This document shows, piece by piece, positions 1 to 64,000 of a stretch of 64,000 nucleotides of DNA (position 1 is the stretch's first letter; each line of letters opens with the position of its first letter). The stretch lies in NCBI GenBank assembly GCA_016214145.1, contig JACRPA010000002.1, positions 930,001 through 994,000 of the forward strand, in the 5' to 3' direction. A program made the translations under genes and the position numbers. The notes beneath the pieces are model-generated. The model did not search any database. It worked only from the letters and a program-made list of their open reading frames with translations, and had not been told where the DNA came from. The stretch is from Rhodocyclales bacterium. GTDB taxonomy: Bacteria; Pseudomonadota; Gammaproteobacteria; Burkholderiales; Rhodocyclaceae.

Positions 1-62
1 GTGATGAACGCTGCTTGCGTTCCTTTGCCGGCGCCAGGTGCGCCGAGCAGGATTAATTTCAT
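1..62 (-). CDS. adk: adenylate kinase, N-terminal fragment
   Basis: The first 20 codons of a minus-strand gene run off the left edge. They read MKLILLGAPGAGKGTQAAFI, the adenylate kinase start with its P-loop GAPGAGKGT, which transfers phosphate between ATP and AMP. A GGGAGGG ribosome site lies just upstream of the ATG. It is the last visible gene of the exbB-exbD-lpxK-Trm112-kdsB-adk series, 73 bp after kdsB. Confidence 0.93.
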   Translation of the reverse strand, partial: MKLILLGAPGAGKGTQAAFI

Positions 63-135
63 GACTACCCTCCCAAGGATTACTTATCTATCTGTATGAT
101 TTCTCGGGGATTTTCCCGAGGCGGCAAAGGTACCG

Positions 136-903
136 CTAATTCTTCCTTACGTCAAACTTACAGCGGATACGCTCAAGATCCTCCGGCGTATCAACTCCCG
201 CTTCGGGTGCATGGGCGATTATGGCGACGCGAATGCGGAAGCCATGCCAGAGCACACGCAATTGCTCCAGCGCCTCGAATCCCTCCAGCGGCGAAGGCGA
301 CAGTGCGCCATAGCGGCGCAAGAAGCTGCAACGATAGGCATATATCCCGATGTGGCGCCGCGCTGGCAGCGCTTCCGGCAGGCTCGTACGGTCGGCGGCA
401 AAGGCATCGCGCGGCCAGGGGATGGGCGCGCGGCTGAAATAGAGCGCATGGCCGCGAACATCGCATACGACCTTGACGGCATTGGGATTGAAGAACTCCT
501 CGACACTGGAAATCGGATGGCAGGCGGTGGCCACCGCGGCATCGGCGTCGCCCGCGAGTTCCGCCGCCACACGGCCAATCAGGGCGGGATCGATGAGCGG
601 CTCGTCGCCCTGGACGTTCACCACGACGGTATCGTCGCCCCATCCCAGGCGGTCGGCGACCTCGGCAATGCGATCCGTGCCGCTGGCGTGGCCGACGCGC
701 GTCATCACGGCAGCAAAGCCATGCCGCTCGACGGCGGCACGCACTTCCTCATGATCGGTTGCGACCAGAATTTCCGCCGCGCCGCTTTGCGCGGCGCGCT
801 CGGCAACCCTCACCACCATGGGCTTGCCGGCGATATCGGCCAGCGGCTTGCCGGGGAGCCGGCTGGAAGCATGGCGGGCGGGGATGACAACCTTGAACGG
901 CAT
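136..903 (-). CDS. kdsB: 3-deoxy-manno-octulosonate cytidylyltransferase
   Basis: The 255-residue protein activates Kdo with CTP to CMP-Kdo for lipopolysaccharide inner core synthesis in the cytoplasm. The start [17 protein letters not shown] is the nucleotide-binding signature of the family, and NVQGDEPLI near residues 94-102 is the conserved metal/substrate loop. The length is typical. It follows the Trm112-like gene and precedes adk, matching a common betaproteobacterial order with lpxK, so Kdo activation and lipid A phosphorylation are co-expressed. Confidence 0.96.
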
Positions 904-931
904 CGCGTCTTTCTCGTCCCGCCGCGGACGC

Positions 932-1114
932 TCAGCCCGCCGCCTCTTCGTGGCTCAACTGGCGCGCTTCCTCCTCCAGCATCACCGGAATGTCGTCGCG
1001 CACCGGATAGGCCAGCTTGCAGGCCTTGCACACCAGTTCCTGATTGGCCTTGCGGAAATCGAGCGGTCCCTTGCAGACCGGGCAGACGAGTATTTCAAGA
1101 AGCCTGGCATCCAT
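932..1114 (-). CDS. Trm112-family zinc-ribbon protein (YcaR-like)
   Basis: This 60-residue protein begins [18 protein letters not shown] and carries CPVC plus CKAC, a four-cysteine zinc ribbon of the Trm112/UPF0434 family. Family members sit between lpxK and kdsB in many proteobacteria; eukaryotic and archaeal Trm112 activates methyltransferases, but the bacterial role is not settled. The start was placed at the ATG at 1114, which overlaps the lpxK 3' end by 20 bp. The frame stays open upstream, but that extension (RRRKPGCF...) is lpxK shadow. Confidence 0.9.
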
Positions 1115-2105
1115 TGATTTTCTCCACCAGCCATTGCGCAAGATCGGGATCCAGCTGCGCCTCGACCGGAAGCATCCAGGTTTCCGGCGGCGCAAAGGCC
1201 TGGCATTTTACCGCATCTTTCTCGGTCATCAGCAGCGCATCCGCGTCGGCGAAGGCGAGATCGGATGGCTGAAAGACATGGTGATCAGGAAAGGCATGCG
1301 TCTTCACCGTCAGCCCCATGTGCTCGATGTGGCGGAAGAAGCGTGCAGGATGTCCAATGCCGGCCAGCGCGTGCAGCGTTCGGCCGCGCAAGTCCCCCGC
1401 GCCGCAGGTGCGTTGCGGATCGTGCAGATTGCGGAAGCGATCGCCGGCAAGTCGCATGCGGAAAACACGCTGCGGTCGCACTTCCTGCGGAACGGGCGCA
1501 TCGCCGTTCAGCACCAGTGCATCCGCTTCGGCGATGCGCGCCGGACACTCGCGCAAGGGCCCGGCCGGCAGGGGCCAGCCGTTGCCGACGCCGCGCTCAT
1601 CGACCACGACGATCTCGATGTCGCGCGCCAGGCGAAGATGCTGCAGTCCGTCGTCGGCGATCAGGACATTGCAGTCCGCATGCGCCGACAGGAGCGCCTG
1701 CGCCGCGGCAACGCGGTCACGGCCGACGAAGACCGGGCAGCCGGCACGACGAGCCAGCAGAAGCGGCTCGTCGCCGACGCGCGCCGCATCGCTTCCGGCA
1801 GTCACCGCCTCGACCCCCGTCACACTGCCGCCGTAGCCGCGACTGACGACGCCGGGCCGCCAGCCGCGTCCGGTCAGTTCCTGCACAAGGTAAAGCGCCA
1901 ACGGCGTCTTGCCGCTGCCGCCGGCGGTGATGTTGCCGATCACCACCACGGGCACCGGCAGCTTCACGGCCGGCAACCAGCCGAGGCGATACGTCAGCCG
2001 GCGCAGATTGACGGCCAGCGCGAACGGCAGGGCAAGCGGCAGCAGCAGACAGGCGGCCATGCCCCGCTTCTGCCACCCAGCCGCTACCCATCGTTGCAAG
2101 CCCAT
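1095..2105 (-). CDS. lpxK: tetraacyldisaccharide 4'-kinase
   Basis: LpxK phosphorylates the lipid A disaccharide at the 4' position on the inner membrane. An N-terminal hydrophobic segment ([15 protein letters not shown]) is followed by [15 protein letters not shown], the family Walker A, then [10 protein letters not shown]. The start [15 protein letters not shown] fits the usual LpxK N-terminus. A GTG or ATG further up (to 2153) would add a non-family extension. The gene follows exbD and overlaps the Trm112-like gene at its 3' end. Confidence 0.94.
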
Positions 2106-2171
2106 GATTGTCCCGCCGGAAACTAAAACGCCACACGCAGGCGTGTGGCGCATGATACTGCCGCGACCCGA

Positions 2172-2591
2172 TCAGCGCGACGGATTCTGCGTGGCAAAGG
2201 AGATGTGGCTGTAGCCGGATTGCTGCGCCGCCTGCATGACGTCGATCACGCTCTGGTGGGCCGCCTTGGCGTCGGCATTGATCACCACCACCGGCTCCTT
2301 CTCGCTGCCGCCGGCGCGGCGCAGCGCCACGCCGATGGCCTCGACATCCTTGGCGCCGACCGCCACGCGGTTGACCATCACGTCGCCGTTCGCGCTCACC
2401 ACGACATTGATTTCGCTCGGTTTGTCCGGCGACTGGGTGGCGTCCGCCGTGGGCAGGTTGATCTCCAGGCCGGAGAACTTCGAATACGTCGTCGTGATCA
2501 TCAGGAAGATGAGGATGACGAGCAGCACGTCGATCATCGGGATCAGGTTGATCTCCGGCTCTTCCCGGAAACGCCCGCGCTGAAAATTCAT
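2172..2591 (-). CDS. exbD: ExbD/TolR biopolymer transport protein
   Basis: The 139-residue inner-membrane protein has a short cytoplasmic N-terminus, one transmembrane helix (IPMIDVLLVILIFLMITTT) containing the proton-path aspartate, and a periplasmic domain. With ExbB it forms a proton-driven motor that energises TonB- or Tol-type envelope functions. It lies 13 bp after exbB. In this lpxK-linked setting the pair may serve lipid or envelope traffic rather than iron uptake, which is inferred from context; no tonB or receptor is nearby. Confidence 0.93.
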   Translation of the reverse strand: MNFQRGRFREEPEINLIPMIDVLLVILIFLMITTTYSKFSGLEINLPTADATQSPDKPSEINVVVSANGDVMVNRVAVGAKDVEAIGVALRRAGGSEKEPVVVINADAKAAHQSVIDVMQAAQQSGYSHISFATQNPSR

Positions 2592-2604
2592 TGCCGGTTC
2601 GCCT

Positions 2605-3213
2605 TCAAGCCGTGCGCTGGCCGTGCACCAGCTCGACCAGCTTCACCGCCTGTTGCTCCATCTCGACGACGAAGCTGTCGACCAGGGCGCGAAAATGCCG
2701 GTAGAAAATCATGGCCGGAATGGCGATCAGCAGGCCGAAGCCGGTGTTGTAGAGCGCCACCGAGATGCCATGGGCAAGCTGTTGCGGGTTGGTGCCGGCG
2801 GCGGTCGTCGAGCCGAAGATCTCGATCATGCCGACCACCGTGCCGAACAGGCCCATCAGCGGCGCGATCGAGGCGATGGTGCCCAGGCTGGTGAGAAAAC
2901 GCTCCAGTTCATGCGTAACGCCGCGCCCCGCTTCCTCGATGGCCTCCTTCATCGCCTCGCGCGTGCTCTTGACGTTGCGCAGTCCGGCCGACAGCACGCG
3001 GCCAAGGGGAGAATGCTTGGCGACGCGTGAAAGCATCTCTTCGGTTGCGCCGCTCTGGCGATATTCGGCCACGATGTTCTGCAGCAATCCCTCCGGGACG
3101 ATCTTGCTCCGGCGCAGCGCAAGCGATCTCTCGATGATGAAGGCGACGGCGAGAATCGAGGCGAGCAAGAGCGGCCAGATGGGCCAGCCTGCAGCTTGGA
3201 TGATGGCGAACAC
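2605..3213 (-). CDS. exbB: ExbB/MotA/TolQ proton channel protein
   Basis: The 202-residue protein has three hydrophobic segments: residues about 5-25 (WPIWPLLLASILAVAFIIE) and two near residues 105-165 (TIASIAPLMGLFGTVVGMI, LLIAIPAMIFY), the ExbB/TolQ fold that houses ExbD. The GTG at 3213 was chosen because GGGAG lies 6 nt upstream and VFAIIQAAGWPIWP is the family N-terminus. The open frame continues to 3393, but those residues lack homology-like character and cross the DnaA-box region. Confidence 0.92.
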   Translation of the reverse strand: MFAIIQAAGWPIWPLLLASILAVAFIIERSLALRRSKIVPEGLLQNIVAEYRQSGATEEMLSRVAKHSPLGRVLSAGLRNVKSTREAMKEAIEEAGRGVTHELERFLTSLGTIASIAPLMGLFGTVVGMIEIFGSTTAAGTNPQQLAHGISVALYNTGFGLLIAIPAMIFYRHFRALVDSFVVEMEQQAVKLVELVHGQRTA

Positions 3214-3599
3214 GCAAGGCTCCCGTTGTTTTTTGAATAACGGCGAACTGTATATTGGCGATCCTGTTTCGGCAAGAAAAACCGTGCGCAAACTGTCGGC
3301 GCAAGACGACAATTTAGTTACGGCCGCTGCGCTTAACGCCGATAAAACCAAGCCGGCGTTAGCCTTCACTGAAACTTCGTTTTCTTTATCCACAAAACTT
3401 GTGGATAAGTATGTGAATTAGGCGTGGGTGTTTTGAGTAAGTCGGCTTCCTGTAAGACTTTTTCTTACTTCGATGCAAAATGAAGCTCCATTTATTTTCA
3501 TTATTATTCAATGTGTTAACTTCAAACGCCAGAGAGCGCGCAGTTGAGTTGGTTTACTCGATAACGAAAGCGACAGAAGGCATCGGCTAGAATCCACGG
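3214..3599. other. 386-bp intergenic region between exbB and xseA
   Basis: No gene is apparent. The region is more AT-rich than its surroundings and must hold the divergent promoters of exbB and xseA. It contains paired DnaA boxes at 3386-3408, an inverted repeat around 3333-3363 (TAACGCCG/CGGCGTTA) and an AT stretch at 3490-3520 that only loosely resembles a Fur box. Confidence 0.7.
3386..3408. promoter_or_regulatory. two perfect DnaA boxes in inverted orientation
   Basis: TTATCCACA at 3386-3394 and its exact reverse complement TGTGGATAA at 3400-3408 match the consensus DnaA 9-mer and are separated by 5 bp. Together they form a 23-bp inverted repeat with 10-bp arms. They lie upstream of exbB, in an AT-rich stretch. 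They may regulate transcription or titrate DnaA; no dnaA, dnaN or further box cluster is visible, so an origin is not supported. Confidence 0.75.
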
Positions 3600-4952
3600 A
3601 TGCCCTTGGAAACAGACAATCCACCCGGTTCCGGCGAGGAAATTCTCAGCGTTTCCGCGCTCAACCGCCTGGCGCGCCAGGCGCTTGAAAACCGCTTCCC
3701 GCTGCTTTGGGTCAGCGGCGAAATATCCAACCTGCGCCGGCCGGCTTCCGGCCATATCTACTTCGCACTGAAAGACGAAAGCGCCCAGGTCGATTGCGTC
3801 ATGTTCCGCGGCCGCGCCCAGTTGCTTCCTTTCCGTCTGCAGGACGGCATGCGCGTGGAAACGCGCGCCCTTGTCACGCTGTATGAAGCCCGAGGCGGCT
3901 TCCAGCTCAATGTCGAGGCCATGCGCCATGCCGGCATCGGCGCGCTGTTCGAGGCGTTCGCCCGCCTGCGCGCCAACCTCGAAAGCGAAGGACTCTTCGC
4001 GCCGGAGCGCCGGCTGCCGCTGCCGCGCTTTCCGCGCCGCATCGGCATCGTCACCTCGCTTCAGGCAGCCGCCCTGCGCGACATTCTGGCGGCCCTGGCG
4101 CGGCGAGCCCCGCATCTGCCGACGGTGATTTACCCGACGCTGGTCCAGGGCGAGGAGGCCGCCGCCACTATCGCCGAGGCCATCCGCACGGCGGCAAGCC
4201 GCGACGAATGCGATGTCCTCCTCGTCGCCCGCGGCGGCGGCAGCATTGAGGACCTGTGGGCATTCAATGAAGAGGCCGTGGCCCGCGCCATCGACGCCTG
4301 CCCGATTCCGATCATCACCGGCATCGGCCATGAAGCCGACACCACCATCGCCGATCTCGCCGCCGACTGCCGTGCCGCCACCCCCACCGCCGCCGCCGAA
4401 CTGGCCAGCGCCGGCTATGTCGAAGCGCAAAGCGACCTGCTCCGCCTCGCCACCGCCATGCGCACGGAAATGCGCCGTCGCCTTCAGGAACGCATGCAGC
4501 GCATCGACCTGCTGGGGCGCCGACTGATCCATCCCGGCGAGCGCCTGGGCCGCTTGCGCGCGGAAACGGCGCATCTCGCCACCCGTCTCAACGCCGGTCT
4601 GCGCCAGGGGATCGCATCCCGCTTCACAGATTTGCAGCGCCTTCAGGCCCGCTTCGCCTTGCGCCACCCGGATCTGCGCCATGCGCGGCGCGACCTGGAT
4701 GAACTCGCCGTGCGGCTGCGTACATCAGCCTCGACCGGACTTTCCCGACAGCGAAACCGGTTGGAGCAACTCGCCGCCAGCCTCGATCATCTCAGCCCGC
4801 TGGCCGTGCTCCAGCGCGGCTACAGTCTCGTCCGCAAGGCCGACGGCAGCATCGTCCGAACCAGTACACAACTTGCCACGGGCGACGCGCTGCATCTCAC
4901 CTTCGGCGAAGGCGAAGCCGACGCGCAGGTCACCCGGCTGGGCGATAATTGA
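3600..4952 (+). CDS. xseA: exodeoxyribonuclease VII large subunit
   Basis: The 450-residue XseA is the catalytic subunit of a nuclease that degrades single-stranded DNA from both ends. An OB-fold N-terminal domain (ALENRFPLLWVSGEISNL, about residues 25-115) precedes the nuclease domain with RIGIVTS, ARGGGSIEDLWAFN and ITGIGHE (about 130-250), then a coiled-coil C-terminus. Length and motifs are normal. It stands alone; xseB is not in the window. Confidence 0.96.
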   Translation: MPLETDNPPGSGEEILSVSALNRLARQALENRFPLLWVSGEISNLRRPASGHIYFALKDESAQVDCVMFRGRAQLLPFRLQDGMRVETRALVTLYEARGGFQLNVEAMRHAGIGALFEAFARLRANLESEGLFAPERRLPLPRFPRRIGIVTSLQAAALRDILAALARRAPHLPTVIYPTLVQGEEAAATIAEAIRTAASRDECDVLLVARGGGSIEDLWAFNEEAVARAIDACPIPIITGIGHEADTTIADLAADCRAATPTAAAELASAGYVEAQSDLLRLATAMRTEMRRRLQERMQRIDLLGRRLIHPGERLGRLRAETAHLATRLNAGLRQGIASRFTDLQRLQARFALRHPDLRHARRDLDELAVRLRTSASTGLSRQRNRLEQLAASLDHLSPLAVLQRGYSLVRKADGSIVRTSTQLATGDALHLTFGEGEADAQVTRLGDN

Positions 4953-4963
4953 ACGCGCAATTA

Positions 4964-5002
4964 TTGCCAAATGAATTTAACCCGACTAAAATGCTCGGGT
5001 AT
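4964..5002 (+). promoter_or_regulatory. sodB promoter with overlapping IscR type I-like operator
   Basis: TTGCCA (4964-4969) and TAAAAT (4987-4992) with a 17-bp spacer form a good sigma-70 promoter. A 25-bp imperfect palindrome at 4978-5002 (halves ACCCGACT and GCTCGGGTAT) covers the -10. By eye 21 of 25 positions fit the published type I IscR pattern (ATASYYGACT, central AT-rich part, AGTCRRSTAT). Repression by holo-IscR is inferred. Confidence 0.7.
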
Positions 5003-5032
5003 CGCAACCCTGACTGAAACCGGAGACTCAAC

Positions 5033-5617
5033 ATGGAACACACCCTTCCGCCGCTTCCCTACGCGATGGATGCGCTCGCGCCGCACATCTCGAAGGAGAC
5101 CTTCGAATACCACTATGGCAAGCACCACCAGACCTATGTCACCAACCTGAACAACCTGATCAAGGGCGGCGAGTTCGAGAGCGCCGGCCTGGAAGACATC
5201 GTCAGAAAGGCTTCAGGCGGCCTCTTCAACAACGCCGCCCAGGTGTGGAACCACACTTTCTTCTGGAGCAGCATGAAGCCGAACGGCGGCGGCGCACCCG
5301 CCGGCGCCCTGGCCGACGCCATCAACAAGAAGTGGGGCTCCTTCGACGAGTTCAAGAAGGCCTTCCAGGCCTCGGCCGTCGGCAACTTCGGCTCCGGCTG
5401 GACCTGGCTGGTGAAGAAGCCGGACGGCTCGGTGGACATCGTGAATACCAGCAACGCCGCCACCCCGCTCACCACGGACAGCAAGGCGCTGCTCACCATC
5501 GACGTGTGGGAACACGCCTACTACATCGACTACCGCAACGCCCGGGCGAAGTTCGTCGAGACCTTCCTCGCCAGCCTGGCCAACTGGGACTTCGCGGCGA
5601 AGAATTTCGCCGGCTGA
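5033..5617 (+). CDS. sodB: iron superoxide dismutase
   Basis: The 194-residue enzyme converts superoxide to peroxide and oxygen in the cytoplasm. It carries the Fe/Mn SOD ligands in KHHQTYV (about residue 27), WNHTFFW (about 74-80) and DVWEHAYY near residue 160. The N-terminal [16 protein letters not shown], the length and the [11 protein letters not shown] context favour the iron form. A GGAG ribosome site precedes the ATG. It is monocistronic, with a strong promoter overlapped by an IscR-like box and a rho-independent terminator behind it. Confidence 0.95.
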
Positions 5618-5634
5618 CAGCAAACTGAAACAAG

Positions 5635-5669
5635 CCGCAGCGACGGGAAACCGTCGCTGCGGTTTTTTT
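5635..5669 (+). terminator. rho-independent terminator of sodB
   Basis: A perfect 12-bp stem (CCGCAGCGACGG with its complement) closes a GAAA tetraloop and is followed by seven T residues. It begins 17 bp after the sodB stop and ends just before the convergent tupA-like gene. Confidence 0.95.
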
Positions 5670-5674
5670 GTTGC

Positions 5675-6484
5675 CTATTTCCCGTAGGCGGGAAAAAACA
5701 ACTGCTCGCCGTTCACCCTGAAGCCGGCGATCAGCCCCTGCCCTTCCGGCGAGGTGAGCCACTCGATCAGCTTCATGGCGCCGTCGAAATTGATGTCCGG
5801 ATATTTCTTCGGGCTGACGGCGATGATGCCGTAGGGGTTGAACATCTTCGCATCGCCCTGCACGAGGATTTCCAGGCCGGTCCTGGCGCGATAAGCGCCG
5901 AAGGTGGCGCGGTCGCTCAGCGTGTAGGCCTTCATCTCGCCGGCCATGGTCAACACCTCGCCCATGCCGAGGCCGGCCGAGACGAACCAGGCGCCCTTCG
6001 GCTCCACGCCCGCCTCCTTCCAGTAGGCCTTCTCCATCTGGTCGGTGCCGGAGTTGTCGCCGCGCGAGATGAACTTGGCGCGGCCTTCGCCCAGCTTGCG
6101 GAAGGCGGCGATGATGTCCCGCGTGCCGCGCAGGGCCAGCGGGTCTTCCTGTGCACCGACCAGGATGAAGTCGTTGTACATGACATCACGGCGGTTCACG
6201 CCGTGGCCATCAGCCACAAACTTGTCCTCCGCCGCGCGCGCATGCACCAGCACGACATCCACATCGCCGTTCTTGCCCAGCTCCAAGGCCTTGCCGGTGC
6301 CAACCGAGATGACATGCACCCGGATACCGTGCTTCTTTTCGAATGCCGGGAGGAGCGCCTTGAGCAGCCCGGAATTTTCCGTGCTGGTGGTGGTGGACAA
6401 GCGGATATCACGCGCCTGGGCGGGCAAGCTCAGGATCAGCAGCGCGCCGAACAGGGCTGCCGCCCAGCGAAATCCTTGTTGCAT
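5675..6484 (-). CDS. tupA: tungstate/molybdate-type ABC substrate-binding protein (TupA-like)
   Basis: The 269-residue exported protein has a signal peptide (FGALLILSLPAQA) followed by RDIRLSTTTSTENSGLL, the TTTST oxyanion-binding motif of TupA. It also has SRGDNSGTDQMEKAYW and GMGEVLTMAGEMKAYTLSDRATF, typical of tungstate binders. The start at 6484 has AGGAG upstream. No tupB permease or tupC ATPase is adjacent: it is followed by a terminator and preceded by an unknown gene, so it either works with a transporter elsewhere or acts as a sensor. Specificity for tungstate over molybdate is family-based. Confidence 0.85.
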   Translation of the reverse strand: MQQGFRWAAALFGALLILSLPAQARDIRLSTTTSTENSGLLKALLPAFEKKHGIRVHVISVGTGKALELGKNGDVDVVLVHARAAEDKFVADGHGVNRRDVMYNDFILVGAQEDPLALRGTRDIIAAFRKLGEGRAKFISRGDNSGTDQMEKAYWKEAGVEPKGAWFVSAGLGMGEVLTMAGEMKAYTLSDRATFGAYRARTGLEILVQGDAKMFNPYGIIAVSPKKYPDINFDGAMKLIEWLTSPEGQGLIAGFRVNGEQLFFPAYGK

Positions 6485-6501
6485 CGAAACACTCCTTTTT
6501 A

Positions 6502-6954
6502 TCAATCGTGGCTGCTCATGCGCAGCCGAAGCGTCAGATTCTCAGTGGCGGACTTCGCCGCCCGCAAGCGGGCGTACCGGCGCATTTCCGCCACTTCCTC
6601 GCTCTGCGGCAGCGGCAGGGCCACCAGGCGGGCCTCGGTATAGCCATGGAACGGCCGTTCGGCGCCGAAAGCCACGTCGAGCACCAGATCGACGGCTTCG
6701 CTTCCGGCAGCGGTCCCGGGCATCGCGTAAAAGGCACAGCCGGCCACCTCGCCGATCCGGCGGAAGTCCCACAGCGCCATGAACTGCTCGCGCGGGCTCC
6801 AGCCGACGGTGCCGCCCTCTCCCACCGCGCTGTCGCTGAACAGCACGATCTCGCCGAAGCAGGCTTTCAACCAGCCGAGATAATGGCCGGCGCACTCGGT
6901 CAGCGCGACACCTGCAGTATCCGGAAGTCCGTCCATATCCATTATGCAATCCAT
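6502..6954 (-). CDS. protein of unknown function upstream of tupA
   Basis: I do not recognise this family. The roughly 150-residue product has no signal peptide or clear membrane helix. It starts MDCIMDMDGLPDTAGVALTECAGHYLG and has a charged, arginine-rich C-terminus. ATGs at 6972, 6954 and 6942 are all possible starts. It lies 17 bp before tupA in the same direction, so the two probably form one unit, divergent from the HTH/PBP-like regulator. A role in tungstate or molybdate handling is only suggested by context. Confidence 0.65.
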   Translation of the reverse strand: MDCIMDMDGLPDTAGVALTECAGHYLGWLKACFGEIVLFSDSAVGEGGTVGWSPREQFMALWDFRRIGEVAGCAFYAMPGTAAGSEAVDLVLDVAFGAERPFHGYTEARLVALPLPQSEEVAEMRRYARLRAAKSATENLTLRLRMSSHD

Positions 6955-7025
6955 TACATATGCAACCGCCAAATCTGCAGTGCGCAGTAGCAGCTACAAT
7001 AGGCAAAATTGCCGGAGACGCAAAT

Positions 7026-8099
7026 ATGTCGCAGAAGAACATAAAGGGGCTGTCGCTGGTCTGCCACTGGAGCACGGGCGAGCGGCCGTCGCAGCCGGAG
7101 GAGGCGCGGCTGCTCGGCCTGCTCGAACGCATCCGGCTGGGCGGCTCGATCGCCGCGGCGGCGCGCGAGGCGGGCATCTCCTACCGCAATGCCTGGGGCC
7201 TGCTGGCGCGCTGGGAAGCCCGCTTCGGCCACCCCCTGCTGATTCCGGCGCGCGGCCTCGGCACCCGCCTGACGCCCTTCGCCGCGCGGCTGCTCGAACT
7301 GGACGTACAGATCCGCGACCTGCTGGCGCCGCATCTGGCAGCTGCCGCAGAACAGATGGCGCAGGGACTGGCCGAGGCTGTCGCTCCCGCGCGGGCAGTA
7401 CCGCGCATCCACGCCAGCCATGACCTGGCGCTGGCGCTGCTGCCCGCGCGCATGGCGAAGCTGGGACAGCCTGCCGATCTGCAATTCCATGGCAGTCTGG
7501 AAAGCCTCGCTTCCTTCGCCGAGGGCCGCTGCGAGATCGCCGGCTTTCATTGCCCGGAGGGCGCCGTCGGCGCGACCTTGTGGCAGCAATACAAACCTTA
7601 TCTCAGGCCGCGGCAGCAAGCGTTGATCCGGCTGGCAAAGCGCACCCAGGGCATCATGGTCGCGCCCGGCAATCCGAAGAAGCTGCGCGGCATCCGCGAC
7701 CTGACGCGGCCAGGCGTGCGTTTCCTCAACCGCCAGAGCGGCGCCGGCACGCGACTGCTGCTCGACTGGATGCTGCGGGAAAACGGCATCGCGGCGCGGA
7801 CCATCGCCGGCTACGGCGACGTGGAACTGACGCATTCCGCCGTGGCGGCAATGATCGCCAGCGGCCATGCCGACGCCGGGCTCGGCGTGGAAGCGGCGGC
7901 GCGCCAGTTCGATCTCGGCTTCGTGCCGCTGCTGAAGGAGGATTATTTTCTCGTCACACGGCGGGAGCTTCTGCGCCAGCCGGCCTTCGTGGCACTGGTC
8001 GAGTTGCTCAAGGGAAACGCCTTCCGTGGCGCCGTGCGCGCCCTGTCGGGCTACGATCCGGCGGGCAGCGGTATGGAAGAGCCGTTCTACGGAGACTGA
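7026..8099 (+). CDS. one-component regulator: LysR/ModE-type HTH plus PBP-like ligand domain
   Basis: The 357-residue protein has an N-terminal winged helix (RLGGSIAAAAREAGISYRNAWGLLARWEARFG, about residues 37-68) like ModE/LysR. Its C-terminal half (about 130-340) resembles the periplasmic-binding-like domain found in molybdate-related regulators: QGIMVAPGNPKKLRGIRDL, FLNRQSGAGTRLLLD, AAMIASGHADAGLGVEAAA. It is divergent from the tupA unit, and two ATGCAA direct repeats spaced 16 bp (6944 and 6960) lie between them as possible operators. It probably senses an oxyanion or cofactor and controls tupA and/or the reductase operon. A copy of the dispersed 25-bp motif overlaps its stop. Confidence 0.82.
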   Translation: MSQKNIKGLSLVCHWSTGERPSQPEEARLLGLLERIRLGGSIAAAAREAGISYRNAWGLLARWEARFGHPLLIPARGLGTRLTPFAARLLELDVQIRDLLAPHLAAAAEQMAQGLAEAVAPARAVPRIHASHDLALALLPARMAKLGQPADLQFHGSLESLASFAEGRCEIAGFHCPEGAVGATLWQQYKPYLRPRQQALIRLAKRTQGIMVAPGNPKKLRGIRDLTRPGVRFLNRQSGAGTRLLLDWMLRENGIAARTIAGYGDVELTHSAVAAMIASGHADAGLGVEAAARQFDLGFVPLLKEDYFLVTRRELLRQPAFVALVELLKGNAFRGAVRALSGYDPAGSGMEEPFYGD

Positions 8100-8103
8100 C
8101 TTT
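8079..8103 (-). repeat. dispersed 25-bp motif, copy 1
   Basis: On the minus strand it reads AAAGTCAGTC, spacer TCCGTAGA, ACGGCTC (15 of the 17 fixed positions). It covers the stop codon of the HTH/PBP-like regulator and ends 2 bp before the convergent DUF192 gene. Confidence 0.7.
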
Positions 8104-8105
8104 GT

Positions 8106-8537
8106 TCAGCGGCCCGGCGGCGCCTTGTCGAGGCCGTTGATCTTCGCGCCGGCGGCAAGCCCGCGGCTTTTGAACCAGCCGGCGTTCATCTCCAGGGCGA
8201 AACGCACCGGCTTGGCCGAACAGTGGTTGTCGAGCGACTGCGGCTGCATGTCGGCGATCTGCACGATGCGGCCGCTGTCGTCGATGAAGGCGATGCTGAG
8301 GGGGATCAGGGTGTTCTTCATCCAGAAGCACTGCACGCCGGGCTTGGGGAAGACGAACAGCATGCCGCGCTGCACGGGCATCGCGGGCCGGTTCATCAGG
8401 CCGGTGGCGCGGTCTCCCTGCGTGCTCGCCACCTCGGCCTCGATGCGGTGCATGCCGGCGGAGAGTTCGAGGGTCGGCGCGGCCAGCGCGGCGGCGCTCG
8501 TCAGCAGCAGGAAGAAAAAGAGGGACAGAGATTTCAT
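8106..8537 (-). CDS. exported DUF192 family protein
   Basis: The 143-residue protein has a clear signal peptide (LFFFLLLTSAAALAA) and the DUF192 core: EVASTQGDRATGLMNR, MLFVFPKPGVQCFWMKNT and LIPLSIAFID. The family is small, usually periplasmic or extracytoplasmic, and of unknown function. It is the last gene behind the cytochrome/Mo oxidoreductase operon, 12 bp after the chaperone gene. That placement may be incidental, since DUF192 genes occur widely. Confidence 0.88.
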   Translation of the reverse strand: MKSLSLFFFLLLTSAAALAAPTLELSAGMHRIEAEVASTQGDRATGLMNRPAMPVQRGMLFVFPKPGVQCFWMKNTLIPLSIAFIDDSGRIVQIADMQPQSLDNHCSAKPVRFALEMNAGWFKSRGLAAGAKINGLDKAPPGR

Positions 8538-8549
8538 CAGGGCGAGAGC

Positions 8550-9266
8550 TTACCAGCTTGGCGCCGCGCCCGGCATATAGGCGAGCGGCGCGGCTTCGAC
8601 ATGCCGCTGCGGCTTGAGGCGGGCCTCGATTTCCTCGCGCGTCGGCCGAGGTTCGCCGAGGCTTTCCGCGAGCAGATCGCGAAGTTGCTCGCACCAGGCA
8701 AAAGTCAGTCTCCCCAGCACGGCGAAGAAGGGCGTCTCGGCGCGTGCGGCAACACGCGCGGCGAAATCCGGCAGCCAGCGCAGCAGGTGCTCGTCCAGCA
8801 CGGCCGCCAGCCGGTGCAGATCATCGGCAGCGGAGCGACGCAGGGCATGGGCGATGTAGAGCAATTGCAGGACGAGATGATCGTCGGGGCGCTTGCGCCA
8901 GTCCGCCGCCGCCAGTCCCGCCGCGGCATAGATGCCGCGCAACGCAAACATGGCCTCCTGGCAGACGAGGTGGTCGTCGTCGGTCCACACCGACTCGCAG
9001 GGCGAGGCGCCATAGGCGCCGGTGAGGTAGATGGCCGCGTAGTCCGCCGCCAACAGGTCGATCTCGGGCGCATCGGTTTCCGCCAACGCGGCGGCCATCA
9101 GGCGCCAGGCCTCCTGCGAACATTCGCCGGCCGGCAGCAGGCCGAGGTTCGACGGAAAGCCGACTTTGCGCAGGGCGGCAATCGTTTCCGCCGTCAGTTC
9201 GCGGTCGTGCAGCGCCGCGAGCGCTTCAGCGTCTTCGGCCAGCGCTTGCGCCAGTTCGCGATTCAT
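8550..9266 (-). CDS. TorD/DmsD-family redox-enzyme maturation chaperone
   Basis: The 238-residue protein is rich in alpha helix. It has DLLAADYAAIYLTGAYGASPCESVW followed by VLQLLYIAHAL and a late WLPDFAARVAARAETPFFAVLG, the pattern of TorD/NarJ-type chaperones that bind Tat signals and help insert the molybdenum cofactor. The start at 9266 (MNRELAQALAED) excludes an odd upstream extension. It lies 154 bp after the ferredoxin subunit gene and should serve the DmsA-like subunit. A copy of the dispersed motif lies within it. Confidence 0.85.
   Translation of the reverse strand: MNRELAQALAEDAEALAALHDRELTAETIAALRKVGFPSNLGLLPAGECSQEAWRLMAAALAETDAPEIDLLAADYAAIYLTGAYGASPCESVWTDDDHLVCQEAMFALRGIYAAAGLAAADWRKRPDDHLVLQLLYIAHALRRSAADDLHRLAAVLDEHLLRWLPDFAARVAARAETPFFAVLGRLTFAWCEQLRDLLAESLGEPRPTREEIEARLKPQRHVEAAPLAYMPGAAPSW
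8701..8725 (+). repeat. dispersed 25-bp motif, copy 2
   Basis: AAAGTCAGTC, spacer TCCCCAGC, ACGGCGA: all 17 fixed positions match. It is inside the TorD-like gene, antisense to it, and is translated there as AVLGRLTF. Confidence 0.85.
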
Positions 9267-9420
9267 AGGACGCAGTCCGGCCGCCTGGCCGCCCCAAGGC
9301 CGGACGGAGCGCCGCAGGAGGCGGCATCCATCCAGCGATAACCACGAAGCGCCCCGTAATACACGAGCGAAGCGAGCACGCAGACTTCCCCCCGAGAGGA
9401 GGGATTGAGGGGGGTGAGTG

Positions 9421-10083
9421 TCATATTTTGCCCTTGCTGTGCGGCACAAAGACGATCGACGGGCCGGTCAGTTCCGGATTCGCCATGTTCTTCACCTGCC
9501 GCACGGGCTTCTCGTTCGGCCCCAGCGCGGTCGTCTTCCAGGTGCCGGCGGCCAGCTCGTCGATAGGCCCGATGTCGAGCACGCGCATCATGCAGGCCAT
9601 GACGCAGTAGGGCTTGCGCCCTGCCTCCAGTTCGTCGATGCACATATTGCACTTCTTGACGATCTGTTCCTTCGGATCCCACTGCGGCGCGCCGTAGGGG
9701 CAGGCCGCCTCGCAGCGGCGGCAGCCGATGCACAGCGTGGAATCGATATCCACCACGCCGTTGTCCGCCCGCTTCCAGATCGCGCCGGAAGGACAGGCCG
9801 GCAGACAGGCCGGCTCGGCGCAGTGGTTGCACGACATGTTCACCTTGTAGGCGTACACGTCCGGGAAAGTGCCGCCTTCGACATACATGACGCGGCGGAA
9901 GCGCGGCCCGGGCGGCAGGCCGTTCTTGTCCTTGCAGGCGATCTCGCAGGCGCGGCAGCCGATGCAGTCGACGTTGTGGTGGATGAAGCCGAGCTGGGTC
10001 TTCGGCTGAACCGGCCGAGTGGTCTGTGCAACCTTGCGCTGCAATGCTTTCTTGACTTCCTGGCGGTCGAGTTTATTGGCCAC
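9421..10083 (-). CDS. four-cluster ferredoxin subunit of a DMSO-reductase-family enzyme
   Basis: The roughly 220-residue protein has four cysteine groups: CIGCRACEIAC, CNHCAEPACLPACP, CIGCRRCEAACP and CNMC with CVMAC. This is the DmsB/PhsB-type electron-transfer subunit with four [4Fe-4S] clusters. It carries electrons between the catalytic subunit and the membrane-side partner. The GTG at 10083, 1 bp after the catalytic gene stop, is preferred over an ATG at 10131 that would overlap by 47 bp. It has no Tat signal, so it should be exported with the catalytic subunit. Confidence 0.92.
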   Translation of the reverse strand: MANKLDRQEVKKALQRKVAQTTRPVQPKTQLGFIHHNVDCIGCRACEIACKDKNGLPPGPRFRRVMYVEGGTFPDVYAYKVNMSCNHCAEPACLPACPSGAIWKRADNGVVDIDSTLCIGCRRCEAACPYGAPQWDPKEQIVKKCNMCIDELEAGRKPYCVMACMMRVLDIGPIDELAAGTWKTTALGPNEKPVRQVKNMANPELTGPSIVFVPHSKGKI

Positions 10084-10084
10084 T

Positions 10085-12664
10085 TCAGTAGTCCCGGCGA
10101 AAGACGTGGGAACGCGCGGTGGCCTGGACATCCCAGCCCGGCTTGTGCGCCAGTTCCGTCTTCTTCACGTTGCAGAGGATGGTGTTGTAGGCGAAGGCGC
10201 CGGCCGGCGAGGGCTCGTCGAGGGTGAGGAAATCCGGGTTGCCGGCGCGGTCGACGCCATTCCTGTCGCGGTCCATCCAGGCGCCTTCGAAGACCACCAC
10301 CACGCCCGGCATGCAGCGCTCGGTGACGTAGGCCGGCAGCACGATCCTGCCGCGCGCGTTCCAGGCCTCGACCCTGTCGCCCGTGCGGATGCCGAGCCGC
10401 TTCGCGTCGGCGGCGTTGAGGGTGATCTCCTGCTGGTAGGTCTCGCGCAGCCAGGGGATGTTGTGGAAGATCGAGTGGGTGCGCCAGCGCGGATGCGGCG
10501 TGATCATGTGGAAGGGGTAGATCTTCGCCAGCGGATGGTTGAGCGACTCGAAGGGCTCGATCCATTTCGGGATGGCGGGAATCGGATAGCCGTATTGGGT
10601 CCTGGTCCAGTCGGTCACTTTGGCGAGGGTCGTCGAGAATATCTCGATCTTGCCGGAAGGCGTCTGGAAGGGCTTGCCCTGCTCGATCTGCTCGCGGAAG
10701 GCCACCAGCGGCTGGTCGAACTGGAACTTGTAGACGCCGCGGCGCTTGAACTCCTCCCAGCTCATCGTCACGCCCTGGCGCGCCTGCACCTTGTCCTTCC
10801 ACCAGGCCGCCAGATAGGCCTCGTCCGTCGCATCCGGATTGTCGAAATAGTCGCGCCCGGCACGCGGGTTGTAGCGCTTGCCGAAATCCTTCAGCGTCGG
10901 ATCGAGCTTCTCCAGGCGCCAGGCCAGTTCTGTGAACACCTGGAAGTCGGTTTTGGCTTCGCCGAGCGGCGCGATCGCCTTGGGCCGGTGGATGTAGTAA
11001 TGGCCCTTGTACCAGGGCAGCGCCACGCCGTGGCGCTCGAAATGCGTGGCGATGGGCAGCAGCACGTCGGCCCACAGGCCGGAGGGCGTGATGGTGGAAT
11101 CCTGGCAAACAATGAACTCCAGCTTTTTCGCCGCCTCGATTTCCTTGTTGACGTTGGTGAGCTGGTTGAACCAGTCGGAGCCGTGCCACCAGATCGCCTT
11201 GATGTTCGGGATGACGCCGTCAAACTTGTCCGTGCGCGGCCACAGGCCGACTTCCTCGCGCTTCACATTCGGATAGTTCAGCACGCAATGCGCCCAGCGG
11301 TCGGACTTGATCGAGGCGTACCAGATGTTCGCGTTCTCGTCGTAAGGATAGGCCACGCTCTCGGCATGCCAGCCCTTGCCGACGCCCTCGGCGCTGCCGC
11401 CGAGGATGCCGATGTTGCCGGTCATCGCCTGCAGCGCCGCCGCCATGCGGTTGTACTGCTCGCCGTAGGCGGCGCGGCCGGGCGCCCAGGAGGCCTTCAG
11501 CGCCGCCGGCTTGGTCGTCGCATACATCTGCGCGAGCTTGCGGATGTCCGCCGCCTTCACGCCGCAGATTTTCTCGGCCCACTCCGGCGTCTTCGGCACG
11601 CCGTCGGACGTGCCGAGGATGTAGTCCTTGAAGTTCTCCTTCCCCTTCGCCCAGTCGGGCATGGTGCCGGCGTCCATGCCCTGCACGAACCTGTCGATGA
11701 ACTTCTGGTCCTGCAGGTTGCTGGCGAAGATGTGGTGGGCCATGCCGGCCAGCATGGCGGCGTCGGTGTTCGGCTTGATGGGAATCCACCAGGCGTCGTA
11801 GCTCGCCGCCGAATCGGTGTATTGCGGATCGACCAGCACGAACTTGCAGCCGCGCTGCTTGGCCAGACGCATGTAGTAGAAGGTGTTGCCGCCATGGAAA
11901 GTGTAGGCCGGGTTCCAGCCCCACATGATGATCAGCTTCGAGTGGGCGAAGGCATCGTCCTCGTTGCCATCGTCGATGGTGCCGAAGGTCATGCGGCTGG
12001 AGAAGGTGGTGCCCTGGTAGGAAGGCACCGACCATGAATTGCTGCGGCAGCCGAACATGCCGAGGAAGCGCGCCAGCAGGCCTTCGATCTGGTCGGACTT
12101 GTGCAGCACGCAGTAGGAAGTGCCGGCGTACGCCTGGTCGAGGATCGCCGTCGGGCCGTACTTCTGCTTCAGCTCCACCATCTTCTTCGCGATGAAGTCG
12201 AGCGCCTCGTCCCACGACACGCGCTTGAACTTGCCCTCGCCGCGCTCGCCCACGCGTAGCATCGGGTAGAGCAGCCGTTCCGGCGAGTAGATGCGGGCGC
12301 GGTAGGAGCGGCCGCGCAGGCAGGCGCGCAGTTGCGGCACCTGCTCGGACTCGAAGCCGAAGGCGCCGCCTTCCTGATAGCGACCATCGTCGGTGGACAA
12401 CCGCACGATGACGTCGCCCTTCTTGTGCGCGACCAGCATGTGGCGCGAGCCGCAGTTGTGGTCGCAGCTCGTCACCACCGTGGTGAGCTGGTCGTCGGTC
12501 GGATAAGGCTCGTAGGCATGGGCTTGCGCTTCCTTGCCGCCGAAAGTCAGTTCCGTCAGACCGCCGGCCGCCACGACCGCGCCGCCGACCGCGGCCGTCT
12601 TGAGGAAGCTGCGCCGGTTGGGGTTCAGCAGCAGATCCGGGGCGTACCTGTCGTTGGCTTTCAT
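10085..12664 (-). CDS. DmsA-like molybdopterin oxidoreductase catalytic subunit, Tat-exported
   Basis: The 859-residue protein has a twin-arginine signal (NRRSFLKTAAVGG, R17-R18), so it folds with cofactor and is exported to the periplasm. The cluster-binding pattern is C67-x3-C71-x3-H75-x39-C115; DmsA has cysteine at the third position, here it is histidine. RACLRGRSYRARIYSPERL follows as in DmsA, and S215 in SWSVPSYQG aligns with the serine Mo ligand. WGWNPAYTFHGGNTFYY and VDPQYTDSAASYDAWW are cofactor regions. It starts within ATGA of the cytochrome gene. The substrate is unknown: DMSO, other S- or N-oxides and oxyanions are all possible. Confidence 0.9.
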   Translation of the reverse strand: MKANDRYAPDLLLNPNRRSFLKTAAVGGAVVAAGGLTELTFGGKEAQAHAYEPYPTDDQLTTVVTSCDHNCGSRHMLVAHKKGDVIVRLSTDDGRYQEGGAFGFESEQVPQLRACLRGRSYRARIYSPERLLYPMLRVGERGEGKFKRVSWDEALDFIAKKMVELKQKYGPTAILDQAYAGTSYCVLHKSDQIEGLLARFLGMFGCRSNSWSVPSYQGTTFSSRMTFGTIDDGNEDDAFAHSKLIIMWGWNPAYTFHGGNTFYYMRLAKQRGCKFVLVDPQYTDSAASYDAWWIPIKPNTDAAMLAGMAHHIFASNLQDQKFIDRFVQGMDAGTMPDWAKGKENFKDYILGTSDGVPKTPEWAEKICGVKAADIRKLAQMYATTKPAALKASWAPGRAAYGEQYNRMAAALQAMTGNIGILGGSAEGVGKGWHAESVAYPYDENANIWYASIKSDRWAHCVLNYPNVKREEVGLWPRTDKFDGVIPNIKAIWWHGSDWFNQLTNVNKEIEAAKKLEFIVCQDSTITPSGLWADVLLPIATHFERHGVALPWYKGHYYIHRPKAIAPLGEAKTDFQVFTELAWRLEKLDPTLKDFGKRYNPRAGRDYFDNPDATDEAYLAAWWKDKVQARQGVTMSWEEFKRRGVYKFQFDQPLVAFREQIEQGKPFQTPSGKIEIFSTTLAKVTDWTRTQYGYPIPAIPKWIEPFESLNHPLAKIYPFHMITPHPRWRTHSIFHNIPWLRETYQQEITLNAADAKRLGIRTGDRVEAWNARGRIVLPAYVTERCMPGVVVVFEGAWMDRDRNGVDRAGNPDFLTLDEPSPAGAFAYNTILCNVKKTELAHKPGWDVQATARSHVFRRDY

Positions 12665-13512
12665 GGGCGGGTTCCTTGCACTGCGCTCCTGAGGAAGCGC
12701 GCCTCCGATTGCGTCGGCCGCTGCTTCGCCCATTCCGGCACCTCGGCCGGCATGTCCGGCCAGGGGGTGCGCGGATAGGGATATGCAATGCGGTACCAGC
12801 TGCGCCCGCCGTGGCAGCCGTGGCAGGCCTCGGCGCCGTCCTTGCCGGCCTGCTCGATCGCCGCTGCATTCAGATACACCACCTCGTGCCGCTTCGTGCG
12901 GATCGCGGCGTGGCAGGTCAGGCAGTTGTTGCCGAAGGCGGCCTTGTGCGCCTCCCACGGGCCGGGCAGTCCCATCAGCTGCCAGGGGAACTGGCCGTGG
13001 CACTTGAGGCAGGTGGTTTCCGGGTTCACCTGCTTCCTCAGGGTGAATGCGATGTCGTTCTGCTGTGCCGAATCGGCCGCCGCGCCCTGCGCTTCCTCGC
13101 GCGGCTCGTGGCCCTGGTGGCAGGTGTTGCATTGCAGGTTCATCAGCTGCTTCGCCAGCGGCGTGACGAGATGGCGCCGATGGAATGTTTCCTGCTCGCC
13201 GGCGTAGGTCGGCGTCTCCTGGTACCAGGCGCGCAGGGTCTCGCTCTTCAGGCCGGCGGGCGAAGCGGCGCGCACCTTGTCCTCCAGCACTTCGCGGTGG
13301 CAGGCCAGGCACTGCGCATCGGTCGCCGTCTCGATCGCCGGCCGGAAATGCAGCGGGCTGTAGACGGCGCGCAGGTAGTCGGGTTCGGCGACTTGCGGCG
13401 GCTCGACATGGGGCACGAATGCCGCCCGCGGTGCCATGTCGTTCGCGATCCACAGCACGAATCCGGCGGAAACGGCAAGGACGAGGAGTGCCGCGGCGAT
13501 CGCCTGTTTCAT
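12661..13512 (-). CDS. membrane-anchored pentaheme cytochrome c
   Basis: The 283-residue protein has an N-terminal hydrophobic anchor (AIAAALLVLAVSAGFVLWI) and five CxxCH sites at about residues 68, 128, 168, 197 and 230 (CLACH, CNTCH, CLKCH, CLTCH, CHGCH). It replaces the DmsC-type quinol-oxidising membrane subunit missing from this operon, so it probably carries electrons between the quinone pool or another cytochrome and the DmsA-like enzyme. First gene of the operon, behind an FNR-type box, overlapping the catalytic gene by 4 bp. Confidence 0.9.
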   Translation of the reverse strand: MKQAIAAALLVLAVSAGFVLWIANDMAPRAAFVPHVEPPQVAEPDYLRAVYSPLHFRPAIETATDAQCLACHREVLEDKVRAASPAGLKSETLRAWYQETPTYAGEQETFHRRHLVTPLAKQLMNLQCNTCHQGHEPREEAQGAAADSAQQNDIAFTLRKQVNPETTCLKCHGQFPWQLMGLPGPWEAHKAAFGNNCLTCHAAIRTKRHEVVYLNAAAIEQAGKDGAEACHGCHGGRSWYRIAYPYPRTPWPDMPAEVPEWAKQRPTQSEARFLRSAVQGTRP

Positions 13513-13582
13513 GCGGCGTTCACCCGGCCAATGTGCAAGAGGAATGCATTATTGAATTGTGGAAACAACGGCAAAAGCTACG

Positions 13583-13596
13583 TTGACGCATGTCAA
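13583..13596 (-). promoter_or_regulatory. FNR/ANR-type operator
   Basis: TTGAC-N4-GTCAA is a perfect palindrome fitting the FNR/CRP-family consensus TTGAY-N4-RTCAA. It is centred about 77 bp upstream of the cytochrome start. A class II activator position would put transcription start near 13548. It also overlaps the stop codon of rluE. Anaerobic activation of the oxidoreductase operon is inferred. Confidence 0.75.
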
Positions 13597-14147
13597 TCAA
13601 TTGTCGCGTCCGATTCCCGCCACTCGCCCGGTTGCAGCCCGCCGAGTTGAAATGGCCCGACGGTGGCGCGCACCAGACGCAGGGTCGGATAACCGACCTT
13701 GGCCGTCATGCGCCTGACCTGACGATTCTTGCCTTCGCGCAGGACGATCTCCAGCCAGGCGGTCGGGATGTGCCTGCGTTGGCGGATCGGCGGATCGCGC
13801 GGCCACAGACCGGCGGGCTCATCGATGCGCGCCGCCTCGCAGGGCCGCGTGACGAAATCGCCGAGGTCCAGGCCGCCCTGCCTGAGCTGCCGCAGTGCCT
13901 CGTCGGTCGGCTCGCCTTCCACCTGCGCCCAGTAGGTCTTCGGCAGCTTGTGCTGCGGATCGGCTATGCGCTGCTGCAGGCGGCCGTCGTCGGTCAGCAC
14001 CATCAGCCCCTCGCTGTCGGCATCGAGCCGGCCGGCCGCATAGATGCCGGGGATGATGATGAACTCCGCCAGGCAACGGTGGCCCGACTCGGGCGTGAAT
14101 TGACTGAGAACGCCGTAGGGCTTGTTGAACAGGACGATCCGGCTCAC
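13593..14147 (-). CDS. rluE: 23S rRNA pseudouridine synthase, RsuA/RluE family
   Basis: The 184-residue enzyme has the catalytic motif AAGRLDADSEGLMVLTDDG with its aspartate, an N-terminal VLFNKPYGVLSQF, and a C-terminal GKNRQVRRMTAKVG(Y)PTLRLVR. The absence of an S4 domain and the short length fit RluE, which modifies U2457 of 23S rRNA in E. coli. The GTG start at 14147 overlaps the aceK stop as GTGA. It is co-transcribed with aceK, which seems functionally unrelated. Confidence 0.9.
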   Translation of the reverse strand: MSRIVLFNKPYGVLSQFTPESGHRCLAEFIIIPGIYAAGRLDADSEGLMVLTDDGRLQQRIADPQHKLPKTYWAQVEGEPTDEALRQLRQGGLDLGDFVTRPCEAARIDEPAGLWPRDPPIRQRRHIPTAWLEIVLREGKNRQVRRMTAKVGYPTLRLVRATVGPFQLGGLQPGEWRESDATID

Positions 14148-15934
14148 GCGGTCTCGGCCGCAGTCTGCGGGGCCTGTCGGGCTGCCTCGCCGAACAGCTT
14201 GCGGAAGCGCATTGCCTCGGGATAGGGAAAGAAGTCCGGCACGTAGCCGTCGAGGATCATCTGTTTCGTTTTCTGCCAGAATTCCGGATCGATCAAGTCG
14301 GCGTGGTGCTTCATGAACACCCGCTTCGTCTCCGGGTTGCCAAGCAGGAAAGCGCCGAATTCCTCCGGGAAAATGTCGTTCCGCGCCACCGAATACCAGG
14401 GCTCGCCGGACATCTCCGCTTCCGGGTTGGGCGCTTCCGGAATGCGGCGGAAGTTGCAGTCGGTCATGTACTCGATCTCGTCGTAGTCGTAGAACACCAC
14501 GCGGCCGAAGCGCGTCACGCCGAAGTTCTTGAAAAGCATGTCGCCGGGGAAAATATTGGCATAGGCCAGCTCCTTGATGGCGTTGCCGTATTCGATCACG
14601 GCGTCCTCCCGCTTTTCCTCGTCGGCGCTGTCGAGGTAGAGATTGAGCGGCTTCATGCGCCGCTCGATGTACACGTGCCTGATGACGATCTCGCTTTCGC
14701 TCTCCTCCAGCAGCGAAGGGCATTCCCGCCGCAGTTCCTCGGTAAGTTCCAGGCTGAAGCGCGCTTTCGGCAAAGCCACGTCGGAAAACTCCAGCGTGTC
14801 CGCCATGCGGCCGACGCGGTCGTGCTGCTTGACCAGGACGTACTTGGCCTTGACCGTGGCATGGTCGACCTCCTTCGGCGGTGCGAAGACATCCTTGATA
14901 ACCTTGAAGACATAGGGAAACGACGGCAGGGTGAACACCGCCATCACCATGCCGCGAATGCCGGGGGCGACGACGAACTCGTCCTGCGAATGCCGCAGAT
15001 GGTGGATGAGGTCGCGAAAGAACATGGTCTTGCCCTGCTTGGCCAGGCCGAGCATGGTGTACAACTCCGCCGCCGGCTTGTGCGGCATCAGGCCGGAGAG
15101 GAACTTGACGTAGGCCGACGGCACTTCCATGTCCGTCATGAAATAGGCACGGCTGAGGCTGAACAGGGTGCGGATCTGCGCCGCGTCGAGCAGGATCGCA
15201 TCGAGAAACAGGCGGCTGTTCGCATCGTGCAGGACCGGCACGACGAAGGGGTACTCGTAATCCCCGTTGATGGCCTTGCCGACGATGTAGGCGCCCTTGT
15301 TGCGGTAGAAAGCCGAGTGCAGCACCTGCAACTGGAAATTGGCCTCCGCGGCAGACAGCCGGCCGCCCATCTGGAGGACCACGGCGGAGATCACGTTTTC
15401 GATGTCGCGCTCGAGGTCGGCGAAGGGACATTGCCAGTCGAAATCGATGCAAATGTCGCGGATCGTCTGCCGCAAGCCCGCCCGGTTCGGATAGTAGCTG
15501 CGATAGGCCGGCGGATCCGACTCGATGAAATCCGTGGAGATTGCCGGTCGCACGAAAATGAAGTCGTTGTGGAAATACGTGCGATGCATGATCTTGCAGA
15601 AGACCGAGTTGAAGAAGGTCTCCGCCAGCTCCGGCTGCTTGTGATTGGTCAGCAGGCCGATGTAGAGCAGCTTGGCCCGCTGCCAGGTGATGTCGTCGAT
15701 CGTTTCCGCGTGAAGGGCCTCGCGCAGGTAGGTCACGGTTTCGTTGACGCGGTCGTCATAGAAGGCGATGCGCTCGCGCACCGCGACCTGCACGCCCCGC
15801 CAATCGCCGGCCTCGAAGCGCGCCTTGGCCTGGGCGCTGCTTTCGCGGAACAGCCGGTAGTGCTTGTTGAAACCGTCCACCAGGGTCTGGGCGATCGCCT
15901 GGGCGACCGGGTTCTCGCCGGATGGAATGTCCAT
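14144..15934 (-). CDS. aceK: isocitrate dehydrogenase kinase/phosphatase
   Basis: The 596-residue AceK phosphorylates Icd and so diverts isocitrate into the glyoxylate shunt. Family landmarks include VVAPGIRGMVMAVFTLPS (nucleotide loop), KVIKDVFAPPKE, and GVTRFGRVVFYDYDEIEYMTDCNFR containing the catalytic aspartates. Length is normal. It faces icd across 158 bp, so kinase and target share one intergenic promoter region, while aceA and aceB are elsewhere in the window. The likely start is MDIPSGENPVAQ at 15934. Confidence 0.96.
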   Translation of the reverse strand: MDIPSGENPVAQAIAQTLVDGFNKHYRLFRESSAQAKARFEAGDWRGVQVAVRERIAFYDDRVNETVTYLREALHAETIDDITWQRAKLLYIGLLTNHKQPELAETFFNSVFCKIMHRTYFHNDFIFVRPAISTDFIESDPPAYRSYYPNRAGLRQTIRDICIDFDWQCPFADLERDIENVISAVVLQMGGRLSAAEANFQLQVLHSAFYRNKGAYIVGKAINGDYEYPFVVPVLHDANSRLFLDAILLDAAQIRTLFSLSRAYFMTDMEVPSAYVKFLSGLMPHKPAAELYTMLGLAKQGKTMFFRDLIHHLRHSQDEFVVAPGIRGMVMAVFTLPSFPYVFKVIKDVFAPPKEVDHATVKAKYVLVKQHDRVGRMADTLEFSDVALPKARFSLELTEELRRECPSLLEESESEIVIRHVYIERRMKPLNLYLDSADEEKREDAVIEYGNAIKELAYANIFPGDMLFKNFGVTRFGRVVFYDYDEIEYMTDCNFRRIPEAPNPEAEMSGEPWYSVARNDIFPEEFGAFLLGNPETKRVFMKHHADLIDPEFWQKTKQMILDGYVPDFFPYPEAMRFRKLFGEAARQAPQTAAETA

Positions 15935-16092
15935 TTCCTTTTTCCCTATAAATCAATCATGCTGCACTGCGGAGAATAGCGGGAAAGCCGGGCCGGGAGC
16001 AATGAAGGGCGAACTGGCACAAAGATTCGGAAAGGCGGATAATAATATTTTATAGCCTGATTTTTCGTCTCAACACTACTGATGGAGTTGCA

Positions 16093-17340
16093 ATGGGCGC
16101 GAGTTCTCTGATCAAGATTCCCCAGGACGGCAAGAAAATCATCCCCGGCCAGCCGGTGCCGGACAATCCGATCATTCCCTACATCGAAGGCGACGGCATC
16201 GGCGTGGACATCACGCCGGTGATGCTCAAGGTGGTTGACGCCGCGGTGGCCAAGGCCTACGGCGGCAAGAAGAAGATCCACTGGATGGAAGTGTACGCCG
16301 GCGAGAAATCGACGCAGAAATACGGCGGCGACGTCTGGCTCTCCGAGGAAACGCTGGGCCTGCTCAAGGAATATTCCGTCTCCATCAAGGGCCCGATGAC
16401 CACGCCGGTCGGTGGCGGCATCCGCTCCCTCAACGTCGCCTTGCGCCAGGAACTCGACCTCTACCAGTGCGTGCGCCCGGTGCGCTACTTCAAGGGCGTG
16501 CCCAGCCCGCTCAAGGATCCGAGCAAGGTCGACATGGTGATCTACCGCGAGAACACGGAGGACATCTACGCCGGCATCGAGTGGGCTGCCGAAACCGAAC
16601 CCTGCAAGAAGCTCATCAAATTCCTGCAGGAGGAGATGGGGGTCAAGAAGATCCGCTTCCCCAACACCTCCGGCATCGGCATCAAGCCGGTCTCGCGCGA
16701 GGGCACCTCCCGCCTGATGCGCGCCGCGATCAAGTACGCCATCGACAATGACCGCAAGTCGGTGACCATCGTGCACAAGGGCAACATCCAGAAGTACACC
16801 GAGGGCGCCTTCCGCGACTGGAGCTACGAAGTGGCGCAGCAGGAGTTCGGCGCCAAGCCGCTCGACGGCGGCCCGTGGTGCACCCTGAAGAATCCGAAGA
16901 CGGGCCGCGACATGGTGATCAAGGACATGATCGCCGACGCCTTCCTGCAGCAGATCCTGCTGCGCCCGGCCGAGTACGACGTGATCGCCACGCTGAACCT
17001 CAACGGCGACTACATCTCCGACGCCCTGGCGGCCCAGGTCGGCGGCATTGGCATCGCCCCCGGCGCGAATATTTCCGACCAGTACGCCTGCTTCGAGGCC
17101 ACCCACGGCACCGCGCCGAAGTACGCCGGCAAGGACTACGTGAACCCCGGTTCGCTGATCCTGTCCGCCGAGATGATGCTGCGCCACATGGGCTGGACGG
17201 AAGCCGCCGAACTGATCATCCGCTCGATGGAAGCCGCCATCGCCGACAAGATCGTCACCTACGACTTCGCGCGTCTGATGGAAGGCGCCACCGAGGTCAA
17301 GTGCTCGGCCTTCGGCCAGGCGATGATCGACAGGATGTAA
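16093..17340 (+). CDS. icd: NADP-dependent isocitrate dehydrogenase
   Basis: The 415-residue enzyme oxidises isocitrate to 2-oxoglutarate in the TCA cycle. [13 protein letters not shown] contains Ser112, equivalent to the E. coli serine phosphorylated by Ace[27 protein letters not shown] and [15 protein letters not shown] form the substrate and metal site, and [19 protein letters not shown] is the NADP-specific region. AceK next door supports control by phosphorylation. The stop overlaps the next gene as TAATG. Confidence 0.97.
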
Positions 17341-17756
17341 TGCTGGTGATGAAGGCAGAGCGCAGCGTCGGCGGCATCATGTCGCCCTTTCAGATGGTGG
17401 GCGGCGCCGAGACGGTGGATTCGGCCATGCACGTCATGCGCGAGCATGGCCTGAATGCCATCCTCGTCGAGCCGAACGCCGATGGCGAATGGGGCATCAT
17501 GACCAAGCGCGACGTGCTGCGGAAGATCATCGTGCCCAACCGCCAGCCGGGCGGCATGACGGTGGACGAGATCGCCAATCGCTACCTCATCACCTGCACG
17601 CGCGACACGCCCCTGCTCCAGGTCGCGCGGCAGATGATGAACAACGGCATCCGCCGCATCGTGGTGATGGAAAACGGCCAGCCGCTCGGCATCGTCACCG
17701 AGGCGGACCTGTTCCGCCTCGTCGAGCAGTCGGGCTGGGGGGCAGGCGCCGGCTGA
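17340..17756 (+). CDS. tandem CBS-domain protein
   Basis: The roughly 138-residue protein consists of two CBS motifs: IMSPFQMVGGAETVDSAMHVM with GIMTKRDVLRKII, and RDTPLLQVARQMMNNGIRR with PLGIVTEADLFRLVEQ. Such stand-alone CBS pairs bind adenine nucleotides and often act as energy sensors. The ATG shares its A with the icd stop, so it is translationally coupled to icd and may couple isocitrate flux to adenylate state, which is inference. A terminator follows. Confidence 0.85.
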   Translation: MLVMKAERSVGGIMSPFQMVGGAETVDSAMHVMREHGLNAILVEPNADGEWGIMTKRDVLRKIIVPNRQPGGMTVDEIANRYLITCTRDTPLLQVARQMMNNGIRRIVVMENGQPLGIVTEADLFRLVEQSGWGAGAG

Positions 17757-17773
17757 CGCCGGCCTGGCTCGGC

Positions 17774-17802
17774 AAAAAAGGCCGGCGCATGCCGGCCTTT
17801 TT
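17774..17802 (+). terminator. rho-independent terminator of icd-CBS
   Basis: GGCCGGC, loop GCAT, GCCGGCC and five T residues. Six A residues on the other side would allow function in both directions. Confidence 0.9.
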
Positions 17803-17816
17803 CATGTCTCGCGCAA

Positions 17817-17849
17817 GAAAAAGCCCGCACCCTGCGAAGGGGCGGGCTT
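17817..17849 (-). terminator. rho-independent terminator of the cold-shock gene
   Basis: Read on the minus strand: AAGCCCGC, a 13-nt loop, GCGGGCTT and a T tract. It lies about 60 bp after the csp stop. Confidence 0.8.
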
Positions 17850-17909
17850 CCGCAATTCCGGATAGCGCAAGCGGCAGCGGGCAGCGCCCGCAACCGGCCA
17901 AAAACCGCC

Positions 17910-18113
17910 TCAGGCGGCCTGGATGTTCGAGGCTTGCTTGCCTTTCGGGCCCTGCGTCACCTCGAAGGAGACTTTCTGCCCTTCCTTGAGCGTCTTGAAG
18001 CCGCCCATCTGGATCGCCGAGAAATGGGCGAACAGATCCTCGCTGCCGTCATCCGGCGTGATGAATCCGAAACCCTTGGAGTCGTTGAACCACTTAACAG
18101 TACCGGTTGCCAT
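17910..18113 (-). CDS. cspA: cold-shock domain protein
   Basis: The 67-residue protein is a single OB-fold RNA chaperone with both nucleic-acid motifs, [11 protein letters not shown] and [10 protein letters not shown]. Such proteins melt RNA secondary structure during cold or growth transitions. GAGGAAAG precedes the ATG. The long region upstream (18114-18463) would allow a structured 5' leader, and a GC hairpin (CCGGGC/GCCCGG) lies at 18142-18158. The paralogue type (CspA, CspC, CspD) cannot be told from sequence alone. Confidence 0.95.
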
Positions 18114-18463
18114 AAAGCTCTTTCCTCATGTTGAACGTCTGGCCGGGCGGTAAGCCCGGATGTTTGTTGCTAAAGCACGCGACAACCACGGGAGCGAAGC
18201 GGGATTCGGGAAGAAACGCAGCGTCCAACCAGCGGTATTGCATAGACTTTGTGACAAACACGCATGGATTTTTACGCCAATCAAATACGGCACGTCAAGG
18301 GTTTTGACAGGTTTTTTCATGCTGCACGACAGCAATTTGTGGCTTTTTTACACGACGCTTCACGGCTGCATTTTTTTGCATTGGCGCATCGCCTCGCATC
18401 CGCCGATCGATGCCGTATCTCGCATCGTGTTGCAGATTCGTTTTTTCTCATTAGAATTGGATC
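18114..18463. other. 350-bp divergent intergenic region cspA/clpS
   Basis: No gene is seen. It should contain the csp promoter with a long leader on the minus strand and the clpS promoter on the plus strand. Base composition drops towards AT around 18250-18460, as expected for promoters. Confidence 0.6.
18430..18457 (+). promoter_or_regulatory. putative sigma-70 promoter of clpS
   Basis: TTGCAG (18430-18435) and TAGAAT (18452-18457) with a 16-bp spacer. Transcription would begin at or next to the clpS ATG (18464), implying a leaderless message if this is the promoter used. No clear ribosome site precedes the ATG. Confidence 0.5.
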
Positions 18464-18772
18464 ATGGCTACGCGCAAGCAGAGCGAATCGGTGCTCGAAG
18501 CGGAGCGGACCAAGACCAAGCCGCCACCGCTGTTCAAGGTTTTGCTGTTAAATGACGATTACACGCCCATGGACTTCGTGATCGTCGTGCTGCAAAAATT
18601 TTTTAGCATGAGCCGCGAACAAGCGACGCGAATCATGCTCAAAGTGCACAGGGAAGGCGCCGGCGTCTGCGGCGTCTTTCCGCGGGATGTGGCCGCCACC
18701 AAGGTTGAACTGGTGACCGGCTACGCCCGGGAGCACCAGCATCCGCTGGCGTGCGTGATGGAGGAAATCTGA
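18464..18772 (+). CDS. clpS: ATP-dependent Clp protease adaptor
   Basis: The 102-residue adaptor delivers N-end-rule substrates to ClpAP. It has a flexible N-terminus and the core [23 protein letters not shown], which forms the N-degron pocket, followed by [20 protein letters not shown]. It lies 1 bp before clpA, the usual arrangement. Confidence 0.96.
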
Positions 18773-18773
18773 A

Positions 18774-21038
18774 ATGATTGCGCAGGAATTGGAAGTCAGT
18801 CTGCACATGGCCTTTGTCGAGGCGAGGCAGAAGCGCCACGAGTTCATCACCGTGGAGCACCTGCTGCTGGCCCTGCTCGACAACCCTTCGGCCGCCGAGG
18901 TCTTGCGCGCCTGCGCCGCCAACATCGAAGAGTTGCGCAAGGAACTCATCGCCTTCATCGCCGAGCACACGCCGACCGTCGCCGGCACGGACGAAATCGA
19001 CACCCAGCCGACGCTCGGTTTCCAAAGGGTCATCCAGCGCGCCATCCTGCATGTGCAATCCTCCGGCAAGAAGGAGGTCACCGGCGCCAACGTGCTGGTC
19101 GCCATCTTCGGCGAGAAGGACTCGCACGCCGTCTATTTCCTGCAGCGCCAGGGCATCACCCGCCTCGACGTGGTCAATTTCATATCGCACGGCATCACCA
19201 AGGCGCCGGCGCAGGGCGGCCCGCGCAGCGAGGGCGAGCAGCAGGAGCAGGAGCAGGAGGGCCAGCAGGCCGGCGGCGCGCTGGAGAACTACACGCAGAA
19301 TCTCAATGCCCAGGCCCTGATGGGCAAGATCGATCCGCTCATCGGCCGCGACAAGGAACTCGAACGCGTCATCCAGACCCTCTGCCGCCGGCGCAAGAAC
19401 AACCCGCTGCTGGTCGGCGAGGCCGGCGTCGGCAAGACCGCCATCGCCGAAGGCCTGGCGCGGCGCATCGTCGAAGGCCGCGTGCCGGAGATCCTGGCGC
19501 ACGCCCAGATCTACGCCCTCGACATGGGCGCGCTGCTGGCCGGCACCAAGTACCGCGGCGATTTCGAGCAGCGCCTGAAGGCGGTGCTCAAGCAATTGGT
19601 GGACAACCACAACGCCATCCTCTTCATCGACGAGATCCACACCCTGATCGGCGCCGGCGCCGCCTCGGGCGGCACGCTCGACGCCTCCAACCTGCTCAAG
19701 CCCGCCCTCGCTTCCGGCCAGATGAAGTGCATCGGCGCGACCACCTACACCGAGTACCGCGGCGTCTTCGAGAAGGACCACGCCCTGTCGCGGCGCTTCC
19801 AGAAGATCGACGTCAACGAGCCCTCCGTCGAGGAGACCGTCTCCATCCTGAAGGGCCTCAAGACGCGCTTCGAGCAGCACCACGGCGTGAAGTACTCGGC
19901 GCAGGCCATCTCCAGCGCCGCCGAGCTCTCCGCCCGCTACATCGGCGACCGCCACCTGCCGGACAAGGCCATCGACGTCATCGACGAGGCCGGCGCGGCG
20001 CAGCGCATCCTGCCGAAATCGAAGCAGAAGAAGGTCATCGGCAAGATGGAGATCGAGGAGATCGTCGCCAAGATCGCCCGCGTGCCGTCGCAGCACATTT
20101 CCACAGACGACCGCGCCGCGCTGAGAAACCTCGACCGCGACCTGAAATCCGTCGTGTTCGGCCAGGACAGGGCCATCGAGGCGCTGACGAAGGCCATCAA
20201 GATGTCGCGTTCCGGCCTCGGCAATCCGTCGAAGCCGATCGGCAGCTTCCTCTTCTCCGGCCCGACCGGCGTCGGCAAGACCGAGGTCGCCCGCCAGCTC
20301 GCCTACTGCATGGGCATCGAACTGGTGCGCTTCGACATGTCCGAGTACATGGAGCGGCATGCCGTCTCGCGCCTGATCGGCGCGCCGCCCGGCTACGTCG
20401 GCTTCGACCAGGGCGGCCAGCTCACCGAGGCCATCACCAAGAAGCCGCACGCCGTGCTGCTGCTCGACGAGATCGAGAAGGCGCACCAGGACATCTACAA
20501 CATCCTGCTGCAGGTGATGGACCACGGCACGCTGACCGACAACAACGGCCGCAAGACGGACTTCCGCAACGTCGTCATCGTCATGACCACCAACGCCGGC
20601 GCCGAAATGCTGCAGAAGGGCGGCATCGGCTTCTCGATTTCGCGCGCGGCGGGCGACGAGATGGCGGAGATCAAGCGCATGTTCTCGCCGGAGTTCCGCA
20701 ACCGGCTCGACGCCACCATCTCCTTCGCCGCGCTCGACCACGAGGTCATCCTGCGCGTGGTGGACAAGTTCCTCATGCAGCTGGAAGCCCAGCTGCACGA
20801 GAAGAAGGTCGAGGCCGTGTTCACCGACAAGCTGAAGGACTGGCTGGCCGAGAGGGGCTTCGATCCGCTCATGGGCGCCCGCCCGATGGCGCGCCTCATC
20901 CAGGACACCATCCGCTCCGCGCTGGCCGACGAGCTGCTGTTCGGCCGGCTCGCCAATGGCGGCCGCGTCACCATCGACCTGGACGGCGAGCAGAAAGTGA
21001 AGCTGCTCTACGACGAGGTGGCCGAGCCGGTCGTCTGA
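18774..21038 (+). CDS. clpA: ATP-dependent Clp protease ATP-binding subunit
   Basis: The 754-residue AAA+ unfoldase has a Clp N-domain (about 1-145), a Q/E-rich linker ([15 protein letters not shown]), and two ATPase modules: Walker [10 protein letters not shown] with [12 protein letters not shown], and GPTGVGKTE with [10 protein letters not shown]. It unfolds substrates for ClpP and is guided by ClpS. The linker, the length and clpS next door identify ClpA rather than ClpB or ClpC. A terminator lies 19 bp after the stop. Confidence 0.97.
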
Positions 21039-21056
21039 TTCTTCCCTGCTTCGGCA

Positions 21057-21083
21057 AACGGCGGCTACAATGCCGCCGTTTTT
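21057..21083 (+). terminator. rho-independent terminator after clpA
   Basis: A perfect 9-bp stem (AACGGCGGC and complement), 6-nt loop and T5. It separates clpA from rraA. Confidence 0.85.
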
Positions 21084-21100
21084 ATTTCAGGTACAGGCCC

Positions 21101-21598
21101 ATGAATTACCAGACCGCCGATCTCTGCGACAAATACGAAGACCGGCTGCGCGCCGGCGAGCTGCGCGTGCTCGATCCGATGTTGAATTCCTATGGTGGCC
21201 TTGAAGCTTTTCACGGCCGCATCGCCACGCTCAAGCTGTTCGAGGACAACTCGCTGGTGCGCAAGGCGCTGGAGTCGCCCGGCGAGGGCCGCGTGCTGGT
21301 CATCGACGGCGGCGGCAGCCTGCGCTGCGCCTTGGTCGGCGACCAGTTGGCGGCGCTCGGCGTGAAGCACGGCTGGGCCGGCATCGTCGTGTACGGCTGC
21401 ATCCGCGACTCGCGCGCCATCGGCGAGATGGACATCGGCGTGCTGGCGCTCGACACGCATCCGCTGAAGAGCATCAAGAAAAACGTCGGTGAAACGGATA
21501 TCGCCGTCAGCTTTGGCGGCGTCACCTTCGTTCCCGGCCATTACCTGTACGCCGACGAGGACGGCGTGCTGGTTTCGCCCACTGCGCTACTGGCCTGA
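21101..21598 (+). CDS. rraA: RraA-family protein (RNase E regulator-like or HMG aldolase-like)
   Basis: The 165-residue protein has the family fold motifs RVLVIDGGGSLRCALVGDQLA and GWAGIVVYGCIRDSRAI, which includes the R-D pair, then VPGHYLYADEDGVLVS. E. coli RraA inhibits RNase E, but many members are HMG/CHA aldolases or of unknown function. This one keeps the G-x20-R-D metal-binding pattern of aldolases, so either role remains possible. The ATG at 21101 follows the clpA terminator. Confidence 0.88.
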   Translation: MNYQTADLCDKYEDRLRAGELRVLDPMLNSYGGLEAFHGRIATLKLFEDNSLVRKALESPGEGRVLVIDGGGSLRCALVGDQLAALGVKHGWAGIVVYGCIRDSRAIGEMDIGVLALDTHPLKSIKKNVGETDIAVSFGGVTFVPGHYLYADEDGVLVSPTALLA

Positions 21599-21610
21599 GC
21601 GCCGCGGCAG

Positions 21611-21635
21611 CCGCCGTATCACGGAGACTGACATT
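21611..21635 (-). repeat. dispersed 25-bp motif, copy 3
   Basis: On the minus strand AATGTCAGTC, spacer TCCGTGAT, ACGGCGG (15 of 17 fixed positions), 13 bp after the rraA stop. Confidence 0.7.
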
Positions 21636-21673
21636 TGCTGCAATGCAGCACATATTTCATTTCACGAAATGAA
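21636..21673. promoter_or_regulatory. two adjacent short palindromes upstream of aceA
   Basis: TGCTGCA-A-TGCAGCA (21636-21650) and TTCATTTC-AC-GAAATGAA (21656-21673) are perfect inverted repeats lying side by side at the border of an AT-rich stretch, about 200 bp before aceA. They are candidate operators. No T run follows, so termination is unlikely. Confidence 0.5.
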
Positions 21674-21862
21674 CTGCGTTTTACTATTCGGAATATTTTA
21701 CGTATTTTATTGTTTTTAATAATTTAATAAATTATATATAAGACTTGGTTTTTTGGTGTTGCTTCGCAAAATCCCCTCTATACTTCCGCCCAGTGGCATC
21801 GCCGTCAGGCAACGACCGAACGGCCATTTTTCAACCCCCAAGCATTGACGAAGAGGATTGCG

Positions 21863-23173
21863 ATGAACAACGAACTCGAAATTGCCAAGCTGAAAAAAGA
21901 CTGGGCGGAGAACCCCCGCTGGAAGAACATCAAGCGCGGCTACACGGCGGAAGACGTCGTCCGCCTGCGCGGCTCGCTCGCCATCGAGCACACCCTCGCC
22001 CGCCGCGGCGCCGAGAAGCTGTGGAGCCTGGTGAACAACGAGCCCTTCGTCAATGCGCTCGGCGCCCTCACCGGCAACCAGGCCATGCAGCAGGTGAAGG
22101 CCGGCCTCAAGGCCATCTACCTCTCCGGCTGGCAGGTCGCGGGCGACGCCAACATCGCCGGCGAGATGTACCCCGACCAGTCGCTCTACCCCGCCAATTC
22201 CGTGCCGCTGGTGGTCAAGCGCATCAACAACACCTTCCAGCGCTGCGACCAGATCCAGTGGTCCGAGGGCAAGCGCCCCGGCGACGAAGGCTATCTCGAC
22301 TACTACGCCCCGATCGTGGCCGACGCCGAAGCCGGCTTCGGCGGCGTGCTCAACGCCTTCGAACTGATGAAGGCCATGATCGAAGCCGGCGCCGCCGGCG
22401 TGCATTGGGAAGACCAGCTCGCCTCCGTCAAGAAGTGCGGCCACATGGGCGGCAAGGTGCTCGTGCCCTCGCGCGAAGCCGTCGCCAAGCTGGTCGCCGC
22501 GCGCCTCGCCGCCGACGTGATGGGCGTGCCGACCCTGGTCGTCGCCCGCACCGACGCCGAAGCCGCCGACCTCATCACCAGCGACGTCGACGCCAACGAC
22601 AAGCCATTCTGCACCGGCGAGCGCACCGTCGAAGGCTTCTACAAGACCAAGCCGGGCCTCGACCAGGCCATCTCGCGCGGCCTCGCCTACGCGCCCTGGG
22701 CCGACCTGGTGTGGTGCGAGACCGGCAAGCCGGACCTCGTCTTCGCCAGGAAATTCGCCGAAGCGATCCACAAGCAGTTCCCCGGCAAGCTGCTCGCCTA
22801 CAACTGCTCGCCTTCCTTCAACTGGAAGAAGAACCTCGACGACGCCACCATCGCCAAGTTCCAGAAGGAACTCGGCGCCATGGGCTACAAGTTCCAGTTC
22901 ATCACCCTGGCCGGCTTCCACAGCCTCAACTACTCGATGTTCAACCTGGCCCACGGCTACGCCCGCAACCAGATGAGCGCCTTCGTCGAGTTGCAGGAGG
23001 CCGAGTTCGCCGCCGCCGAGAAAGGCTTCACCGCCGTCAAGCACCAGCGCGAAGTTGGCACCGGCTACTTCGATGCCGTCACCACGACGATCGAGCGCGA
23101 CGCTTCCACCGCCGCCCTCAAGGGTTCGACGGAAGACGAGCAGTTCTTCGACAGGAAGGCGGCCAGTCACTAA
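21863..23173 (+). CDS. aceA: isocitrate lyase
   Basis: The 436-residue enzyme cleaves isocitrate to succinate and glyoxylate, first step of the glyoxylate shunt. [17 protein letters not shown] contains the catalytic cysteine signature, and [19 protein letters not shown] and [16 protein letters not shown] complete the active site. The ATG at 21863 has AGAGGA upstream; an in-frame ATG at 21845 is less likely. It has its own terminator and an AT-rich upstream region with two palindromes. The partner aceB is at 36982. Confidence 0.97.
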
Positions 23174-23190
23174 GCCTGATCCGCCTCGGG

Positions 23191-23220
23191 AAAAAGCCAC
23201 CCCGCGGGGTGGCTTTTTTT
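23191..23220 (+). terminator. rho-independent terminator of aceA
   Basis: GCCACCCC/GGGGTGGC stem flanked by A5 and T7; it begins 18 bp after the stop and is probably bidirectional. Confidence 0.92.
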
Positions 23221-23260
23221 CGCATGTAAAATGGCCCCTGATCGCAGAAAAGGAAGCCTC

Positions 23261-23731
23261 ATGAAAACGCATTGCCTCGCCGCCGCCCTGTCGCTGGGAG
23301 CGGCGCTCCCCGCCTTCGCCGACACCCTCGCCTGCCCCGATCCCGCCGCCGCCGTGCAGGTCGCCACCTGTCCCTCGGAAGGCGAGCTGCAATACACCTA
23401 CACCGGCTACTGCGGCAACGATGCCCGCCTGTACGCCAAGGATGAGAACTGCGCCGACTACCAGAGCTACCGTCGCCTGAAGAACGTCGCGCTGTGGGAA
23501 TCGGCCGACGGCGCCTTCCAGGCCTACATCTCCTGCGACCTGCCGGCCGGCGCGCTGAAGAATCTCAAGCCCGTATCCATCGCCGTCAGCAAACAAGGCA
23601 AGCTGACGCGCCTCGCCTGCAGCTATCCGGAAGGCATCCTCTTCACCCACCGCAGCAAGGCGCAATGCAAGGTGCAGGGCGACGGCAACTGCGCCGCCGA
23701 CCCGGCCGCCTGCAAGGCCAGCTGCGACTGA
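23261..23731 (+). CDS. secreted cysteine-rich protein of unknown function
   Basis: I do not recognise this 156-residue protein. A signal peptide (CLAAALSLGAALPAFA) is followed by a domain with many cysteines in spaced pairs (LACPDP, ATCPSEG, GYCGND, ENCADY, ISCDLP, LACSYP, AQCKVQ, GNCAAD, ACKASC). This suggests a small periplasmic disulfide-bonded fold. AGGAAG precedes the ATG. It stands alone between the aceA terminator and a promoter at 23753. Confidence 0.75.
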   Translation: MKTHCLAAALSLGAALPAFADTLACPDPAAAVQVATCPSEGELQYTYTGYCGNDARLYAKDENCADYQSYRRLKNVALWESADGAFQAYISCDLPAGALKNLKPVSIAVSKQGKLTRLACSYPEGILFTHRSKAQCKVQGDGNCAADPAACKASCD

Positions 23732-23752
23732 CGCCGCACCGGTCCAGCGGGC

Positions 23753-23782
23753 TTGACACCCCGGACTATGTACATATACTGT
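23753..23782 (+). promoter_or_regulatory. strong promoter with GGAC-N14-GTCC palindrome over the -10
   Basis: TTGACA (23753-23758) and TATACT (23775-23780) with a 16-bp spacer are near consensus. GGAC at 23763 and GTCC ending at 23784 flank the -10 as an inverted repeat, with the perfect palindrome TATGTACATA inside. This is a likely repressor site, possibly for the ribbon-helix-helix-like product encoded just downstream. Confidence 0.65.
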
Positions 23783-23812
23783 CCATGTCCATCATTACCA
23801 TTTGGTGCAGCC

Positions 23813-24103
23813 ATGGCAGCAGCAGTCGAACGCATCGTGGTCCAGGCCACGTCCCAGGACAAGAAAGCCATCGCCGCGAAGGCGAAAAAACTTGATCTCC
23901 CCGTCTCCGAGTTGATGCGGCGCGGCGCCTTCGCCTATCGATCCGACGAGACCGACAAGGAAATGGCCGCGCTGGCCGATGCCGCGAAAAAGGCAGCTGA
24001 TCGGGCCGGCTCGGCCATCGACGACGCCCTGGATTTCATCGCCGCAAGCAACAAGCGCATCGCCGCTCTTGAAGCCAGGGCCGCGCGGAAAACCGCCAAA
24101 TGA
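23813..24103 (+). CDS. small ribbon-helix-helix-like protein
   Basis: The 96-residue product starts MAAAVERIVVQATSQDKKAI and continues AKKLDLPVSELMRRGAFAY. A beta strand followed by two helices resembles MetJ/Arc/CopG DNA-binding proteins (about residues 5-40). The rest is an alanine-rich, probably coiled-coil tail. It overlaps the next gene by 4 bp and follows a strong promoter with a palindrome, so self-repression is plausible. No toxin-like partner is recognised, and a role is not known. Confidence 0.65.
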   Translation: MAAAVERIVVQATSQDKKAIAAKAKKLDLPVSELMRRGAFAYRSDETDKEMAALADAAKKAADRAGSAIDDALDFIAASNKRIAALEARAARKTAK

Positions 24104-24294
24104 GCGTCACCGACAAGATCTGGGGCGCGCTGACTTCCATGATCAAGCTGGAAGACAAGGTGAACCGCCAGGCGGAAGCCATGAAATCGCAGCAGCAAAA
24201 GATCGAAGACCTGACCGGGCGCGTAATCCGGCTGGAAGCGCAGCTCGAACTGCTCACCGGCGCGGCCATGGTGAAGAAGCTCAAGGGGCAATAG
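24100..24294 (+). CDS. small coiled-coil protein of unknown function
   Basis: The 64-residue product (MSVTDKIWGALTSMIKLEDK, then a heptad-like helix QQQKIEDLTGRVIRLEAQLE) has no signal peptide or catalytic motif. ATGA overlap with the ribbon-helix-helix-like gene suggests that the two are made together and may form a complex. I do not recognise the family. Confidence 0.6.
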   Translation: MSVTDKIWGALTSMIKLEDKVNRQAEAMKSQQQKIEDLTGRVIRLEAQLELLTGAAMVKKLKGQ

Positions 24295-24300
24295 GCAACC

Positions 24301-24343
24301 CGTTCGCCCTGAGTAGCCTGCGCAGCAGGCGTATCGAAGGGCC
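24301..24343. repeat. dispersed hairpin repeat of the CGTTCGCCCTGAG...GAAGGGC type
   Basis: CGTTCGCCCTGAGTAG begins an imperfect hairpin: GCCCT pairs with AGGGC, and GCCTGC with GCAGGC around a GCA loop. Very similar short elements are scattered through many proteobacterial genomes, usually between genes. It lies 6 bp after the coiled-coil gene. Confidence 0.6.
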
Positions 24344-24362
24344 ATTCCCTCGCCACAACGCC

Positions 24363-24878
24363 GTGCCGATCACCCCCTTCCACTTCGGCCCCGGCGCCCT
24401 CATCAAGGCCGCAGCGCCGCGGCACGTGAGCTGGACGGCCTTCGCGCTCGCCAACGGCCTCATCGACCTCGAACCCATCCTGCTTTTCTTCCTCACCGGC
24501 GAACCGGCGCACCGCTTCTTCCACACTCTGCCCGGCGCCACGCTGGTCGCCCTCGCCGCCGCCTGGCCGGGACGAATCGCCTGCGAAGCCTGGCTGCGTT
24601 TCTGGAACCGACAACTCAATCCGGCGCAGGCAAGATGGCTCGGCTGTCCGGCGACGATCTCATCGAAGCAGGCTTTCATCGGCGCCCTGCTCGGCGCCTG
24701 GAGCCATCTCGCGCTCGACATGGCGATGCACGCCGACGTGCGCCCGCTCTGGCCTGTCATCGAAAACAATCCCTGGCACGGCTGGATGTCGGTCGATGGC
24801 CTGCATGTGCTGTGCGTCGCGAGCGGGCTGGCGGCGCTGGCGGTCTGGAGCGCGATGAAAGCTGTCAGGCGAAGGTGA
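24363..24878 (+). CDS. integral membrane protein, metal-dependent-hydrolase-like
   Basis: The roughly 171-residue protein begins, probably at GTG 24363, with PITPFHFGPGALIKAA and has three or four hydrophobic segments (WTAFALANGLIDLEPILLFF, LVALAAAWPG, ALLGAWSHLALDMAM, VLCVASGLAALAVWS). The H-F-G-P-G start, D-x-E-P and W-S-H-x3-D residues resemble membrane-bound metal-dependent hydrolases of the YdjM/DUF457 kind. There is no good ribosome site before the GTG, so the start is uncertain. Confidence 0.65.
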   Translation: MPITPFHFGPGALIKAAAPRHVSWTAFALANGLIDLEPILLFFLTGEPAHRFFHTLPGATLVALAAAWPGRIACEAWLRFWNRQLNPAQARWLGCPATISSKQAFIGALLGAWSHLALDMAMHADVRPLWPVIENNPWHGWMSVDGLHVLCVASGLAALAVWSAMKAVRRR

Positions 24879-24896
24879 AGGCAGGCATCGGCAGGA

Positions 24897-25090
24897 AAAG
24901 TCAGTCCCTGTGATACGGCGATATATCAAGGCAGGGCGTGTGCTTTCGGCCAGGAGCGGCCTTGTAGGTCGGGCTTCAGCCCGACTTGAGCGCCCGAGCA
25001 ACCGCCGCTGTCGGCCTGAAGGCCGACCTACAGACAAACGGCCGCAACGGGCACATAGCACTCCTTCGCCGTACTGGCGAGACTGACTTT
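24897..25090. repeat. 194-bp MITE-like unit bounded by inverted copies of the dispersed motif (copies 4 and 5)
   Basis: The left end (24897-24921) reads AAAGTCAGTC, CCTGTGAT, ACGGCGA. The right end (25066-25090), on the other strand, reads AAAGTCAGTC, TCGCCAGT, ACGGCGA. Similarity extends outward as CAGGA on both sides. The inside holds a REP-like doublet and no open frame. A miniature inverted-repeat element is one reading; chance pairing of two motif copies is another. Confidence 0.5.
24963..25032. repeat. REP-like palindromic doublet
   Basis: Two perfect hairpins, GTCGGGCT/AGCCCGAC (24968-24985) and GTCGGCCT/AGGCCGAC (25010-25027), are bracketed by TGTAGGTCGG and its complement. The TGTAGGTCGGGCTT... 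type is a common extragenic repeat in proteobacteria. Confidence 0.75.
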
Positions 25091-25123
25091 TCCTGGACGA
25101 TTCGAGCCCCCAAGCGGTTTTCC

Positions 25124-25148
25124 TCGCCGTATCGCAGGGACTGACTTT
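25124..25148 (-). repeat. dispersed 25-bp motif, copy 6
   Basis: On the minus strand AAAGTCAGTC, spacer CCTGCGAT, ACGGCGA: all 17 fixed positions match. It is intergenic, 33 bp beyond copy 5 and in the same orientation. Confidence 0.85.
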
Positions 25149-25215
25149 CCCGGTTGTTGCTGACGGAGCATTCGGGCGGGCGGAATGCGGAACGTGTTGC
25201 CCCTCACCCCTGCTG

Positions 25216-25241
25216 CCCTCTCCCCGCTCGCGGGGAGAGGG
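25216..25241. repeat. CCCTCTCCCCG hairpin repeat
   Basis: Perfect 11-bp arms (CCCTCTCCCCG and complement) around CTCG. It lies just past the 3' end of the RcnB-like gene and could serve as its terminator hairpin, though no T run follows. A second element of this type is at 25753. Confidence 0.65.
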
Positions 25242-25253
25242 GGAATGTGAAGG

Positions 25254-25715
25254 CTAACGAACGAGATCCTCGACGGCGTCGAGCACCATGCTGCTGCCGA
25301 CGGCGATGAGCAGGATGTCGGCGGCGACGCGGACGTAGCGGTGGCCGGCGGGCGGCGGGGGCAGGCGCATGAGCAGGTCGCGCGGCAAATCGTAGTAGCG
25401 CAGGTCGCCGGGCAGCGGGCGGCCCACGCCCCACTTCTTCGCCTGGCCGGGCGGCATGCAGCCGTTGTTCTTCTTGGCCAGGCCCGGCGGGCATTTTTTG
25501 CCGGGATGGCTTTGCCCGCCGTAGTACTCGGCGATAAGGTGGCGGTGCTGGTCGGTGAAGCGGGAGGCCGATTGGCCGCCGTGCTGCTCGACGCGTTCCT
25601 CGTGTTTCTTGCCTTTGCCTTTGCCGCCGCCGGCCCAGTCGGGCTTGTCGGCGAGGGTTGGGGTGGCGGCGAGTAAAGCGGAAAGTGCGAGTGAGGCGAC
25701 GATTGAGTTTTTCAT
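25254..25715 (-). CDS. exported RcnB-like protein
   Basis: The 153-residue protein has a signal peptide (IVASLALSALLAATPTLA). A Lys/Gly/His-rich segment (WAGGGKGKGKKHEERVEQHGG) comes next, then PLPGDLRYYDLPRDLLMRLP and YVRVAADILLIAVGSSMVLDAVEDL, the C-terminal signature of RcnB/YohN-type periplasmic proteins. RcnB affects nickel and cobalt homeostasis in E. coli. The start at 25715 has AGGAGAAG upstream. It is flanked on both sides by CCCTCTCCCC-type repeats. Confidence 0.8.
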   Translation of the reverse strand: MKNSIVASLALSALLAATPTLADKPDWAGGGKGKGKKHEERVEQHGGQSASRFTDQHRHLIAEYYGGQSHPGKKCPPGLAKKNNGCMPPGQAKKWGVGRPLPGDLRYYDLPRDLLMRLPPPPAGHRYVRVAADILLIAVGSSMVLDAVEDLVR

Positions 25716-25752
25716 GGGGCTTCTCCTGCCTGGTTTGTGTGGGACATGGGGG

Positions 25753-25797
25753 TTGTTCCCCCTCTCCCCCGGCCCCTCTCCCACGAGGGGAGAGGGG
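25753..25797. repeat. CCCTCTCCC hairpin repeat, second element
   Basis: CCCCTCTCCC and GGGGAGAGGGG form a hairpin around ACGA, preceded by a second CCCTCTCCCC half. With the element at 25216 it brackets the RcnB-like gene, a pattern that could reflect repeat-mediated movement. Confidence 0.6.
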
Positions 25798-25802
25798 AGT
25801 GT

Positions 25803-26273
25803 CTACAGAAAACGATCGAGCAGTTTGCGGCTGGCGGTGTCGAGGCCGTTGATATCGCGCACGAGGAAGTGGATGCCGTGGCTGTCCTCGATGAGCAGGC
25901 CGGACTTGCCGAGGCGGCGGATGAACTCTTCGCCCCACAGCACCAGGCTGGTTTCGCCGCGGTCGGTGTCGACCTGCCAGGTGCTCGGCGTGGCGAAGCT
26001 CGACACTGTGCGGATGCGGCGGATCTCCGGCATGAATTCGCGCCGGCCGAGTTCCTCTTCCACCAGTTGCCGCAGCGCCGCAGGCGCCGTGTCGAGATGC
26101 TCGATCCAGCCGGCCTCGTGGCCGTCGGGGCCGATCAGGGCGATGCCTTCGCCGGGCGCGGCGATGGGAAAGGCCCGCACCGGCACGACGCCTTCGACGA
26201 CATCGCCGTCGGCGGCGGTGAGGACGAGCTTGCCGAAGGCGTTGCGCGTCAGTTGAAAATCCGTCTCCATCAT
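25803..26273 (-). CDS. DUF1854 protein linked to cyanophycin metabolism
   Basis: The 156-residue cytoplasmic protein contains the DUF1854 pattern: VVPVRAFPIAAPGEGIALIGPDG, LEEELGRREFMPEI-like text and STWQVDTDRG. In betaproteobacteria this family travels with a distinctive ABC exporter beside cphA genes, as here. Its biochemical role is unknown. The start overlaps the ABC gene stop (ATGATGA), so the two are translated together. A second ATG at 26270 is equally possible. Confidence 0.85.
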   Translation of the reverse strand: MMETDFQLTRNAFGKLVLTAADGDVVEGVVPVRAFPIAAPGEGIALIGPDGHEAGWIEHLDTAPAALRQLVEEELGRREFMPEIRRIRTVSSFATPSTWQVDTDRGETSLVLWGEEFIRRLGKSGLLIEDSHGIHFLVRDINGLDTASRKLLDRFL

Positions 26274-28561
26274 TGTCCCTTTGCCTTGTGTTCGACGCGC
26301 GGCACCTCGCCGCCCGTCTCCTCGACGTCGACGTTGCGCGCCTGGGCCTGGTAGAGGCGGTAGTAGGCGCCTTCGCGCGCCATCAGCTCGTCGTGGTTGC
26401 CGACCTCGACGATGCGGCCGCGGTCCATCACCACCAGTCGGTCGGCCTTGCGCAGCGTGGACAGGCGGTGGGCGATGGCGATGGTGGTGCGGCCGCGCAC
26501 CAGGTTGTCGAGCGCCTTCTGGATTTCCTTTTCCGTCTCGGTATCCACCGACGAGGTGGCCTCGTCGAGCATGAGGATGCGCGGATCGATGAGCAGCGCG
26601 CGGGCGATGGAGATGCGCTGGCGCTCGCCGCCGGAGAGCCCCTGGCCGCGCTCGCCGACGAGCGAGTCGTAGCCCTGCGGCAGGCGCAGGATGAATTCGT
26701 GGGCATGCGCGGCGCGGGCGGCGGCGACGATCTCCTGGCGCGTGGCGTCCGGCTTGCCGTAGGCGATGTTGTCGGCGATGGTGCCGAAGAAAAGGAAGGG
26801 CTCCTGCAGCACCAGGCCGATGTTGCGCCGGTAGTCGGCCACCGCCAGTTGGCGGATGTCGGCGCCGTCGAGGCGGATGGCGCCGTCGGTGATGTCATAG
26901 AAGCGGCAGATGAGGTTGACCAGCGTGGTCTTGCCGGAGCCGCTGTGGCCGACCAGGCCGATCATCTCGCCCGGCTCGATCGTGAGGTCGACGCCGCGCA
27001 GCACCGAGCGGTTGCCGTAGCGGAAGGCGACGTCGCGCAACTCGATGCGGCCCTTCACCTCGGGCAGGCGCAGCGGATTGGCCGGTTCGGGCACGCTGGA
27101 GACGTGATCGAGGATGTCGAACAGGCGCTTGGCGCCGGCGGCGGCGCGCTGCGTGGTGGACACGATGCGGCTCATCGAATCCAGCCGCGTGTAGAAGCGC
27201 GTGATGTAGGCGAGGAAGGCGGTCAGCACGCCCACCGTGATCTGGTCCTTCGACACCTGCCAGATGCCGAAGGCCCACACCACCAGCAGGCCGGCCTCGG
27301 TGAGCAGGGTCACCGACGGCGAGAACAGCGACCAGACGCGGTTCACGCGGTCGTTCACCGTCAGGTTGATGGCATTGGCGGCGCGGAAGCGCTGCGTCTC
27401 GCGGCTCTCCTGCGCGAAGGCCTTGACGACGCGCACGCCGGGAATGGTGTCGGCCAGCACGTTAGAGATTTCCGACCAGATGCGGTCGGCCTTCTCGAAA
27501 CCGTTGCGCAGGCGGTCGCGCACCAGCTGGATCATCCAGGCGATGAAGGGCAGCGGCAGCAGCGTCACCAGCGCCAGCCAGGGGCTGATGGAGAACAGGA
27601 TGACGGCGGTCATCGTGATCATCAGCACGTCGGTGGCGAAGTCGAGCACCTGCACCGAGAGGAACTGGCAGATGCGGTCCGATTCGGAGCCGATGCGCGC
27701 CATCAGGTCGCCGGTGCGCTTGCCGCCGTAGTATTCGAGCGAGAGCTGCATGAGGTGCTCGAAGGTGACGGTGCGCAGGTCCGAGCCGATGTGTTCCGCC
27801 ACCAGCGACAGGATGTAGGTGCGCGCCCAGCCCAGGCCCCAGGCCACCAGCGCCGCGCCGAACAGGCCGGCCAGCAGCAGCACGACGACGTCGATGTCGA
27901 TCGGCTTGCCGTTCTGGTAGGGAATCAGCACGTCGTCCATCAGCGGCATGGTCAGGTAGGGCGGCACCATGGCGGCGGCCGTCGACACCAGGGTCAGAGC
28001 GAAGCCCCAGAACAGTTGCCAGCGGTAGGGCCGGGCGAAGCGCCCCAGGCGCAGCAGGGTGCGCGTCGACGGCGGCGCGTGGATCTCGCGGGCGCAGACC
28101 GGGCATTCCTCTTCCCCGTCCAGTTGGGCGCCGCATTTGGGGCAGACATCCTCTTCCGGCCGCTCGACCTGCCGGCCGGTCAGATGGCTTTCCAGTTGCC
28201 GCTCGAAGGCGTCGACCAGGCGCAGCGCGGCCGGGTCGTGGGCGATGGTGTAGCGCCAGCCGCCCAGACGGGCGGTCTCGTCGTGCAATTCCAGGCTGCC
28301 GACGCCGGCATGGTCGTGATGAACCAGTTGCAGGCCCGGCCGGTAGGGCCATTCCTGCCATTCGGTCTGCCCCGGCGAAAGGGCCATCAGGCGCCGGTCG
28401 GTGACGGCCAGCAGGCCGCCGGCGTAGCGCAGTTCGGGGTCCAGATCGACTTCCAGCCCCGCTTCCAGGGTTTCGCCGGCCGCCAGGCGGGCGACCGCCC
28501 CGGCGCGCCACGGCTCGGCCGGGACGGCCGGACCAACTGTCTGAATATTCTCTGAAGTCAT
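26270..28561 (-). CDS. ABC exporter with N-terminal zinc ribbon, cyanophycin-linked
   Basis: The 763-residue half-transporter has an unusual N-terminal domain (about 1-130) and a zinc ribbon with C140-C143 and C153-C156. Six membrane helices follow (about 180-460), then an ATPase domain with GHSGSGKTT, LSGGERQRISIARALL and LMLDEATSSVD. It probably works as a homodimer. The pairing with DUF1854 and two cphA genes points to a role in cyanophycin storage or release of its products. No substrate is known. It is divergent from the cphA genes. Confidence 0.9.
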   Translation of the reverse strand: MTSENIQTVGPAVPAEPWRAGAVARLAAGETLEAGLEVDLDPELRYAGGLLAVTDRRLMALSPGQTEWQEWPYRPGLQLVHHDHAGVGSLELHDETARLGGWRYTIAHDPAALRLVDAFERQLESHLTGRQVERPEEDVCPKCGAQLDGEEECPVCAREIHAPPSTRTLLRLGRFARPYRWQLFWGFALTLVSTAAAMVPPYLTMPLMDDVLIPYQNGKPIDIDVVVLLLAGLFGAALVAWGLGWARTYILSLVAEHIGSDLRTVTFEHLMQLSLEYYGGKRTGDLMARIGSESDRICQFLSVQVLDFATDVLMITMTAVILFSISPWLALVTLLPLPFIAWMIQLVRDRLRNGFEKADRIWSEISNVLADTIPGVRVVKAFAQESRETQRFRAANAINLTVNDRVNRVWSLFSPSVTLLTEAGLLVVWAFGIWQVSKDQITVGVLTAFLAYITRFYTRLDSMSRIVSTTQRAAAGAKRLFDILDHVSSVPEPANPLRLPEVKGRIELRDVAFRYGNRSVLRGVDLTIEPGEMIGLVGHSGSGKTTLVNLICRFYDITDGAIRLDGADIRQLAVADYRRNIGLVLQEPFLFFGTIADNIAYGKPDATRQEIVAAARAAHAHEFILRLPQGYDSLVGERGQGLSGGERQRISIARALLIDPRILMLDEATSSVDTETEKEIQKALDNLVRGRTTIAIAHRLSTLRKADRLVVMDRGRIVEVGNHDELMAREGAYYRLYQAQARNVDVEETGGEVPRVEHKAKGQ

Positions 28562-28783
28562 TGATTTTATAGGCCCGCCGCAGGCTCCCCGGGTTGTTGT
28601 TGCGGCGCAGTATGGATGATTTTCAATAAGTATAACTTTAGTAACGCAGCCGGAGTTCAGGCGGGATACACGCCGGCGGCAAGCTTTTTTATGGATCGGG
28701 TAAACCTAATACAGGGTTTCTCGTTATTTACCCCAAACATGACACACACCCTGCCGGGGCAACCGGCCCAGCGGCGGGGATTT

Positions 28784-30991
28784 ATGAAATACAAAGACAT
28801 CGAATTCCTGCGCCTTACCCCGCTTCGCGGGCCGAACATCTGGACCTACCGCCCCATCATCGAGGCCTGGGTCGACATCGGCGAACTCGAAGATGCGCCG
28901 TCCAACAAGATCCCCGGCCTCTACGAACGTCTCTCCGCCTGGCTGCCCTCCCTGATCGAACACCGCTGCAGCGAAGGCGAGCGCGGCGGCTTCCTGCAGC
29001 GCCTGAAGGAAGGCACCTGGGCCGCCCACATACTCGAACACGTCACCCTCGAACTGCAGAACCTGGCCGGTCAGCGCACCGGCTTCGGCAAGGCGCGCCA
29101 GACCTCGAAACGCGGCATCTACAAGGTGGTGGTCCGTTCGCGCCAGGAGCAGGTGACGCGCGCCTGCCTCGCCACCGCCCGCGACCTCGTCATGGCGGCC
29201 ATCAACGACACGCCCTTCGACGTACCGGGCGCCATCGTGAAACTGCGCGAGACGGCGGATTCTCTCTGCCTCGGCCCCAGCACCACCAGCATCGTCGACG
29301 CCGCCACGGAACGCGGCATCCCCTTCATCCGCCTCAACGACGGCAACCTGGTGCAGCTCGGCTACGGCGCACGCCAGCGCCGCATCTGGACGGCCGAGAC
29401 CGATTCCACCTCCGCCATCGCCGAGAGCATCTCGCGCGACAAGGACCTCACCAAGACCCTGCTCGCCTCCTGCGGCGTGCCGATTCCAGAAGGCCGCATC
29501 GTCACCGGCCCGGAAGACGCCTGGGACGCCGCCGAGGACATCGGCCTGCCGGTGGCGGTCAAGCCGACCGACGCCAACCATGCGCGCGGCGTGTCGCTGG
29601 AACTGACTTCCCGCGAACAGGTCGAGGCCGCCTACCACGTGGCCCTGGCAGAAGGCAGCGAGGTGATGGTCGAGCGCTACATACCCGGCGTCGAGCACCG
29701 CCTGCTGGTGGTGGGCAACCGGCTCGTCGCCGCCACGCGCGGCGAGATCGCCTCGGTCGTCGGCGACGGCAAATCGACCATCGTCGAGCTGATCGAGAGC
29801 CAGATCAATTCCGATCCGCGTTGCGGCGAGGACGAATCCTTTCCCATCGAGCCGGTGTATGTGGAGCGCGAGCCGGCGGTGCAGCTGGAATTGCAGCGAC
29901 AGGGCTTCACCCCCGATTCGATACCGCCGGCCGGCAAGAAGGTCCTCATCATCCGCTACGGCAACATGGCGGACGACGTCACCGACGAAGTGCACCCGGA
30001 AGTGGCCGAGGCCGTCACCCTGGCCGCGCGCGTGGTCGGCCTGGACATCGCCGGCATCGACATCGTCGCCGAGGACATCTCGCGCCCGCTGGCGGAACAG
30101 CGCGGCGCCATCGTCGAGGTGAACGCCGGCCCCGGCCTGCTCATGCACCTGAAGCCGGCCCGCGGCAAGCCGCGCCCGGTCGGCCAGGCCATCGTGGACA
30201 ACCTCTTTCCCGCCGGCGACAAGGGCCGCCTGCCCATTGTCGGCATCGCCGGCACGCGCGGCACCTCCCACATCGCGCGCCTGGTGTCCTGGCTGCTGCA
30301 ACTGACCGGCCGGCATGTCGGCCTCGCCTGCGGCGACGGCCTGTTCCTCGACAAGCGCCAGGTGGAAAAGAAGGACAGCGCCCACTGGGCCGCCGGCCAG
30401 CGCCTGCTCATCAACCGCACGGTAGAGGCCGCCGTGTTCGAGAATGGCGCGGCGATGATCCTCGGCGAAGGCATCGCCTACGACCGCTGCCAGGTCGGCA
30501 TCGTCACCGACGCGGAAGGGTTCGAGACGCTCGGCGAATTCGACATCCACAACGCCGAGCAGCTCTACCACGTGCTGCGCACCCAGGTAGACATCGTGCT
30601 GCCCGAGGGCGCCGCCGTGCTCAATGCCGCCGACCCGCTGGTGGCGCGCATGGCCGATCTGTGCGACGGCGACGTGATCTTCTACGGCCTGACGCCGGAC
30701 CTGCCGGTCATCCAGGCGCACCGCGCCCGCGGCGGCCAGGCGCTGTTCATCCGCGAACACCGCATCATGCTGGCGACCGGCGCCGTCGAGGGCCCCTTCC
30801 TCGAACTGCCCGTGCCCGCCTCCGGCAAGGACGAGACCGATGCCGAGCATGCCGCCTGCCTGCTGGCGGCAGTGGGCGCCGCCGTGGCGCTCGACATCCC
30901 GGTCGACAAGATCCGCGTCGGCATCGAAACCTTCGAGCAGGAGCGCAAGCGCCCGCTCCGCAGCCGCCCGCGCCGGGTGGCCAACCAGTAA
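28784..30991 (+). CDS. cyanophycin synthetase paralogue with degenerate Mur-ligase P-loop
   Basis: The 735-residue protein has an N-terminal CphA domain (FLRLTPLRGPNIWTYRP), an ATP-grasp domain (about 215-480; AVKPTDANHARGVSLEL, EVNAGPGLLMHL) and a Mur-ligase-like domain. There the usual GTNGKTTT is replaced by GTRGTSHIA (about residues 490-498), so this ATP site is probably dead. It is shorter than CphA (about 870 residues). It starts at 28784 with GGGG upstream and precedes an intact cphA by 26 bp. It may add only one of the two amino acids, or act as a structural partner. Confidence 0.85.
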   Translation: MKYKDIEFLRLTPLRGPNIWTYRPIIEAWVDIGELEDAPSNKIPGLYERLSAWLPSLIEHRCSEGERGGFLQRLKEGTWAAHILEHVTLELQNLAGQRTGFGKARQTSKRGIYKVVVRSRQEQVTRACLATARDLVMAAINDTPFDVPGAIVKLRETADSLCLGPSTTSIVDAATERGIPFIRLNDGNLVQLGYGARQRRIWTAETDSTSAIAESISRDKDLTKTLLASCGVPIPEGRIVTGPEDAWDAAEDIGLPVAVKPTDANHARGVSLELTSREQVEAAYHVALAEGSEVMVERYIPGVEHRLLVVGNRLVAATRGEIASVVGDGKSTIVELIESQINSDPRCGEDESFPIEPVYVEREPAVQLELQRQGFTPDSIPPAGKKVLIIRYGNMADDVTDEVHPEVAEAVTLAARVVGLDIAGIDIVAEDISRPLAEQRGAIVEVNAGPGLLMHLKPARGKPRPVGQAIVDNLFPAGDKGRLPIVGIAGTRGTSHIARLVSWLLQLTGRHVGLACGDGLFLDKRQVEKKDSAHWAAGQRLLINRTVEAAVFENGAAMILGEGIAYDRCQVGIVTDAEGFETLGEFDIHNAEQLYHVLRTQVDIVLPEGAAVLNAADPLVARMADLCDGDVIFYGLTPDLPVIQAHRARGGQALFIREHRIMLATGAVEGPFLELPVPASGKDETDAEHAACLLAAVGAAVALDIPVDKIRVGIETFEQERKRPLRSRPRRVANQ

Positions 30992-31017
30992 AAGACAACT
31001 TTCTCAGGATATCCATC

Positions 31018-33657
31018 ATGGAAGTCTCCCGTATTCGAGCCCTGCGCGGTCCCAACCTGTGGAGCCGCCATACCGCCATCGAGGCGGTGGTGCGAACCGA
31101 AGGCGGCGAGTGCGCCATCGGCGCCCTGCCCGGCTTCGAGGAGCGCCTGCGCGCGCGTTTCCCGAACATCGGCCCGATGAAACCGATCGGCCACGAGGGC
31201 GACATCTCGGTCGCCCACGCCCTCGCCTTCGCCGCCCTCGGCCTGCAGGCCCAGGCCGGCTGCCCGGTGACCTTCAGCCGCGTCACGCAAACGACCGAGC
31301 ATTGCATCTTCCAGGTCGTCGTCGAATATTCCGAAGAGGAAGTCGGCCGACTGGCCATGGAACTCGCCGAACGGCTCTGCCACGCCGCTCTCGATGACAC
31401 GCCCTTCGACCTCGCCGACGCACTGGCGCGCCTGCGCGACCTCGACGAGGATGTGCGCCTCGGGCCGAGCACCGGCTCGATCGTGCATGCCGCCGCCGCG
31501 CGCGGCATCCCCTGGCGCCGCCTGACGCAAGGCAGCCTGGTGCAGTTCGGCTGGGGCTCGAAGCAGCGCCGCATCCAGGCCGCCGAGGTCGACCGCACCG
31601 GGGCCATCGCCGAGACCATCGCCCAGGACAAGCAGCTCACCAAGCACCTGCTGGAAGCCGCCGGCGTGCCGGTGCCGCAGGGCCGCCCGGTGGTCGACGC
31701 CGAGGATGCCTGGGCCGCCATGCAGGAGATCGGCAGCGCCGTGGTGGTCAAGCCGCAGGACGGCAACCAGGGCAAGGGCGTCACGGTGAATGTCACGACG
31801 CGCGAACAACTGAACGCCGCCTTCGCCACCGCCGCCGAATACGGCTCGACCGTGATGGTCGAGCGCTTCGTGCCGGGCCACGACTTCCGCCTGCTGGTGG
31901 TCGGCAAGCGCCTCGTCGCGGCGGCGCGCCGCGATCCGCCGCACGTCATCGGCGACGCTGTGCACACCGTGCGCCAGCTGGTCGACGAGGTGAACAACGA
32001 CCCGCGCCGGGGCGACGGCCACGCCACCTCGCTGACGAAAATCCGCTTCGACGACATCGCCCTCGGCCGCCTGGCCCTGCAGGGGCTCGATGCCGAATCG
32101 ATTCCGCCGCAGGGCACGCGCGTCGTCCTGCGCAACAACGCCAACCTGTCCACCGGCGGCACCGCCACCGATGTCACCGACGAGGTCCATCCCGAACTGG
32201 CGGCGCGCGCCGTCGCGGCGGCGCAGATGATCGGCCTCGACATCGCCGGCGTCGACATCGTCTGCGACACCATGCAGAAGACGCTCGAGGAGCAGGGCGG
32301 CGCCGTTGTCGAGGTGAACGCCGCGCCCGGACTGCGCATGCACCTGGCGCCGTCGTTCGGCAAGGGCCGCGCCGTCGGCGAGGCCGTCATATCCGACATG
32401 TACCCGGAAGGCGAGGACGGCCGCATCCCGGTGGTGGCGGTGACCGGCACCAATGGCAAGACCACCACGGTGCGCCTGATCGCCCATCTCCTCTCCGGCA
32501 GCGGCCTCACCACCGGTATGACCTGCACCGACGGCGTCTATGTCAATGATCGCCGCCTCGACACCGGCGACTGCAGCGGCCCGAAGAGCGCCCGCAACGT
32601 GCTGATGCACCCCGACGTCGACGCCGCGGTGTTCGAGACCGCGCGCGGCGGCCTGCTGCGCGAGGGCCTCGCCTTCGACCGCTGCAAGGTGGCGGTCGTC
32701 ACCAACATCGGCGAGGGCGACCACCTCGGCCTGAACTACATCACCACGGTGGAGGACCTCGCCGTGCTCAAGCGCGTCATCGTGCAGAACGTCGCCCCCG
32801 ACGGCATGGCGGTGCTCAACGCCGCCGATCCGATCGTGGCGAAGATGGCGGAGAACTGCCCCGGCGCGGTGACCTTCTTCGCCGCCGACCGCCACCACCC
32901 GGTGATGGCCACGCACAACGCCCAGGGCAAGCGCGTCGTCTATATCGACGGCAACAGCATCGTCTGCGCCGAACTGGGCACCGTCGTCCAGCGCATCCCG
33001 CTCGGCGACGTGCCGCTGACGCGCAAGGGCACCATCAGCTTCCAGGTGGACAACGCCATGGCCTCGGTCGCCGCCGCCTGGGCGCTGAACCTCGACTGGA
33101 GCGCCGTGCGCGCCGCGCTGAAGTCCTTCGCCAGTGACGCCGATACGGCGCCGGGCCGCTTCAACGTCTTCAGCTACCGCGGCGCCACGCTGATCGCCGA
33201 CTACGGCCACAACCCCGACGCCATCCAGGCCCTGGTGCGCGCCGTCGAGGCGATGTCCTCCCAGCGCCGCATGATCGTCATCAGCGGCGCCGGCGACCGG
33301 CGCGACAAGGACATCCGCCGCCAGAGCGAAATCCTCGGCGACGCCTTCGACGAAGTCATCCTCTACCAGGACCAATGCCAGCGCGGCCGCGCCGACGGCG
33401 AAGTGCTGGCCCTGCTGCGCGAGGGCCTCAAGCAGGCCAAGCGCGCCAAGGCGGTCGAGGAGATCCGCGGCGAATTCCTCGCCATCGACACGGCGCTGGC
33501 GCGCATCCAGCCGGGCGAGCTGTGCCTGATCCTCATCGATCAGGTGGAGGAAGCGCTGGCGCACATCGCCGGCCGCCTCGCCGAGGTGTCGATCGACCGT
33601 CCCAAGGCCGCGATGCCGGCTGACGCGCCACCGCAGAAGAAGGCCGCCACCGCCTGA
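31018..33657 (+). CDS. cphA: cyanophycin synthetase
   Basis: The 879-residue enzyme makes the Asp-Arg storage polymer cyanophycin from ATP, aspartate and arginine. It has an N-terminal domain (IRALRGPNLWSRHTAIE), an ATP-grasp module (VVVKPQDGNQGKGVTVNV, EVNAAPGLRMHLAPS) and an intact Mur-ligase module with VAVTGTNGKTTT (residues about 473-484), ARGGLLREGL and DYGHNPDAI. All signatures of two-site catalysis are present. No cyanophycinase gene lies in the window. Confidence 0.94.
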   Translation: MEVSRIRALRGPNLWSRHTAIEAVVRTEGGECAIGALPGFEERLRARFPNIGPMKPIGHEGDISVAHALAFAALGLQAQAGCPVTFSRVTQTTEHCIFQVVVEYSEEEVGRLAMELAERLCHAALDDTPFDLADALARLRDLDEDVRLGPSTGSIVHAAAARGIPWRRLTQGSLVQFGWGSKQRRIQAAEVDRTGAIAETIAQDKQLTKHLLEAAGVPVPQGRPVVDAEDAWAAMQEIGSAVVVKPQDGNQGKGVTVNVTTREQLNAAFATAAEYGSTVMVERFVPGHDFRLLVVGKRLVAAARRDPPHVIGDAVHTVRQLVDEVNNDPRRGDGHATSLTKIRFDDIALGRLALQGLDAESIPPQGTRVVLRNNANLSTGGTATDVTDEVHPELAARAVAAAQMIGLDIAGVDIVCDTMQKTLEEQGGAVVEVNAAPGLRMHLAPSFGKGRAVGEAVISDMYPEGEDGRIPVVAVTGTNGKTTTVRLIAHLLSGSGLTTGMTCTDGVYVNDRRLDTGDCSGPKSARNVLMHPDVDAAVFETARGGLLREGLAFDRCKVAVVTNIGEGDHLGLNYITTVEDLAVLKRVIVQNVAPDGMAVLNAADPIVAKMAENCPGAVTFFAADRHHPVMATHNAQGKRVVYIDGNSIVCAELGTVVQRIPLGDVPLTRKGTISFQVDNAMASVAAAWALNLDWSAVRAALKSFASDADTAPGRFNVFSYRGATLIADYGHNPDAIQALVRAVEAMSSQRRMIVISGAGDRRDKDIRRQSEILGDAFDEVILYQDQCQRGRADGEVLALLREGLKQAKRAKAVEEIRGEFLAIDTALARIQPGELCLILIDQVEEALAHIAGRLAEVSIDRPKAAMPADAPPQKKAATA

Positions 33658-33689
33658 ATCCGCTGATCATCCTGCGGTAAGATGAGGCG

Positions 33690-34520
33690 ATGACCGCACG
33701 CAGACTCATCGCCCTTTTCCTTTTCGGCCTCGCCTCGACCGGCACGCTCGCCGCGCCCGAGCAGCACGAGGGCGTCGTTGTCGGCAAGCCCTCGGCGGTG
33801 CGCAAGCTGGTGCCGGCCGAAGGCCTCGAGCGGCAGGCCACCCAGGAATTCTCCCAACTCAAACAGCAGGCCGCGGCGAAAAAGGCGCTGGCGCCGGACG
33901 ACCATCCGCAGACGCGGCGCCTGCGCCAGATCGCCAACCGCATCATTCCCTACGCAGCCCGCTTCAATCCGCGCGCGCAGCAATGGCAGTGGGAAGTCAT
34001 CCTGATCGGTGCGCCGCCGGTCAACGCCTTCTGCATGCCCGGCGGCAAGATCGCCGTCTTCAGCGGACTGCTGCTCGGCCTGCAACTGACGGACGACGAG
34101 GCGGCGGTGGTCATGGGTCACGAGATCGCCCACGCCCTGCGCGAGCACGCCCGCGAGCGCATCGCCAAGAGCGAGCTGACGCGGCTGGGCGCCAACCTGC
34201 TCGGCGAGTTCGTCGGCCGCGGCAAGTACACGGGCCTGTTCGACATGGGCGGCCAGCTGATGTCCCTCAAGTTCTCGCGCGACGACGAGACGGAGGCCGA
34301 CACCGTCGGGCTGGAACTGGCCGCGCGCGCCGGCTACGATCCGCGCGCCGGCGTGACGCTGTGGAACAAGATGATGGCGGCCAACAAGGGCGCGCCGCCG
34401 CAGTGGCTGTCGACGCACCCTTCCGGCAACAACCGCATCCGCGAAATCGAGAGCCACCTGCCCGAGGTCATGCCGCTCTACGAACGGGCGCGCCTCTCCG
34501 CACAAAGTCAGTCCCGGTAG
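33690..34520 (+). CDS. exported M48-family metalloprotease
   Basis: The 276-residue protein has a signal peptide (LIALFLFGLASTGTLAA) and an M48 protease domain with the zinc motif HEIAHALREH (H in HExxH) and the downstream DDETEADTVGLELAARAGYDP, which holds the third ligand. NAFCMPGGKIAVFSGLL is also typical. It resembles the periplasmic YcaL/LoiP/BepA group without TPR repeats, probably acting in envelope quality control. Its last codons and stop lie within a copy of the dispersed motif. Confidence 0.9.
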   Translation: MTARRLIALFLFGLASTGTLAAPEQHEGVVVGKPSAVRKLVPAEGLERQATQEFSQLKQQAAAKKALAPDDHPQTRRLRQIANRIIPYAARFNPRAQQWQWEVILIGAPPVNAFCMPGGKIAVFSGLLLGLQLTDDEAAVVMGHEIAHALREHARERIAKSELTRLGANLLGEFVGRGKYTGLFDMGGQLMSLKFSRDDETEADTVGLELAARAGYDPRAGVTLWNKMMAANKGAPPQWLSTHPSGNNRIREIESHLPEVMPLYERARLSAQSQSR

Positions 34521-34528
34521 TACGGCGA
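34504..34528 (+). repeat. dispersed 25-bp motif, copy 7
   Basis: AAAGTCAGTC, spacer CCGGTAGT, ACGGCGA: all 17 fixed positions match. The M48 stop codon TAG lies within the spacer. Confidence 0.85.
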
Positions 34529-34531
34529 GGA

Positions 34532-35437
34532 TCAGGCTGCTTCAGCCGCACCCCAGTAGCCGGGGTTGCCGTAAGTATTCTTCAGGTGATCGATGAGCAG
34601 GCGCACGCGCAGCGGCAGGTACTTGCGCTGCGGGAACACCGCGTAGATGCCGGTCGGCGGCGCGGCATGGTCGTCGAGCACCGGCACCAGCGCGCCGCGC
34701 TGCAGATCCTCGCCCACTTCCCACATCGAGCGCCACGCCAGGCCGCGCCCGGCCAGCGCCCATTCGTGCAGCACCGCGCCGTCGTTGCATTCGAGCTGGC
34801 CGGAGACCTTGATGCTGACGATCTCTTCGCCGTCGCGGAACAGCCAGCCGCGCTGCTGGCCGAGCGACAGGCAGTTGTGGATCGAGAGATCCGCCAGCGT
34901 ATGCGGCGTGCCGCGCTTTTCCAGATAGGCCGGGCTGGCCACCACCACGCGCCGGTTCTCCGCCAGCCGGATGCTCACCAGGCTGGAGTCCGACAGCTCG
35001 CCGACGCGGATGGCGCAATCGACGCCCTCGTTCACCAGGTCGACCAGGCGGTCGGTGAGATCCAGGCTCGCCGTCACTTCGGGGTTGGCGTCGAGGAACT
35101 GCATGATGAGCGGCGCGACGTGCCTGCGGCCGAAGCCGGCCGGCGCGGAGATGCGCAGATGGCCGCGCGCCTTCACCCCGCCCAGGCTCACCGAAGCCTC
35201 GGCATCGCCGAGTTCGCGCAGGATGCGCTGGCAGTCCTCCAGGTAGGCGCTGCCCTCGAAAGTGAGCGTCAGCCGCCGCGTCGTGCGCAGCAGCAGCTTG
35301 ACGCCGAGGCGCGCTTCCAGCGCATCCAGCCGCCGGCTCACCACGCCCGGCGCCACTCCCTCGGCCGTCGCCGCAGCGGTCAGGCTGCCGCGGCTGGCCA
35401 CGGAAACGAAGGTTTCGATCTGCTTCAGTCGACTCAT
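34532..35437 (-). CDS. LysR-family transcriptional regulator
   Basis: The 301-residue regulator has the N-terminal winged helix (FVSVASRGSLTAAATAEGVAPGVVSRRLDALEARLG) and a LysR effector domain. It belongs to the subgroup with LLLRTTRRLTLTFEG and GHLRISAPAGFGRRHVAPL. It is divergent from the hyi-HAD-aceB operon across 79 bp, so that operon is the likely target. The start at 35437 is favoured by homology; the frame extends upstream to 35605 into the neighbouring gene. Confidence 0.9.
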   Translation of the reverse strand: MSRLKQIETFVSVASRGSLTAAATAEGVAPGVVSRRLDALEARLGVKLLLRTTRRLTLTFEGSAYLEDCQRILRELGDAEASVSLGGVKARGHLRISAPAGFGRRHVAPLIMQFLDANPEVTASLDLTDRLVDLVNEGVDCAIRVGELSDSSLVSIRLAENRRVVVASPAYLEKRGTPHTLADLSIHNCLSLGQQRGWLFRDGEEIVSIKVSGQLECNDGAVLHEWALAGRGLAWRSMWEVGEDLQRGALVPVLDDHAAPPTGIYAVFPQRKYLPLRVRLLIDHLKNTYGNPGYWGAAEAA

Positions 35438-35516
35438 GTCAGTTTTGCTATTTTTGCAACAATGATTTGATTTTATCTGTATTTTATTAACAAACAAACC
35501 GGGGTATCTTGATTTC

Positions 35517-36290
35517 ATGCCCCGTTTCGCCGCCAATCTGTCGATGCTGTTCACCGAAGCGCCCCTGCTCGAGCGCTTCGAGCGGGCCGCGCGCGCCGGT
35601 TTCACTGCGGTCGAAATCCAGTTCCCCTATGAAACATCGGCTGAAGAACTCCAGCAGGCGCTGTTCCGCAACAAGCTGACGCTGGTGCTGCACAACCTGC
35701 CGGCGGGCGACTGGGCCGCCGGCGAACGCGGCATCGCCTGCCATCCAGACCGCGTCGACGAATTCAGGCAGGGCATCGACACGGCGCTTGCGTATGCCGC
35801 CGCGCTGGGTGTGCAGCAGTTGAACTGCCTGGCGGGCATCCGTCCTTGGCAAGTACCGGCCGACACCGCACGCCATGTTCTGGTGAGCAACCTGCGTTAC
35901 GCCGCCCTGAGACTGGAGGCGCACGGACTGAAGCTGCTGATCGAGCCGGTCAACACGCACGACATCCCCGGCTTCTTCCTCAGCGGCACGCGTCAGGCGC
36001 TCGACCTCATCGCCGAGGTGGGCGCCGACAATCTGTTCCTGCAATACGACGTCTATCACATGCAGCGCATGGAGGGCGATCTCGCCAATACCCTCGCCGC
36101 GAACATGGAAAAAATCGCGCACATCCAGATCGCCGATAACCCGGGCCGCCACGAACCGGGCACGGGCGAGATCAATTTCGATTTCCTCTTCGCCCATCTC
36201 GACCGCATCGGCTACCAGGGATGGGTCGGCTGTGAATACAAACCCGTCACCACCACCGAAGCCGGCCTCGGCTGGAGGAACCTGCCATGA
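35517..36290 (+). CDS. hyi: hydroxypyruvate isomerase family protein
   Basis: The 257-residue TIM-barrel protein has ANLSMLFTEAPLLERFERAARAGF, LNCLAGIRP, LLIEPVNTHDIPGFF and FLQYDVYHMQRMEGD, matching Hyi/OtnI. Hyi interconverts hydroxypyruvate and tartronate semialdehyde in glyoxylate use; OtnI members isomerise other 2-oxo acids. As first gene of an operon ending in malate synthase, a glyoxylate-related role fits. It overlaps the next gene by 4 bp. Confidence 0.88.
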   Translation: MPRFAANLSMLFTEAPLLERFERAARAGFTAVEIQFPYETSAEELQQALFRNKLTLVLHNLPAGDWAAGERGIACHPDRVDEFRQGIDTALAYAAALGVQQLNCLAGIRPWQVPADTARHVLVSNLRYAALRLEAHGLKLLIEPVNTHDIPGFFLSGTRQALDLIAEVGADNLFLQYDVYHMQRMEGDLANTLAANMEKIAHIQIADNPGRHEPGTGEINFDFLFAHLDRIGYQGWVGCEYKPVTTTEAGLGWRNLP

Positions 36291-36985
36291 TCCGCGCCAT
36301 CGCCTTCGATGCCTACGGCACGTTGTTCGACGTGTATTCCGTCGGCGCGCTCGCCGAGCAACTCTTTCCCGGCAAGGGATCTGAACTCACCGCCCTGTGG
36401 CGCAGCACCCAGATCGGCTACACGCACATCCGCACGCTGTCGGATCGCTACGTACCCTTCTGGCAGGTGACGGAAGACGCGCTGGTCTTCTCCGCGCGCA
36501 AGCTGGGGCTCGATCTGACGGAGGACGGACGCAGGCGCCTGATGAGCCAGTACACCTGCCTCTCCGCCTTCCCGGAAAACCTCGGTGCACTGAAGGAACT
36601 GAAACAGCTCGGCCTGCCGCTGGCCATCCTCTCCAACGGCACGCCAGAGATGCTCGACATCGCCGTCAAGAGTGCCGGCATGAGCGGCCTCTTCGACCAC
36701 CTGCTGTCGGTCGAGGCGGTGAAGAAATACAAGACCACGCCCGAGGCCTACCGGCTCGGGCCGGATGCCTTCAAGCTCCCCACGAGGGAGATTCTCTTCG
36801 TCTCGTCGAACTGCTGGGACGCCATCGGCGCCACCTGGTTCGGCTACACGACTTTCTGGATCAACCGCAGCGGCCAGCCGCTGGAGGAACTGGGCGTGCA
36901 ACCCACCGCCCAGGGCCGATTGCTGACCGATGTGGTTTCGTACGTGAACAATTCGCTCAAAAATTCAATCAAGGAGCCATCATGA
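36287..36985 (+). CDS. HAD hydrolase, (S)-2-haloacid dehalogenase type
   Basis: The 232-residue protein has the HAD motifs FDAYGTLFDV (nucleophile Asp8), LSNGTPEML, VKKYKTTPEAY (lysine) and SSNCWDAIGA. The YGTL, LWR, LSNG and SSNxWD set is that of L-2-haloacid dehalogenases, which yield 2-hydroxyacids such as glycolate. In this operon with hyi and aceB, real substrates might be haloacetates or a related C2 compound; that is inference. Overlaps of 4 bp occur on both sides. Confidence 0.87.
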   Translation: MIRAIAFDAYGTLFDVYSVGALAEQLFPGKGSELTALWRSTQIGYTHIRTLSDRYVPFWQVTEDALVFSARKLGLDLTEDGRRRLMSQYTCLSAFPENLGALKELKQLGLPLAILSNGTPEMLDIAVKSAGMSGLFDHLLSVEAVKKYKTTPEAYRLGPDAFKLPTREILFVSSNCWDAIGATWFGYTTFWINRSGQPLEELGVQPTAQGRLLTDVVSYVNNSLKNSIKEPS

Positions 36986-38580
36986 GCCTCAACCTCCCCT
37001 CAGGCGTGCAGATCAACGCGCCGATCCATCCCCGCTTCGACGAAATCCTCACGCCCGAGGCGCTGGCCTTCGTCGCCAAACTGCACCGCGCCTTCGAGAC
37101 GCGCCGCAAGGAACTGCTGAAGAAGCGCATCGAGCGCCAGGCGCGCATCGACGCCGGCGAGATGCCGGACTTCCTGCCCGAGACGAAGCACATCCGCGAG
37201 GGCGACTGGAAGGTCGCGCCGCTGCCGAAGGCGCTGGCGTGCCGCCGCGTCGAGATCACCGGCCCGGTGGAAGCCAAGATGATCATCAACGCCTTCAACT
37301 CCGGGGCGGACTCCTACATGACCGACTTCGAGGATTCCAACAGCCCGAACTGGTTCAACCAGGTGCAGGGCCAGGTGAACCTCTACGACGCCGTGCGCCG
37401 CAGACTGACTTTCACCAACGAGGCCGGCAAGGCCTACAAGCTCAACGACAAGATCGCCGTCATGCAGATCCGCCCGCGCGGCTGGCATCTCGACGAGAAG
37501 CATGTGCTGGTCGATGGCCAGCGCGTCTCCGGCGGCATCTTCGACTTCGGCCTGGTGTTCTTCCACAACGCCAAGGAGCAGATCGCCCGCGGCGCCGGCC
37601 CCTTCTACTACCTGCCGAAGATGGAATCGCACCTCGAGGCGCGCCTGTGGAACGACATCTTCTGCATGGCGCAGGACGAGATCGGCCTGCCGCGCGGCAG
37701 CATCAAGGCCACCGTGCTGGTCGAGACCATCCTCGCCACCTTCGAACTGGAAGAGATTCTCTACGAACTGCGCGAGCATTCCGCCGGCCTCAACGCCGGG
37801 CGCTGGGACTACATTTTCTCCTGCATCAAGAAATTCAAGAAGAACAAGGATTTCTGCCTGGCCAACCGCGGCGCCATTACCATGGAAGTGCCCTTCATGC
37901 GCAGCTACGCGCTGGCGCTGGTGAAGGCCTGCCACAAGCGCGGCGCGCCGGCCATCGGCGGCATGAGCGCGCTGATCCCGATCAAGAACGATCCTGTCGC
38001 CAACGAAAAGGCGATGGCCGCCATCCGCCACGACAAGACGCGCGACGCCAACGACGGCTACGACGGCGGCTGGGTCGCCCATCCGGGCCTCGTCTCCATC
38101 GCCATGGAAGAGTTCGTCAAGGTGCTCGGCGACCGGCCCAACCAGTGGGAGAAGCAGCGCAGCGACACCTACGGCCCGAAGGACTGGCTCAACTTCCAGC
38201 CCGAGCAGCCCATCACCGAAGCCGGCGTGCGCAACAACATCAACGTCGGCATCCACTACCTCGGCTCCTGGCTGGCCGGCAACGGCTGCGTGCCGATCCA
38301 CAACCTGATGGAGGACGCCGCCACCGCCGAGATTTCGCGCTCGCAGATCTGGCAGTGGGTGGTCAGCCCGAAGGGCAAGCTCGACGATGGCCGCAAGGTC
38401 ACCGCCGAGATGGTCAAGGGCCTCATCGTCGAGGAACTCGCCAAGGTCAAGGCCACCGTCTCCGCCGCCGGCGAAAAGACGGAGACCTACGACCAGGCCG
38501 CGGGCATTTTCGAGAAGATGAGCCTGTCGCCCGACTACCCGGAGTTCCTCACCCTGCCGCTGTACGAGGCAATGGAGTAA
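36982..38580 (+). CDS. aceB: malate synthase A
   Basis: The 532-residue enzyme condenses glyoxylate with acetyl-CoA to malate. Signatures include DFEDSNSPNW, IMQIRPRGWHLDEKHV-like text (VMQIRPRGWHL), PKMESHLEARLWNDIF, KATVLVETILA, GRWDYIFSCIKKF and HKRGAPAIGGMSALIP. It is last of the hyi-HAD-aceB unit, with AAGGAG before the ATG and ATGA overlap with the HAD gene. aceA is 14 kb away. Copies of the dispersed motif occur within it (37388) and over its stop (38579). Confidence 0.96.
   Translation: MSLNLPSGVQINAPIHPRFDEILTPEALAFVAKLHRAFETRRKELLKKRIERQARIDAGEMPDFLPETKHIREGDWKVAPLPKALACRRVEITGPVEAKMIINAFNSGADSYMTDFEDSNSPNWFNQVQGQVNLYDAVRRRLTFTNEAGKAYKLNDKIAVMQIRPRGWHLDEKHVLVDGQRVSGGIFDFGLVFFHNAKEQIARGAGPFYYLPKMESHLEARLWNDIFCMAQDEIGLPRGSIKATVLVETILATFELEEILYELREHSAGLNAGRWDYIFSCIKKFKKNKDFCLANRGAITMEVPFMRSYALALVKACHKRGAPAIGGMSALIPIKNDPVANEKAMAAIRHDKTRDANDGYDGGWVAHPGLVSIAMEEFVKVLGDRPNQWEKQRSDTYGPKDWLNFQPEQPITEAGVRNNINVGIHYLGSWLAGNGCVPIHNLMEDAATAEISRSQIWQWVVSPKGKLDDGRKVTAEMVKGLIVEELAKVKATVSAAGEKTETYDQAAGIFEKMSLSPDYPEFLTLPLYEAME
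37388..37412 (-). repeat. dispersed 25-bp motif, copy 8
   Basis: On the minus strand AAAGTCAGTC, spacer TGCGGCGC, ACGGCGT (16 of 17 fixed positions). It is inside aceB, where the sense strand encodes DAVRRRLTF. Chance similarity in a coding region is possible for this copy. Confidence 0.55.
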
Positions 38581-38617
38581 AGTCAGTCCCTGCAACACGG
38601 CGCCCCGCGGGGCGCCG
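38579..38617 (+). repeat. dispersed 25-bp motif, copy 9, fused to a GC hairpin
   Basis: AAAGTCAGTC, spacer CCTGCAAC, ACGGCGC (16 of 17) starts within the aceB stop TAA. Its 3' end merges with a perfect 9-bp hairpin (CGGCGCCCC/GGGGCGCCG, 38598-38617) followed by a weak T-rich stretch, which may act as the aceB terminator. Confidence 0.75.
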
Positions 38618-38626
38618 TTGCCTTTC

Positions 38627-39172
38627 ATGGCCCTCAAATCCACCATCTTCAAGGCCGAACTGCAGATTGCGGACATGGACCGCAACTACTATCAGGGCCA
38701 CTCCCTCACGCTTGCACGACATCCGTCCGAGACGGACGAACGCATGATGGTGCGGCTGCTGGCCTTCGCCCTGTTCGCCGATGAATATCTGGCTTTCGGC
38801 AAGGGACTCTCCGCCGAGGACGAGCCCGATCTCTGGAAGAAAGACCTCACCGGCGCCATCGAGTTGTGGATCGAGGTCGGCCTGCCCGACGAGCGCGAGA
38901 TTCGCAAGGCTTGCGGCAAGTCGAATCGCGTCGTGGTGCTGTGCTACGGCGGACGCGGCGCCGACCTCTGGTGGGGCCAGAACCGCGACAAGCTGGAGCG
39001 GCTGCGCAATTTGGTCATGATGAGCCTGCCGCCCGCCACCAGCCAGGGCCTCGCCGCGCTCGCCCAGCGCAACATGGGCCTGCAATGCACGATCCAGGAC
39101 GGCCAGGCCTGGCTGACCGACGGTGAGCGCACGGTGCACATCGAGCCCGTGAAGTTGCTGGGGCTCGGCTAG
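38627..39172 (+). CDS. yaeQ: YaeQ family protein
   Basis: The 181-residue protein matches YaeQ along its length: MALKSTIFKAELQIADMDRN, LTLARHPSETDERMMVRLL, DLWIE-like ELWIEVGLPDEREIRKAC and LQCTIQDGQAWLTDG. YaeQ has a PD-(D/E)xK nuclease-like fold; its cellular role is unresolved. The start at 38627 was chosen from the family N-terminus. It probably has its own promoter after the aceB hairpin. Confidence 0.92.
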   Translation: MALKSTIFKAELQIADMDRNYYQGHSLTLARHPSETDERMMVRLLAFALFADEYLAFGKGLSAEDEPDLWKKDLTGAIELWIEVGLPDEREIRKACGKSNRVVVLCYGGRGADLWWGQNRDKLERLRNLVMMSLPPATSQGLAALAQRNMGLQCTIQDGQAWLTDGERTVHIEPVKLLGLG

Positions 39173-39181
39173 ACTTCCGCC

Positions 39182-39709
39182 ATGGGCAACCACATCAAGC
39201 AGCTCAACGTCACCTTCATGGCGGCGGAGGACCGCATCCTGCTGCGGCTCAACACCACCGGCAAGGAAGAGTTCCGCATCTGGCTGACGCGGCGCATCGT
39301 GCGCACGCTGGCCGGCGAACTGGGCGGGACGGAGCGCAGGCTGCTCGGCCTGGAAAATCCGGAAAGCGGCTATGTCGCGCCGGGCGCCCGCGCCATCCAG
39401 GAGTTCCAGCGCGAGGCGCGCACGGCGAACGTCGATTTCGGCGAACGCTTCGAGGACGGCGCCGGCCAGTTGCCCTTCGGCGCCGATCCCGTCCTGGCGA
39501 CCGGATGCGAGGTGAAGCTGGAGGGGGAAAATGCGTCCGTGGCGCTGGTGCTGGGAAACAAGCGCACCCTCAACTTCGTGCTCGACGTGCGCGGCATCCA
39601 CGGCACCCTGGCGATGCTGCAGAAGGCGGTCGCCCACAGCGACTGGGATCTCGGGCTGGAACTGGAAAGCCCGGCGCCGCCCAGGGTCGGGCAGGCCGGA
39701 TTGCACTAA
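39182..39709 (+). CDS. conserved protein of unknown function
   Basis: I do not recognise this 175-residue soluble protein. It starts MGNHIKQLNVTFMAAEDRIL, has a central proline/glycine-rich stretch (PESGYVAPGARAIQEF) and ends with an alpha/beta part (VLDVRGIHGTLAMLQKAVAH). It has no signal peptide, membrane helix or metal motif. It lies 9 bp after yaeQ, so the two are probably co-transcribed, and it converges on tusE. Confidence 0.75.
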   Translation: MGNHIKQLNVTFMAAEDRILLRLNTTGKEEFRIWLTRRIVRTLAGELGGTERRLLGLENPESGYVAPGARAIQEFQREARTANVDFGERFEDGAGQLPFGADPVLATGCEVKLEGENASVALVLGNKRTLNFVLDVRGIHGTLAMLQKAVAHSDWDLGLELESPAPPRVGQAGLH

Positions 39710-39717
39710 GGGCCTGC

Positions 39718-40047
39718 TCAGACGCAGCCGGTCGGCTTCGGCATGCCGGCGTAGCGCGCGCCCTGCTTGGCCGGGCCGTAGGGGAACAGATCGAACAGGC
39801 GCCGCTTGTCCGACCATTCCTCGCCCAGTTCGTCCTTGAGCAGCTTCTGCATGATGCGCAGGTTCGGCGCCGTGCCGTTCTCCTGGTAATAAGCGCGGAT
39901 CCAGTTGAGCAGCTTCCAGTGGTCTGCCGTGAGCGGCAGGTTGTCCTGCTGCGCCAGGTGGCTGGCGATGTCTTCCGACCAGTCGTCCAGTTGCGCCAGG
40001 TAGCCTTCCGCGTCGGTTTCGATCTCTTTGCCGTTGATGGTAATCAT
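39718..40047 (-). CDS. tusE: TusE/DsrC-family sulfur-transfer protein
   Basis: The 109-residue protein has the family C-terminus GMPKPTGCV with the penultimate cysteine that accepts persulfide. The second cysteine of dissimilatory DsrC, ten residues earlier, is absent (GARYAG). It is thus the TusE type, passing sulfur for tRNA 2-thiouridine, or a related single-cysteine carrier. No dsrAB is nearby. Its promoter carries an IscR-type operator shared with the divergent CDGSH gene. Confidence 0.92.
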   Translation of the reverse strand: MITINGKEIETDAEGYLAQLDDWSEDIASHLAQQDNLPLTADHWKLLNWIRAYYQENGTAPNLRIMQKLLKDELGEEWSDKRRLFDLFPYGPAKQGARYAGMPKPTGCV

Positions 40048-40082
40048 GATGTTTTCTCTCTGTCGGGATTGGGGTTTTCTTT

Positions 40083-40120
40083 ATACTTGATATTATTAGT
40101 CAGGTATTATTCAATGTCAA
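40083..40120 (-). promoter_or_regulatory. tusE promoter with overlapping IscR type I-like operator
   Basis: On the minus strand TTGACA (40120-40115), 17-bp spacer and AATAAT (40097-40092). The 25-bp box at 40083-40107 (halves ATACTTGA and AGTCAGGTAT on the plus strand) fits 22 of 25 positions of the IscR type I pattern and covers the -10. The layout is nearly the same as at sodB. It also lies 53 bp upstream of the CDGSH start. Confidence 0.75.
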
Positions 40121-40159
40121 ACGAACATCCTGATACCCCCATCAAAACGGAGAGCCCCT

Positions 40160-40405
40160 ATGAACAACCCCGACATCCCGCAGAAAGCCCCCTACGCCGT
40201 GGACGTGGAGGCCGGCAAGAGCTACTGGTGGTGCGCCTGCGGCAAAAGCAAAAGTCAGCCCCTGTGCGACGGCTCGCACAAGGGCACGGCCTTCACGCCC
40301 GTCGAATACAAGGCGGAGAAATCGGAAAAGGTGTGGTTCTGCGGCTGCAAGCACTCGGCGAACAAGCCGCTGTGCGACGGGACACACAAGAAGCTGCCTG
40401 ATTAG
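40160..40405 (+). CDS. tandem CDGSH iron-sulfur protein
   Basis: The 81-residue protein has two CDGSH motifs: CACGKSKSQPLCDGSH (about residues 25-40) and CGCKHSANKPLCDGTH (about 61-76). Each should bind a [2Fe-2S] cluster through three cysteines and one histidine. Bacterial tandem proteins of this kind are probably electron or cluster carriers. An IscR-type operator upstream supports a link to Fe-S homeostasis. The coding sequence at 40251 is similar to the dispersed motif. Confidence 0.93.
   Translation: MNNPDIPQKAPYAVDVEAGKSYWWCACGKSKSQPLCDGSHKGTAFTPVEYKAEKSEKVWFCGCKHSANKPLCDGTHKKLPD
40251..40275 (+). repeat. possible degenerate dispersed motif, copy 10
   Basis: AAAGTCAGCC, spacer CCTGTGCG, ACGGCTC (14 of 17 fixed positions). 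It encodes the conserved CDGSH motif, so similarity may be accidental. Confidence 0.3.
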
Positions 40406-40426
40406 CGACTATCCTCAACTCGGCAT

Positions 40427-40488
40427 TGTGGGAGCGGCCTACTGGCCGCGATATTCGCTGCAATCGCGGCCAGTAGGCCGCTCCCACA
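40427..40488. repeat. 62-bp perfect palindromic REP-like element
   Basis: Two exact 26-bp arms (from TGTGGGAGCGGCCTACTGG to the complement ending CCGCTCCCACA) enclose a 10-nt loop. The GTGGGAGCGGCC type is a known extragenic palindromic repeat in several proteobacteria. It sits between the convergent CDGSH and hydrolase genes and could also stop transcription. Confidence 0.85.
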
Positions 40489-40534
40489 TGGGTGTTCGGG
40501 CGATGCTTGCCCTGGATGAAGTTTGCCGCCGCTT

Positions 40535-41389
40535 TCAGCCCAGTTCGGGCAGCAAATAGGTCCGCCACAGCGAGTGTTCGTACCTCGCCTTGAAGAAGCC
40601 GAAGTGCCCGATACGCTTCTCGCCGATCTCCTTCGGCGCGATGCGCTTCATGGTGCGCCGTGCATTGACATACTGGCCGTGGATCGACTCGGTGTTGCGC
40701 AGCGACATGAACTCGTCGTCGGTGAAGGACAGCGAGACGATCGGCGTCTGCACGGCGGCATACAGGGCGCGCGCCGACTCGCCCTCGACGCCGACCGCGT
40801 ACTCCGGGTCGAGGCACCAGCGCCGCCACTGTTCCATCACGCCGCGCGGCAGATCGCCCACCTTGCGCAGGCGCTTGCCGGGAAAATAGCCGAACAGGCG
40901 CACCGACAGCGGCGCCGCGACGAACCACAGCCACCACGACGTGCGGCGCAAGGCCGCCGTGTTCTCGCGCCAGTAGCCGCTGCCGGTGGCCACTGTCACC
41001 ACGCGCGACACCCGCTGGCGGTTCGGCACGAAGGGCAGGATCTGCCCGCCCAGGCTGTGCCCGACCCAGTGGAGCGGCTTGCCCTGAACCCGTGCAGTGA
41101 GAGCATCGATCATTGCCGCGCAATCCAGCTGCGCCCAGTCGAGAATGTCCGTCGAGACCTTGCGCAGGCTGCCGTGGCGCGACTGGCCGATGCCGCGGTA
41201 ATCGAAGGTCGCCACGAGAAAACCCTGCGTGGCCAGCCATTCGGCGAAGGCCGCGTAAAAGGCCTGCGTCACGCCCATGGCCGGCACCACCAGCACCGCC
41301 GCCCTGGCTTCGCCCGGCGGCGCGAAGAAGCGCGCAACGATGTGCTGGTGCGCGCCGATGGCGATGTTCTCGCGCGTGAAGGCGCTCAT
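40535..41389 (-). CDS. alpha/beta hydrolase
   Basis: The 284-residue protein has the nucleophile elbow GHSLGG (about residue 110), VVPAMGVTQAFYAAFAEWLA and FDYRGIGQSRHG, the pattern of serine alpha/beta hydrolases of the YheT-like kind; a late GHFGFF supplies the likely catalytic histidine. The substrate is unknown. Its ATG overlaps the folE-like stop by 4 bp, so it is translated with that gene. Confidence 0.82.
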   Translation of the reverse strand: MSAFTRENIAIGAHQHIVARFFAPPGEARAAVLVVPAMGVTQAFYAAFAEWLATQGFLVATFDYRGIGQSRHGSLRKVSTDILDWAQLDCAAMIDALTARVQGKPLHWVGHSLGGQILPFVPNRQRVSRVVTVATGSGYWRENTAALRRTSWWLWFVAAPLSVRLFGYFPGKRLRKVGDLPRGVMEQWRRWCLDPEYAVGVEGESARALYAAVQTPIVSLSFTDDEFMSLRNTESIHGQYVNARRTMKRIAPKEIGEKRIGHFGFFKARYEHSLWRTYLLPELG

Positions 41390-42018
41390 GGCATCTTTCC
41401 GGCAATGGCGCGCAGGAATTCCGTGCGCAGCTGGTCCGAATTCTCGAACGCCCCGGTAAAGGCCTGCGTCACCACGCGCTCGTCGCCGCGCCGATCCTCG
41501 CCGAGCAGCAGGCAGAGCTGCTCGGCCTCGACCACGCAGGCGCCGCCGGCGGCCTTGCCGTGCGTCACCAGCGCCTCGGCGATGTCGCGCGTCATCCATT
41601 CCTGATAGGTGAAGCGGTGGCCGATGGCATCCACCATGCGGGCGATGCGGCCGAAGCCGTGCAGGCGCCCGCCCGGCAGATAGGCGACATGCGCCACGCC
41701 GCGGAAGGGCACCAGGTGGTGCGGGCAGACGCCGTGCACCGCGATGCCGCGCACCACCACCATGTCGCGGCGGTGGTCCTCGAAGCCCTCGCCCAGCGCC
41801 TCGGCCGGATCCAGGTCGTAGCCGCCGAGCAGGCGCTTCTGCCACAGCGTGCGCACGCGCTCGGCGGTGCGGCCCATGTGCTGCATGTCGGGCGCGATGC
41901 CGCAGGCGGCAAGCAGGTCTGTGACCGCCTGCTCGAAGGCCGCCGGATCGAAGGCATTCTGGCGCGGAATGCCTACGCCGGCGCGGGGCTGGGATGCGTG
42001 ATCGGAACAGTCGGACAT
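41386..42018 (-). CDS. folE: divergent GTP cyclohydrolase I
   Basis: The roughly 210-residue protein has the FolE core: AAERV-like TAERVRTLW, GIAVHGVCPHHLVPFRGVAHVAYLP (zinc Cys-His) and GRLHGFGRIARMVD. The later zinc-ligand region reads EAEQLCLLLGEDRRGDER instead of the usual EAxHxCMxxRG. The cysteine is kept, but the neighbouring histidine is glutamine and the RG loop is changed. It may still make dihydroneopterin triphosphate or may be a specialised paralogue. The start at 42018 (MSDCSDHAS) was preferred to 42057. Confidence 0.82.
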   Translation of the reverse strand: MSDCSDHASQPRAGVGIPRQNAFDPAAFEQAVTDLLAACGIAPDMQHMGRTAERVRTLWQKRLLGGYDLDPAEALGEGFEDHRRDMVVVRGIAVHGVCPHHLVPFRGVAHVAYLPGGRLHGFGRIARMVDAIGHRFTYQEWMTRDIAEALVTHGKAAGGACVVEAEQLCLLLGEDRRGDERVVTQAFTGAFENSDQLRTEFLRAIAGKMP

Positions 42019-42220
42019 GGCGGCGATCCATCGGCTTGCGAAGCGGAAATCATACACGCCGGAATCGACGGTGTTTGAAGTGGCAAATTATTCACTTTAT
42101 GACATTAATCAATATTTCAGTGCACCCCGTGACATATTGACGCGCCAGACGCGCGGAAATGGCGATAATGGGCGCAACAAAAAACAAGAAGGTCAAAAAT
42201 GAACATCGGAATCCACATCA

Positions 42221-42523
42221 ATGCTGAAGGATCACGTGAAGATCGGCTCGGCCATCCTCAACCGCGAGTATTTCTGGTCGGTCGAATGCGGCAAATGCAA
42301 GGAGCCGCCTGAAGTCTATTATCGTCCCGACGAAGACAGCCCCAAGCAGCGGCTCGACCCGAGAAGAGCCCCCGGCACCGGCAGCCATGTCTTCGATCTG
42401 CTCAGCCCCGGCCTGTACTGCCTGAAGAACTTCTGCGGCGGCGGCTTTCGCTTCGACGCCAAGGTCAGCGTCACGGAACACGCCATCGACATCCTCCACA
42501 TCCTGGGGACGGCAGAGGTCTGA
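42221..42523 (+). CDS. small protein of unknown function
   Basis: The product (up to 100 residues) contains ECGKCKEPPEVYYRPDEDSP, a CxxC-type pair, and YCLKNFCGGGFRFDAKV. It has no signal peptide and I do not recognise it. The start is unclear: the ATG at 42221 lacks a ribosome site, and a GTG at 42236 has AAGGA nearby. An ATG at 42199 with a good AAGGT opens a different 36-codon frame that overlaps the beginning, so coupling through a leader peptide is possible. Confidence 0.6.
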   Translation: MLKDHVKIGSAILNREYFWSVECGKCKEPPEVYYRPDEDSPKQRLDPRRAPGTGSHVFDLLSPGLYCLKNFCGGGFRFDAKVSVTEHAIDILHILGTAEV

Positions 42524-42575
42524 ATCGCCGGGGGCGCGCGGCGTATAGTGTCCGTTTCCAGGACGCGCCGCCGCG

Positions 42576-43784
42576 ATGCCGAGACCATCCCATCTCCACC
42601 CTACCGACCTGCGCGGCTTCAGCCGGCTGACGATCGATGCCGTCGCCGGCTTGACCGACCTGGTGGAAGCGATGCATCGCAACATCGCCAGCACGCCGAC
42701 GCTTCTCGGCAAGCAGCCCTCCGGCCGCACGGGCGGCATCACCGGCCTCGTGTACAGCAGCATCCGCGGCATGACGAAACTGGTCGGCGGCGGGCTCGAC
42801 GCGGTGCTGGGACGGCTGGTGCCGCTCTTCGGCGAAAAGCACTCTTCGCCGGAACGCGAGGCGGTTCTGGCGGCGCTCAACGGCGTAATGGGGGATTACC
42901 TCGAAGCCAGCGGGAATCCGCTGGCCATCCACATGCGCCTGCGCCGTGACGGGCACCCACTGCAACTCGACAAGACGGCGCTCTCCTCCGCCATCCCGAA
43001 CGCCGGCGGCAAGCTGCTGGTGCTGGCGCACGGCCTGTGCATGAACGACCTGCAGTGGAAGCGGCAGGGCCACGACCACGGCGCCGCGCTGGCGTGCGAC
43101 CTCGGCTGCACGCCGGTCTATCTGCACTACAACAGCGGCCGCCACATCTCGACCAACGGACGCGAGCTCGCCGATCTGCTCGAAGCCCTGCTCGCCAACT
43201 GGCCGGTTCCGGTCAAGGAACTGGCGATCCTCGGCCACAGCATGGGCGGCCTGCTGGCGCGCAGCGCCTGGCATTACGGCACGGCGGCGGGCCACGCCTG
43301 GCCGCGGCGGCTGAAGAAGCTCGTGTTCCTCGGCACGCCCCACCACGGTGCGCCGATGGAGCGCGGCGGCAACTGGATCGACATCGCCCTGGGCGCCAGC
43401 CCCTACACCGCGCCGCTGTCCCGCCTGGGCAAGATCCGCAGCGCGGGCATCACCGATTTGCGCCACACCTGGCTCCTCGACGAGGACTGGCACGGCCGCG
43501 ACCGCTTTGCCCGTTCCGCCGGCCACCACGCGGTTGTCCCATTGCCCGAAGGCGTGCTGTGCTATGCGATTGCCGGGACCACCGGCAAGCAGGCGGGCGA
43601 TCTGAAAGACAGGCTGATCGGCGACGGGCTGGTGCCGCTGGCCAGCGCGCTCGGCTGCCATGCGGAGCGCGACAGGAATCTGATGTTCCCCGCCGACAGG
43701 CAATGGATCGCCCTGGAAACCGGCCACCTCGACCTGCTCGATCGGCCCGAAGTGTATGAGCGGATCAGGCGCTGGCTGGATTAG
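42576..43784 (+). CDS. alpha/beta hydrolase, PGAP1/lipase-like
   Basis: The 402-residue protein has an N-terminal helical region of about 140 residues (MHRNIASTPTLLGKQPSGRT, TGLVYSSIRGMTKLVGGGLD). A hydrolase domain follows with LVLAHGLCMNDLQW (oxyanion region), LGHSMGGLLARSAWHY (nucleophile serine), FLGTPHHGAPMERGGN and a late ALETGHLDLL histidine. This resembles PGAP1-like esterases acting on lipids or polyesters. The substrate is unknown. It converges on the next gene with a 4-bp overlap. Confidence 0.82.
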   Translation: MPRPSHLHPTDLRGFSRLTIDAVAGLTDLVEAMHRNIASTPTLLGKQPSGRTGGITGLVYSSIRGMTKLVGGGLDAVLGRLVPLFGEKHSSPEREAVLAALNGVMGDYLEASGNPLAIHMRLRRDGHPLQLDKTALSSAIPNAGGKLLVLAHGLCMNDLQWKRQGHDHGAALACDLGCTPVYLHYNSGRHISTNGRELADLLEALLANWPVPVKELAILGHSMGGLLARSAWHYGTAAGHAWPRRLKKLVFLGTPHHGAPMERGGNWIDIALGASPYTAPLSRLGKIRSAGITDLRHTWLLDEDWHGRDRFARSAGHHAVVPLPEGVLCYAIAGTTGKQAGDLKDRLIGDGLVPLASALGCHAERDRNLMFPADRQWIALETGHLDLLDRPEVYERIRRWLD

Positions 43785-44467
43785 CCGCCCTGCCCCAGCA
43801 CCTCGCGCACGAGGTGGTAATACAGGTTGAACTGGCGGCTGCCTTCCGGCGTGATCGGATTGGGACAGTTGCTCATGCCGTACACGCCCAGCACGATCCG
43901 CAGCGGGCCGCCGTGGTAGATGACGGAATGCGCCTCGGCCAGCAGCCTGCCGCTCTCGCGCTCGCTGATGGCGGTGCGGCTGACGTGGATCGTGCGATCC
44001 CGGACTTCAGTCGCCGACTTCACGACATGGCGTGATTGCAACTCCGTCACCGGTTCGGTGTGAACCTTGTCGCCCACCTTGCGGAATCGAACGAACCGCC
44101 CTCGATTGTAGATGTCGTGCGTCTCGAACCAGGCGAAGCCTTCCTCGCCCAGGTAGCGTTGGCCGAAACTGTTGGCGGTGAGATCGTCGAGAAAGAATCC
44201 CTCGACGCGGACCCTCTCCAGGATGCGCGGCTCGGCAAGATCGGCGCAGAGACGCTCGAATTCGAGCCGCCCGGGAAGATAGCTGGCCAGCACGGCGCCC
44301 AGCACCAGGATGCCGGCCGCCGCAACATGCAAAAGCCTCGCATTGTCGGCACTCAACCCCAACCGGGCGCCGATGCCTGCGCGCCCGAAAAGGAAAAACA
44401 GCAGGGCGATCGGCAGCAGGAGCAACAGCGGTCCGAGTACCGCCAGCAGCAGCCCCGCGAGCATCAT
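43781..44467 (-). CDS. membrane protein of unknown function
   Basis: The roughly 228-residue protein has two N-terminal membrane helices (MLAGLLLAVLGPLLLLLPIALLF and LLHVAAAGILVLGAVLASYL). A soluble domain follows, LDDLTANSFGQRYLGEEGFAWFETHDIYNRGRF..., ending VLGVYGMSNCPNPITPEG. I do not recognise the family. ATGs at 44467 and 44464 are both possible. It lies 4 bp after the DUF748 gene, so they form an operon. Confidence 0.72.
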   Translation of the reverse strand: MMLAGLLLAVLGPLLLLLPIALLFFLFGRAGIGARLGLSADNARLLHVAAAGILVLGAVLASYLPGRLEFERLCADLAEPRILERVRVEGFFLDDLTANSFGQRYLGEEGFAWFETHDIYNRGRFVRFRKVGDKVHTEPVTELQSRHVVKSATEVRDRTIHVSRTAISERESGRLLAEAHSVIYHGGPLRIVLGVYGMSNCPNPITPEGSRQFNLYYHLVREVLGQGG

Positions 44468-44471
44468 GCGA

Positions 44472-45587
44472 TTACTTGAAGAGTCCCTTGACCGCCTTGC
44501 CGACGCCCCCGGCCGCACTGCCCGCCGCTTCGACCCCCTTCTGACCCACTGCACCGGCGCCCTTGGCCAGCCCCTCGATGCTGAGGCCCATCACGTCGCC
44601 CAGCGACGAGGCGACACGGGTGGAAAAGCCTTCGTTCAGCTTGAAGTTCGGGTCGTCGAGCTTGCCGTCGAGCGTGAACTTGACGGTGATCCTGTCGTTC
44701 TTGTCCTTCATGAGGCCGACCACCGCGGCGCGCGGCATGCCCATGAAGGTGCCGCCGGATTCGAGTTCGAGGCCGTTCAGCGTCAGCGTGCCGGGCGCAC
44801 GCAGGTGGTTGGCCTTGATGGTGGACTGCAGGTCGAGATCGAGCGTGCCCTTCCTGACGCCGCCTTCCGAGGCCTTGAGCAGGTAGGGCTGCAGGGCGAT
44901 GAGGTCGACGCCGCGCAATGTGTTGCGGAGATCGGAATCCTTGCTGGCGAACTCCATCCAGCCATCGATGAGAATCTTGCCGTCGCTCCTGACGCCCTTC
45001 AGGACACCGTCGAGATGCAGGTTCGATCTGGCCTTTAGATCGGGCAGATGGAGATCGGTGATTTTCGCCTGCAACTGTTCGAGGCGGATCTTGTGCGCGG
45101 GCTTTCTCACCGTGGCGTCGAAGAACTCCATCACGCCGTCCTTCAGTTCGATGGCGCCGATGCCGACTTCCGGCCCCTTACCGCTCTCTTTCTTGTCTTC
45201 CTTCTTTTCCAGCAGGCTGGGCACGACGCGCAGCTTCCCGTCGGCGCCGCGCAGCGCCGAGACATAGCCTCCCTCGATGACGATGCTGGAGATATTCACC
45301 CTGGCGGACAGCAGCCCGAGCAGGTCGGGCGCGATGCGGATGCGCTCGGCGCGCAGCGTATCCGGCGCCGGCCAGCCCGAAGGCGCCTTGATGCGCAGCT
45401 TGACGATTTCGACGGCGGTCAGGCCGAGGCGGATTTCGCCGATCTCGCTCTCCGGTCCGAGCGCCTGCTCCACCTTGCCCTTGAGCGCCTTGGCGCCAAA
45501 ATACAGGCCGCCGGCGATCAGCACCGCCAGGCTGACGACGATAGCCAGGCCTATGACTGCCCAGCGCTGCGATTGCGGTGCGGCCAT
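44472..45587 (-). CDS. AsmA/DUF748-like envelope protein
   Basis: The 371-residue protein has an N-terminal membrane anchor (WAVIGLAIVVSLAVLIAGGLYF) and a long beta-rich domain with repeats such as GLTAVEIVKLRIKAPSGWPAPDTLRAERI and GAIELKDGVMEFFDATV, typical of the DUF748/AsmA group. AsmA-like proteins span the periplasm and are linked to lipid transport. The C-terminus is rich in Gly and Ala. The ATG at 45587 has AAGGAGT upstream. Confidence 0.8.
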   Translation of the reverse strand: MAAPQSQRWAVIGLAIVVSLAVLIAGGLYFGAKALKGKVEQALGPESEIGEIRLGLTAVEIVKLRIKAPSGWPAPDTLRAERIRIAPDLLGLLSARVNISSIVIEGGYVSALRGADGKLRVVPSLLEKKEDKKESGKGPEVGIGAIELKDGVMEFFDATVRKPAHKIRLEQLQAKITDLHLPDLKARSNLHLDGVLKGVRSDGKILIDGWMEFASKDSDLRNTLRGVDLIALQPYLLKASEGGVRKGTLDLDLQSTIKANHLRAPGTLTLNGLELESGGTFMGMPRAAVVGLMKDKNDRITVKFTLDGKLDDPNFKLNEGFSTRVASSLGDVMGLSIEGLAKGAGAVGQKGVEAAGSAAGGVGKAVKGLFK

Positions 45588-45632
45588 GATCGACTCCTTC
45601 AGTAATCGCAATGAACAGGCTGATTGTAATCC

Positions 45633-46406
45633 TCAGAAAGCGCCGATGCCGACTGTCAGCATGCTGAAGGAACCCCTGTCGATGCCCTCGACCGGGAAGC
45701 TCACCGGCTCGTCCTCCTGCTGCGTCGCGATGCAATACAGCAGGGGCAGGTAATGCTCGGGCGTCGGCACCGCCAGGCGCGTCTGCGCATCGAGCCGCTC
45801 CCAATCGACCAGCGCTGCATGGTCGCGGCGGAGCAGACGATCCTTGACGGCCTGTTCGAAACGCAGCGCCCAGTCATAGGCGGCATCCGGCGCATCCCAC
45901 CGGAGCATGCCGAGGTTGTGCACGACGTTGCCGCTGCCCAGGATCAGCACGCCCTCGTCACGCAGCGCGGCGAGGCGCGCGCCTGTTTCGTAATGGAATT
46001 GCGCGGACTGCCTGTTGTCGATGCTGAGTTGCACGACGGGGATGTCCGCCGCCGGAAACAAGTGCGCCAGCACCGACCAGGCGCCGTGATCGATCCCCCA
46101 GCCGTCATCCGCTGTCGCAAGAGGATGCAACAGCGCCCGCACGCGATCCGCCAGCGCCGGGCTGCCCGGGGCGGGATAGCGGAAAGCGAAGAGTTCCTGC
46201 GGGAAGCCGTAAAAATCGTGGATCGTTCTCGGCGCCGCCATCGCCGTGACGGCGGCGCCGCGGATATACCAGTGCGCCGACACCACCAGCACCGCGGCGG
46301 GGCGTGGCAGCGCCTGACCGATGCGCCGCCAGGCGGCGGTGAAACGATTCTCCTCCAGCGTGTTCATCGGACTGCCGTGCCCGATGAACAACGCCGGCAT
46401 GGTCAT
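45633..46406 (-). CDS. ygiD: LigB-type extradiol dioxygenase (4,5-DOPA dioxygenase family)
   Basis: The 257-residue protein starts PALFIGHGSPMNTLEENRF, with the metal-binding H-G-S-P-M motif, and continues with VVSAHWYIRGAAVT, WGIDHGAWSVLAHLFP and ILGSGNVVHNLG, all signatures of YgiD/DODA. The physiological substrate in bacteria is not settled. It overlaps the SCO gene by 4 bp, so the two are co-expressed. Confidence 0.9.
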   Translation of the reverse strand: MTMPALFIGHGSPMNTLEENRFTAAWRRIGQALPRPAAVLVVSAHWYIRGAAVTAMAAPRTIHDFYGFPQELFAFRYPAPGSPALADRVRALLHPLATADDGWGIDHGAWSVLAHLFPAADIPVVQLSIDNRQSAQFHYETGARLAALRDEGVLILGSGNVVHNLGMLRWDAPDAAYDWALRFEQAVKDRLLRRDHAALVDWERLDAQTRLAVPTPEHYLPLLYCIATQQEDEPVSFPVEGIDRGSFSMLTVGIGAF

Positions 46407-47296
46407 TGCCTGTTCGGCAGCTGGCGCGAGCCGCCCTCCTGCATCAGCGCGTCGATCCGCTCCGCCACCTGCTGCGCCGGCGTGGCATAGGCGAAGCGGA
46501 CCACGGCGCGCCCGTCCGGGCCGAGGAGAATCATGCCGGCGGAGTGGTCGACGGTATAGCTGCCGGCGGGGGCGGCGGGATCGCGCACCTTCTCGTAGCG
46601 CACCCTGAACTCGGCGGCGGCGCGGCGCGTCAGATCCTCGGAGCCGCGCAGGCCGAGAATGCGCGGATCGAAGGCTGCGGTGTACTCGCGCAGCACCTGG
46701 GCGCTGTCGCGCTCGGGATCGACCGTGATGAAAATCGACTGCAGCTGAGCAGCCTTGTCACCGAGGTGTTTCAGCACCTCCTTCATTTCCAGCAGCGTGG
46801 TCGGGCAGACATCCGGGCAGGAGGTGTAACCGAAGCTGATCAGCTGGAAGCGGCCGAGGAAGTCCTCGTTCGTCACCGCCCGGCCGTTGGGATCCTGCAG
46901 GAGATAGCGCGGCACGACAGTATTCGGCGCGGTCTCCGCCGGGCTGTGTCCCTGCGGCACCTGGCCGGGCGCCGGCAGCGCCGTCTTCAGGCGCTGCGTC
47001 ACCGACTCAAGCTTCCTGGCCAGTTCGGCCGGTGGCGGACAAGGCATGCCTTTGCCGTGCGCGACGAAGGACTCCTGCGTGCCTTCCTCGTAGGCCTCGC
47101 CATAGACCCGCGTCTTCGGCGCGTGGTTGAGCATGAGAATTCGCACCCAGGCGGCGCTGTCCTTCTGGCCGCAGGCGAGCGCCTGGCCGTTGAGGCGCCC
47201 CAGGTCGCGCACGGCGGCGAGGCCGGCTTCATCGGAGGCAAAAGCCATGGCGGAAAAAGTCAGTCCCCACAGCACGGCGAGGAGTTTATCGCGCAT
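46403..47296 (-). CDS. SCO1/SenC-type protein with N-terminal extra domain
   Basis: The 297-residue exported protein has a signal peptide (LLAVLWGLTFSAMAFA) and a domain of about 90 residues (LGRLNGQALACGQKDSAAW, VYGEAYEEGTQESFVAHG) of unknown type. A SCO domain follows with copper ligands in SFGYTSCPDVCPTTLLEM and DHSAGMILLGPDG. SCO proteins deliver copper to cytochrome oxidase or act as thiol reductases. The fusion of the first domain is unusual. The signal peptide is encoded partly by a copy of the dispersed motif. Confidence 0.88.
   Translation of the reverse strand: MRDKLLAVLWGLTFSAMAFASDEAGLAAVRDLGRLNGQALACGQKDSAAWVRILMLNHAPKTRVYGEAYEEGTQESFVAHGKGMPCPPPAELARKLESVTQRLKTALPAPGQVPQGHSPAETAPNTVVPRYLLQDPNGRAVTNEDFLGRFQLISFGYTSCPDVCPTTLLEMKEVLKHLGDKAAQLQSIFITVDPERDSAQVLREYTAAFDPRILGLRGSEDLTRRAAAEFRVRYEKVRDPAAPAGSYTVDHSAGMILLGPDGRAVVRFAYATPAQQVAERIDALMQEGGSRQLPNRQ
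47256..47280 (+). repeat. dispersed 25-bp motif, copy 11
   Basis: AAAGTCAGTC, spacer CCCACAGC, ACGGCGA: all 17 fixed positions match. It is antisense to the SCO gene and encodes AVLWGLTF of its signal peptide. Confidence 0.85.
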
Positions 47297-47297
47297 G

Positions 47298-48965
<1,668 letters not shown>

Positions 48966-49016
48966 GCTCGGGGTGCCTGCCGGGAAAAAAGAGGGATTTT
49001 AACGGAGAGCGGACGC

Positions 49017-49286
49017 TCAGGCGGGTTCTATCGTCAACAAGAGCTGGTCTTCGGCCACGGCGTCGCCCACGGCGACGAACACCTCGATCACCCGCCCGGC
49101 CCGCAGGCTGGGAATGTCCAGCGCCACCTTGCCGGTTTCCAGGGCAAGTATGGCGTCGTCGACGCCGATCAGGTCGCCTGGCTTGACCAGGACATCGAGA
49201 ATCACCACATCGCCGCTGCCGCAGGAACCGCAGGTCTCCCAGCAGTCCGGATATTTGGGCATGCGAACTTCGGCCAACGCACTCAT
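49017..49286 (-). CDS. stand-alone lipoyl/biotinyl-attachment domain with cysteine insert
   Basis: The 89-residue protein is a single lipoyl-type domain. The attachment lysine is in LALETGKVALDIPS, and VVILDVLVKPGDLIGVDDAI and GRVIEVFVAVGDAV are the hairpin strands. Near the N-terminus it has PDCWETCGSCGSGD, three cysteines (C-x3-C-x2-C), which ordinary domains lack. It has no partner dehydrogenase nearby. It is divergent from fccAB, which hints at sulfur metabolism, though that is only context. Confidence 0.82.
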   Translation of the reverse strand: MSALAEVRMPKYPDCWETCGSCGSGDVVILDVLVKPGDLIGVDDAILALETGKVALDIPSLRAGRVIEVFVAVGDAVAEDQLLLTIEPA

Positions 49287-49484
49287 GTTCGAAAAACCAT
49301 AGACCCTCCCGTTAATAGAATAAGGCTCAAATATGTTCCGTGATTGGGGCAATAAGAAAATTAATTGCTAGTCATGGGAATATCCATTAGATTCACAGGG
49401 ACAAGAACAAGCCTCCCGGCGCAGTTGCGCACGCGGAGGCGGGAACAGCGCTTACCAAGCATCATTCACTCAAGGAGGAAGCCG

Positions 49485-49784
49485 ATGAAGTACCGGAAGA
49501 TCGCGCTCGCCGTTTCGCTGCTGGGCCTCGCCAGTGCAGCGTACGCGGACAACCACACCCTTAGCCGCAACATGGCCTCGGCCTGCGCCAGCTGCCACGG
49601 CACCAACGGCAACAGCGTCGGCGGCAACGACCCCCTCGCCGGCATGCCCAAGGACGAGATGATCCGCAAGGTCAAGGATTTCCGCTCCGGCGCCAAGCCC
49701 GCGACCGTCATGCATCAGCTGTCGAAGGGCTACACCGACCAGCAGATCGAGATGATCGCGAACTTCTACGCGGCGCAGAAATAA
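49485..49784 (+). CDS. fccA: class I cytochrome c, flavocytochrome c sulfide dehydrogenase heme subunit
   Basis: The 99-residue protein has a signal peptide (IALAVSLLGLASAAYA) and one heme site CASCH, followed by GTNGNSVGGNDPLAGMP with the likely methionine ligand nearby. It lies 12 bp before the flavoprotein fccB and should accept its electrons from sulfide oxidation. Many FccA proteins are diheme; this is a short monoheme form. AAGGAGG precedes the ATG. Confidence 0.9.
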   Translation: MKYRKIALAVSLLGLASAAYADNHTLSRNMASACASCHGTNGNSVGGNDPLAGMPKDEMIRKVKDFRSGAKPATVMHQLSKGYTDQQIEMIANFYAAQK

Positions 49785-49796
49785 GGGGAGCGAGAC

Positions 49797-51071
49797 ATGA
49801 CATTCAACAGACGCGATTTCCTCAAGATCAGCGGCGCCGCCGCGGCGGCAGGCGCCCTCTACGGCTGCGCCGGCGGCAGCAAGGCTTCCGGCAACGTGGT
49901 GGTCATCGGCGGCGGCTACGGCGGCGCCACGGCGGCCAAATACATCCGCATGTGGTCGAACGGCGGCATCAATGTGACGCTGGTCGAGCGCAACCCGGCT
50001 TTCGTCTCCTGCCCGATCTCCAACCTGGTGCTCTCGGGCGACAAGTCCATGGCCGACATCACCACCGGCTACGACGGCCTGAAGAAGCACGGCGTGCGCG
50101 TCGTGCAGGGCGATGCCGTGGCGGTCGATCCGGTCAAGCGCACGGTGAAACTGGCCAACGGCCACGAGCTCTCCTACGACCGCCTCGTGGTTTCCCCCGG
50201 CATCGACTTCATGTGGGAAAGCGTGCCCGGCCTGACGCCGGCGCTGGCCGACGGCAAGATCCTGCATTCGTGGAAGGCCGGCCCGCAGACCGTGGCCCTG
50301 CGCAAGCAGCTGGAGGACATGAAGGACGGCGGCATTTTCGCCCTCGCCATCCCGAAGTCGCCCTACCGTTGTCCGCCCGGACCCTACGAGCGCGCCTGCC
50401 TGGTGGCCGACTACTTCAAGGCAAAGAAGCCGAAGTCGAAGGTGCTGATCCTCGACGCCAACGAGGACGTGCAGTCGAAGAAGGGCCTTTTCATGAAGGC
50501 CTGGAAGGACCTGTACAACGGCATGGTCGAATACCGCCCGAACCATGTCATCACCGGCCTCGACGCCAACGCCATGACGCTGAAGTTCGAGTTCTCCGAC
50601 GCCGTCAAGGCCGACGTGCTCAACGTCATCCCCGGCCAGATGGCAGGCGGCATCGCCAAGGCGGCCGGCCTCATCACCGCCAACAACCGCTGGTGCGGCA
50701 TCGACTGGCGCACCATGGAGTCCGTCGCGCACAAGAACATCCATGTGCTCGGCGATTCCACGCTGTCCGCGGCGGCCATGCCGAAGTCCGGCCACATGAC
50801 GACGCAGCACGCCAAGATCGCGGCCGGCGCCATCGTCGCCCTGATGTCCGGCGAGCAGGCGCCCGACCCGATGGTGATCGCCAACACCTGCTACAGCTTC
50901 GTCAGCGCCAAGAGCACGGTTCATGTCGCCTCGGTGCACGCCTACGACGCCAAGGACAAGACGTTCAAGACGGTGCCGGGCTCCGGCGGCCTTTCGGCGG
51001 CAGCCAACGAAATGGAGGCCAAGTACGCCATGGCCTGGGCGCACAACGTCTGGGCCGATGCTCTGCTGTAA
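49797..51071 (+). CDS. fccB: sulfide dehydrogenase flavoprotein subunit
   Basis: The 424-residue periplasmic flavoprotein has a Tat signal (NRRDFLKISGAAAAAG), an FAD-binding VVVIGGGYGGATAAKYI, and the redox cysteines in NPAFVSCPISNLVLSGD and NRWCGIDWRT. PYRCPPGPYERACL adds two further cysteines. It oxidises sulfide to sulfur or polysulfide and passes electrons to FccA. A strong terminator follows. Confidence 0.94.
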   Translation: MTFNRRDFLKISGAAAAAGALYGCAGGSKASGNVVVIGGGYGGATAAKYIRMWSNGGINVTLVERNPAFVSCPISNLVLSGDKSMADITTGYDGLKKHGVRVVQGDAVAVDPVKRTVKLANGHELSYDRLVVSPGIDFMWESVPGLTPALADGKILHSWKAGPQTVALRKQLEDMKDGGIFALAIPKSPYRCPPGPYERACLVADYFKAKKPKSKVLILDANEDVQSKKGLFMKAWKDLYNGMVEYRPNHVITGLDANAMTLKFEFSDAVKADVLNVIPGQMAGGIAKAAGLITANNRWCGIDWRTMESVAHKNIHVLGDSTLSAAAMPKSGHMTTQHAKIAAGAIVALMSGEQAPDPMVIANTCYSFVSAKSTVHVASVHAYDAKDKTFKTVPGSGGLSAAANEMEAKYAMAWAHNVWADALL

Positions 51072-51090
51072 GGCTCGTGTAGCACAACGA

Positions 51091-51127
51091 ACGGCGACGC
51101 ACCCTTGCGGGGCGTCGCCGTTTTTTT
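51091..51127 (+). terminator. rho-independent terminator of fccAB
   Basis: ACGGCGACGC pairs with GCGTCGCCGT around a GC-rich loop and is followed by T7. Confidence 0.93.
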
Positions 51128-51165
51128 AGCCTGCCGCCAGAGCAGGCATGCACGAAGGGGAACAC

Positions 51166-51990
51166 ATGAACCGCCGCAAGCTGCTAGCAGGCATTGCCTC
51201 GCTCGCCCTGTGCGCCTGGCAACCGGCCGTGGCACAGGACAAGGCCTACCTCCTTGGCGTCATCAGCTACGGCGCCAGCGCGCAGATGATCGCCTCGGAG
51301 TATGAAGGGCTCACCACCTATCTCAGCAAAACGCTCAAGCGCTCCGTACGCATCGAGGGGGCGCGCGATTTCACCACCTTCGCCGAGCGCGCCAAGGCCA
51401 AGCGCTACCACATGATGTTCGTCGCGCCCTCCGCCGTTCTCGATGCGAACAGATCGGCCGGCTATCTGCCGGTCGCCAAGATCCCCGGACTCCTCTCGGT
51501 GGCCTTCATGGCGCCGACCAAAAGCAATATCGCCTTTCCCGAAGACATGAAGGGCAAGCGCATCGGCTTCACCGGCAGGGACGCCATGATCACCAAGCTG
51601 GCTTTCGCCGAGCTGCAGAAGATGGGCGTCAAGGAGCCGGAGAAATATTTTTCCAGCATCGCCTATTACAACGATGCCGACGGCGTGCTGGCGGGCATGC
51701 AGATGAACCTGATCGACGTCGGCGTGGCCAATTCCGGGCTCTTCAACGTGTGGACCAACAAGGGGGAGAACATGAACCTCATCCACACCGGCAAGGGGGT
51801 GCCGCATCTGACCTTCGGCGTGCGCAGCGACCTGCCGGAATCCGAACGGCGCGCCATCACCGAAGCGCTGCTCAAGGCCAACCAGGACAAGGGCGCCCAG
51901 GAGTTCCTCCGCTTCAGCAATTTCCCCGGCTTCGAACCGGCCAGGCTTGCCGATTACGACGAGCTGGCGAAGATGCTCAACATCAAATAA
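51166..51990 (+). CDS. PhnD-like phosphate/phosphonate-type substrate-binding protein
   Basis: The 274-residue exported protein has a signal peptide (LLAGIASLALCAWQPAVA) and the PhnD-like fold with LLGVISYGASAQMIASEYEGL, KRYHMMFVAPSAVLDANR, MKGKRIGFTGRDAMITK and DADGVLAGMQMNLIDVGV. No phn permease or ATPase is adjacent. Single PhnD-like proteins near fcc or cytochrome genes are of uncertain role. GAAGGGG precedes the ATG. Confidence 0.85.
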   Translation: MNRRKLLAGIASLALCAWQPAVAQDKAYLLGVISYGASAQMIASEYEGLTTYLSKTLKRSVRIEGARDFTTFAERAKAKRYHMMFVAPSAVLDANRSAGYLPVAKIPGLLSVAFMAPTKSNIAFPEDMKGKRIGFTGRDAMITKLAFAELQKMGVKEPEKYFSSIAYYNDADGVLAGMQMNLIDVGVANSGLFNVWTNKGENMNLIHTGKGVPHLTFGVRSDLPESERRAITEALLKANQDKGAQEFLRFSNFPGFEPARLADYDELAKMLNIK

Positions 51991-52008
51991 GCGATAACGC
52001 AAAAACAA

Positions 52009-52042
52009 ACGGCGGCGGAAGTCTTGCTTCCGCCGCCGTTTT
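52009..52042. terminator. bidirectional terminator between convergent genes
   Basis: Perfect 13-bp stem (ACGGCGGCGGAAG and complement) with a 5-nt loop, A-rich on the left and TTTTC on the right, between the PhnD-like and cytochrome c4 genes. Confidence 0.85.
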
Positions 52043-52060
52043 CTTGCCCGGAATCCCGCT

Positions 52061-52693
52061 TTACAAACCGCTGATGTAGAGCGACACCGCCTTGACTTCC
52101 AGCTCGGTCAGCTTGGAGGCGATGGCGTGCATGATGGCGTTGTCGTTGGTGCGCTCGCGCTTGTTGAATTCCTTCAACTGGCCCTCGATGTAGGCGGCAT
52201 GCTGGCCGGCCAGGCGCGGCAGCTGCACCGTGCCGTCGCCCTTGGGGCCGTGGCAGCTGGCGCAGGAAGCCACGCCGGAAAACGAGTTCCCCTTGTGGTA
52301 GATGTAACGGCCGACAGCGCCGAGATCCTCCTCGCGAATGGCATAGGACTTGGCCTTCTTCTCGCCGAAGAACACGCCGAGCGCCTTCATCTCGTCGTCG
52401 GTCAGCTCAGCCGCCTGGTCGTTCATGGTGCCCTTGCGCCGCCCCGCCTTGAAATCGGCGAGCTGCTTGGCGATGTACTCGGGATGCTGTCCGGCGAGAC
52501 GCGGGAAAATGGGGCTGGCGCTCTCGCCTTCGGCGCCGTGACAGAGCGAACAACGGCCGTTGACGATTTCAATGGCGCGCTTGAGGTCGACGTTCGGCGC
52601 CGGCGCCCTGGCCAGGGGTTTGGCTGTCTGCGCGAAGACGGCTGGCGTCAGCAAGGCGAGTGCGACAGCGACTGCAAGAATGGGCTTGTTCAC
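52061..52693 (-). CDS. diheme cytochrome c4-type protein
   Basis: The 210-residue exported protein has a signal peptide (ILAVAVALALLTPAVFA) and two heme sites, CSLCH (about residue 48) and CASCH (about 142), each followed by PRLAGQH, the c4 signature, with methionine ligands in MNDQA and IMHAIA regions. Cytochrome c4 links bc1-type complexes to oxidases and could accept electrons from FccA. It has a terminator at its 3' end. Confidence 0.9.
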   Translation of the reverse strand: MNKPILAVAVALALLTPAVFAQTAKPLARAPAPNVDLKRAIEIVNGRCSLCHGAEGESASPIFPRLAGQHPEYIAKQLADFKAGRRKGTMNDQAAELTDDEMKALGVFFGEKKAKSYAIREEDLGAVGRYIYHKGNSFSGVASCASCHGPKGDGTVQLPRLAGQHAAYIEGQLKEFNKRERTNDNAIMHAIASKLTELEVKAVSLYISGL

Positions 52694-52788
52694 GTCGGGC
52701 TCCGGAATCGTTGAAACTTCAAAATCCTAGCAGAGCGCCGTGCCGGCGTGGATAAAACTCCGTTAGGCGGGCATAAAGCCCGGCCTCC

Positions 52789-53238
52789 TCAATGCTTGCC
52801 GGTGCTGCCGAAGCCGCCCGCGCCGCGGTGGGATTCCTCGAACTGATCGACGATGTTGAAGGCCACCTGCAGCACCGGCACGACGATCATCTGCGCCAGG
52901 CGGTCCAGCGGATTGATGGTGAAGGTCTCGCGGCCGCGGTTCCAGGTGGAGACGAATATTTCGCCCTGATAGTCCGAGTCGATCAGGCCGGTGAGGTTGC
53001 CGAGCACGATGCCGTGCTTGTGGCCGAGGCCCGAGCGCGGCAGGATCAGCGCCGCCAGGCCCGGATCGGCCAGATGGATGGCGATGCCGGTGGGAATCAG
53101 CTGGGTGTCGCCCGGGTGCAGCTTCACCGGCGCCTCGACGCAAGCGCGCAAATCCAGCCCGGCGGCGCCGGGCGTGGCGTAATGGGGCGGGTTGTCCTTC
53201 AGTCGCGGATCGAGAATCCGCACGTCGATGCGATGCAT
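52789..53238 (-). CDS. dut: dUTP diphosphatase
   Basis: The 149-residue enzyme hydrolyses dUTP to dUMP. All five dUTPase motifs are visible: [52 protein letters not shown] and [14 protein letters not shown]. The start at 53238 lies 7 bp after coaBC, the classical dfp-dut pair. Confidence 0.97.
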
Positions 53239-53245
53239 GGGACTC

Positions 53246-54445
53246 CTATACCCCTCCGTTGCCGGCGAGCAAAGCCCCGATGTGGGCAACGATGCCGCGG
53301 GCGATCTCGATCTTCGCGGCCGGACCGAGGGGGTGGCGGCCCTGATCGTCGAACAGGATCACCGTATTGCTGTCGCCGCCGAGGCCGTCCTTCACCAGGT
53401 TGCCGACCACCAGCGCCAGCTTCTTCTTCTGTCGCTTGCCCTCGGCGTATTTCTCCAGATCGCGGCTCTCCGCGGCGAAGCCGACGCTGAACGGCGCATT
53501 GGGCCGCGCCGCCACCTCGGCCAGGATGTCCGGATTGGGTATGAGCGTGATCTGCAGCGACTTGTCTTCCTTCTTGATCTTCTCCTGCCCCGGCTCCGCA
53601 GGCCGGTAGTCGGCCACGGCCGCCACGCCGATGAAGATGTCGCAGGCGGCAACGCGCTGCATCACCGCGGCATGCATCTCCTGGGCGCTCGTCACGTCGA
53701 CGCGCGTCACGCCGGCCGGCGTCGGCTGCGTCACCGGCCCGCTCACCAGGGTCACCGAAGCGCCGGCATCGCGCGCGGCGCGCGCCAGGGCGAAGCCCAT
53801 CTTGCCGGAACTCAGGTTGGTCAGGCCGCGCACCGCATCGAGCGCCTCGAAAGTCGGGCCGGCCGTGAGCATGAGGCGACACCCCGCCAGCACCTTGGGC
53901 TGGAAGAAGCCGGTCACCGCGTCATGGATGTCCGCCGCCTCCAGCATGCGCCCCAGGCCGGTCTCGCCGCAGGCCTGCTCGCCGCTGGCCGGGCCGAGGA
54001 CGATCACGCCGTCCTCCGCGAGCTGACTTATGTTGCGCTGCGTGGCGGGGTTCTCCCACATCTGGCGGTTCATGGCCGGGGCGACGATCAGCGGACAGTC
54101 GCGTGCCAGGCACAGCGTCGACAGCAGGTCGTCGGCCAGGCCGTGCGCCAGCTTGGCGAGAAAATCCGCCGAGGCCGGGGCGACGACGATCGCATCGGCT
54201 GCACGCGACAGTTCGATGTGCGCCATGTTGTCCGGCATGCGCGCGTCCCACTGATCGCACCAGGCCAGCCTGCCGGTCAGCGCCTGGAAGGTCACCGGCG
54301 TGACGAACTGCGCGCCCGACCGGGTCAGCACGGCATGCACTTCCGCGCCATCCTTGACGAACAGCCGCGCCAGCTCCGCCGCCTTGTAGGCCGCGATGCC
54401 GCCCGTTACGCCCAGCACCAGCCGTTTTCCGTTCAGTTCAGCCAT
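53246..54445 (-). CDS. coaBC: phosphopantothenoylcysteine decarboxylase/synthetase
   Basis: The 399-residue bifunctional enzyme makes phosphopantetheine for CoA. The N-terminal CoaC flavoprotein half ([35 protein letters not shown]) is followed by the CoaB half ([25 protein letters not shown]). The start at 54445 follows the family N-terminus; a GTG at 54499 would extend it without support. It is divergent from radC. Confidence 0.96.
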
Positions 54446-54501
54446 GACGATGCGATAGAATTCGGAATTCGATCTCACGATTCTACTGGATTGCCCCACG
54501 C

Positions 54502-55179
54502 ATGGCGATTACGGACTGGCCCGAAAGCGAGCGCCCGCGCGAGCGGCTCATCAAGCAGGGCGCGGCAACGCTCTCCGATGCCGAACTGCTCGCCATTTTC
54601 CTGCGCGTCGGCGTCAAGGGTTCCAGCGCCGTCGACCTGGCGCGCACCCTGCTCGGCCATTTCGGCAGCCTGAATCGCCTATTCACCGCCTCCGCGCAGG
54701 AATTTTCGGCCATTCCGGGCATGGGCAGCGCCAAGTACGCACAGCTGCAGGCGGTGCTGGAACTGGCGCGCCGCGCCCTGCGCGAGGAGATGACGGCAGG
54801 CGACGCGCTCGCCTCGCCGCGCGCCGTACGCGACTGGCTTCGGCTGACGCTCGCCAGCCTGCCGCACGAGGTGTTCATGGTGCTGCTGCTGGATGCGCAG
54901 AACCGGCTGGTCGCCGCCGTGGAGCTGTTTCGCGGCACACTGACGCAGACCAGCGTGCATCCGCGCGAGGTGGTCAAGCTGGCCCTGTCCCACAATGCCG
55001 CCGGCGCCATCCTCGCCCACAACCACCCCTCCGGCGTGGCCGAGCCGAGCCGGGCCGACGAGGCGCTCACCCAGGCCCTCAGGCAGGCCCTGGCGCTGGT
55101 CGATGTGAAGCTGCTGGATCATTTCATCGTCGCCGGCGCCGCCGAGCCCCTCTCCTTCGCCGAGCGCGGATTGCTCTAA
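54502..55179 (+). CDS. radC: RadC (JAB/MPN-type) protein
   Basis: The 225-residue protein has an N-terminal helix-hairpin-helix part ([38 protein letters not shown]) and a JAMM domain with [21 protein letters not shown], a zinc-binding HxHx7-8D motif. RadC is widespread; its reported repair role in E. coli was withdrawn and the function is unclear. The gene order coaBC/radC/rpmB/rpmG is classical, but two genes are inserted here before rpmB. Confidence 0.95.
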
Positions 55180-55236
55180 AGCCTCCGCCAAGCCTGCCGT
55201 TAACCGGGACATCAAGGTTCTCGGCGAGGTGAAAGC

Positions 55237-55488
55237 ATGGATCGGCCAACTTCGAATGCGCAGGCATCGAGCCTGCGGAAATCCCTTCTTCCGCTGGGAA
55301 CGGTTTTATTCATGATGGGTCTTTGCGCCCCGCTCGCCTGGTATGCCGGCCGGCTGCTCGATCGCCACGGCCCTGCCGCCAGCCTGGCCGGACTCCCTCC
55401 CCTGGAACTGCTGCTCGCCGTGGGACTGCTGGCCTTGCCCTTCGCCGCGCTCAGGCTGCTTGGCATCGACTGGCAACCGGATCGATAG
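55237..55488 (+). CDS. small two-helix membrane protein of unknown function
   Basis: The 83-residue protein has a polar N-terminus and two membrane helices (LGTVLFMMGLCAPLAWYAG and LELLLAVGLLALPFAALRLLG). I do not recognise it. A GAGGTG ribosome site lies before the ATG. It is convergent with the TauE gene, whose stop is 3 bp away. Confidence 0.65.
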   Translation: MDRPTSNAQASSLRKSLLPLGTVLFMMGLCAPLAWYAGRLLDRHGPAASLAGLPPLELLLAVGLLALPFAALRLLGIDWQPDR

Positions 55489-55491
55489 CCT

Positions 55492-56223
55492 TTACCGGAT
55501 CAGCAGCGCAACACCGCTGCAGATCAGCAGGATGCCGATGCCGCGCCGGAAAGTCTCCTGGCCGATCGTGGTGTGCACCTTGCCGCCGAGGTAGATGCCG
55601 GCCAGCATCACCGGCAGCGCCATGGCCAGCAATTTGAAGAACTGCAGCGTCAGCATCCCCGTGAAAAAATACCCCAGCAGCCGGTTCGCGCCGTCGAGCA
55701 GGAAGATGGCGGCGAAGGTGGCGCGAAACTGCGTCTTGTCCAGCTTGCGCATCTGCAGGTAGACCACGTAGAAAGGCCCGCCGGTGCCGAACGTGGTGCC
55801 GATCAATCCGCCGAGCCCCCCGGCGGGCAGCGCCCACCAGCGGCTGTGCGCCGATTCGGGCGTTTTGCCGGAAAGGCTGTAGAGGGCGTAGAGAATGATG
55901 AAGACCGCCAGGGCCTTCAGCAGCAATCGGGCGTCGACCGTCTGCAGCAGGTAGATGGCCCCCGCGACGCCGAGGACGGCGAACGGCAGCAGGGGCCAGA
56001 TCTCGCGCCAGCGAATCGCCTGCCGGTCCTTGATGCCCTGGCTGGCGGAAGCGAGATAGTCCAGCGCCACCACCAGCGGGACCGCCATCGACAGGGGAAA
56101 CCAGAGCAGCAGAAGCGGGATGGCGATGAGTCCGGACCCGAAACCGGCGACGCCACGCACGAAGTACGCCGCCGAAAGCACTGCGAAGGCGTAGAGATAC
56201 TGGGCAATCCCGGACACTTCCAT
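55492..56223 (-). CDS. TauE/SafE-family membrane transporter
   Basis: The 243-residue protein has seven or eight membrane helices with FVRGVAGFGSGLIAIPLLLL in the first repeat and GGLGGLIGTTFGTGGPFYVVYL in the second, the internal duplication of TauE/SafE exporters. Members move sulfite, sulfoacetate or other organic anions. The substrate cannot be told. The start at 56223 has GGGGGGCG upstream. Confidence 0.88.
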   Translation of the reverse strand: MEVSGIAQYLYAFAVLSAAYFVRGVAGFGSGLIAIPLLLLWFPLSMAVPLVVALDYLASASQGIKDRQAIRWREIWPLLPFAVLGVAGAIYLLQTVDARLLLKALAVFIILYALYSLSGKTPESAHSRWWALPAGGLGGLIGTTFGTGGPFYVVYLQMRKLDKTQFRATFAAIFLLDGANRLLGYFFTGMLTLQFFKLLAMALPVMLAGIYLGGKVHTTIGQETFRRGIGILLICSGVALLIR

Positions 56224-56389
56224 ATCCGCCCCCCTGGCGATGTCTTTTGTCGGAATTCCCTGACTGGAAGTTCCGCGTTTATGACGGGATTCTACCTTGG
56301 CGGAACCATTCCACAAAGTCTGTTACCACCCTGGACGAGGGTATCCGTCCCGGCCGGAACGGGCGGGGAAACGCCAAAGAAACATCGGC

Positions 56390-56419
56390 TTGATTTTCCT
56401 GGGGAGGATCGCGTATAAT
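56390..56419 (+). promoter_or_regulatory. sigma-70 promoter of rpmB-rpmG
   Basis: TTGATT (56390-56395) and consensus TATAAT (56414-56419) with an 18-bp spacer; start expected near 56426, 30 bp before the rpmB ATG. Confidence 0.85.
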
Positions 56420-56455
56420 GCGCGGCTTTGCTAAATCCGAATTCTGGAGCACAAC

Positions 56456-56689
56456 ATGGCCCGCGTTTGCCAAGTGACCGGTAAGGCACCGATGGTGGGA
56501 AACCACGTTTCCCACGCCAACAACAAGACCAAGCGCCGCTTTCTGCCGAACCTGCAGAACCGCCGCTTCTGGGTCGAGTCCGAAAACCGCTGGGTGAGCC
56601 TGCGCGTGTCCAACGCCGGCCTGCGCACCATCGACAAGAAGGGCATCGATGTCGTCCTGGCCGAGTTGCGCGCCAAGGGCGCTATCTAA
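56456..56689 (+). CDS. rpmB: 50S ribosomal protein L28
   Basis: The 77-residue protein starts [20 protein letters not shown], with [18 protein letters not shown], matching L28 throughout. It is followed by rpmG after 11 bp and preceded by a strong promoter. Confidence 0.98.
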
Positions 56690-56700
56690 GGAGACCTGCC

Positions 56701-56859
56701 ATGCCCCGCGAAAAAATCAAACTGGAAAGCACGGCCGGCACCGGCCATTTCTACACGACGACCAAGAACAAGCGCACCAAGCCCGAGAAGCTGGAGATCA
56801 AGAAGTTCGATCCCAAGGCGCGCAAGCACGTCCTGTACAAGGAAACCAAGCTGAAGTAA
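56701..56859 (+). CDS. rpmG: 50S ribosomal protein L33
   Basis: A 52-codon gene starts [20 protein letters not shown] and ends with [11 protein letters not shown]. It lacks the two CxxC zinc motifs, so it is the zinc-independent (C-minus) form. An AAGGAG ribosome site lies 8 bp before the ATG. Confidence 0.97.
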
Positions 56860-56869
56860 GCCCCCTTCA

Positions 56870-56909
56870 GCCAATAAAAAACCCGCCGCCCGGCGGGTTT
56901 TTTATTGGC
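56870..56909. terminator. bidirectional terminator after rpmG
   Basis: CCCGCCG/CGGCGGG stem with A6 and T6 flanks; pairing extends outward to GCCAAT/ATTGGC. It lies between rpmG and the convergent desaturase gene. Confidence 0.93.
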
Positions 56910-56920
56910 TGAATCGGCGG

Positions 56921-58093
56921 CTACAGGGCGTAGCTGCGCAGCCGCAGGGAAAACTCCTCCAGCTGCCGGATGCCGCTCGCCTCGGCGCGCCGGCACCAGT
57001 CCTGCAGGCGGGCGATCAGCTCCTCATGCGTTGCCGTGGAGCGCTGCCACAGTTCGGTCAGTTCGCGCCGCATCTCGACCCCCAGCGACAGGCGGCTGCT
57101 TTGTTCGAGCGCCGCTACGTAGCGCTGCCGTTCCTGTTCGGGAAGCTCCTCGGCGTCGCGCGCCAGCCAGCGCTTGAGCGCCCTGAGAGATTTGGCATCC
57201 AGCGAGACCTTCAGTTTTTGCGCTTCCTCGCGATAGATCTGCCGCAGCGACTTCATGTACTTCGCCATGACGTCGTAGCGGTGCGTGATGATCGCCTGCA
57301 GGTTGTCGAGGTCGACGGTCGGGCGCGCCGCGGTCAGGCGCGGCGTCGGCGCGACCTTCTTCACCCTGGCCTGGCCGAGCATTTCCAGCAGGCGGATGTA
57401 GAACCAGCCGATGTCGAACTCGTACCACTTGTTCGACAGCCGGGCCGAGGTGGCATAGGCATGGTGATTGTTGTGCAGCTCCTCGCCGCCGACGAGGATG
57501 CCCCAGGGCACGATGTTGGTGCTGGCGTCGGAACAGGCGAAATTGCGGTAACCCCAGAAATGGCCGATGCCGTTGATGACGCCGGCCGCCCAGAACGGGA
57601 TCCAGACCATCTGCACGCCCCAGATCAGCGCGCCCGGCATGAGGCCGAACAGGACGAGGTCGATGGCCAGCATCGCCAGGATGCCGAGCTTCTGCCCAGG
57701 GGTATAAACGCGGCGCTCCAGCCAGTCGTCCGGCGTGCCGTGGCCGTAGCGCTCCATCGTCTCGCGGTTGTGCGATTCCTTCACGTAGAGGAACACGCCG
57801 CCCCACAGCACGCGGTTGAGGCCCAGCACCTGCGGGCTGTGCGGATCGTCGGCCGTCTCGCATCGGGCGTGGTGCTTGCGGTGGATGGCGGCCCATTCCT
57901 TCGTCACCATGCCGGTGGTCAGCCACAGCCAGAAGCGGAAGAAATGGCTGGGCAGCGGCCCCAGGTCCAGCGCACGGTGCGCCTGGGCGCGGTGCAGGAA
58001 GATGGTGACGCCGGCGATGGTGATATGCGTCAAGGCCAGGGTGACGACGATGTAGCCCCACCATGGGAGATCGAACAACCCTGAGAACAGCAT
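56921..58093 (-). CDS. membrane fatty acid desaturase
   Basis: The 390-residue protein has four membrane helices and the three histidine boxes HRAQAH (about residues 34-39), HRKHH (about 71-75) and HNNHH (about 212-216) of acyl-CoA/acyl-lipid delta-9 desaturases. The C-terminal ~120 residues (YMKSLRQIYREEAQKLK, LEQSSRLSLGVEMRRELTELW) form a helical tail often found in bacterial DesA-like enzymes. It introduces double bonds to adjust membrane fluidity. Confidence 0.92.
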   Translation of the reverse strand: MLFSGLFDLPWWGYIVVTLALTHITIAGVTIFLHRAQAHRALDLGPLPSHFFRFWLWLTTGMVTKEWAAIHRKHHARCETADDPHSPQVLGLNRVLWGGVFLYVKESHNRETMERYGHGTPDDWLERRVYTPGQKLGILAMLAIDLVLFGLMPGALIWGVQMVWIPFWAAGVINGIGHFWGYRNFACSDASTNIVPWGILVGGEELHNNHHAYATSARLSNKWYEFDIGWFYIRLLEMLGQARVKKVAPTPRLTAARPTVDLDNLQAIITHRYDVMAKYMKSLRQIYREEAQKLKVSLDAKSLRALKRWLARDAEELPEQERQRYVAALEQSSRLSLGVEMRRELTELWQRSTATHEELIARLQDWCRRAEASGIRQLEEFSLRLRSYAL

Positions 58094-58193
58094 GGGCGAG
58101 CCCGGAAACGAGAGAGTGTCCGGATTCTACTTCAAACCTAAACAATCCAGTACCACAGACCCAACTTCTGGCACCAGAAGCGGCCGGACATTG

Positions 58194-59474
58194 CTATGAC
58201 CGGGGAAGCTCGCTTGCGTTCAGCACGCGCACTTCCTGCCGCGGATAGGGGATTTCAATGCCCTCCTGGCGGAACGCGCGCCAGATGTCGACACCGATGT
58301 CCGACTTGATGTTGAGGCTGCCCTCCTGCGGGTCGGCGATCCAGAAGCCGAGTTCCAGTTCGATGCCGGAGTCGGCGAAGCGCACCAGGTAGGCCTTCGG
58401 CGCCGGTTCGGCCAGCACGCGCGGATGGCGCCGCGCCGCCTCGACGAGGAGGGCCATGGCGCGCTCGGGGTCGCCGGCATAGCCGACCTGCACGGTGAGG
58501 GCGAGGCGCACGCGCGGATTGGTGTAGGTCTCGTTCTGCACCACCGAGCCGATCAACACGTCGTTCGGCACGATGGCCTCCACGCCGTTGTTGCCGCGCA
58601 GGACGGTGTAGCGCGTGGTGATCTGCGTCACTTCGCCGCTGACCTTGTCCACGGAGATGACGTTGCCGAGGCGGATCGAGCGGTCGAGCAGGATGATGAA
58701 GCCGGAGACATAGTTGCTGGCGATCTTCTGCAGGCCGAAGCCGATGCCCACGCCGAGCGCGCCGCCGAATACCGACAGGGCCGTCAGGTCGATGCCCACC
58801 AGCGGCAGGCTGATCAGCACCGCCAGCAGGATCAGCAGCGCCTTCGACAGCCGGGCGAAGACCAGGCGCAGGTTGCCGTCGATCGAGTCCGCCTTCAGCA
58901 GGCGCGCCTCGATCAGGCCGCCGCCCCACAGGGCCAGCAGCAGCGTGACGAGCACGGTCACGACACCCTGCAGCAGCAGCCACAGGGAGAGCCGCTGTTT
59001 GCCGACGCTGAAGCCGACCGATTCCAGCGCACCGATCAGTTCCGGCAGCAGGCCGAGGATGTGCAGCGCGACGACGCTCCACACCGTCAGGGCCAGCATG
59101 CGCTCGAAGGCCGCCAGCCAGCCGGACGGGGCGAAGGCCTGGCGCAGCGCGAACATCACGGCGCGGATGACGGCGAAGGAGCCGAGCAGCGGCAGCGCCA
59201 CATTGAGCAGGTTCACGTGGTGCCATTGCCGCAACACCAGCCGCGCCAGCAGCACCAGACCGAGCGCGAAGAGCGGGAAGAGAATGCGGTTCAATCCCCT
59301 GTGGCCGGTGCGCCAGGCGCCCTCGATGACCGTCGGCTCGCGCCGCAGGGCGCGCGCCGCCAGCCAGGCCAGGCCCAGGCAGAAGCCCAGCGTGGCAACC
59401 TGCCACAGCATGTCGGGCTGCTGCAGGTCGCTCCACAGATCGCTCAGAAGATGGCCGATTTCGTTTTTCTGCAT
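58194..59474 (-). CDS. MscS-family mechanosensitive channel
   Basis: The 426-residue protein has about five or six membrane helices. The pore helix VFGGALGVGIGFGLQKIASN is followed by YVSGFIILLDRSIRLGNVISV and the beta domain (TTRYTVLRGNNGVEAIVPND) typical of MscS. It is larger than MscS (286 residues), like the YbdG/YnaI types. It releases solutes under osmotic downshock. It lies 1 bp after the PLD gene. Confidence 0.9.
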   Translation of the reverse strand: MQKNEIGHLLSDLWSDLQQPDMLWQVATLGFCLGLAWLAARALRREPTVIEGAWRTGHRGLNRILFPLFALGLVLLARLVLRQWHHVNLLNVALPLLGSFAVIRAVMFALRQAFAPSGWLAAFERMLALTVWSVVALHILGLLPELIGALESVGFSVGKQRLSLWLLLQGVVTVLVTLLLALWGGGLIEARLLKADSIDGNLRLVFARLSKALLILLAVLISLPLVGIDLTALSVFGGALGVGIGFGLQKIASNYVSGFIILLDRSIRLGNVISVDKVSGEVTQITTRYTVLRGNNGVEAIVPNDVLIGSVVQNETYTNPRVRLALTVQVGYAGDPERAMALLVEAARRHPRVLAEPAPKAYLVRFADSGIELELGFWIADPQEGSLNIKSDIGVDIWRAFRQEGIEIPYPRQEVRVLNASELPRS

Positions 59475-59475
59475 G

Positions 59476-60051
59476 TCAGTCCGTCAATATCGCCTCGGCG
59501 TAGGGCACGGCCTCGGCGCGATGGCGTTTCCAGTTGTCGAGATAGGCGCGCAGCACCGGCGGATTGCCGCGCAGGATCACCACGTTCTCCGCATTGCGCG
59601 TCCGTGCCGAGTACGTGAAGTTGTAGGAGCCGGTCACCACCGCCCCGCCGGCGTCCGCCGCGTCGACGAGGACAATTTTATTATGCGCGGCGGCATAGCG
59701 CACCTCCAGCGCGACGGGAATGCCCGCCGCGACGAGCAGCGGGATCTGGCTGTTCTCGCCGCGAGCCGTCTGTTCGCGGTCGGCCAGCACTTCGACATGC
59801 ACGCCGCGCGCCTTCGCCTCGATCAGCGCGGCGGCGAGCGTGCGGCTGGTGAGCAGGTAGGCCTGCACGTGGATGCTGTGGCGCGCGCCGCGCAGCACGC
59901 GCAGGATGGCCGCCTCGATGTCGTCGTGCGGGCTGAACAGGATTTCAACCGTGCCCTGCGCGGCATGCGCCGTGGCCGGGCGCGGATCGAAGGCCGCGAC
60001 CGGCTGCGCCAGCAGCAAAGTCAGTCCCGCCAGCACGGCGGCCCATCTCAT
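59476..60051 (-). CDS. exported phospholipase D-like nuclease
   Basis: The 191-residue protein has a signal peptide (AVLAGLTLLLAQPVAA) and one HKD motif, HNKIVLVDAADAGGAVVTGSYNFT, preceded by HSIHVQAYLLTSRTLAAAL. Single-motif members such as Nuc/EndA act as dimers on nucleic acids or phosphodiesters. The ATG at 60051 is used; a GTG at 60075 overlapping the sufS stop is possible. A dispersed motif encodes part of the signal peptide. Confidence 0.85.
   Translation of the reverse strand: MRWAAVLAGLTLLLAQPVAAFDPRPATAHAAQGTVEILFSPHDDIEAAILRVLRGARHSIHVQAYLLTSRTLAAALIEAKARGVHVEVLADREQTARGENSQIPLLVAAGIPVALEVRYAAAHNKIVLVDAADAGGAVVTGSYNFTYSARTRNAENVVILRGNPPVLRAYLDNWKRHRAEAVPYAEAILTD
60017..60041 (+). 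repeat. dispersed 25-bp motif, copy 12
   Basis: AAAGTCAGTC, spacer CCGCCAGC, ACGGCGG (16 of 17 fixed positions). It is antisense to the PLD gene and encodes AVLAGLTL of its signal peptide. Confidence 0.8.
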
Positions 60052-60071
60052 CCCACAGGGCTTTCCTTCGG

Positions 60072-61286
60072 TCACCGGCGCACCGCCCGCAGCGCCTCGA
60101 TCAGCTGGTCGACATCCTCGCGGTTGTTGTAGAGGGCGAAGGAGGCGCGCGCCGTGCCCTCGACGCCGAAGCGGCGCATCGCCGGCAGGGCGCAATGGTG
60201 GCCGCTGCGCACCGCCACGCCGTGCCGGTCGAGGACCGTGCCGACCTCCTGCGCCGTGAAGCCGTCGACGACGAAGGACAGAATGGCGCCCTTCTCCCGC
60301 GCCGTGCCGATGACGCGCAGGCCGTCGATCTCGCCCACCCGCGCCGTCGCGTAGTCCAGCAGCGCCGCCTCGTGTTCGCCGATGGCGGCCATGCCGATGC
60401 GTTCCACGTAATCGAGCGCCGCGGCGAGACCGACCGCCCCCTCCACGTTCGGCGTGCCGGCCTCGTACTTGCGCGGCGGCGCGTCGTATTCCGTGCGCTC
60501 GAAGGTGACGTCGCGGATCATGTGGCCGCCGCCCTGGTACGGCGGCAGCCGCGCCAGCCACTCGGCCTTGCCGTAGAGCACGCCGATGCCCATCGGCGCG
60601 TACAGCTTGTGGCCGGAGAAGGCGTAGAAGTCGCAGTCCAGCGCCTGCACGTCGACCGCCGCATGGGCGACGGCCTGGGCGCCGTCCAGCAGCACCGGCA
60701 CGCCGGCGGCGTGGGCCCGCTCGACGATGCGCCGCACCGGCGTCACCGTGCCCAGCGCGTTGGAGACATGCGTCACCGCCACCAGGCGGGTGCGCGGCCC
60801 GATCAGTTTCTCGAACTCTTCGAAGAGGAATTCGCCGTCATCGCCGATCGGCACGACGCGCAGGCCGGCGCCGGCCTGCTCGCAGGCGATCTGCCAGGGC
60901 ACGATGTTGGAATGGTGCTCCATCGCCGAGACGACGATCTCGTCGCCGACGCGCAGGCAGGCGCGGCCGAAGGTGGCGGCGACGAGGTTGATGGCCTCGG
61001 TGGTGCCGCGCACGAAGACGATCTCGTCGGCTCGCGCGGCATTGACGAAGCGCCGCACCCGCTCGCGCGCCGCCTCGTACAGATCGGTGGCGCGGTCGCT
61101 GAGGAAATGCACGCCGCGGTGGGTGTTGGCGTTGTCCTCCAGGTAATAGCGACGCAGCGCCTCGATCACTTCATTCGGTTTCTGCGTCGTCGCCGCGCTG
61201 TCGAGGTAGGCCAGCCGCCGGCCGCGCACCAGCCGGGCGAGCAGCGGAAAGTCGTCGCGCAGCCGGGAAAAGTGAGTCCCCGTCAT
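60072..61286 (-). CDS. sufS: SufS-type cysteine desulfurase
   Basis: The 404-residue PLP enzyme removes sulfur from cysteine. AYLDSAATTQKP, NTHRGVHFLSDRATDLYE, EHHSNIVPWQ, FYAFSGHKLYAPMGIGVLYG (PLP lysine) and the active cysteine in VRSGHHCALPAMRRF place it in the SufS/CsdA group. None of sufBCD or sufE is nearby. It overlaps an FmdE-like gene at its start and a PLD gene at its end, an unusual operon. Confidence 0.93.
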   Translation of the reverse strand: MTGTHFSRLRDDFPLLARLVRGRRLAYLDSAATTQKPNEVIEALRRYYLEDNANTHRGVHFLSDRATDLYEAARERVRRFVNAARADEIVFVRGTTEAINLVAATFGRACLRVGDEIVVSAMEHHSNIVPWQIACEQAGAGLRVVPIGDDGEFLFEEFEKLIGPRTRLVAVTHVSNALGTVTPVRRIVERAHAAGVPVLLDGAQAVAHAAVDVQALDCDFYAFSGHKLYAPMGIGVLYGKAEWLARLPPYQGGGHMIRDVTFERTEYDAPPRKYEAGTPNVEGAVGLAAALDYVERIGMAAIGEHEAALLDYATARVGEIDGLRVIGTAREKGAILSFVVDGFTAQEVGTVLDRHGVAVRSGHHCALPAMRRFGVEGTARASFALYNNREDVDQLIEALRAVRR

Positions 61287-61292
61287 GCGGGG
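61268..61292 (+). repeat. possible degenerate dispersed motif, copy 13
   Basis: AAAGTGAGTC, spacer CCCGTCAT, GCGGGGC (13 of 17 fixed positions). It covers the start codon of sufS. It is listed because of its position; it may be chance. Confidence 0.25.
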
Positions 61293-61900
61293 CGAACGGG
61301 ACGGACGACAATGACCTGCGGATCGCGCGCATGGTCGACGAGGATGGCGCGCACCCGCTCCTGCCAGAGGCGGCCGAACTCGCGCTGCACCTCGTCGCTG
61401 GCGCGGCCGGTGATGCAGGCCGCCATCATCTCGCCCACGTGCGGCGCGCTCGGCACATGCTCCAGATGCGCCGTGACATCCACCGCCGCGCCGCTGTCCT
61501 TGCGCGTGAAGCGGATCTCCTCGCCCACCGCGGCATTGAAGAACAGCAGGTTGCGCCGGTCGAAGCGCCCGGCCAGCCCCTTGAAACCGGTGTCGTGCGT
61601 TGCCCCCGTGACCAGGGTGACGATGTTGGCAATGACGCCCGTCACGCCGCTGGTGCTGTCGTGGCGGAAGTCGACGCGGATCGCGCCGCGCTCCGGCACG
61701 TCCTTCGGATAGAGCGCCTCCAGCGCCCGGATCGTCATCAGCCAGGCCGAAGCCACCGTCGGGCAGGAATGCCCCGCCACTTTCACCGCGTCGATGTAGC
61801 GGTATTCGATGATGCCGCCCTCCGTCGCGCCGAGAAACTTGGCGAGCGGGTCGAACATCGTGATGTGGGGTGCTTCATCGAAGAATTCGGGAGTGCGCAT
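61283..61900 (-). CDS. FmdE-like protein coupled to sufS
   Basis: The 205-residue protein has AVKVAGHSCPTVASAWLMTIRAL, resembling the H-x-C-P motif of FmdE-family proteins, and further on HDSTSGVTGVIANIVTLVTGAT. FmdE was named from formylmethanofuran dehydrogenase, but bacterial homologues lack that pathway. ATGA overlap with sufS indicates joint translation, so it might accept sulfur or metal with the desulfurase. This is inference. Confidence 0.7.
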   Translation of the reverse strand: MRTPEFFDEAPHITMFDPLAKFLGATEGGIIEYRYIDAVKVAGHSCPTVASAWLMTIRALEALYPKDVPERGAIRVDFRHDSTSGVTGVIANIVTLVTGATHDTGFKGLAGRFDRRNLLFFNAAVGEEIRFTRKDSGAAVDVTAHLEHVPSAPHVGEMMAACITGRASDEVQREFGRLWQERVRAILVDHARDPQVIVVRPVRPA

Positions 61901-62058
61901 GGCGGAAATCCATTGATATCGCAGCCGGCATTGTGCCTTGTGCCGCATCCGATGGGAACAATTCGCGGGAATCCGCGCCACGCCTGGCTTTCGGCCCGGC
62001 TCATCCCATGAGCCAGCGGGGTGCTATAACAATAACCCCTGAGCTCTGGAGTTATGTC

Positions 62059-62598
62059 ATGAACCCCAATCCCGCATTCGCATGGCGCCGCGCCACAGGC
62101 GGCTGGCTTCGTCTTTGGCTGGCAGGTCTGTTGTTTATCGCCCTGTTCTCCGCCACCCTCTTCCTTGCCTTCGCGCAGGAAGGTTTCGCGGCCGCCGACC
62201 TCGTCGTCGCAACGGCGGCAACCACGGCCTTCATCGGCGTGGCGCTCTTCCTGCTGATTTCGTTACTGCGGCTGGGCCTGTTCCTGCCGCGATGGGTGGA
62301 GGCCGGCTTCAGTGCCATCGAGCGCGAGACGGCCGCCCGCTACGCCCGACCGCTGCTGCGCGCCGGCGCCTTCCTCGCGGCCATGTCTTTCGTCGCCGTG
62401 TTTTTCCGCTACGAGGTGATTGCAGCGCGCCATGCCGGCGACGGCGTGGTGGCCTACGTGCGCTGGGACCGCTGGACAGCCGACGCGCAGATTGACTACC
62501 GCCGGGTGGACAAGCTGCCGGCGCAGTGGCGCGCGGAATACCGCCCCGGCGATGCTGCCCTGGTCGCCGTGGCCCGTGCGGGCGAGGCGGCCCGATGA
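62059..62598 (+). CDS. membrane protein of unknown function
   Basis: The 179-residue protein has three membrane helices (LWLAGLLFIALFSATLFLAFA, LVVATAATTAFIGVALFLLI, PLLRAGAFLAAMSFVAVFF) and a soluble C-terminus (YVRWDRWTADAQIDYRRVDK). I do not recognise it. GGAG lies 8 bp before the ATG. It overlaps the SEL1-repeat gene by 4 bp, so the two are expressed together. Confidence 0.72.
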   Translation: MNPNPAFAWRRATGGWLRLWLAGLLFIALFSATLFLAFAQEGFAAADLVVATAATTAFIGVALFLLISLLRLGLFLPRWVEAGFSAIERETAARYARPLLRAGAFLAAMSFVAVFFRYEVIAARHAGDGVVAYVRWDRWTADAQIDYRRVDKLPAQWRAEYRPGDAALVAVARAGEAAR

Positions 62599-64000
62599 AA
62601 ACCTACGACGACAGCCGGATCGACACCCTCATCTGGCAGGCCATCGCCGAGAGCGATTGCCCGGAAGACTTCCGGCACTACCTGCGCCACAAGCCGGAAG
62701 GCGCCGCCCACCTCGAAGAAGCCATGGAGCGCCTGATTGCGCTCGACGATACCGATGCCGAAGGCAGGCCCCGCTATCCCGAGGCCGTCGCCGCCATCCG
62801 CGCGCTCGCCGGGCAGGGAGATGCGACGGCGCAGTTCCACATGGGCAAGCTGCATGGCCTGGGCTGGTACGATGACGGTCCGCAGGCCATGGAGAAGTGG
62901 TACCGACTGGCCATCCTGCAGAACGAGGCGCGCAGCATGATCAATCTCGCCAATGCCTGCGAACAGGGCACGGACGTCGAGAAGAACGCGGACGCCGCCC
63001 TGGCGCTGTATCGGACCGCCGCAGAGTTGGGCGAGCCGATGGCCCACACCCGGCTTGCCAGCCTGCATCTTGCGGGCGAAACCATCGAGAAGGACGCGGC
63101 GCAGGCCTACGAGCATCTGCTGCAGGGCTGGGAGGCGGGCGATGCCACGGCCGGATACTGGCTCTCCGTCCTGCACGCCCGCGGCGATGCCGTCGCCCGC
63201 GACAAGGCACTGGCGGCGGACTGGCTGCGGCAAGCCGCCGAAAGGGGCTGCGACGAAGCTGCTATGCGTCTCGGGCGCAAAGCGGAATTCGGCGGCGACG
63301 GCGCGGCCCGCGACATCGCCGCGGCGGAAGCATGGTACCGGCTCGGCGCCGAGCGCGGCGACCCCGAATGCCAGACCAGCCTCGGCATCCTGCTCCTGCG
63401 CGGGGAGGGCATCCCGAAGAACGGCGCCGAAGCCGTGCGCTGGCTCAAGCGCGCCGCCGTGCTGGACTACCCGCCCGCCCAGCACGCGCTCGGCATGGCC
63501 TATCACTGGGGCGTCGACGTCGTCCGCAACAAGGCCTTCGCCCGCAAGTGGCTGAGCCGGGCCGCCGGGCAGGGCGACGCGGATGCCTGCCTGCTGCTCG
63601 CCGACATGCTCCGCGGCGATAACACGCCGGACCGGGAATCCGCGGTGCGCCAGTACGAAAAGGCGGCGCGGCAGGGCCGCGCCGAAGCGCAATCGCGGCT
63701 CGGGCTGGCCTACTGGAAAGGCGAAGGCATCGCCAGGGACGAGCATGCCGCCTTCAAGTGGATTCGCCTCGCCGCCCTGCAGAACGAACCGCGCGGGCTA
63801 TTCCTGCTGGGCTGGGCCTGCTAGACCGGCGTCGGCATCGCGGCGGACATCGACAAAGCCATCGCCTGGTTTCGCAAGGCGGCGGACAAGGGCAGCGCCG
63901 AAGCCCAGCACCGCCTCGGCCGCTGCTACCTCTCCGGAACGGGCGTCGAGAAGGATTTCGCCGAGGCCGCCCTCTGGCTCACCCGCGCTGCCGAGCAGGG
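62595..64000 (+). pseudogene. SEL1-repeat protein interrupted by an in-frame amber codon; runs off the window
   Basis: The frame encodes about ten SEL1/TPR-like repeats (for example AAELGEPMAHTRLASLHLAG and DKALAADWLRQAAERGCDEA). At 63822-63824 a TAG interrupts a repeat: FLLGWAC-stop-TGVGIAADIDKAIAWF. The same frame then continues as good SEL1 sequence (YLSGTGVEKDFAEAALWL) to the edge. It is either a recent nonsense mutation, an amber readthrough, or a sequencing error. SEL1 proteins act as scaffolds in envelope or signalling complexes. The first 409 residues alone could still be stable. Confidence 0.8.

What the first reader, a model, noticed from the sequence alone, without database searches (positions are those of the whole stretch)
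8079..61292. A dispersed bipartite 25-bp motif, AAAGTCAGTC-N8-ACGGCGA, occurs 11 to 13 times
Six copies match all 17 fixed positions (8701, 24897, 25066, 25124, 34504, 47256), three match 16 (37388, 38579, 60017), two match 15 (8079, 21611), and two are weak (40251, 61268). A 17-base match is expected about 7e-6 times by chance in 128,000 positions on two strands, so this is a real dispersed element. The 8-bp middle is not random but follows YC-NN-YRRY. Sites are over or just after stop codons (8079, 21611, 34504, 38579), in intergenic DNA (24897-25148), or inside genes. I do not recognise it as a known REP, uptake or replication motif.
Basis: seen in the sequence. Interest (0 to 1): 0.88.

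Follow-up and report, generated by a model that had tools for sequence, protein, structure and literature searches.

The report
Possible new bacterial DNA-uptake signal
A rigid 25-letter DNA word is scattered hundreds of times through the genomes of one group of environmental bacteria, differs between genera as 'dialects', and resembles the self-recognition tags that a few other bacteria use when taking up DNA, though uptake has not been tested.

Summary
The motif is real. The window holds 12 sites with up to 3 mismatches (0.09 expected); the 3.42-Mb genome holds 585 (reversed pattern 8), about equal on both strands. The window's genus includes Candidatus Desulfobacillus. Half-site spacing is rigid: 73 pairs at 8 bp, at most 1 at any other gap from 0 to 20.

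Dialects of the word fill other genera of the same family (36 of 249 genomes, in 9 of 68 genera, have at least 50 copies; my count) and are nearly absent outside it. Copies lie in genes of several kinds, in five of six frames, with excess in intergenic DNA and over stop codons. Across three congeners the core is 92% identical, flanks 81-83%; third codon positions 93% against 71%. A protein motif, a polar replication signal or a REP/MITE fit poorly.

Best explanation: an uptake-sequence-like tag read by type IV pilus/competence machinery, convergent with Neisseriaceae DUS and Pasteurellaceae USS. Uptake was not tested, competence genes do not separate motif-rich from motif-poor genomes, and phage contigs carry one dialect. 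A chromosome-structure protein remains possible.

The parts
8079..8103 (-). motif copy, 2 mismatches, over the stop codon of a LysR/PBP-like regulator gene (7026-8099 +); a site with 1 mismatch in G001
8701..8725 (+). motif copy, exact, inside a nitrate-reductase-delta-like gene (8550-9266 -), encoding ..AVLGRLTF..; exact in G001 and G002 too, with flanks only about 75% identical
21611..21635 (-). motif copy, 2 mismatches, intergenic, starting 12 bp after a called gene end; not kept in G001 or G002
24897..24921 (+). motif copy, exact, intergenic, one of three within 252 bp
25066..25090 (-). motif copy, exact, intergenic, inverted relative to 24897
25124..25148 (-). motif copy, exact, intergenic, inverted relative to 24897
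34504..34528 (+). motif copy, exact, over the stop codon of an M48-peptidase-like gene (33690-34520 +); the word is present in G001, G002, G004, G005 and G008 with small alignment gaps in some, absent in the G013 locus
37388..37412 (-). motif copy, 1 mismatch, inside a malate synthase gene (36982-38580 +); kept in G002, G003, G004, G005, G007, G008, G011 and G012 loci, replaced by a sequence 6 bp shorter in G001, G010, G013 and G009
38579..38603 (+). motif copy, 1 mismatch, over the stop codon of the malate synthase gene
40251..40275 (+). weak motif copy, 3 mismatches, in a small CDGSH zinc-finger gene; three orthologues have 3 or 4 mismatches
47256..47280 (+). motif copy, exact, at the start of an SCO1/SenC-like gene (46403-47296 -), encoding AVLWGLTF in its hydrophobic N-terminus; exact in G001, G002, G003, G007, G010 and G014 loci, absent in G006, G011 and G009 loci
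60017..60041 (+). motif copy, 1 mismatch, at the start of a PLD-like gene (59476-60051 -), encoding AVLAGLT in its hydrophobic N-terminus; exact in G001
61269..61293 (+). near-site, 4 mismatches; the orthologous place in G001 is a site with 2 mismatches

Best explanation
The motif is most likely a self-recognition tag for natural transformation, working like the DNA uptake sequence (DUS) of Neisseriaceae or the uptake signal sequence (USS) of Pasteurellaceae. A minor pilin of the type IV pilus would bind a 25-bp double-stranded site (AAAGTC[A/G]G..N..ACGGC[G/A]) on free DNA and favour its uptake. Recombination of the taken-up fragments would spread and maintain the word wherever the sequence tolerates it, so each lineage converges on one dialect. 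Shown: a rigid unit, hundreds of copies, no replication-strand bias in the one complete chromosome tested, constraint on the DNA word itself, and genome-wide dialects limited to one bacterial family.
For: Copy number and strand balance: 585 sites against 8 for the reversed control. Rigid spacing: 73 pairs of AAAGTCAG and ACGGC at gap 8, at most 1 at any other gap of 0-20, and 59 of 63 AAAGTCAGT words continue with ACGGC at the right place in 444 kb. DNA-level constraint: core positions 1-24 identical in 2200 of 2384 cells (0.92), spacer 0.80, flanks 0.83 and 0.81 over 149 directed site pairs among G000, G001 and G002; third codon positions 204/220 in the core against 1688/2376 in the flanks, in the commonest coding frame, 24 sites. 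Published DUS behave alike, 97% against about 85% (PMC2397512, passages). Permissive placement: of 190 sites, 56 are intergenic (20.1 expected) and 14 lie over stop codons (3.5 expected). Dialects: g1 AAAGTCAGTC-N8-ACGGCGA; g9 AAAGTCGGTGCTGGCGGGACGGCG; g2, g35, g54 and g62 AAAGTCGGCGCTGGCGGGACGGC[G/A]. Even chromosomal spread, no two-arc strand bias in G002. Machinery present: ComEC above cut-off in 20 of 22 genomes, ComP_DUS pilin in 36 of 36, DprA above cut-off in 34 of 36.
Against: No uptake or binding was measured. Competence genes do not separate rich from poor genomes: the poor congener G009 has ComEC, a ComP_DUS-type pilin and DprA, and so do the motif-free genera tried. Motif-rich G016 gave no DprA match and G001 only a weak one. 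Phage contigs carry one dialect, whereas DUS are reported absent from recently acquired genes. My test of unaligned runs of 1.5 kb or more showed no depletion (per 10 kb, unaligned against aligned: G000 2.01/1.49, G001 1.60/1.67, G002 1.58/1.63), though most of that length is probably synteny breaks at sample edges. Close inverted pairs were rare: 2 of 7 pairs within 120 bp. Evidence that sites arise by substitution is modest: of 17 ungapped absent alleles, 8 have only 4 mismatches, just past my threshold.
Confidence: 0.64

Rival explanations
1. The motif is the binding site of a chromosome-organising, segregation or recombination protein (functionally like matS, SlmA sites, KOPS or Chi; these named from recall) that needs hundreds of sites spread over the chromosome.
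For: Rigid 25-bp unit with strong DNA-level conservation; even spread over the G002 chromosome; conserved orthologous positions; presence in phage contigs as well.
Against: No replication-strand polarity in G002 (two-arc test p = 0.94). No regional clustering (10 bins of 6-13 exact sites). Patchy in the family, with near-empty relatives inside rich genera (G009 4 copies, G267 16, G271 0). Dialects differ at hundreds of sites together, which is hard for an essential chromosomal binding site.
Confidence: 0.19
2. The motif is a self tag used in defence or DNA processing other than uptake, for example a protection signal against a nuclease, which phages copy to pass as self.
For: The dialect AAAGTCGGYGCTGGCN3ACGGC occurs in at least 120 stretches of viral contigs; in the 79 of these examined the 92 exact copies lie in all six frames, among them portal, terminase and Mu-type transposase genes.
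Against: Density in these loci is low: 131 sites of up to 3 mismatches in 737 kb although every locus was chosen for an exact copy, against 0.19-0.22 per kb in five motif-rich host samples. Temperate phages could gain copies with their hosts. I did not search for a linked nuclease or modification system.
Confidence: 0.1
3. The motif is a REP- or MITE-like mobile repeat, or the terminal repeat of one.
For: Two exact copies bound a 194-bp intergenic stretch in inverted orientation (24897 and 25066), and part of that stretch recurs at two other places of the genome, next to motif copies (L022/L393 and L024/L396). One intergenic absent allele is a 21-bp gap (G001 C1:1705117 against G000).
Against: Copies inside genes predominate (116 of 190). 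Of 149 directed orthologous pairs, 115 keep the word without a gap, 4 more keep it beside a gap, 17 lack it without a gap and 13 lack it with a gap, none of these a clean 25-bp insertion. Y1_Tnp genes do not track the motif.
Confidence: 0.05
4. The motif is a by-product of a conserved protein motif or of codon usage.
For: One frame dominates: 51 of 116 coding sites lie in the opposite-strand frame that reads AVxxxLT.
Against: Five of six frames are used and 74 of 190 sites are wholly or partly outside called genes; the hosting proteins in the window are unrelated; core third codon positions are far more conserved than flanking ones.
Confidence: 0.01

Closest known systems
DNA uptake sequence (DUS) of Neisseriaceae, read by minor pilin ComP
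   Same: Hundreds to thousands of copies, dialects that follow the phylogeny, genic and intergenic, in permissive places, more conserved than the flanks, a stop codon in one reading frame (PMC3630211, PMC2397512 and PMC5031613, passages)
   Different: DUS is a 12-nt word, reported absent from recently acquired genes, with inverted pairs in high numbers. Here the word is 25 bp, unrelated in sequence, about one per 6 kb, close inverted pairs are rare (2 of 7), and viral contigs carry one dialect
Uptake signal sequence (USS) of Pasteurellaceae
   Same: Core word with dialects, spread over the chromosome, suggested to evolve by point mutation in place (PMC1939737, passages)
   Different: 9-nt core AAGTGCGGT (PMC5031613, passage) with AT-rich flanks (recalled); here two blocks at fixed spacing, in a Betaproteobacterial family
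REP/BIME and MITE repeats (recalled)
   Same: Dispersed, hundreds of copies, intergenic excess
   Different: No palindrome in the unit, mostly in genes, no clean insertion seen, no link to Y1_Tnp
Polar chromosome motifs (KOPS, Chi; recalled)
   Same: Many copies of a short word over the chromosome
   Different: No strand polarity, much longer word, family-limited dialects

Membership tests
DNA uptake sequence / uptake signal sequence | Short word hugely over-represented in the whole genome | tested here: met
   585 against 8 control; top enriched 10-mer in samples of G000, G001 and G002, z 37-42
DNA uptake sequence / uptake signal sequence | Lineage-specific dialects shared across a family | tested here: met
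   Dialects read in samples of g1, g9, g2, g35, g54, g62 and counted in whole genomes
DNA uptake sequence / uptake signal sequence | Word more conserved than its flanks at orthologous places | tested here: met
   0.92 against 0.81-0.83; third codon positions 0.93 against 0.71
DNA uptake sequence / uptake signal sequence | Placed in permissive regions, genic and intergenic | tested here: met
   116 coding, 56 intergenic, 18 overlapping gene ends of 190; own gene caller
DNA uptake sequence / uptake signal sequence | Arises in place by substitution or recombination rather than insertion of a block | tested here: inconclusive
   Of 149 directed pairs 119 keep the word, 17 lack it without gap (8 of these with only 4 mismatches), 13 lack it with a gap; against G009 7 ungapped and 13 gapped of 20
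DNA uptake sequence / uptake signal sequence | Rare in recently acquired DNA | tested here: inconclusive
   No depletion in unaligned runs, most of them probably synteny breaks; viral loci carry one dialect at lower density than hosts
DNA uptake sequence / uptake signal sequence | Inverted pairs in high numbers at terminators | tested here: inconclusive
   2 of 7 pairs within 120 bp inverted, one an overlapping hairpin in L046; all loci fetched by then were scanned, with the g1 word only
DNA uptake sequence / uptake signal sequence | Competence machinery present | tested here: met
   ComEC 20 of 22 above cut-off, DprA 34 of 36, ComP_DUS pilin 36 of 36; present in motif-poor genomes too, so not discriminating
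DNA uptake sequence / uptake signal sequence | Motif-dependent binding and uptake by competent cells | not testable with these tools
   Needs experiment
REP / MITE mobile repeat | Palindromic or inverted-repeat unit, mainly intergenic, inserted as a block | tested here: not met
   116 of 190 in genes; no clean 25-bp insertion among 149 directed pairs, closest a 21-bp gap
REP / MITE mobile repeat | Cognate Y1/RAYT transposase in carriers | tested here: not met
   Y1_Tnp in 19 of 36, missing from motif-rich G001, G004, G011 and G068
Polar chromosome motif (KOPS, Chi) | Strand bias that switches at origin and terminus | tested here: not met
   95 exact sites in G002, best two-arc score 19, permutation mean 24.2, p 0.94

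The most novel reading that the evidence does not exclude
A third, independently evolved self-specific DNA-uptake system, spread over at least nine genera of one Betaproteobacterial family, with a 25-bp word in at least three dialects, one of which also marks the DNA of phages.
Probability: 0.57. Interest if true: 0.9.

Novelty: new member of a known kind. Interest (0 to 1): 0.8.

Why it matters
A 2016 review places sequence-specific DNA uptake in two bacterial families, Pasteurellaceae and Neisseriaceae (PMC5031613, passages); these are mostly host-associated (recalled). A third family, with environmental members such as Candidatus Desulfobacillus denitrificans of anammox reactors (PMC8402940, search listing with start of abstract), carrying its own dialects would show that self-tagging evolved again in free-living communities. 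It would give a new system for testing how uptake words arise, change and are lost, because near-empty relatives (G009, G267, G271) exist beside rich ones, and it would predict which of these bacteria exchange genes.

Tried and rejected
Replication-strand polarity: the truncated list looked polar, but the complete exact list for G002 is mixed and the test is negative. REP/RAYT: no correlation. Protein motif: rejected. Loss of ComEC, DprA or the ComP_DUS-type pilin as the reason why G009 lacks the motif: not supported. Gene content of the minor-pilin locus: a crude signature search of 18 loci gave 1 to 6 open frames each, some clearly false, in rich and poor genomes, and singled out no receptor. 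First impression that intergenic copies avoid promoters: not borne out by the larger sample, 16 divergent sites against 5.0 expected. First impression that some g35 species lack the motif: G049, G109 and G186 carry copies ending in ACGGC without the final GA (ACGGCA seen for G049 and G109). Depletion in lineage-specific DNA: inconclusive. The g1 dialect in viral contigs (24 stretches) is about what I estimate for chance by a rough hand calculation, so I draw nothing from it. Literature: no paper for DNA uptake sequence with Rhodocyclaceae, uptake sequences with Rhodocyclales, a four-term Betaproteobacteria search, or Accumulibacter; Azoarcus gave two Neisseria papers, seen as listing with start of abstract. 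Four longer strings of the other dialects: no paper. AAAGTCAGTC: 36 papers, the 20 listed look unrelated by title. Searches list 43 and 39 papers on uptake sequences, of which I saw 15 and 12 in the listing and passages of PMC3630211, PMC12616744, PMC5031613, PMC5217627, PMC1939737 and PMC2397512. The library holds open-licence papers only.


Full report
Observation. The 13th candidate is at 61269, has 4 mismatches, and lies where congener G001 has a better site. In the whole genome (G000, 3.42 Mb, 12 contigs) there are 585 sites, 283 forward and 302 reverse, against 4 and 4 for the reversed pattern. In 444 kb of this genome the half-sites AAAGTCAG and ACGGC are found 73 times at the motif's spacing and at most once at each other gap from 0 to 20; 59 of 63 AAAGTCAGT words continue with ACGGC at the right place. 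It is therefore one rigid 25-bp unit, often with one more A in front (21 of 45 sites).

Who has it. In the genus, 15 congeners were searched with up to 2 mismatches: twelve have 223 to 541 copies, while G009 has 6, G012 26 and G013 55. In the same call one genome of another genus, G023 (g9), had 76 copies of a variant. A family-wide exact search for AAAGTCRGY-N9-ACGGC covered 249 genomes in 68 genera. By my count of its table, 36 genomes in 9 genera have at least 50 copies: g1 7 of 8 sampled, g2 7 of 8, g9 1 of 1, g35 7 of 8, g39 1 of 2, g54 1 of 1, g62 4 of 4, g80 7 of 7, g82 1 of 6. The other 213 range from 0 to 22, and the reversed control never exceeds 4. In an order-wide search of 399 genomes for the other dialect (up to 2 mismatches), no genome outside the family had more than 5. 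Some bins of other groups contain the motif (a Bacteroidia bin 49 copies, a Casimicrobiaceae bin 20); contamination is likely but I did not prove it.

Dialects. Unsupervised 10-mer enrichment recovers the word as the top hit in samples of G000, G001 and G002 and finds a variant as the top hit in G023. Samples of G016 (g2), G068 (g54), G214 (g35) and G130 (g62) show a shared form, AAAGTCGGCGCTGGCGGGACGGC[G/A]; it gives the top 11-mer in G016, G068 and G214, while the top words of G130 and the top 9-mer of G016 were something else. Samples of four motif-free genera had no site of the other dialect with up to 3 mismatches, and no equally clear word of this kind emerged in them, G018 having repeats of another type. 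Dialects replace each other genome-wide: G000 has 4 sites for the other dialect pattern, while G049 and G109 have 212 and 376.

Constraint on the DNA word. Sites found in G000, G001 or G002 were aligned to the other two without choosing the target by its motif. Over 149 directed site pairs (most places counted in both directions), core positions 1-24 are identical in 2200 of 2384 cells (0.92), the spacer in 0.80, the flanks in 0.83 and 0.81. In the commonest coding frame (24 sites, 44 pairs), third codon positions are identical in 204 of 220 cells inside the core and 1688 of 2376 in the flanks. Against the motif-poor congener G009 (20 pairs) core identity is 0.62, below the flanks (0.80 and 0.82), and no site is kept. 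Neutral decay in G009 would bring the core to the flank level; a lower value suggests that many sites arose in the motif-rich lineage, though choosing sites by their motif also lowers it.

Gain and loss. Of the 149 pairs, 115 keep a site without a gap and 4 more keep it beside a gap; 17 lack it without any gap and 13 lack it with a gap. The ungapped absent alleles have 4 to 11 mismatches in the 17 positions, but 8 of the 17 have only 4 and are weak sites just past the threshold; the other 9 (5 to 11 mismatches) are the real evidence for change in place, for example G001 C1:1757703 against G000. No gapped case is a clean 25-bp insertion; the nearest is a 21-bp gap at G001 C1:1705117. For DUS, divergence too high for point mutation was read as arrival by recombination (PMC2397512, passages), whereas gradual point mutation was argued elsewhere (PMC1939737, passages).

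Placement. With my own gene caller on 1.06 Mb of three genomes (coding fraction 0.84, 0.92 and 0.88), 190 sites of up to 2 mismatches divide into 116 coding (162.6 expected from random places), 56 intergenic (20.1 expected), 14 over stop codons (3.5) and 4 over start codons (3.7). The intergenic excess is similar in convergent (12 against 4.1), divergent (16 against 5.0) and tandem (28 against 10.9) regions. Coding sites use five of the six frames; the unused one contains the stop codon TGA. In the window, two genic copies encode AVLWGLTF and AVLAGLT at the hydrophobic N-termini of an SCO1/SenC-like and a PLD-like protein, a tolerant place. The 95 exact sites in G002 are spread at random (spacing CV 0.98, random 0.99) and show no two-arc strand bias.

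Phages. I examined 79 of these loci: their 92 exact copies lie in all six frames of the longest open frame. Of 12 hosting open frames extracted, 10 were scanned: they include a portal protein, a terminase large subunit, a Mu-type transposase, two DNA methyltransferase-like proteins and one with no match. With up to 3 mismatches the 79 loci hold 131 sites in 737 kb, about 0.07 per kb beyond the one for which each locus was picked; motif-rich host samples hold 0.19-0.22 per kb. This fits temperate phages that share their hosts' gene pool, but does not exclude a self tag that phages copy. It is the main point that differs from published DUS.

Machinery. ComEC is above cut-off in 20 of 22 genomes, DprA in 34 of 36, and a pilin of Pfam family ComP_DUS in 36 of 36, in several genomes beside FimT-, PilV- and PilW-like genes (names from recall and sequence signature). 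They are present in motif-poor genomes too, so they show that the machinery exists, not that it reads the word.

Conclusion. Of the features that define uptake sequences and can be tested by sequence, five were met and three were inconclusive, with the points against listed above; the functional one could not be tested. The function is inferred. I place the uptake explanation at 0.64 and a chromosome-structure protein at 0.19. In the searches named under Tried and rejected I found no earlier report of this word.

Noticed in passing
window 24897-25148; L022 (= L393), L024 (= L396): An intergenic repeat containing GGCCGCAACGGGNNNATAGC lies next to motif copies at three distinct places of the genome (five fetched loci, two of them duplicates; L028 is the window's own); in the window it holds a strong inverted repeat at 24963-25032.
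   Followed up: partly
L046 2240-2272: Two exact motif copies overlap in opposite orientation and form 15-bp perfect hairpin arms with a 3-nt loop, reminiscent of the overlapping DUS pairs reported in Simonsiella (PMC3630211, passage).
   Followed up: partly
L296 883-2238: A viral contig with five exact copies of the other dialect, the first four 316 bp apart, in repeated sequence.
   Followed up: no
G001 C1:2879864 and G016: Motif-rich G001 has only a weak DprA match and G016 none; an assembly gap, a masked stretch or a real loss. The G001 stretches used contain 1001 N.
   Followed up: no
G289 (L073), G285 (L087), G286 (L091): Bins labelled Bacteroidia, Casimicrobiaceae and Azonexus hold 49, 20 and 11 motif copies; the motif might serve to detect contaminated metagenome bins.
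   Followed up: no
L209-L212 (G018 sample): A motif-free genus whose sample has very enriched words of its own (AACGTCGAGAA, GGCAACGACAC), probably a repetitive gene.
   Followed up: no
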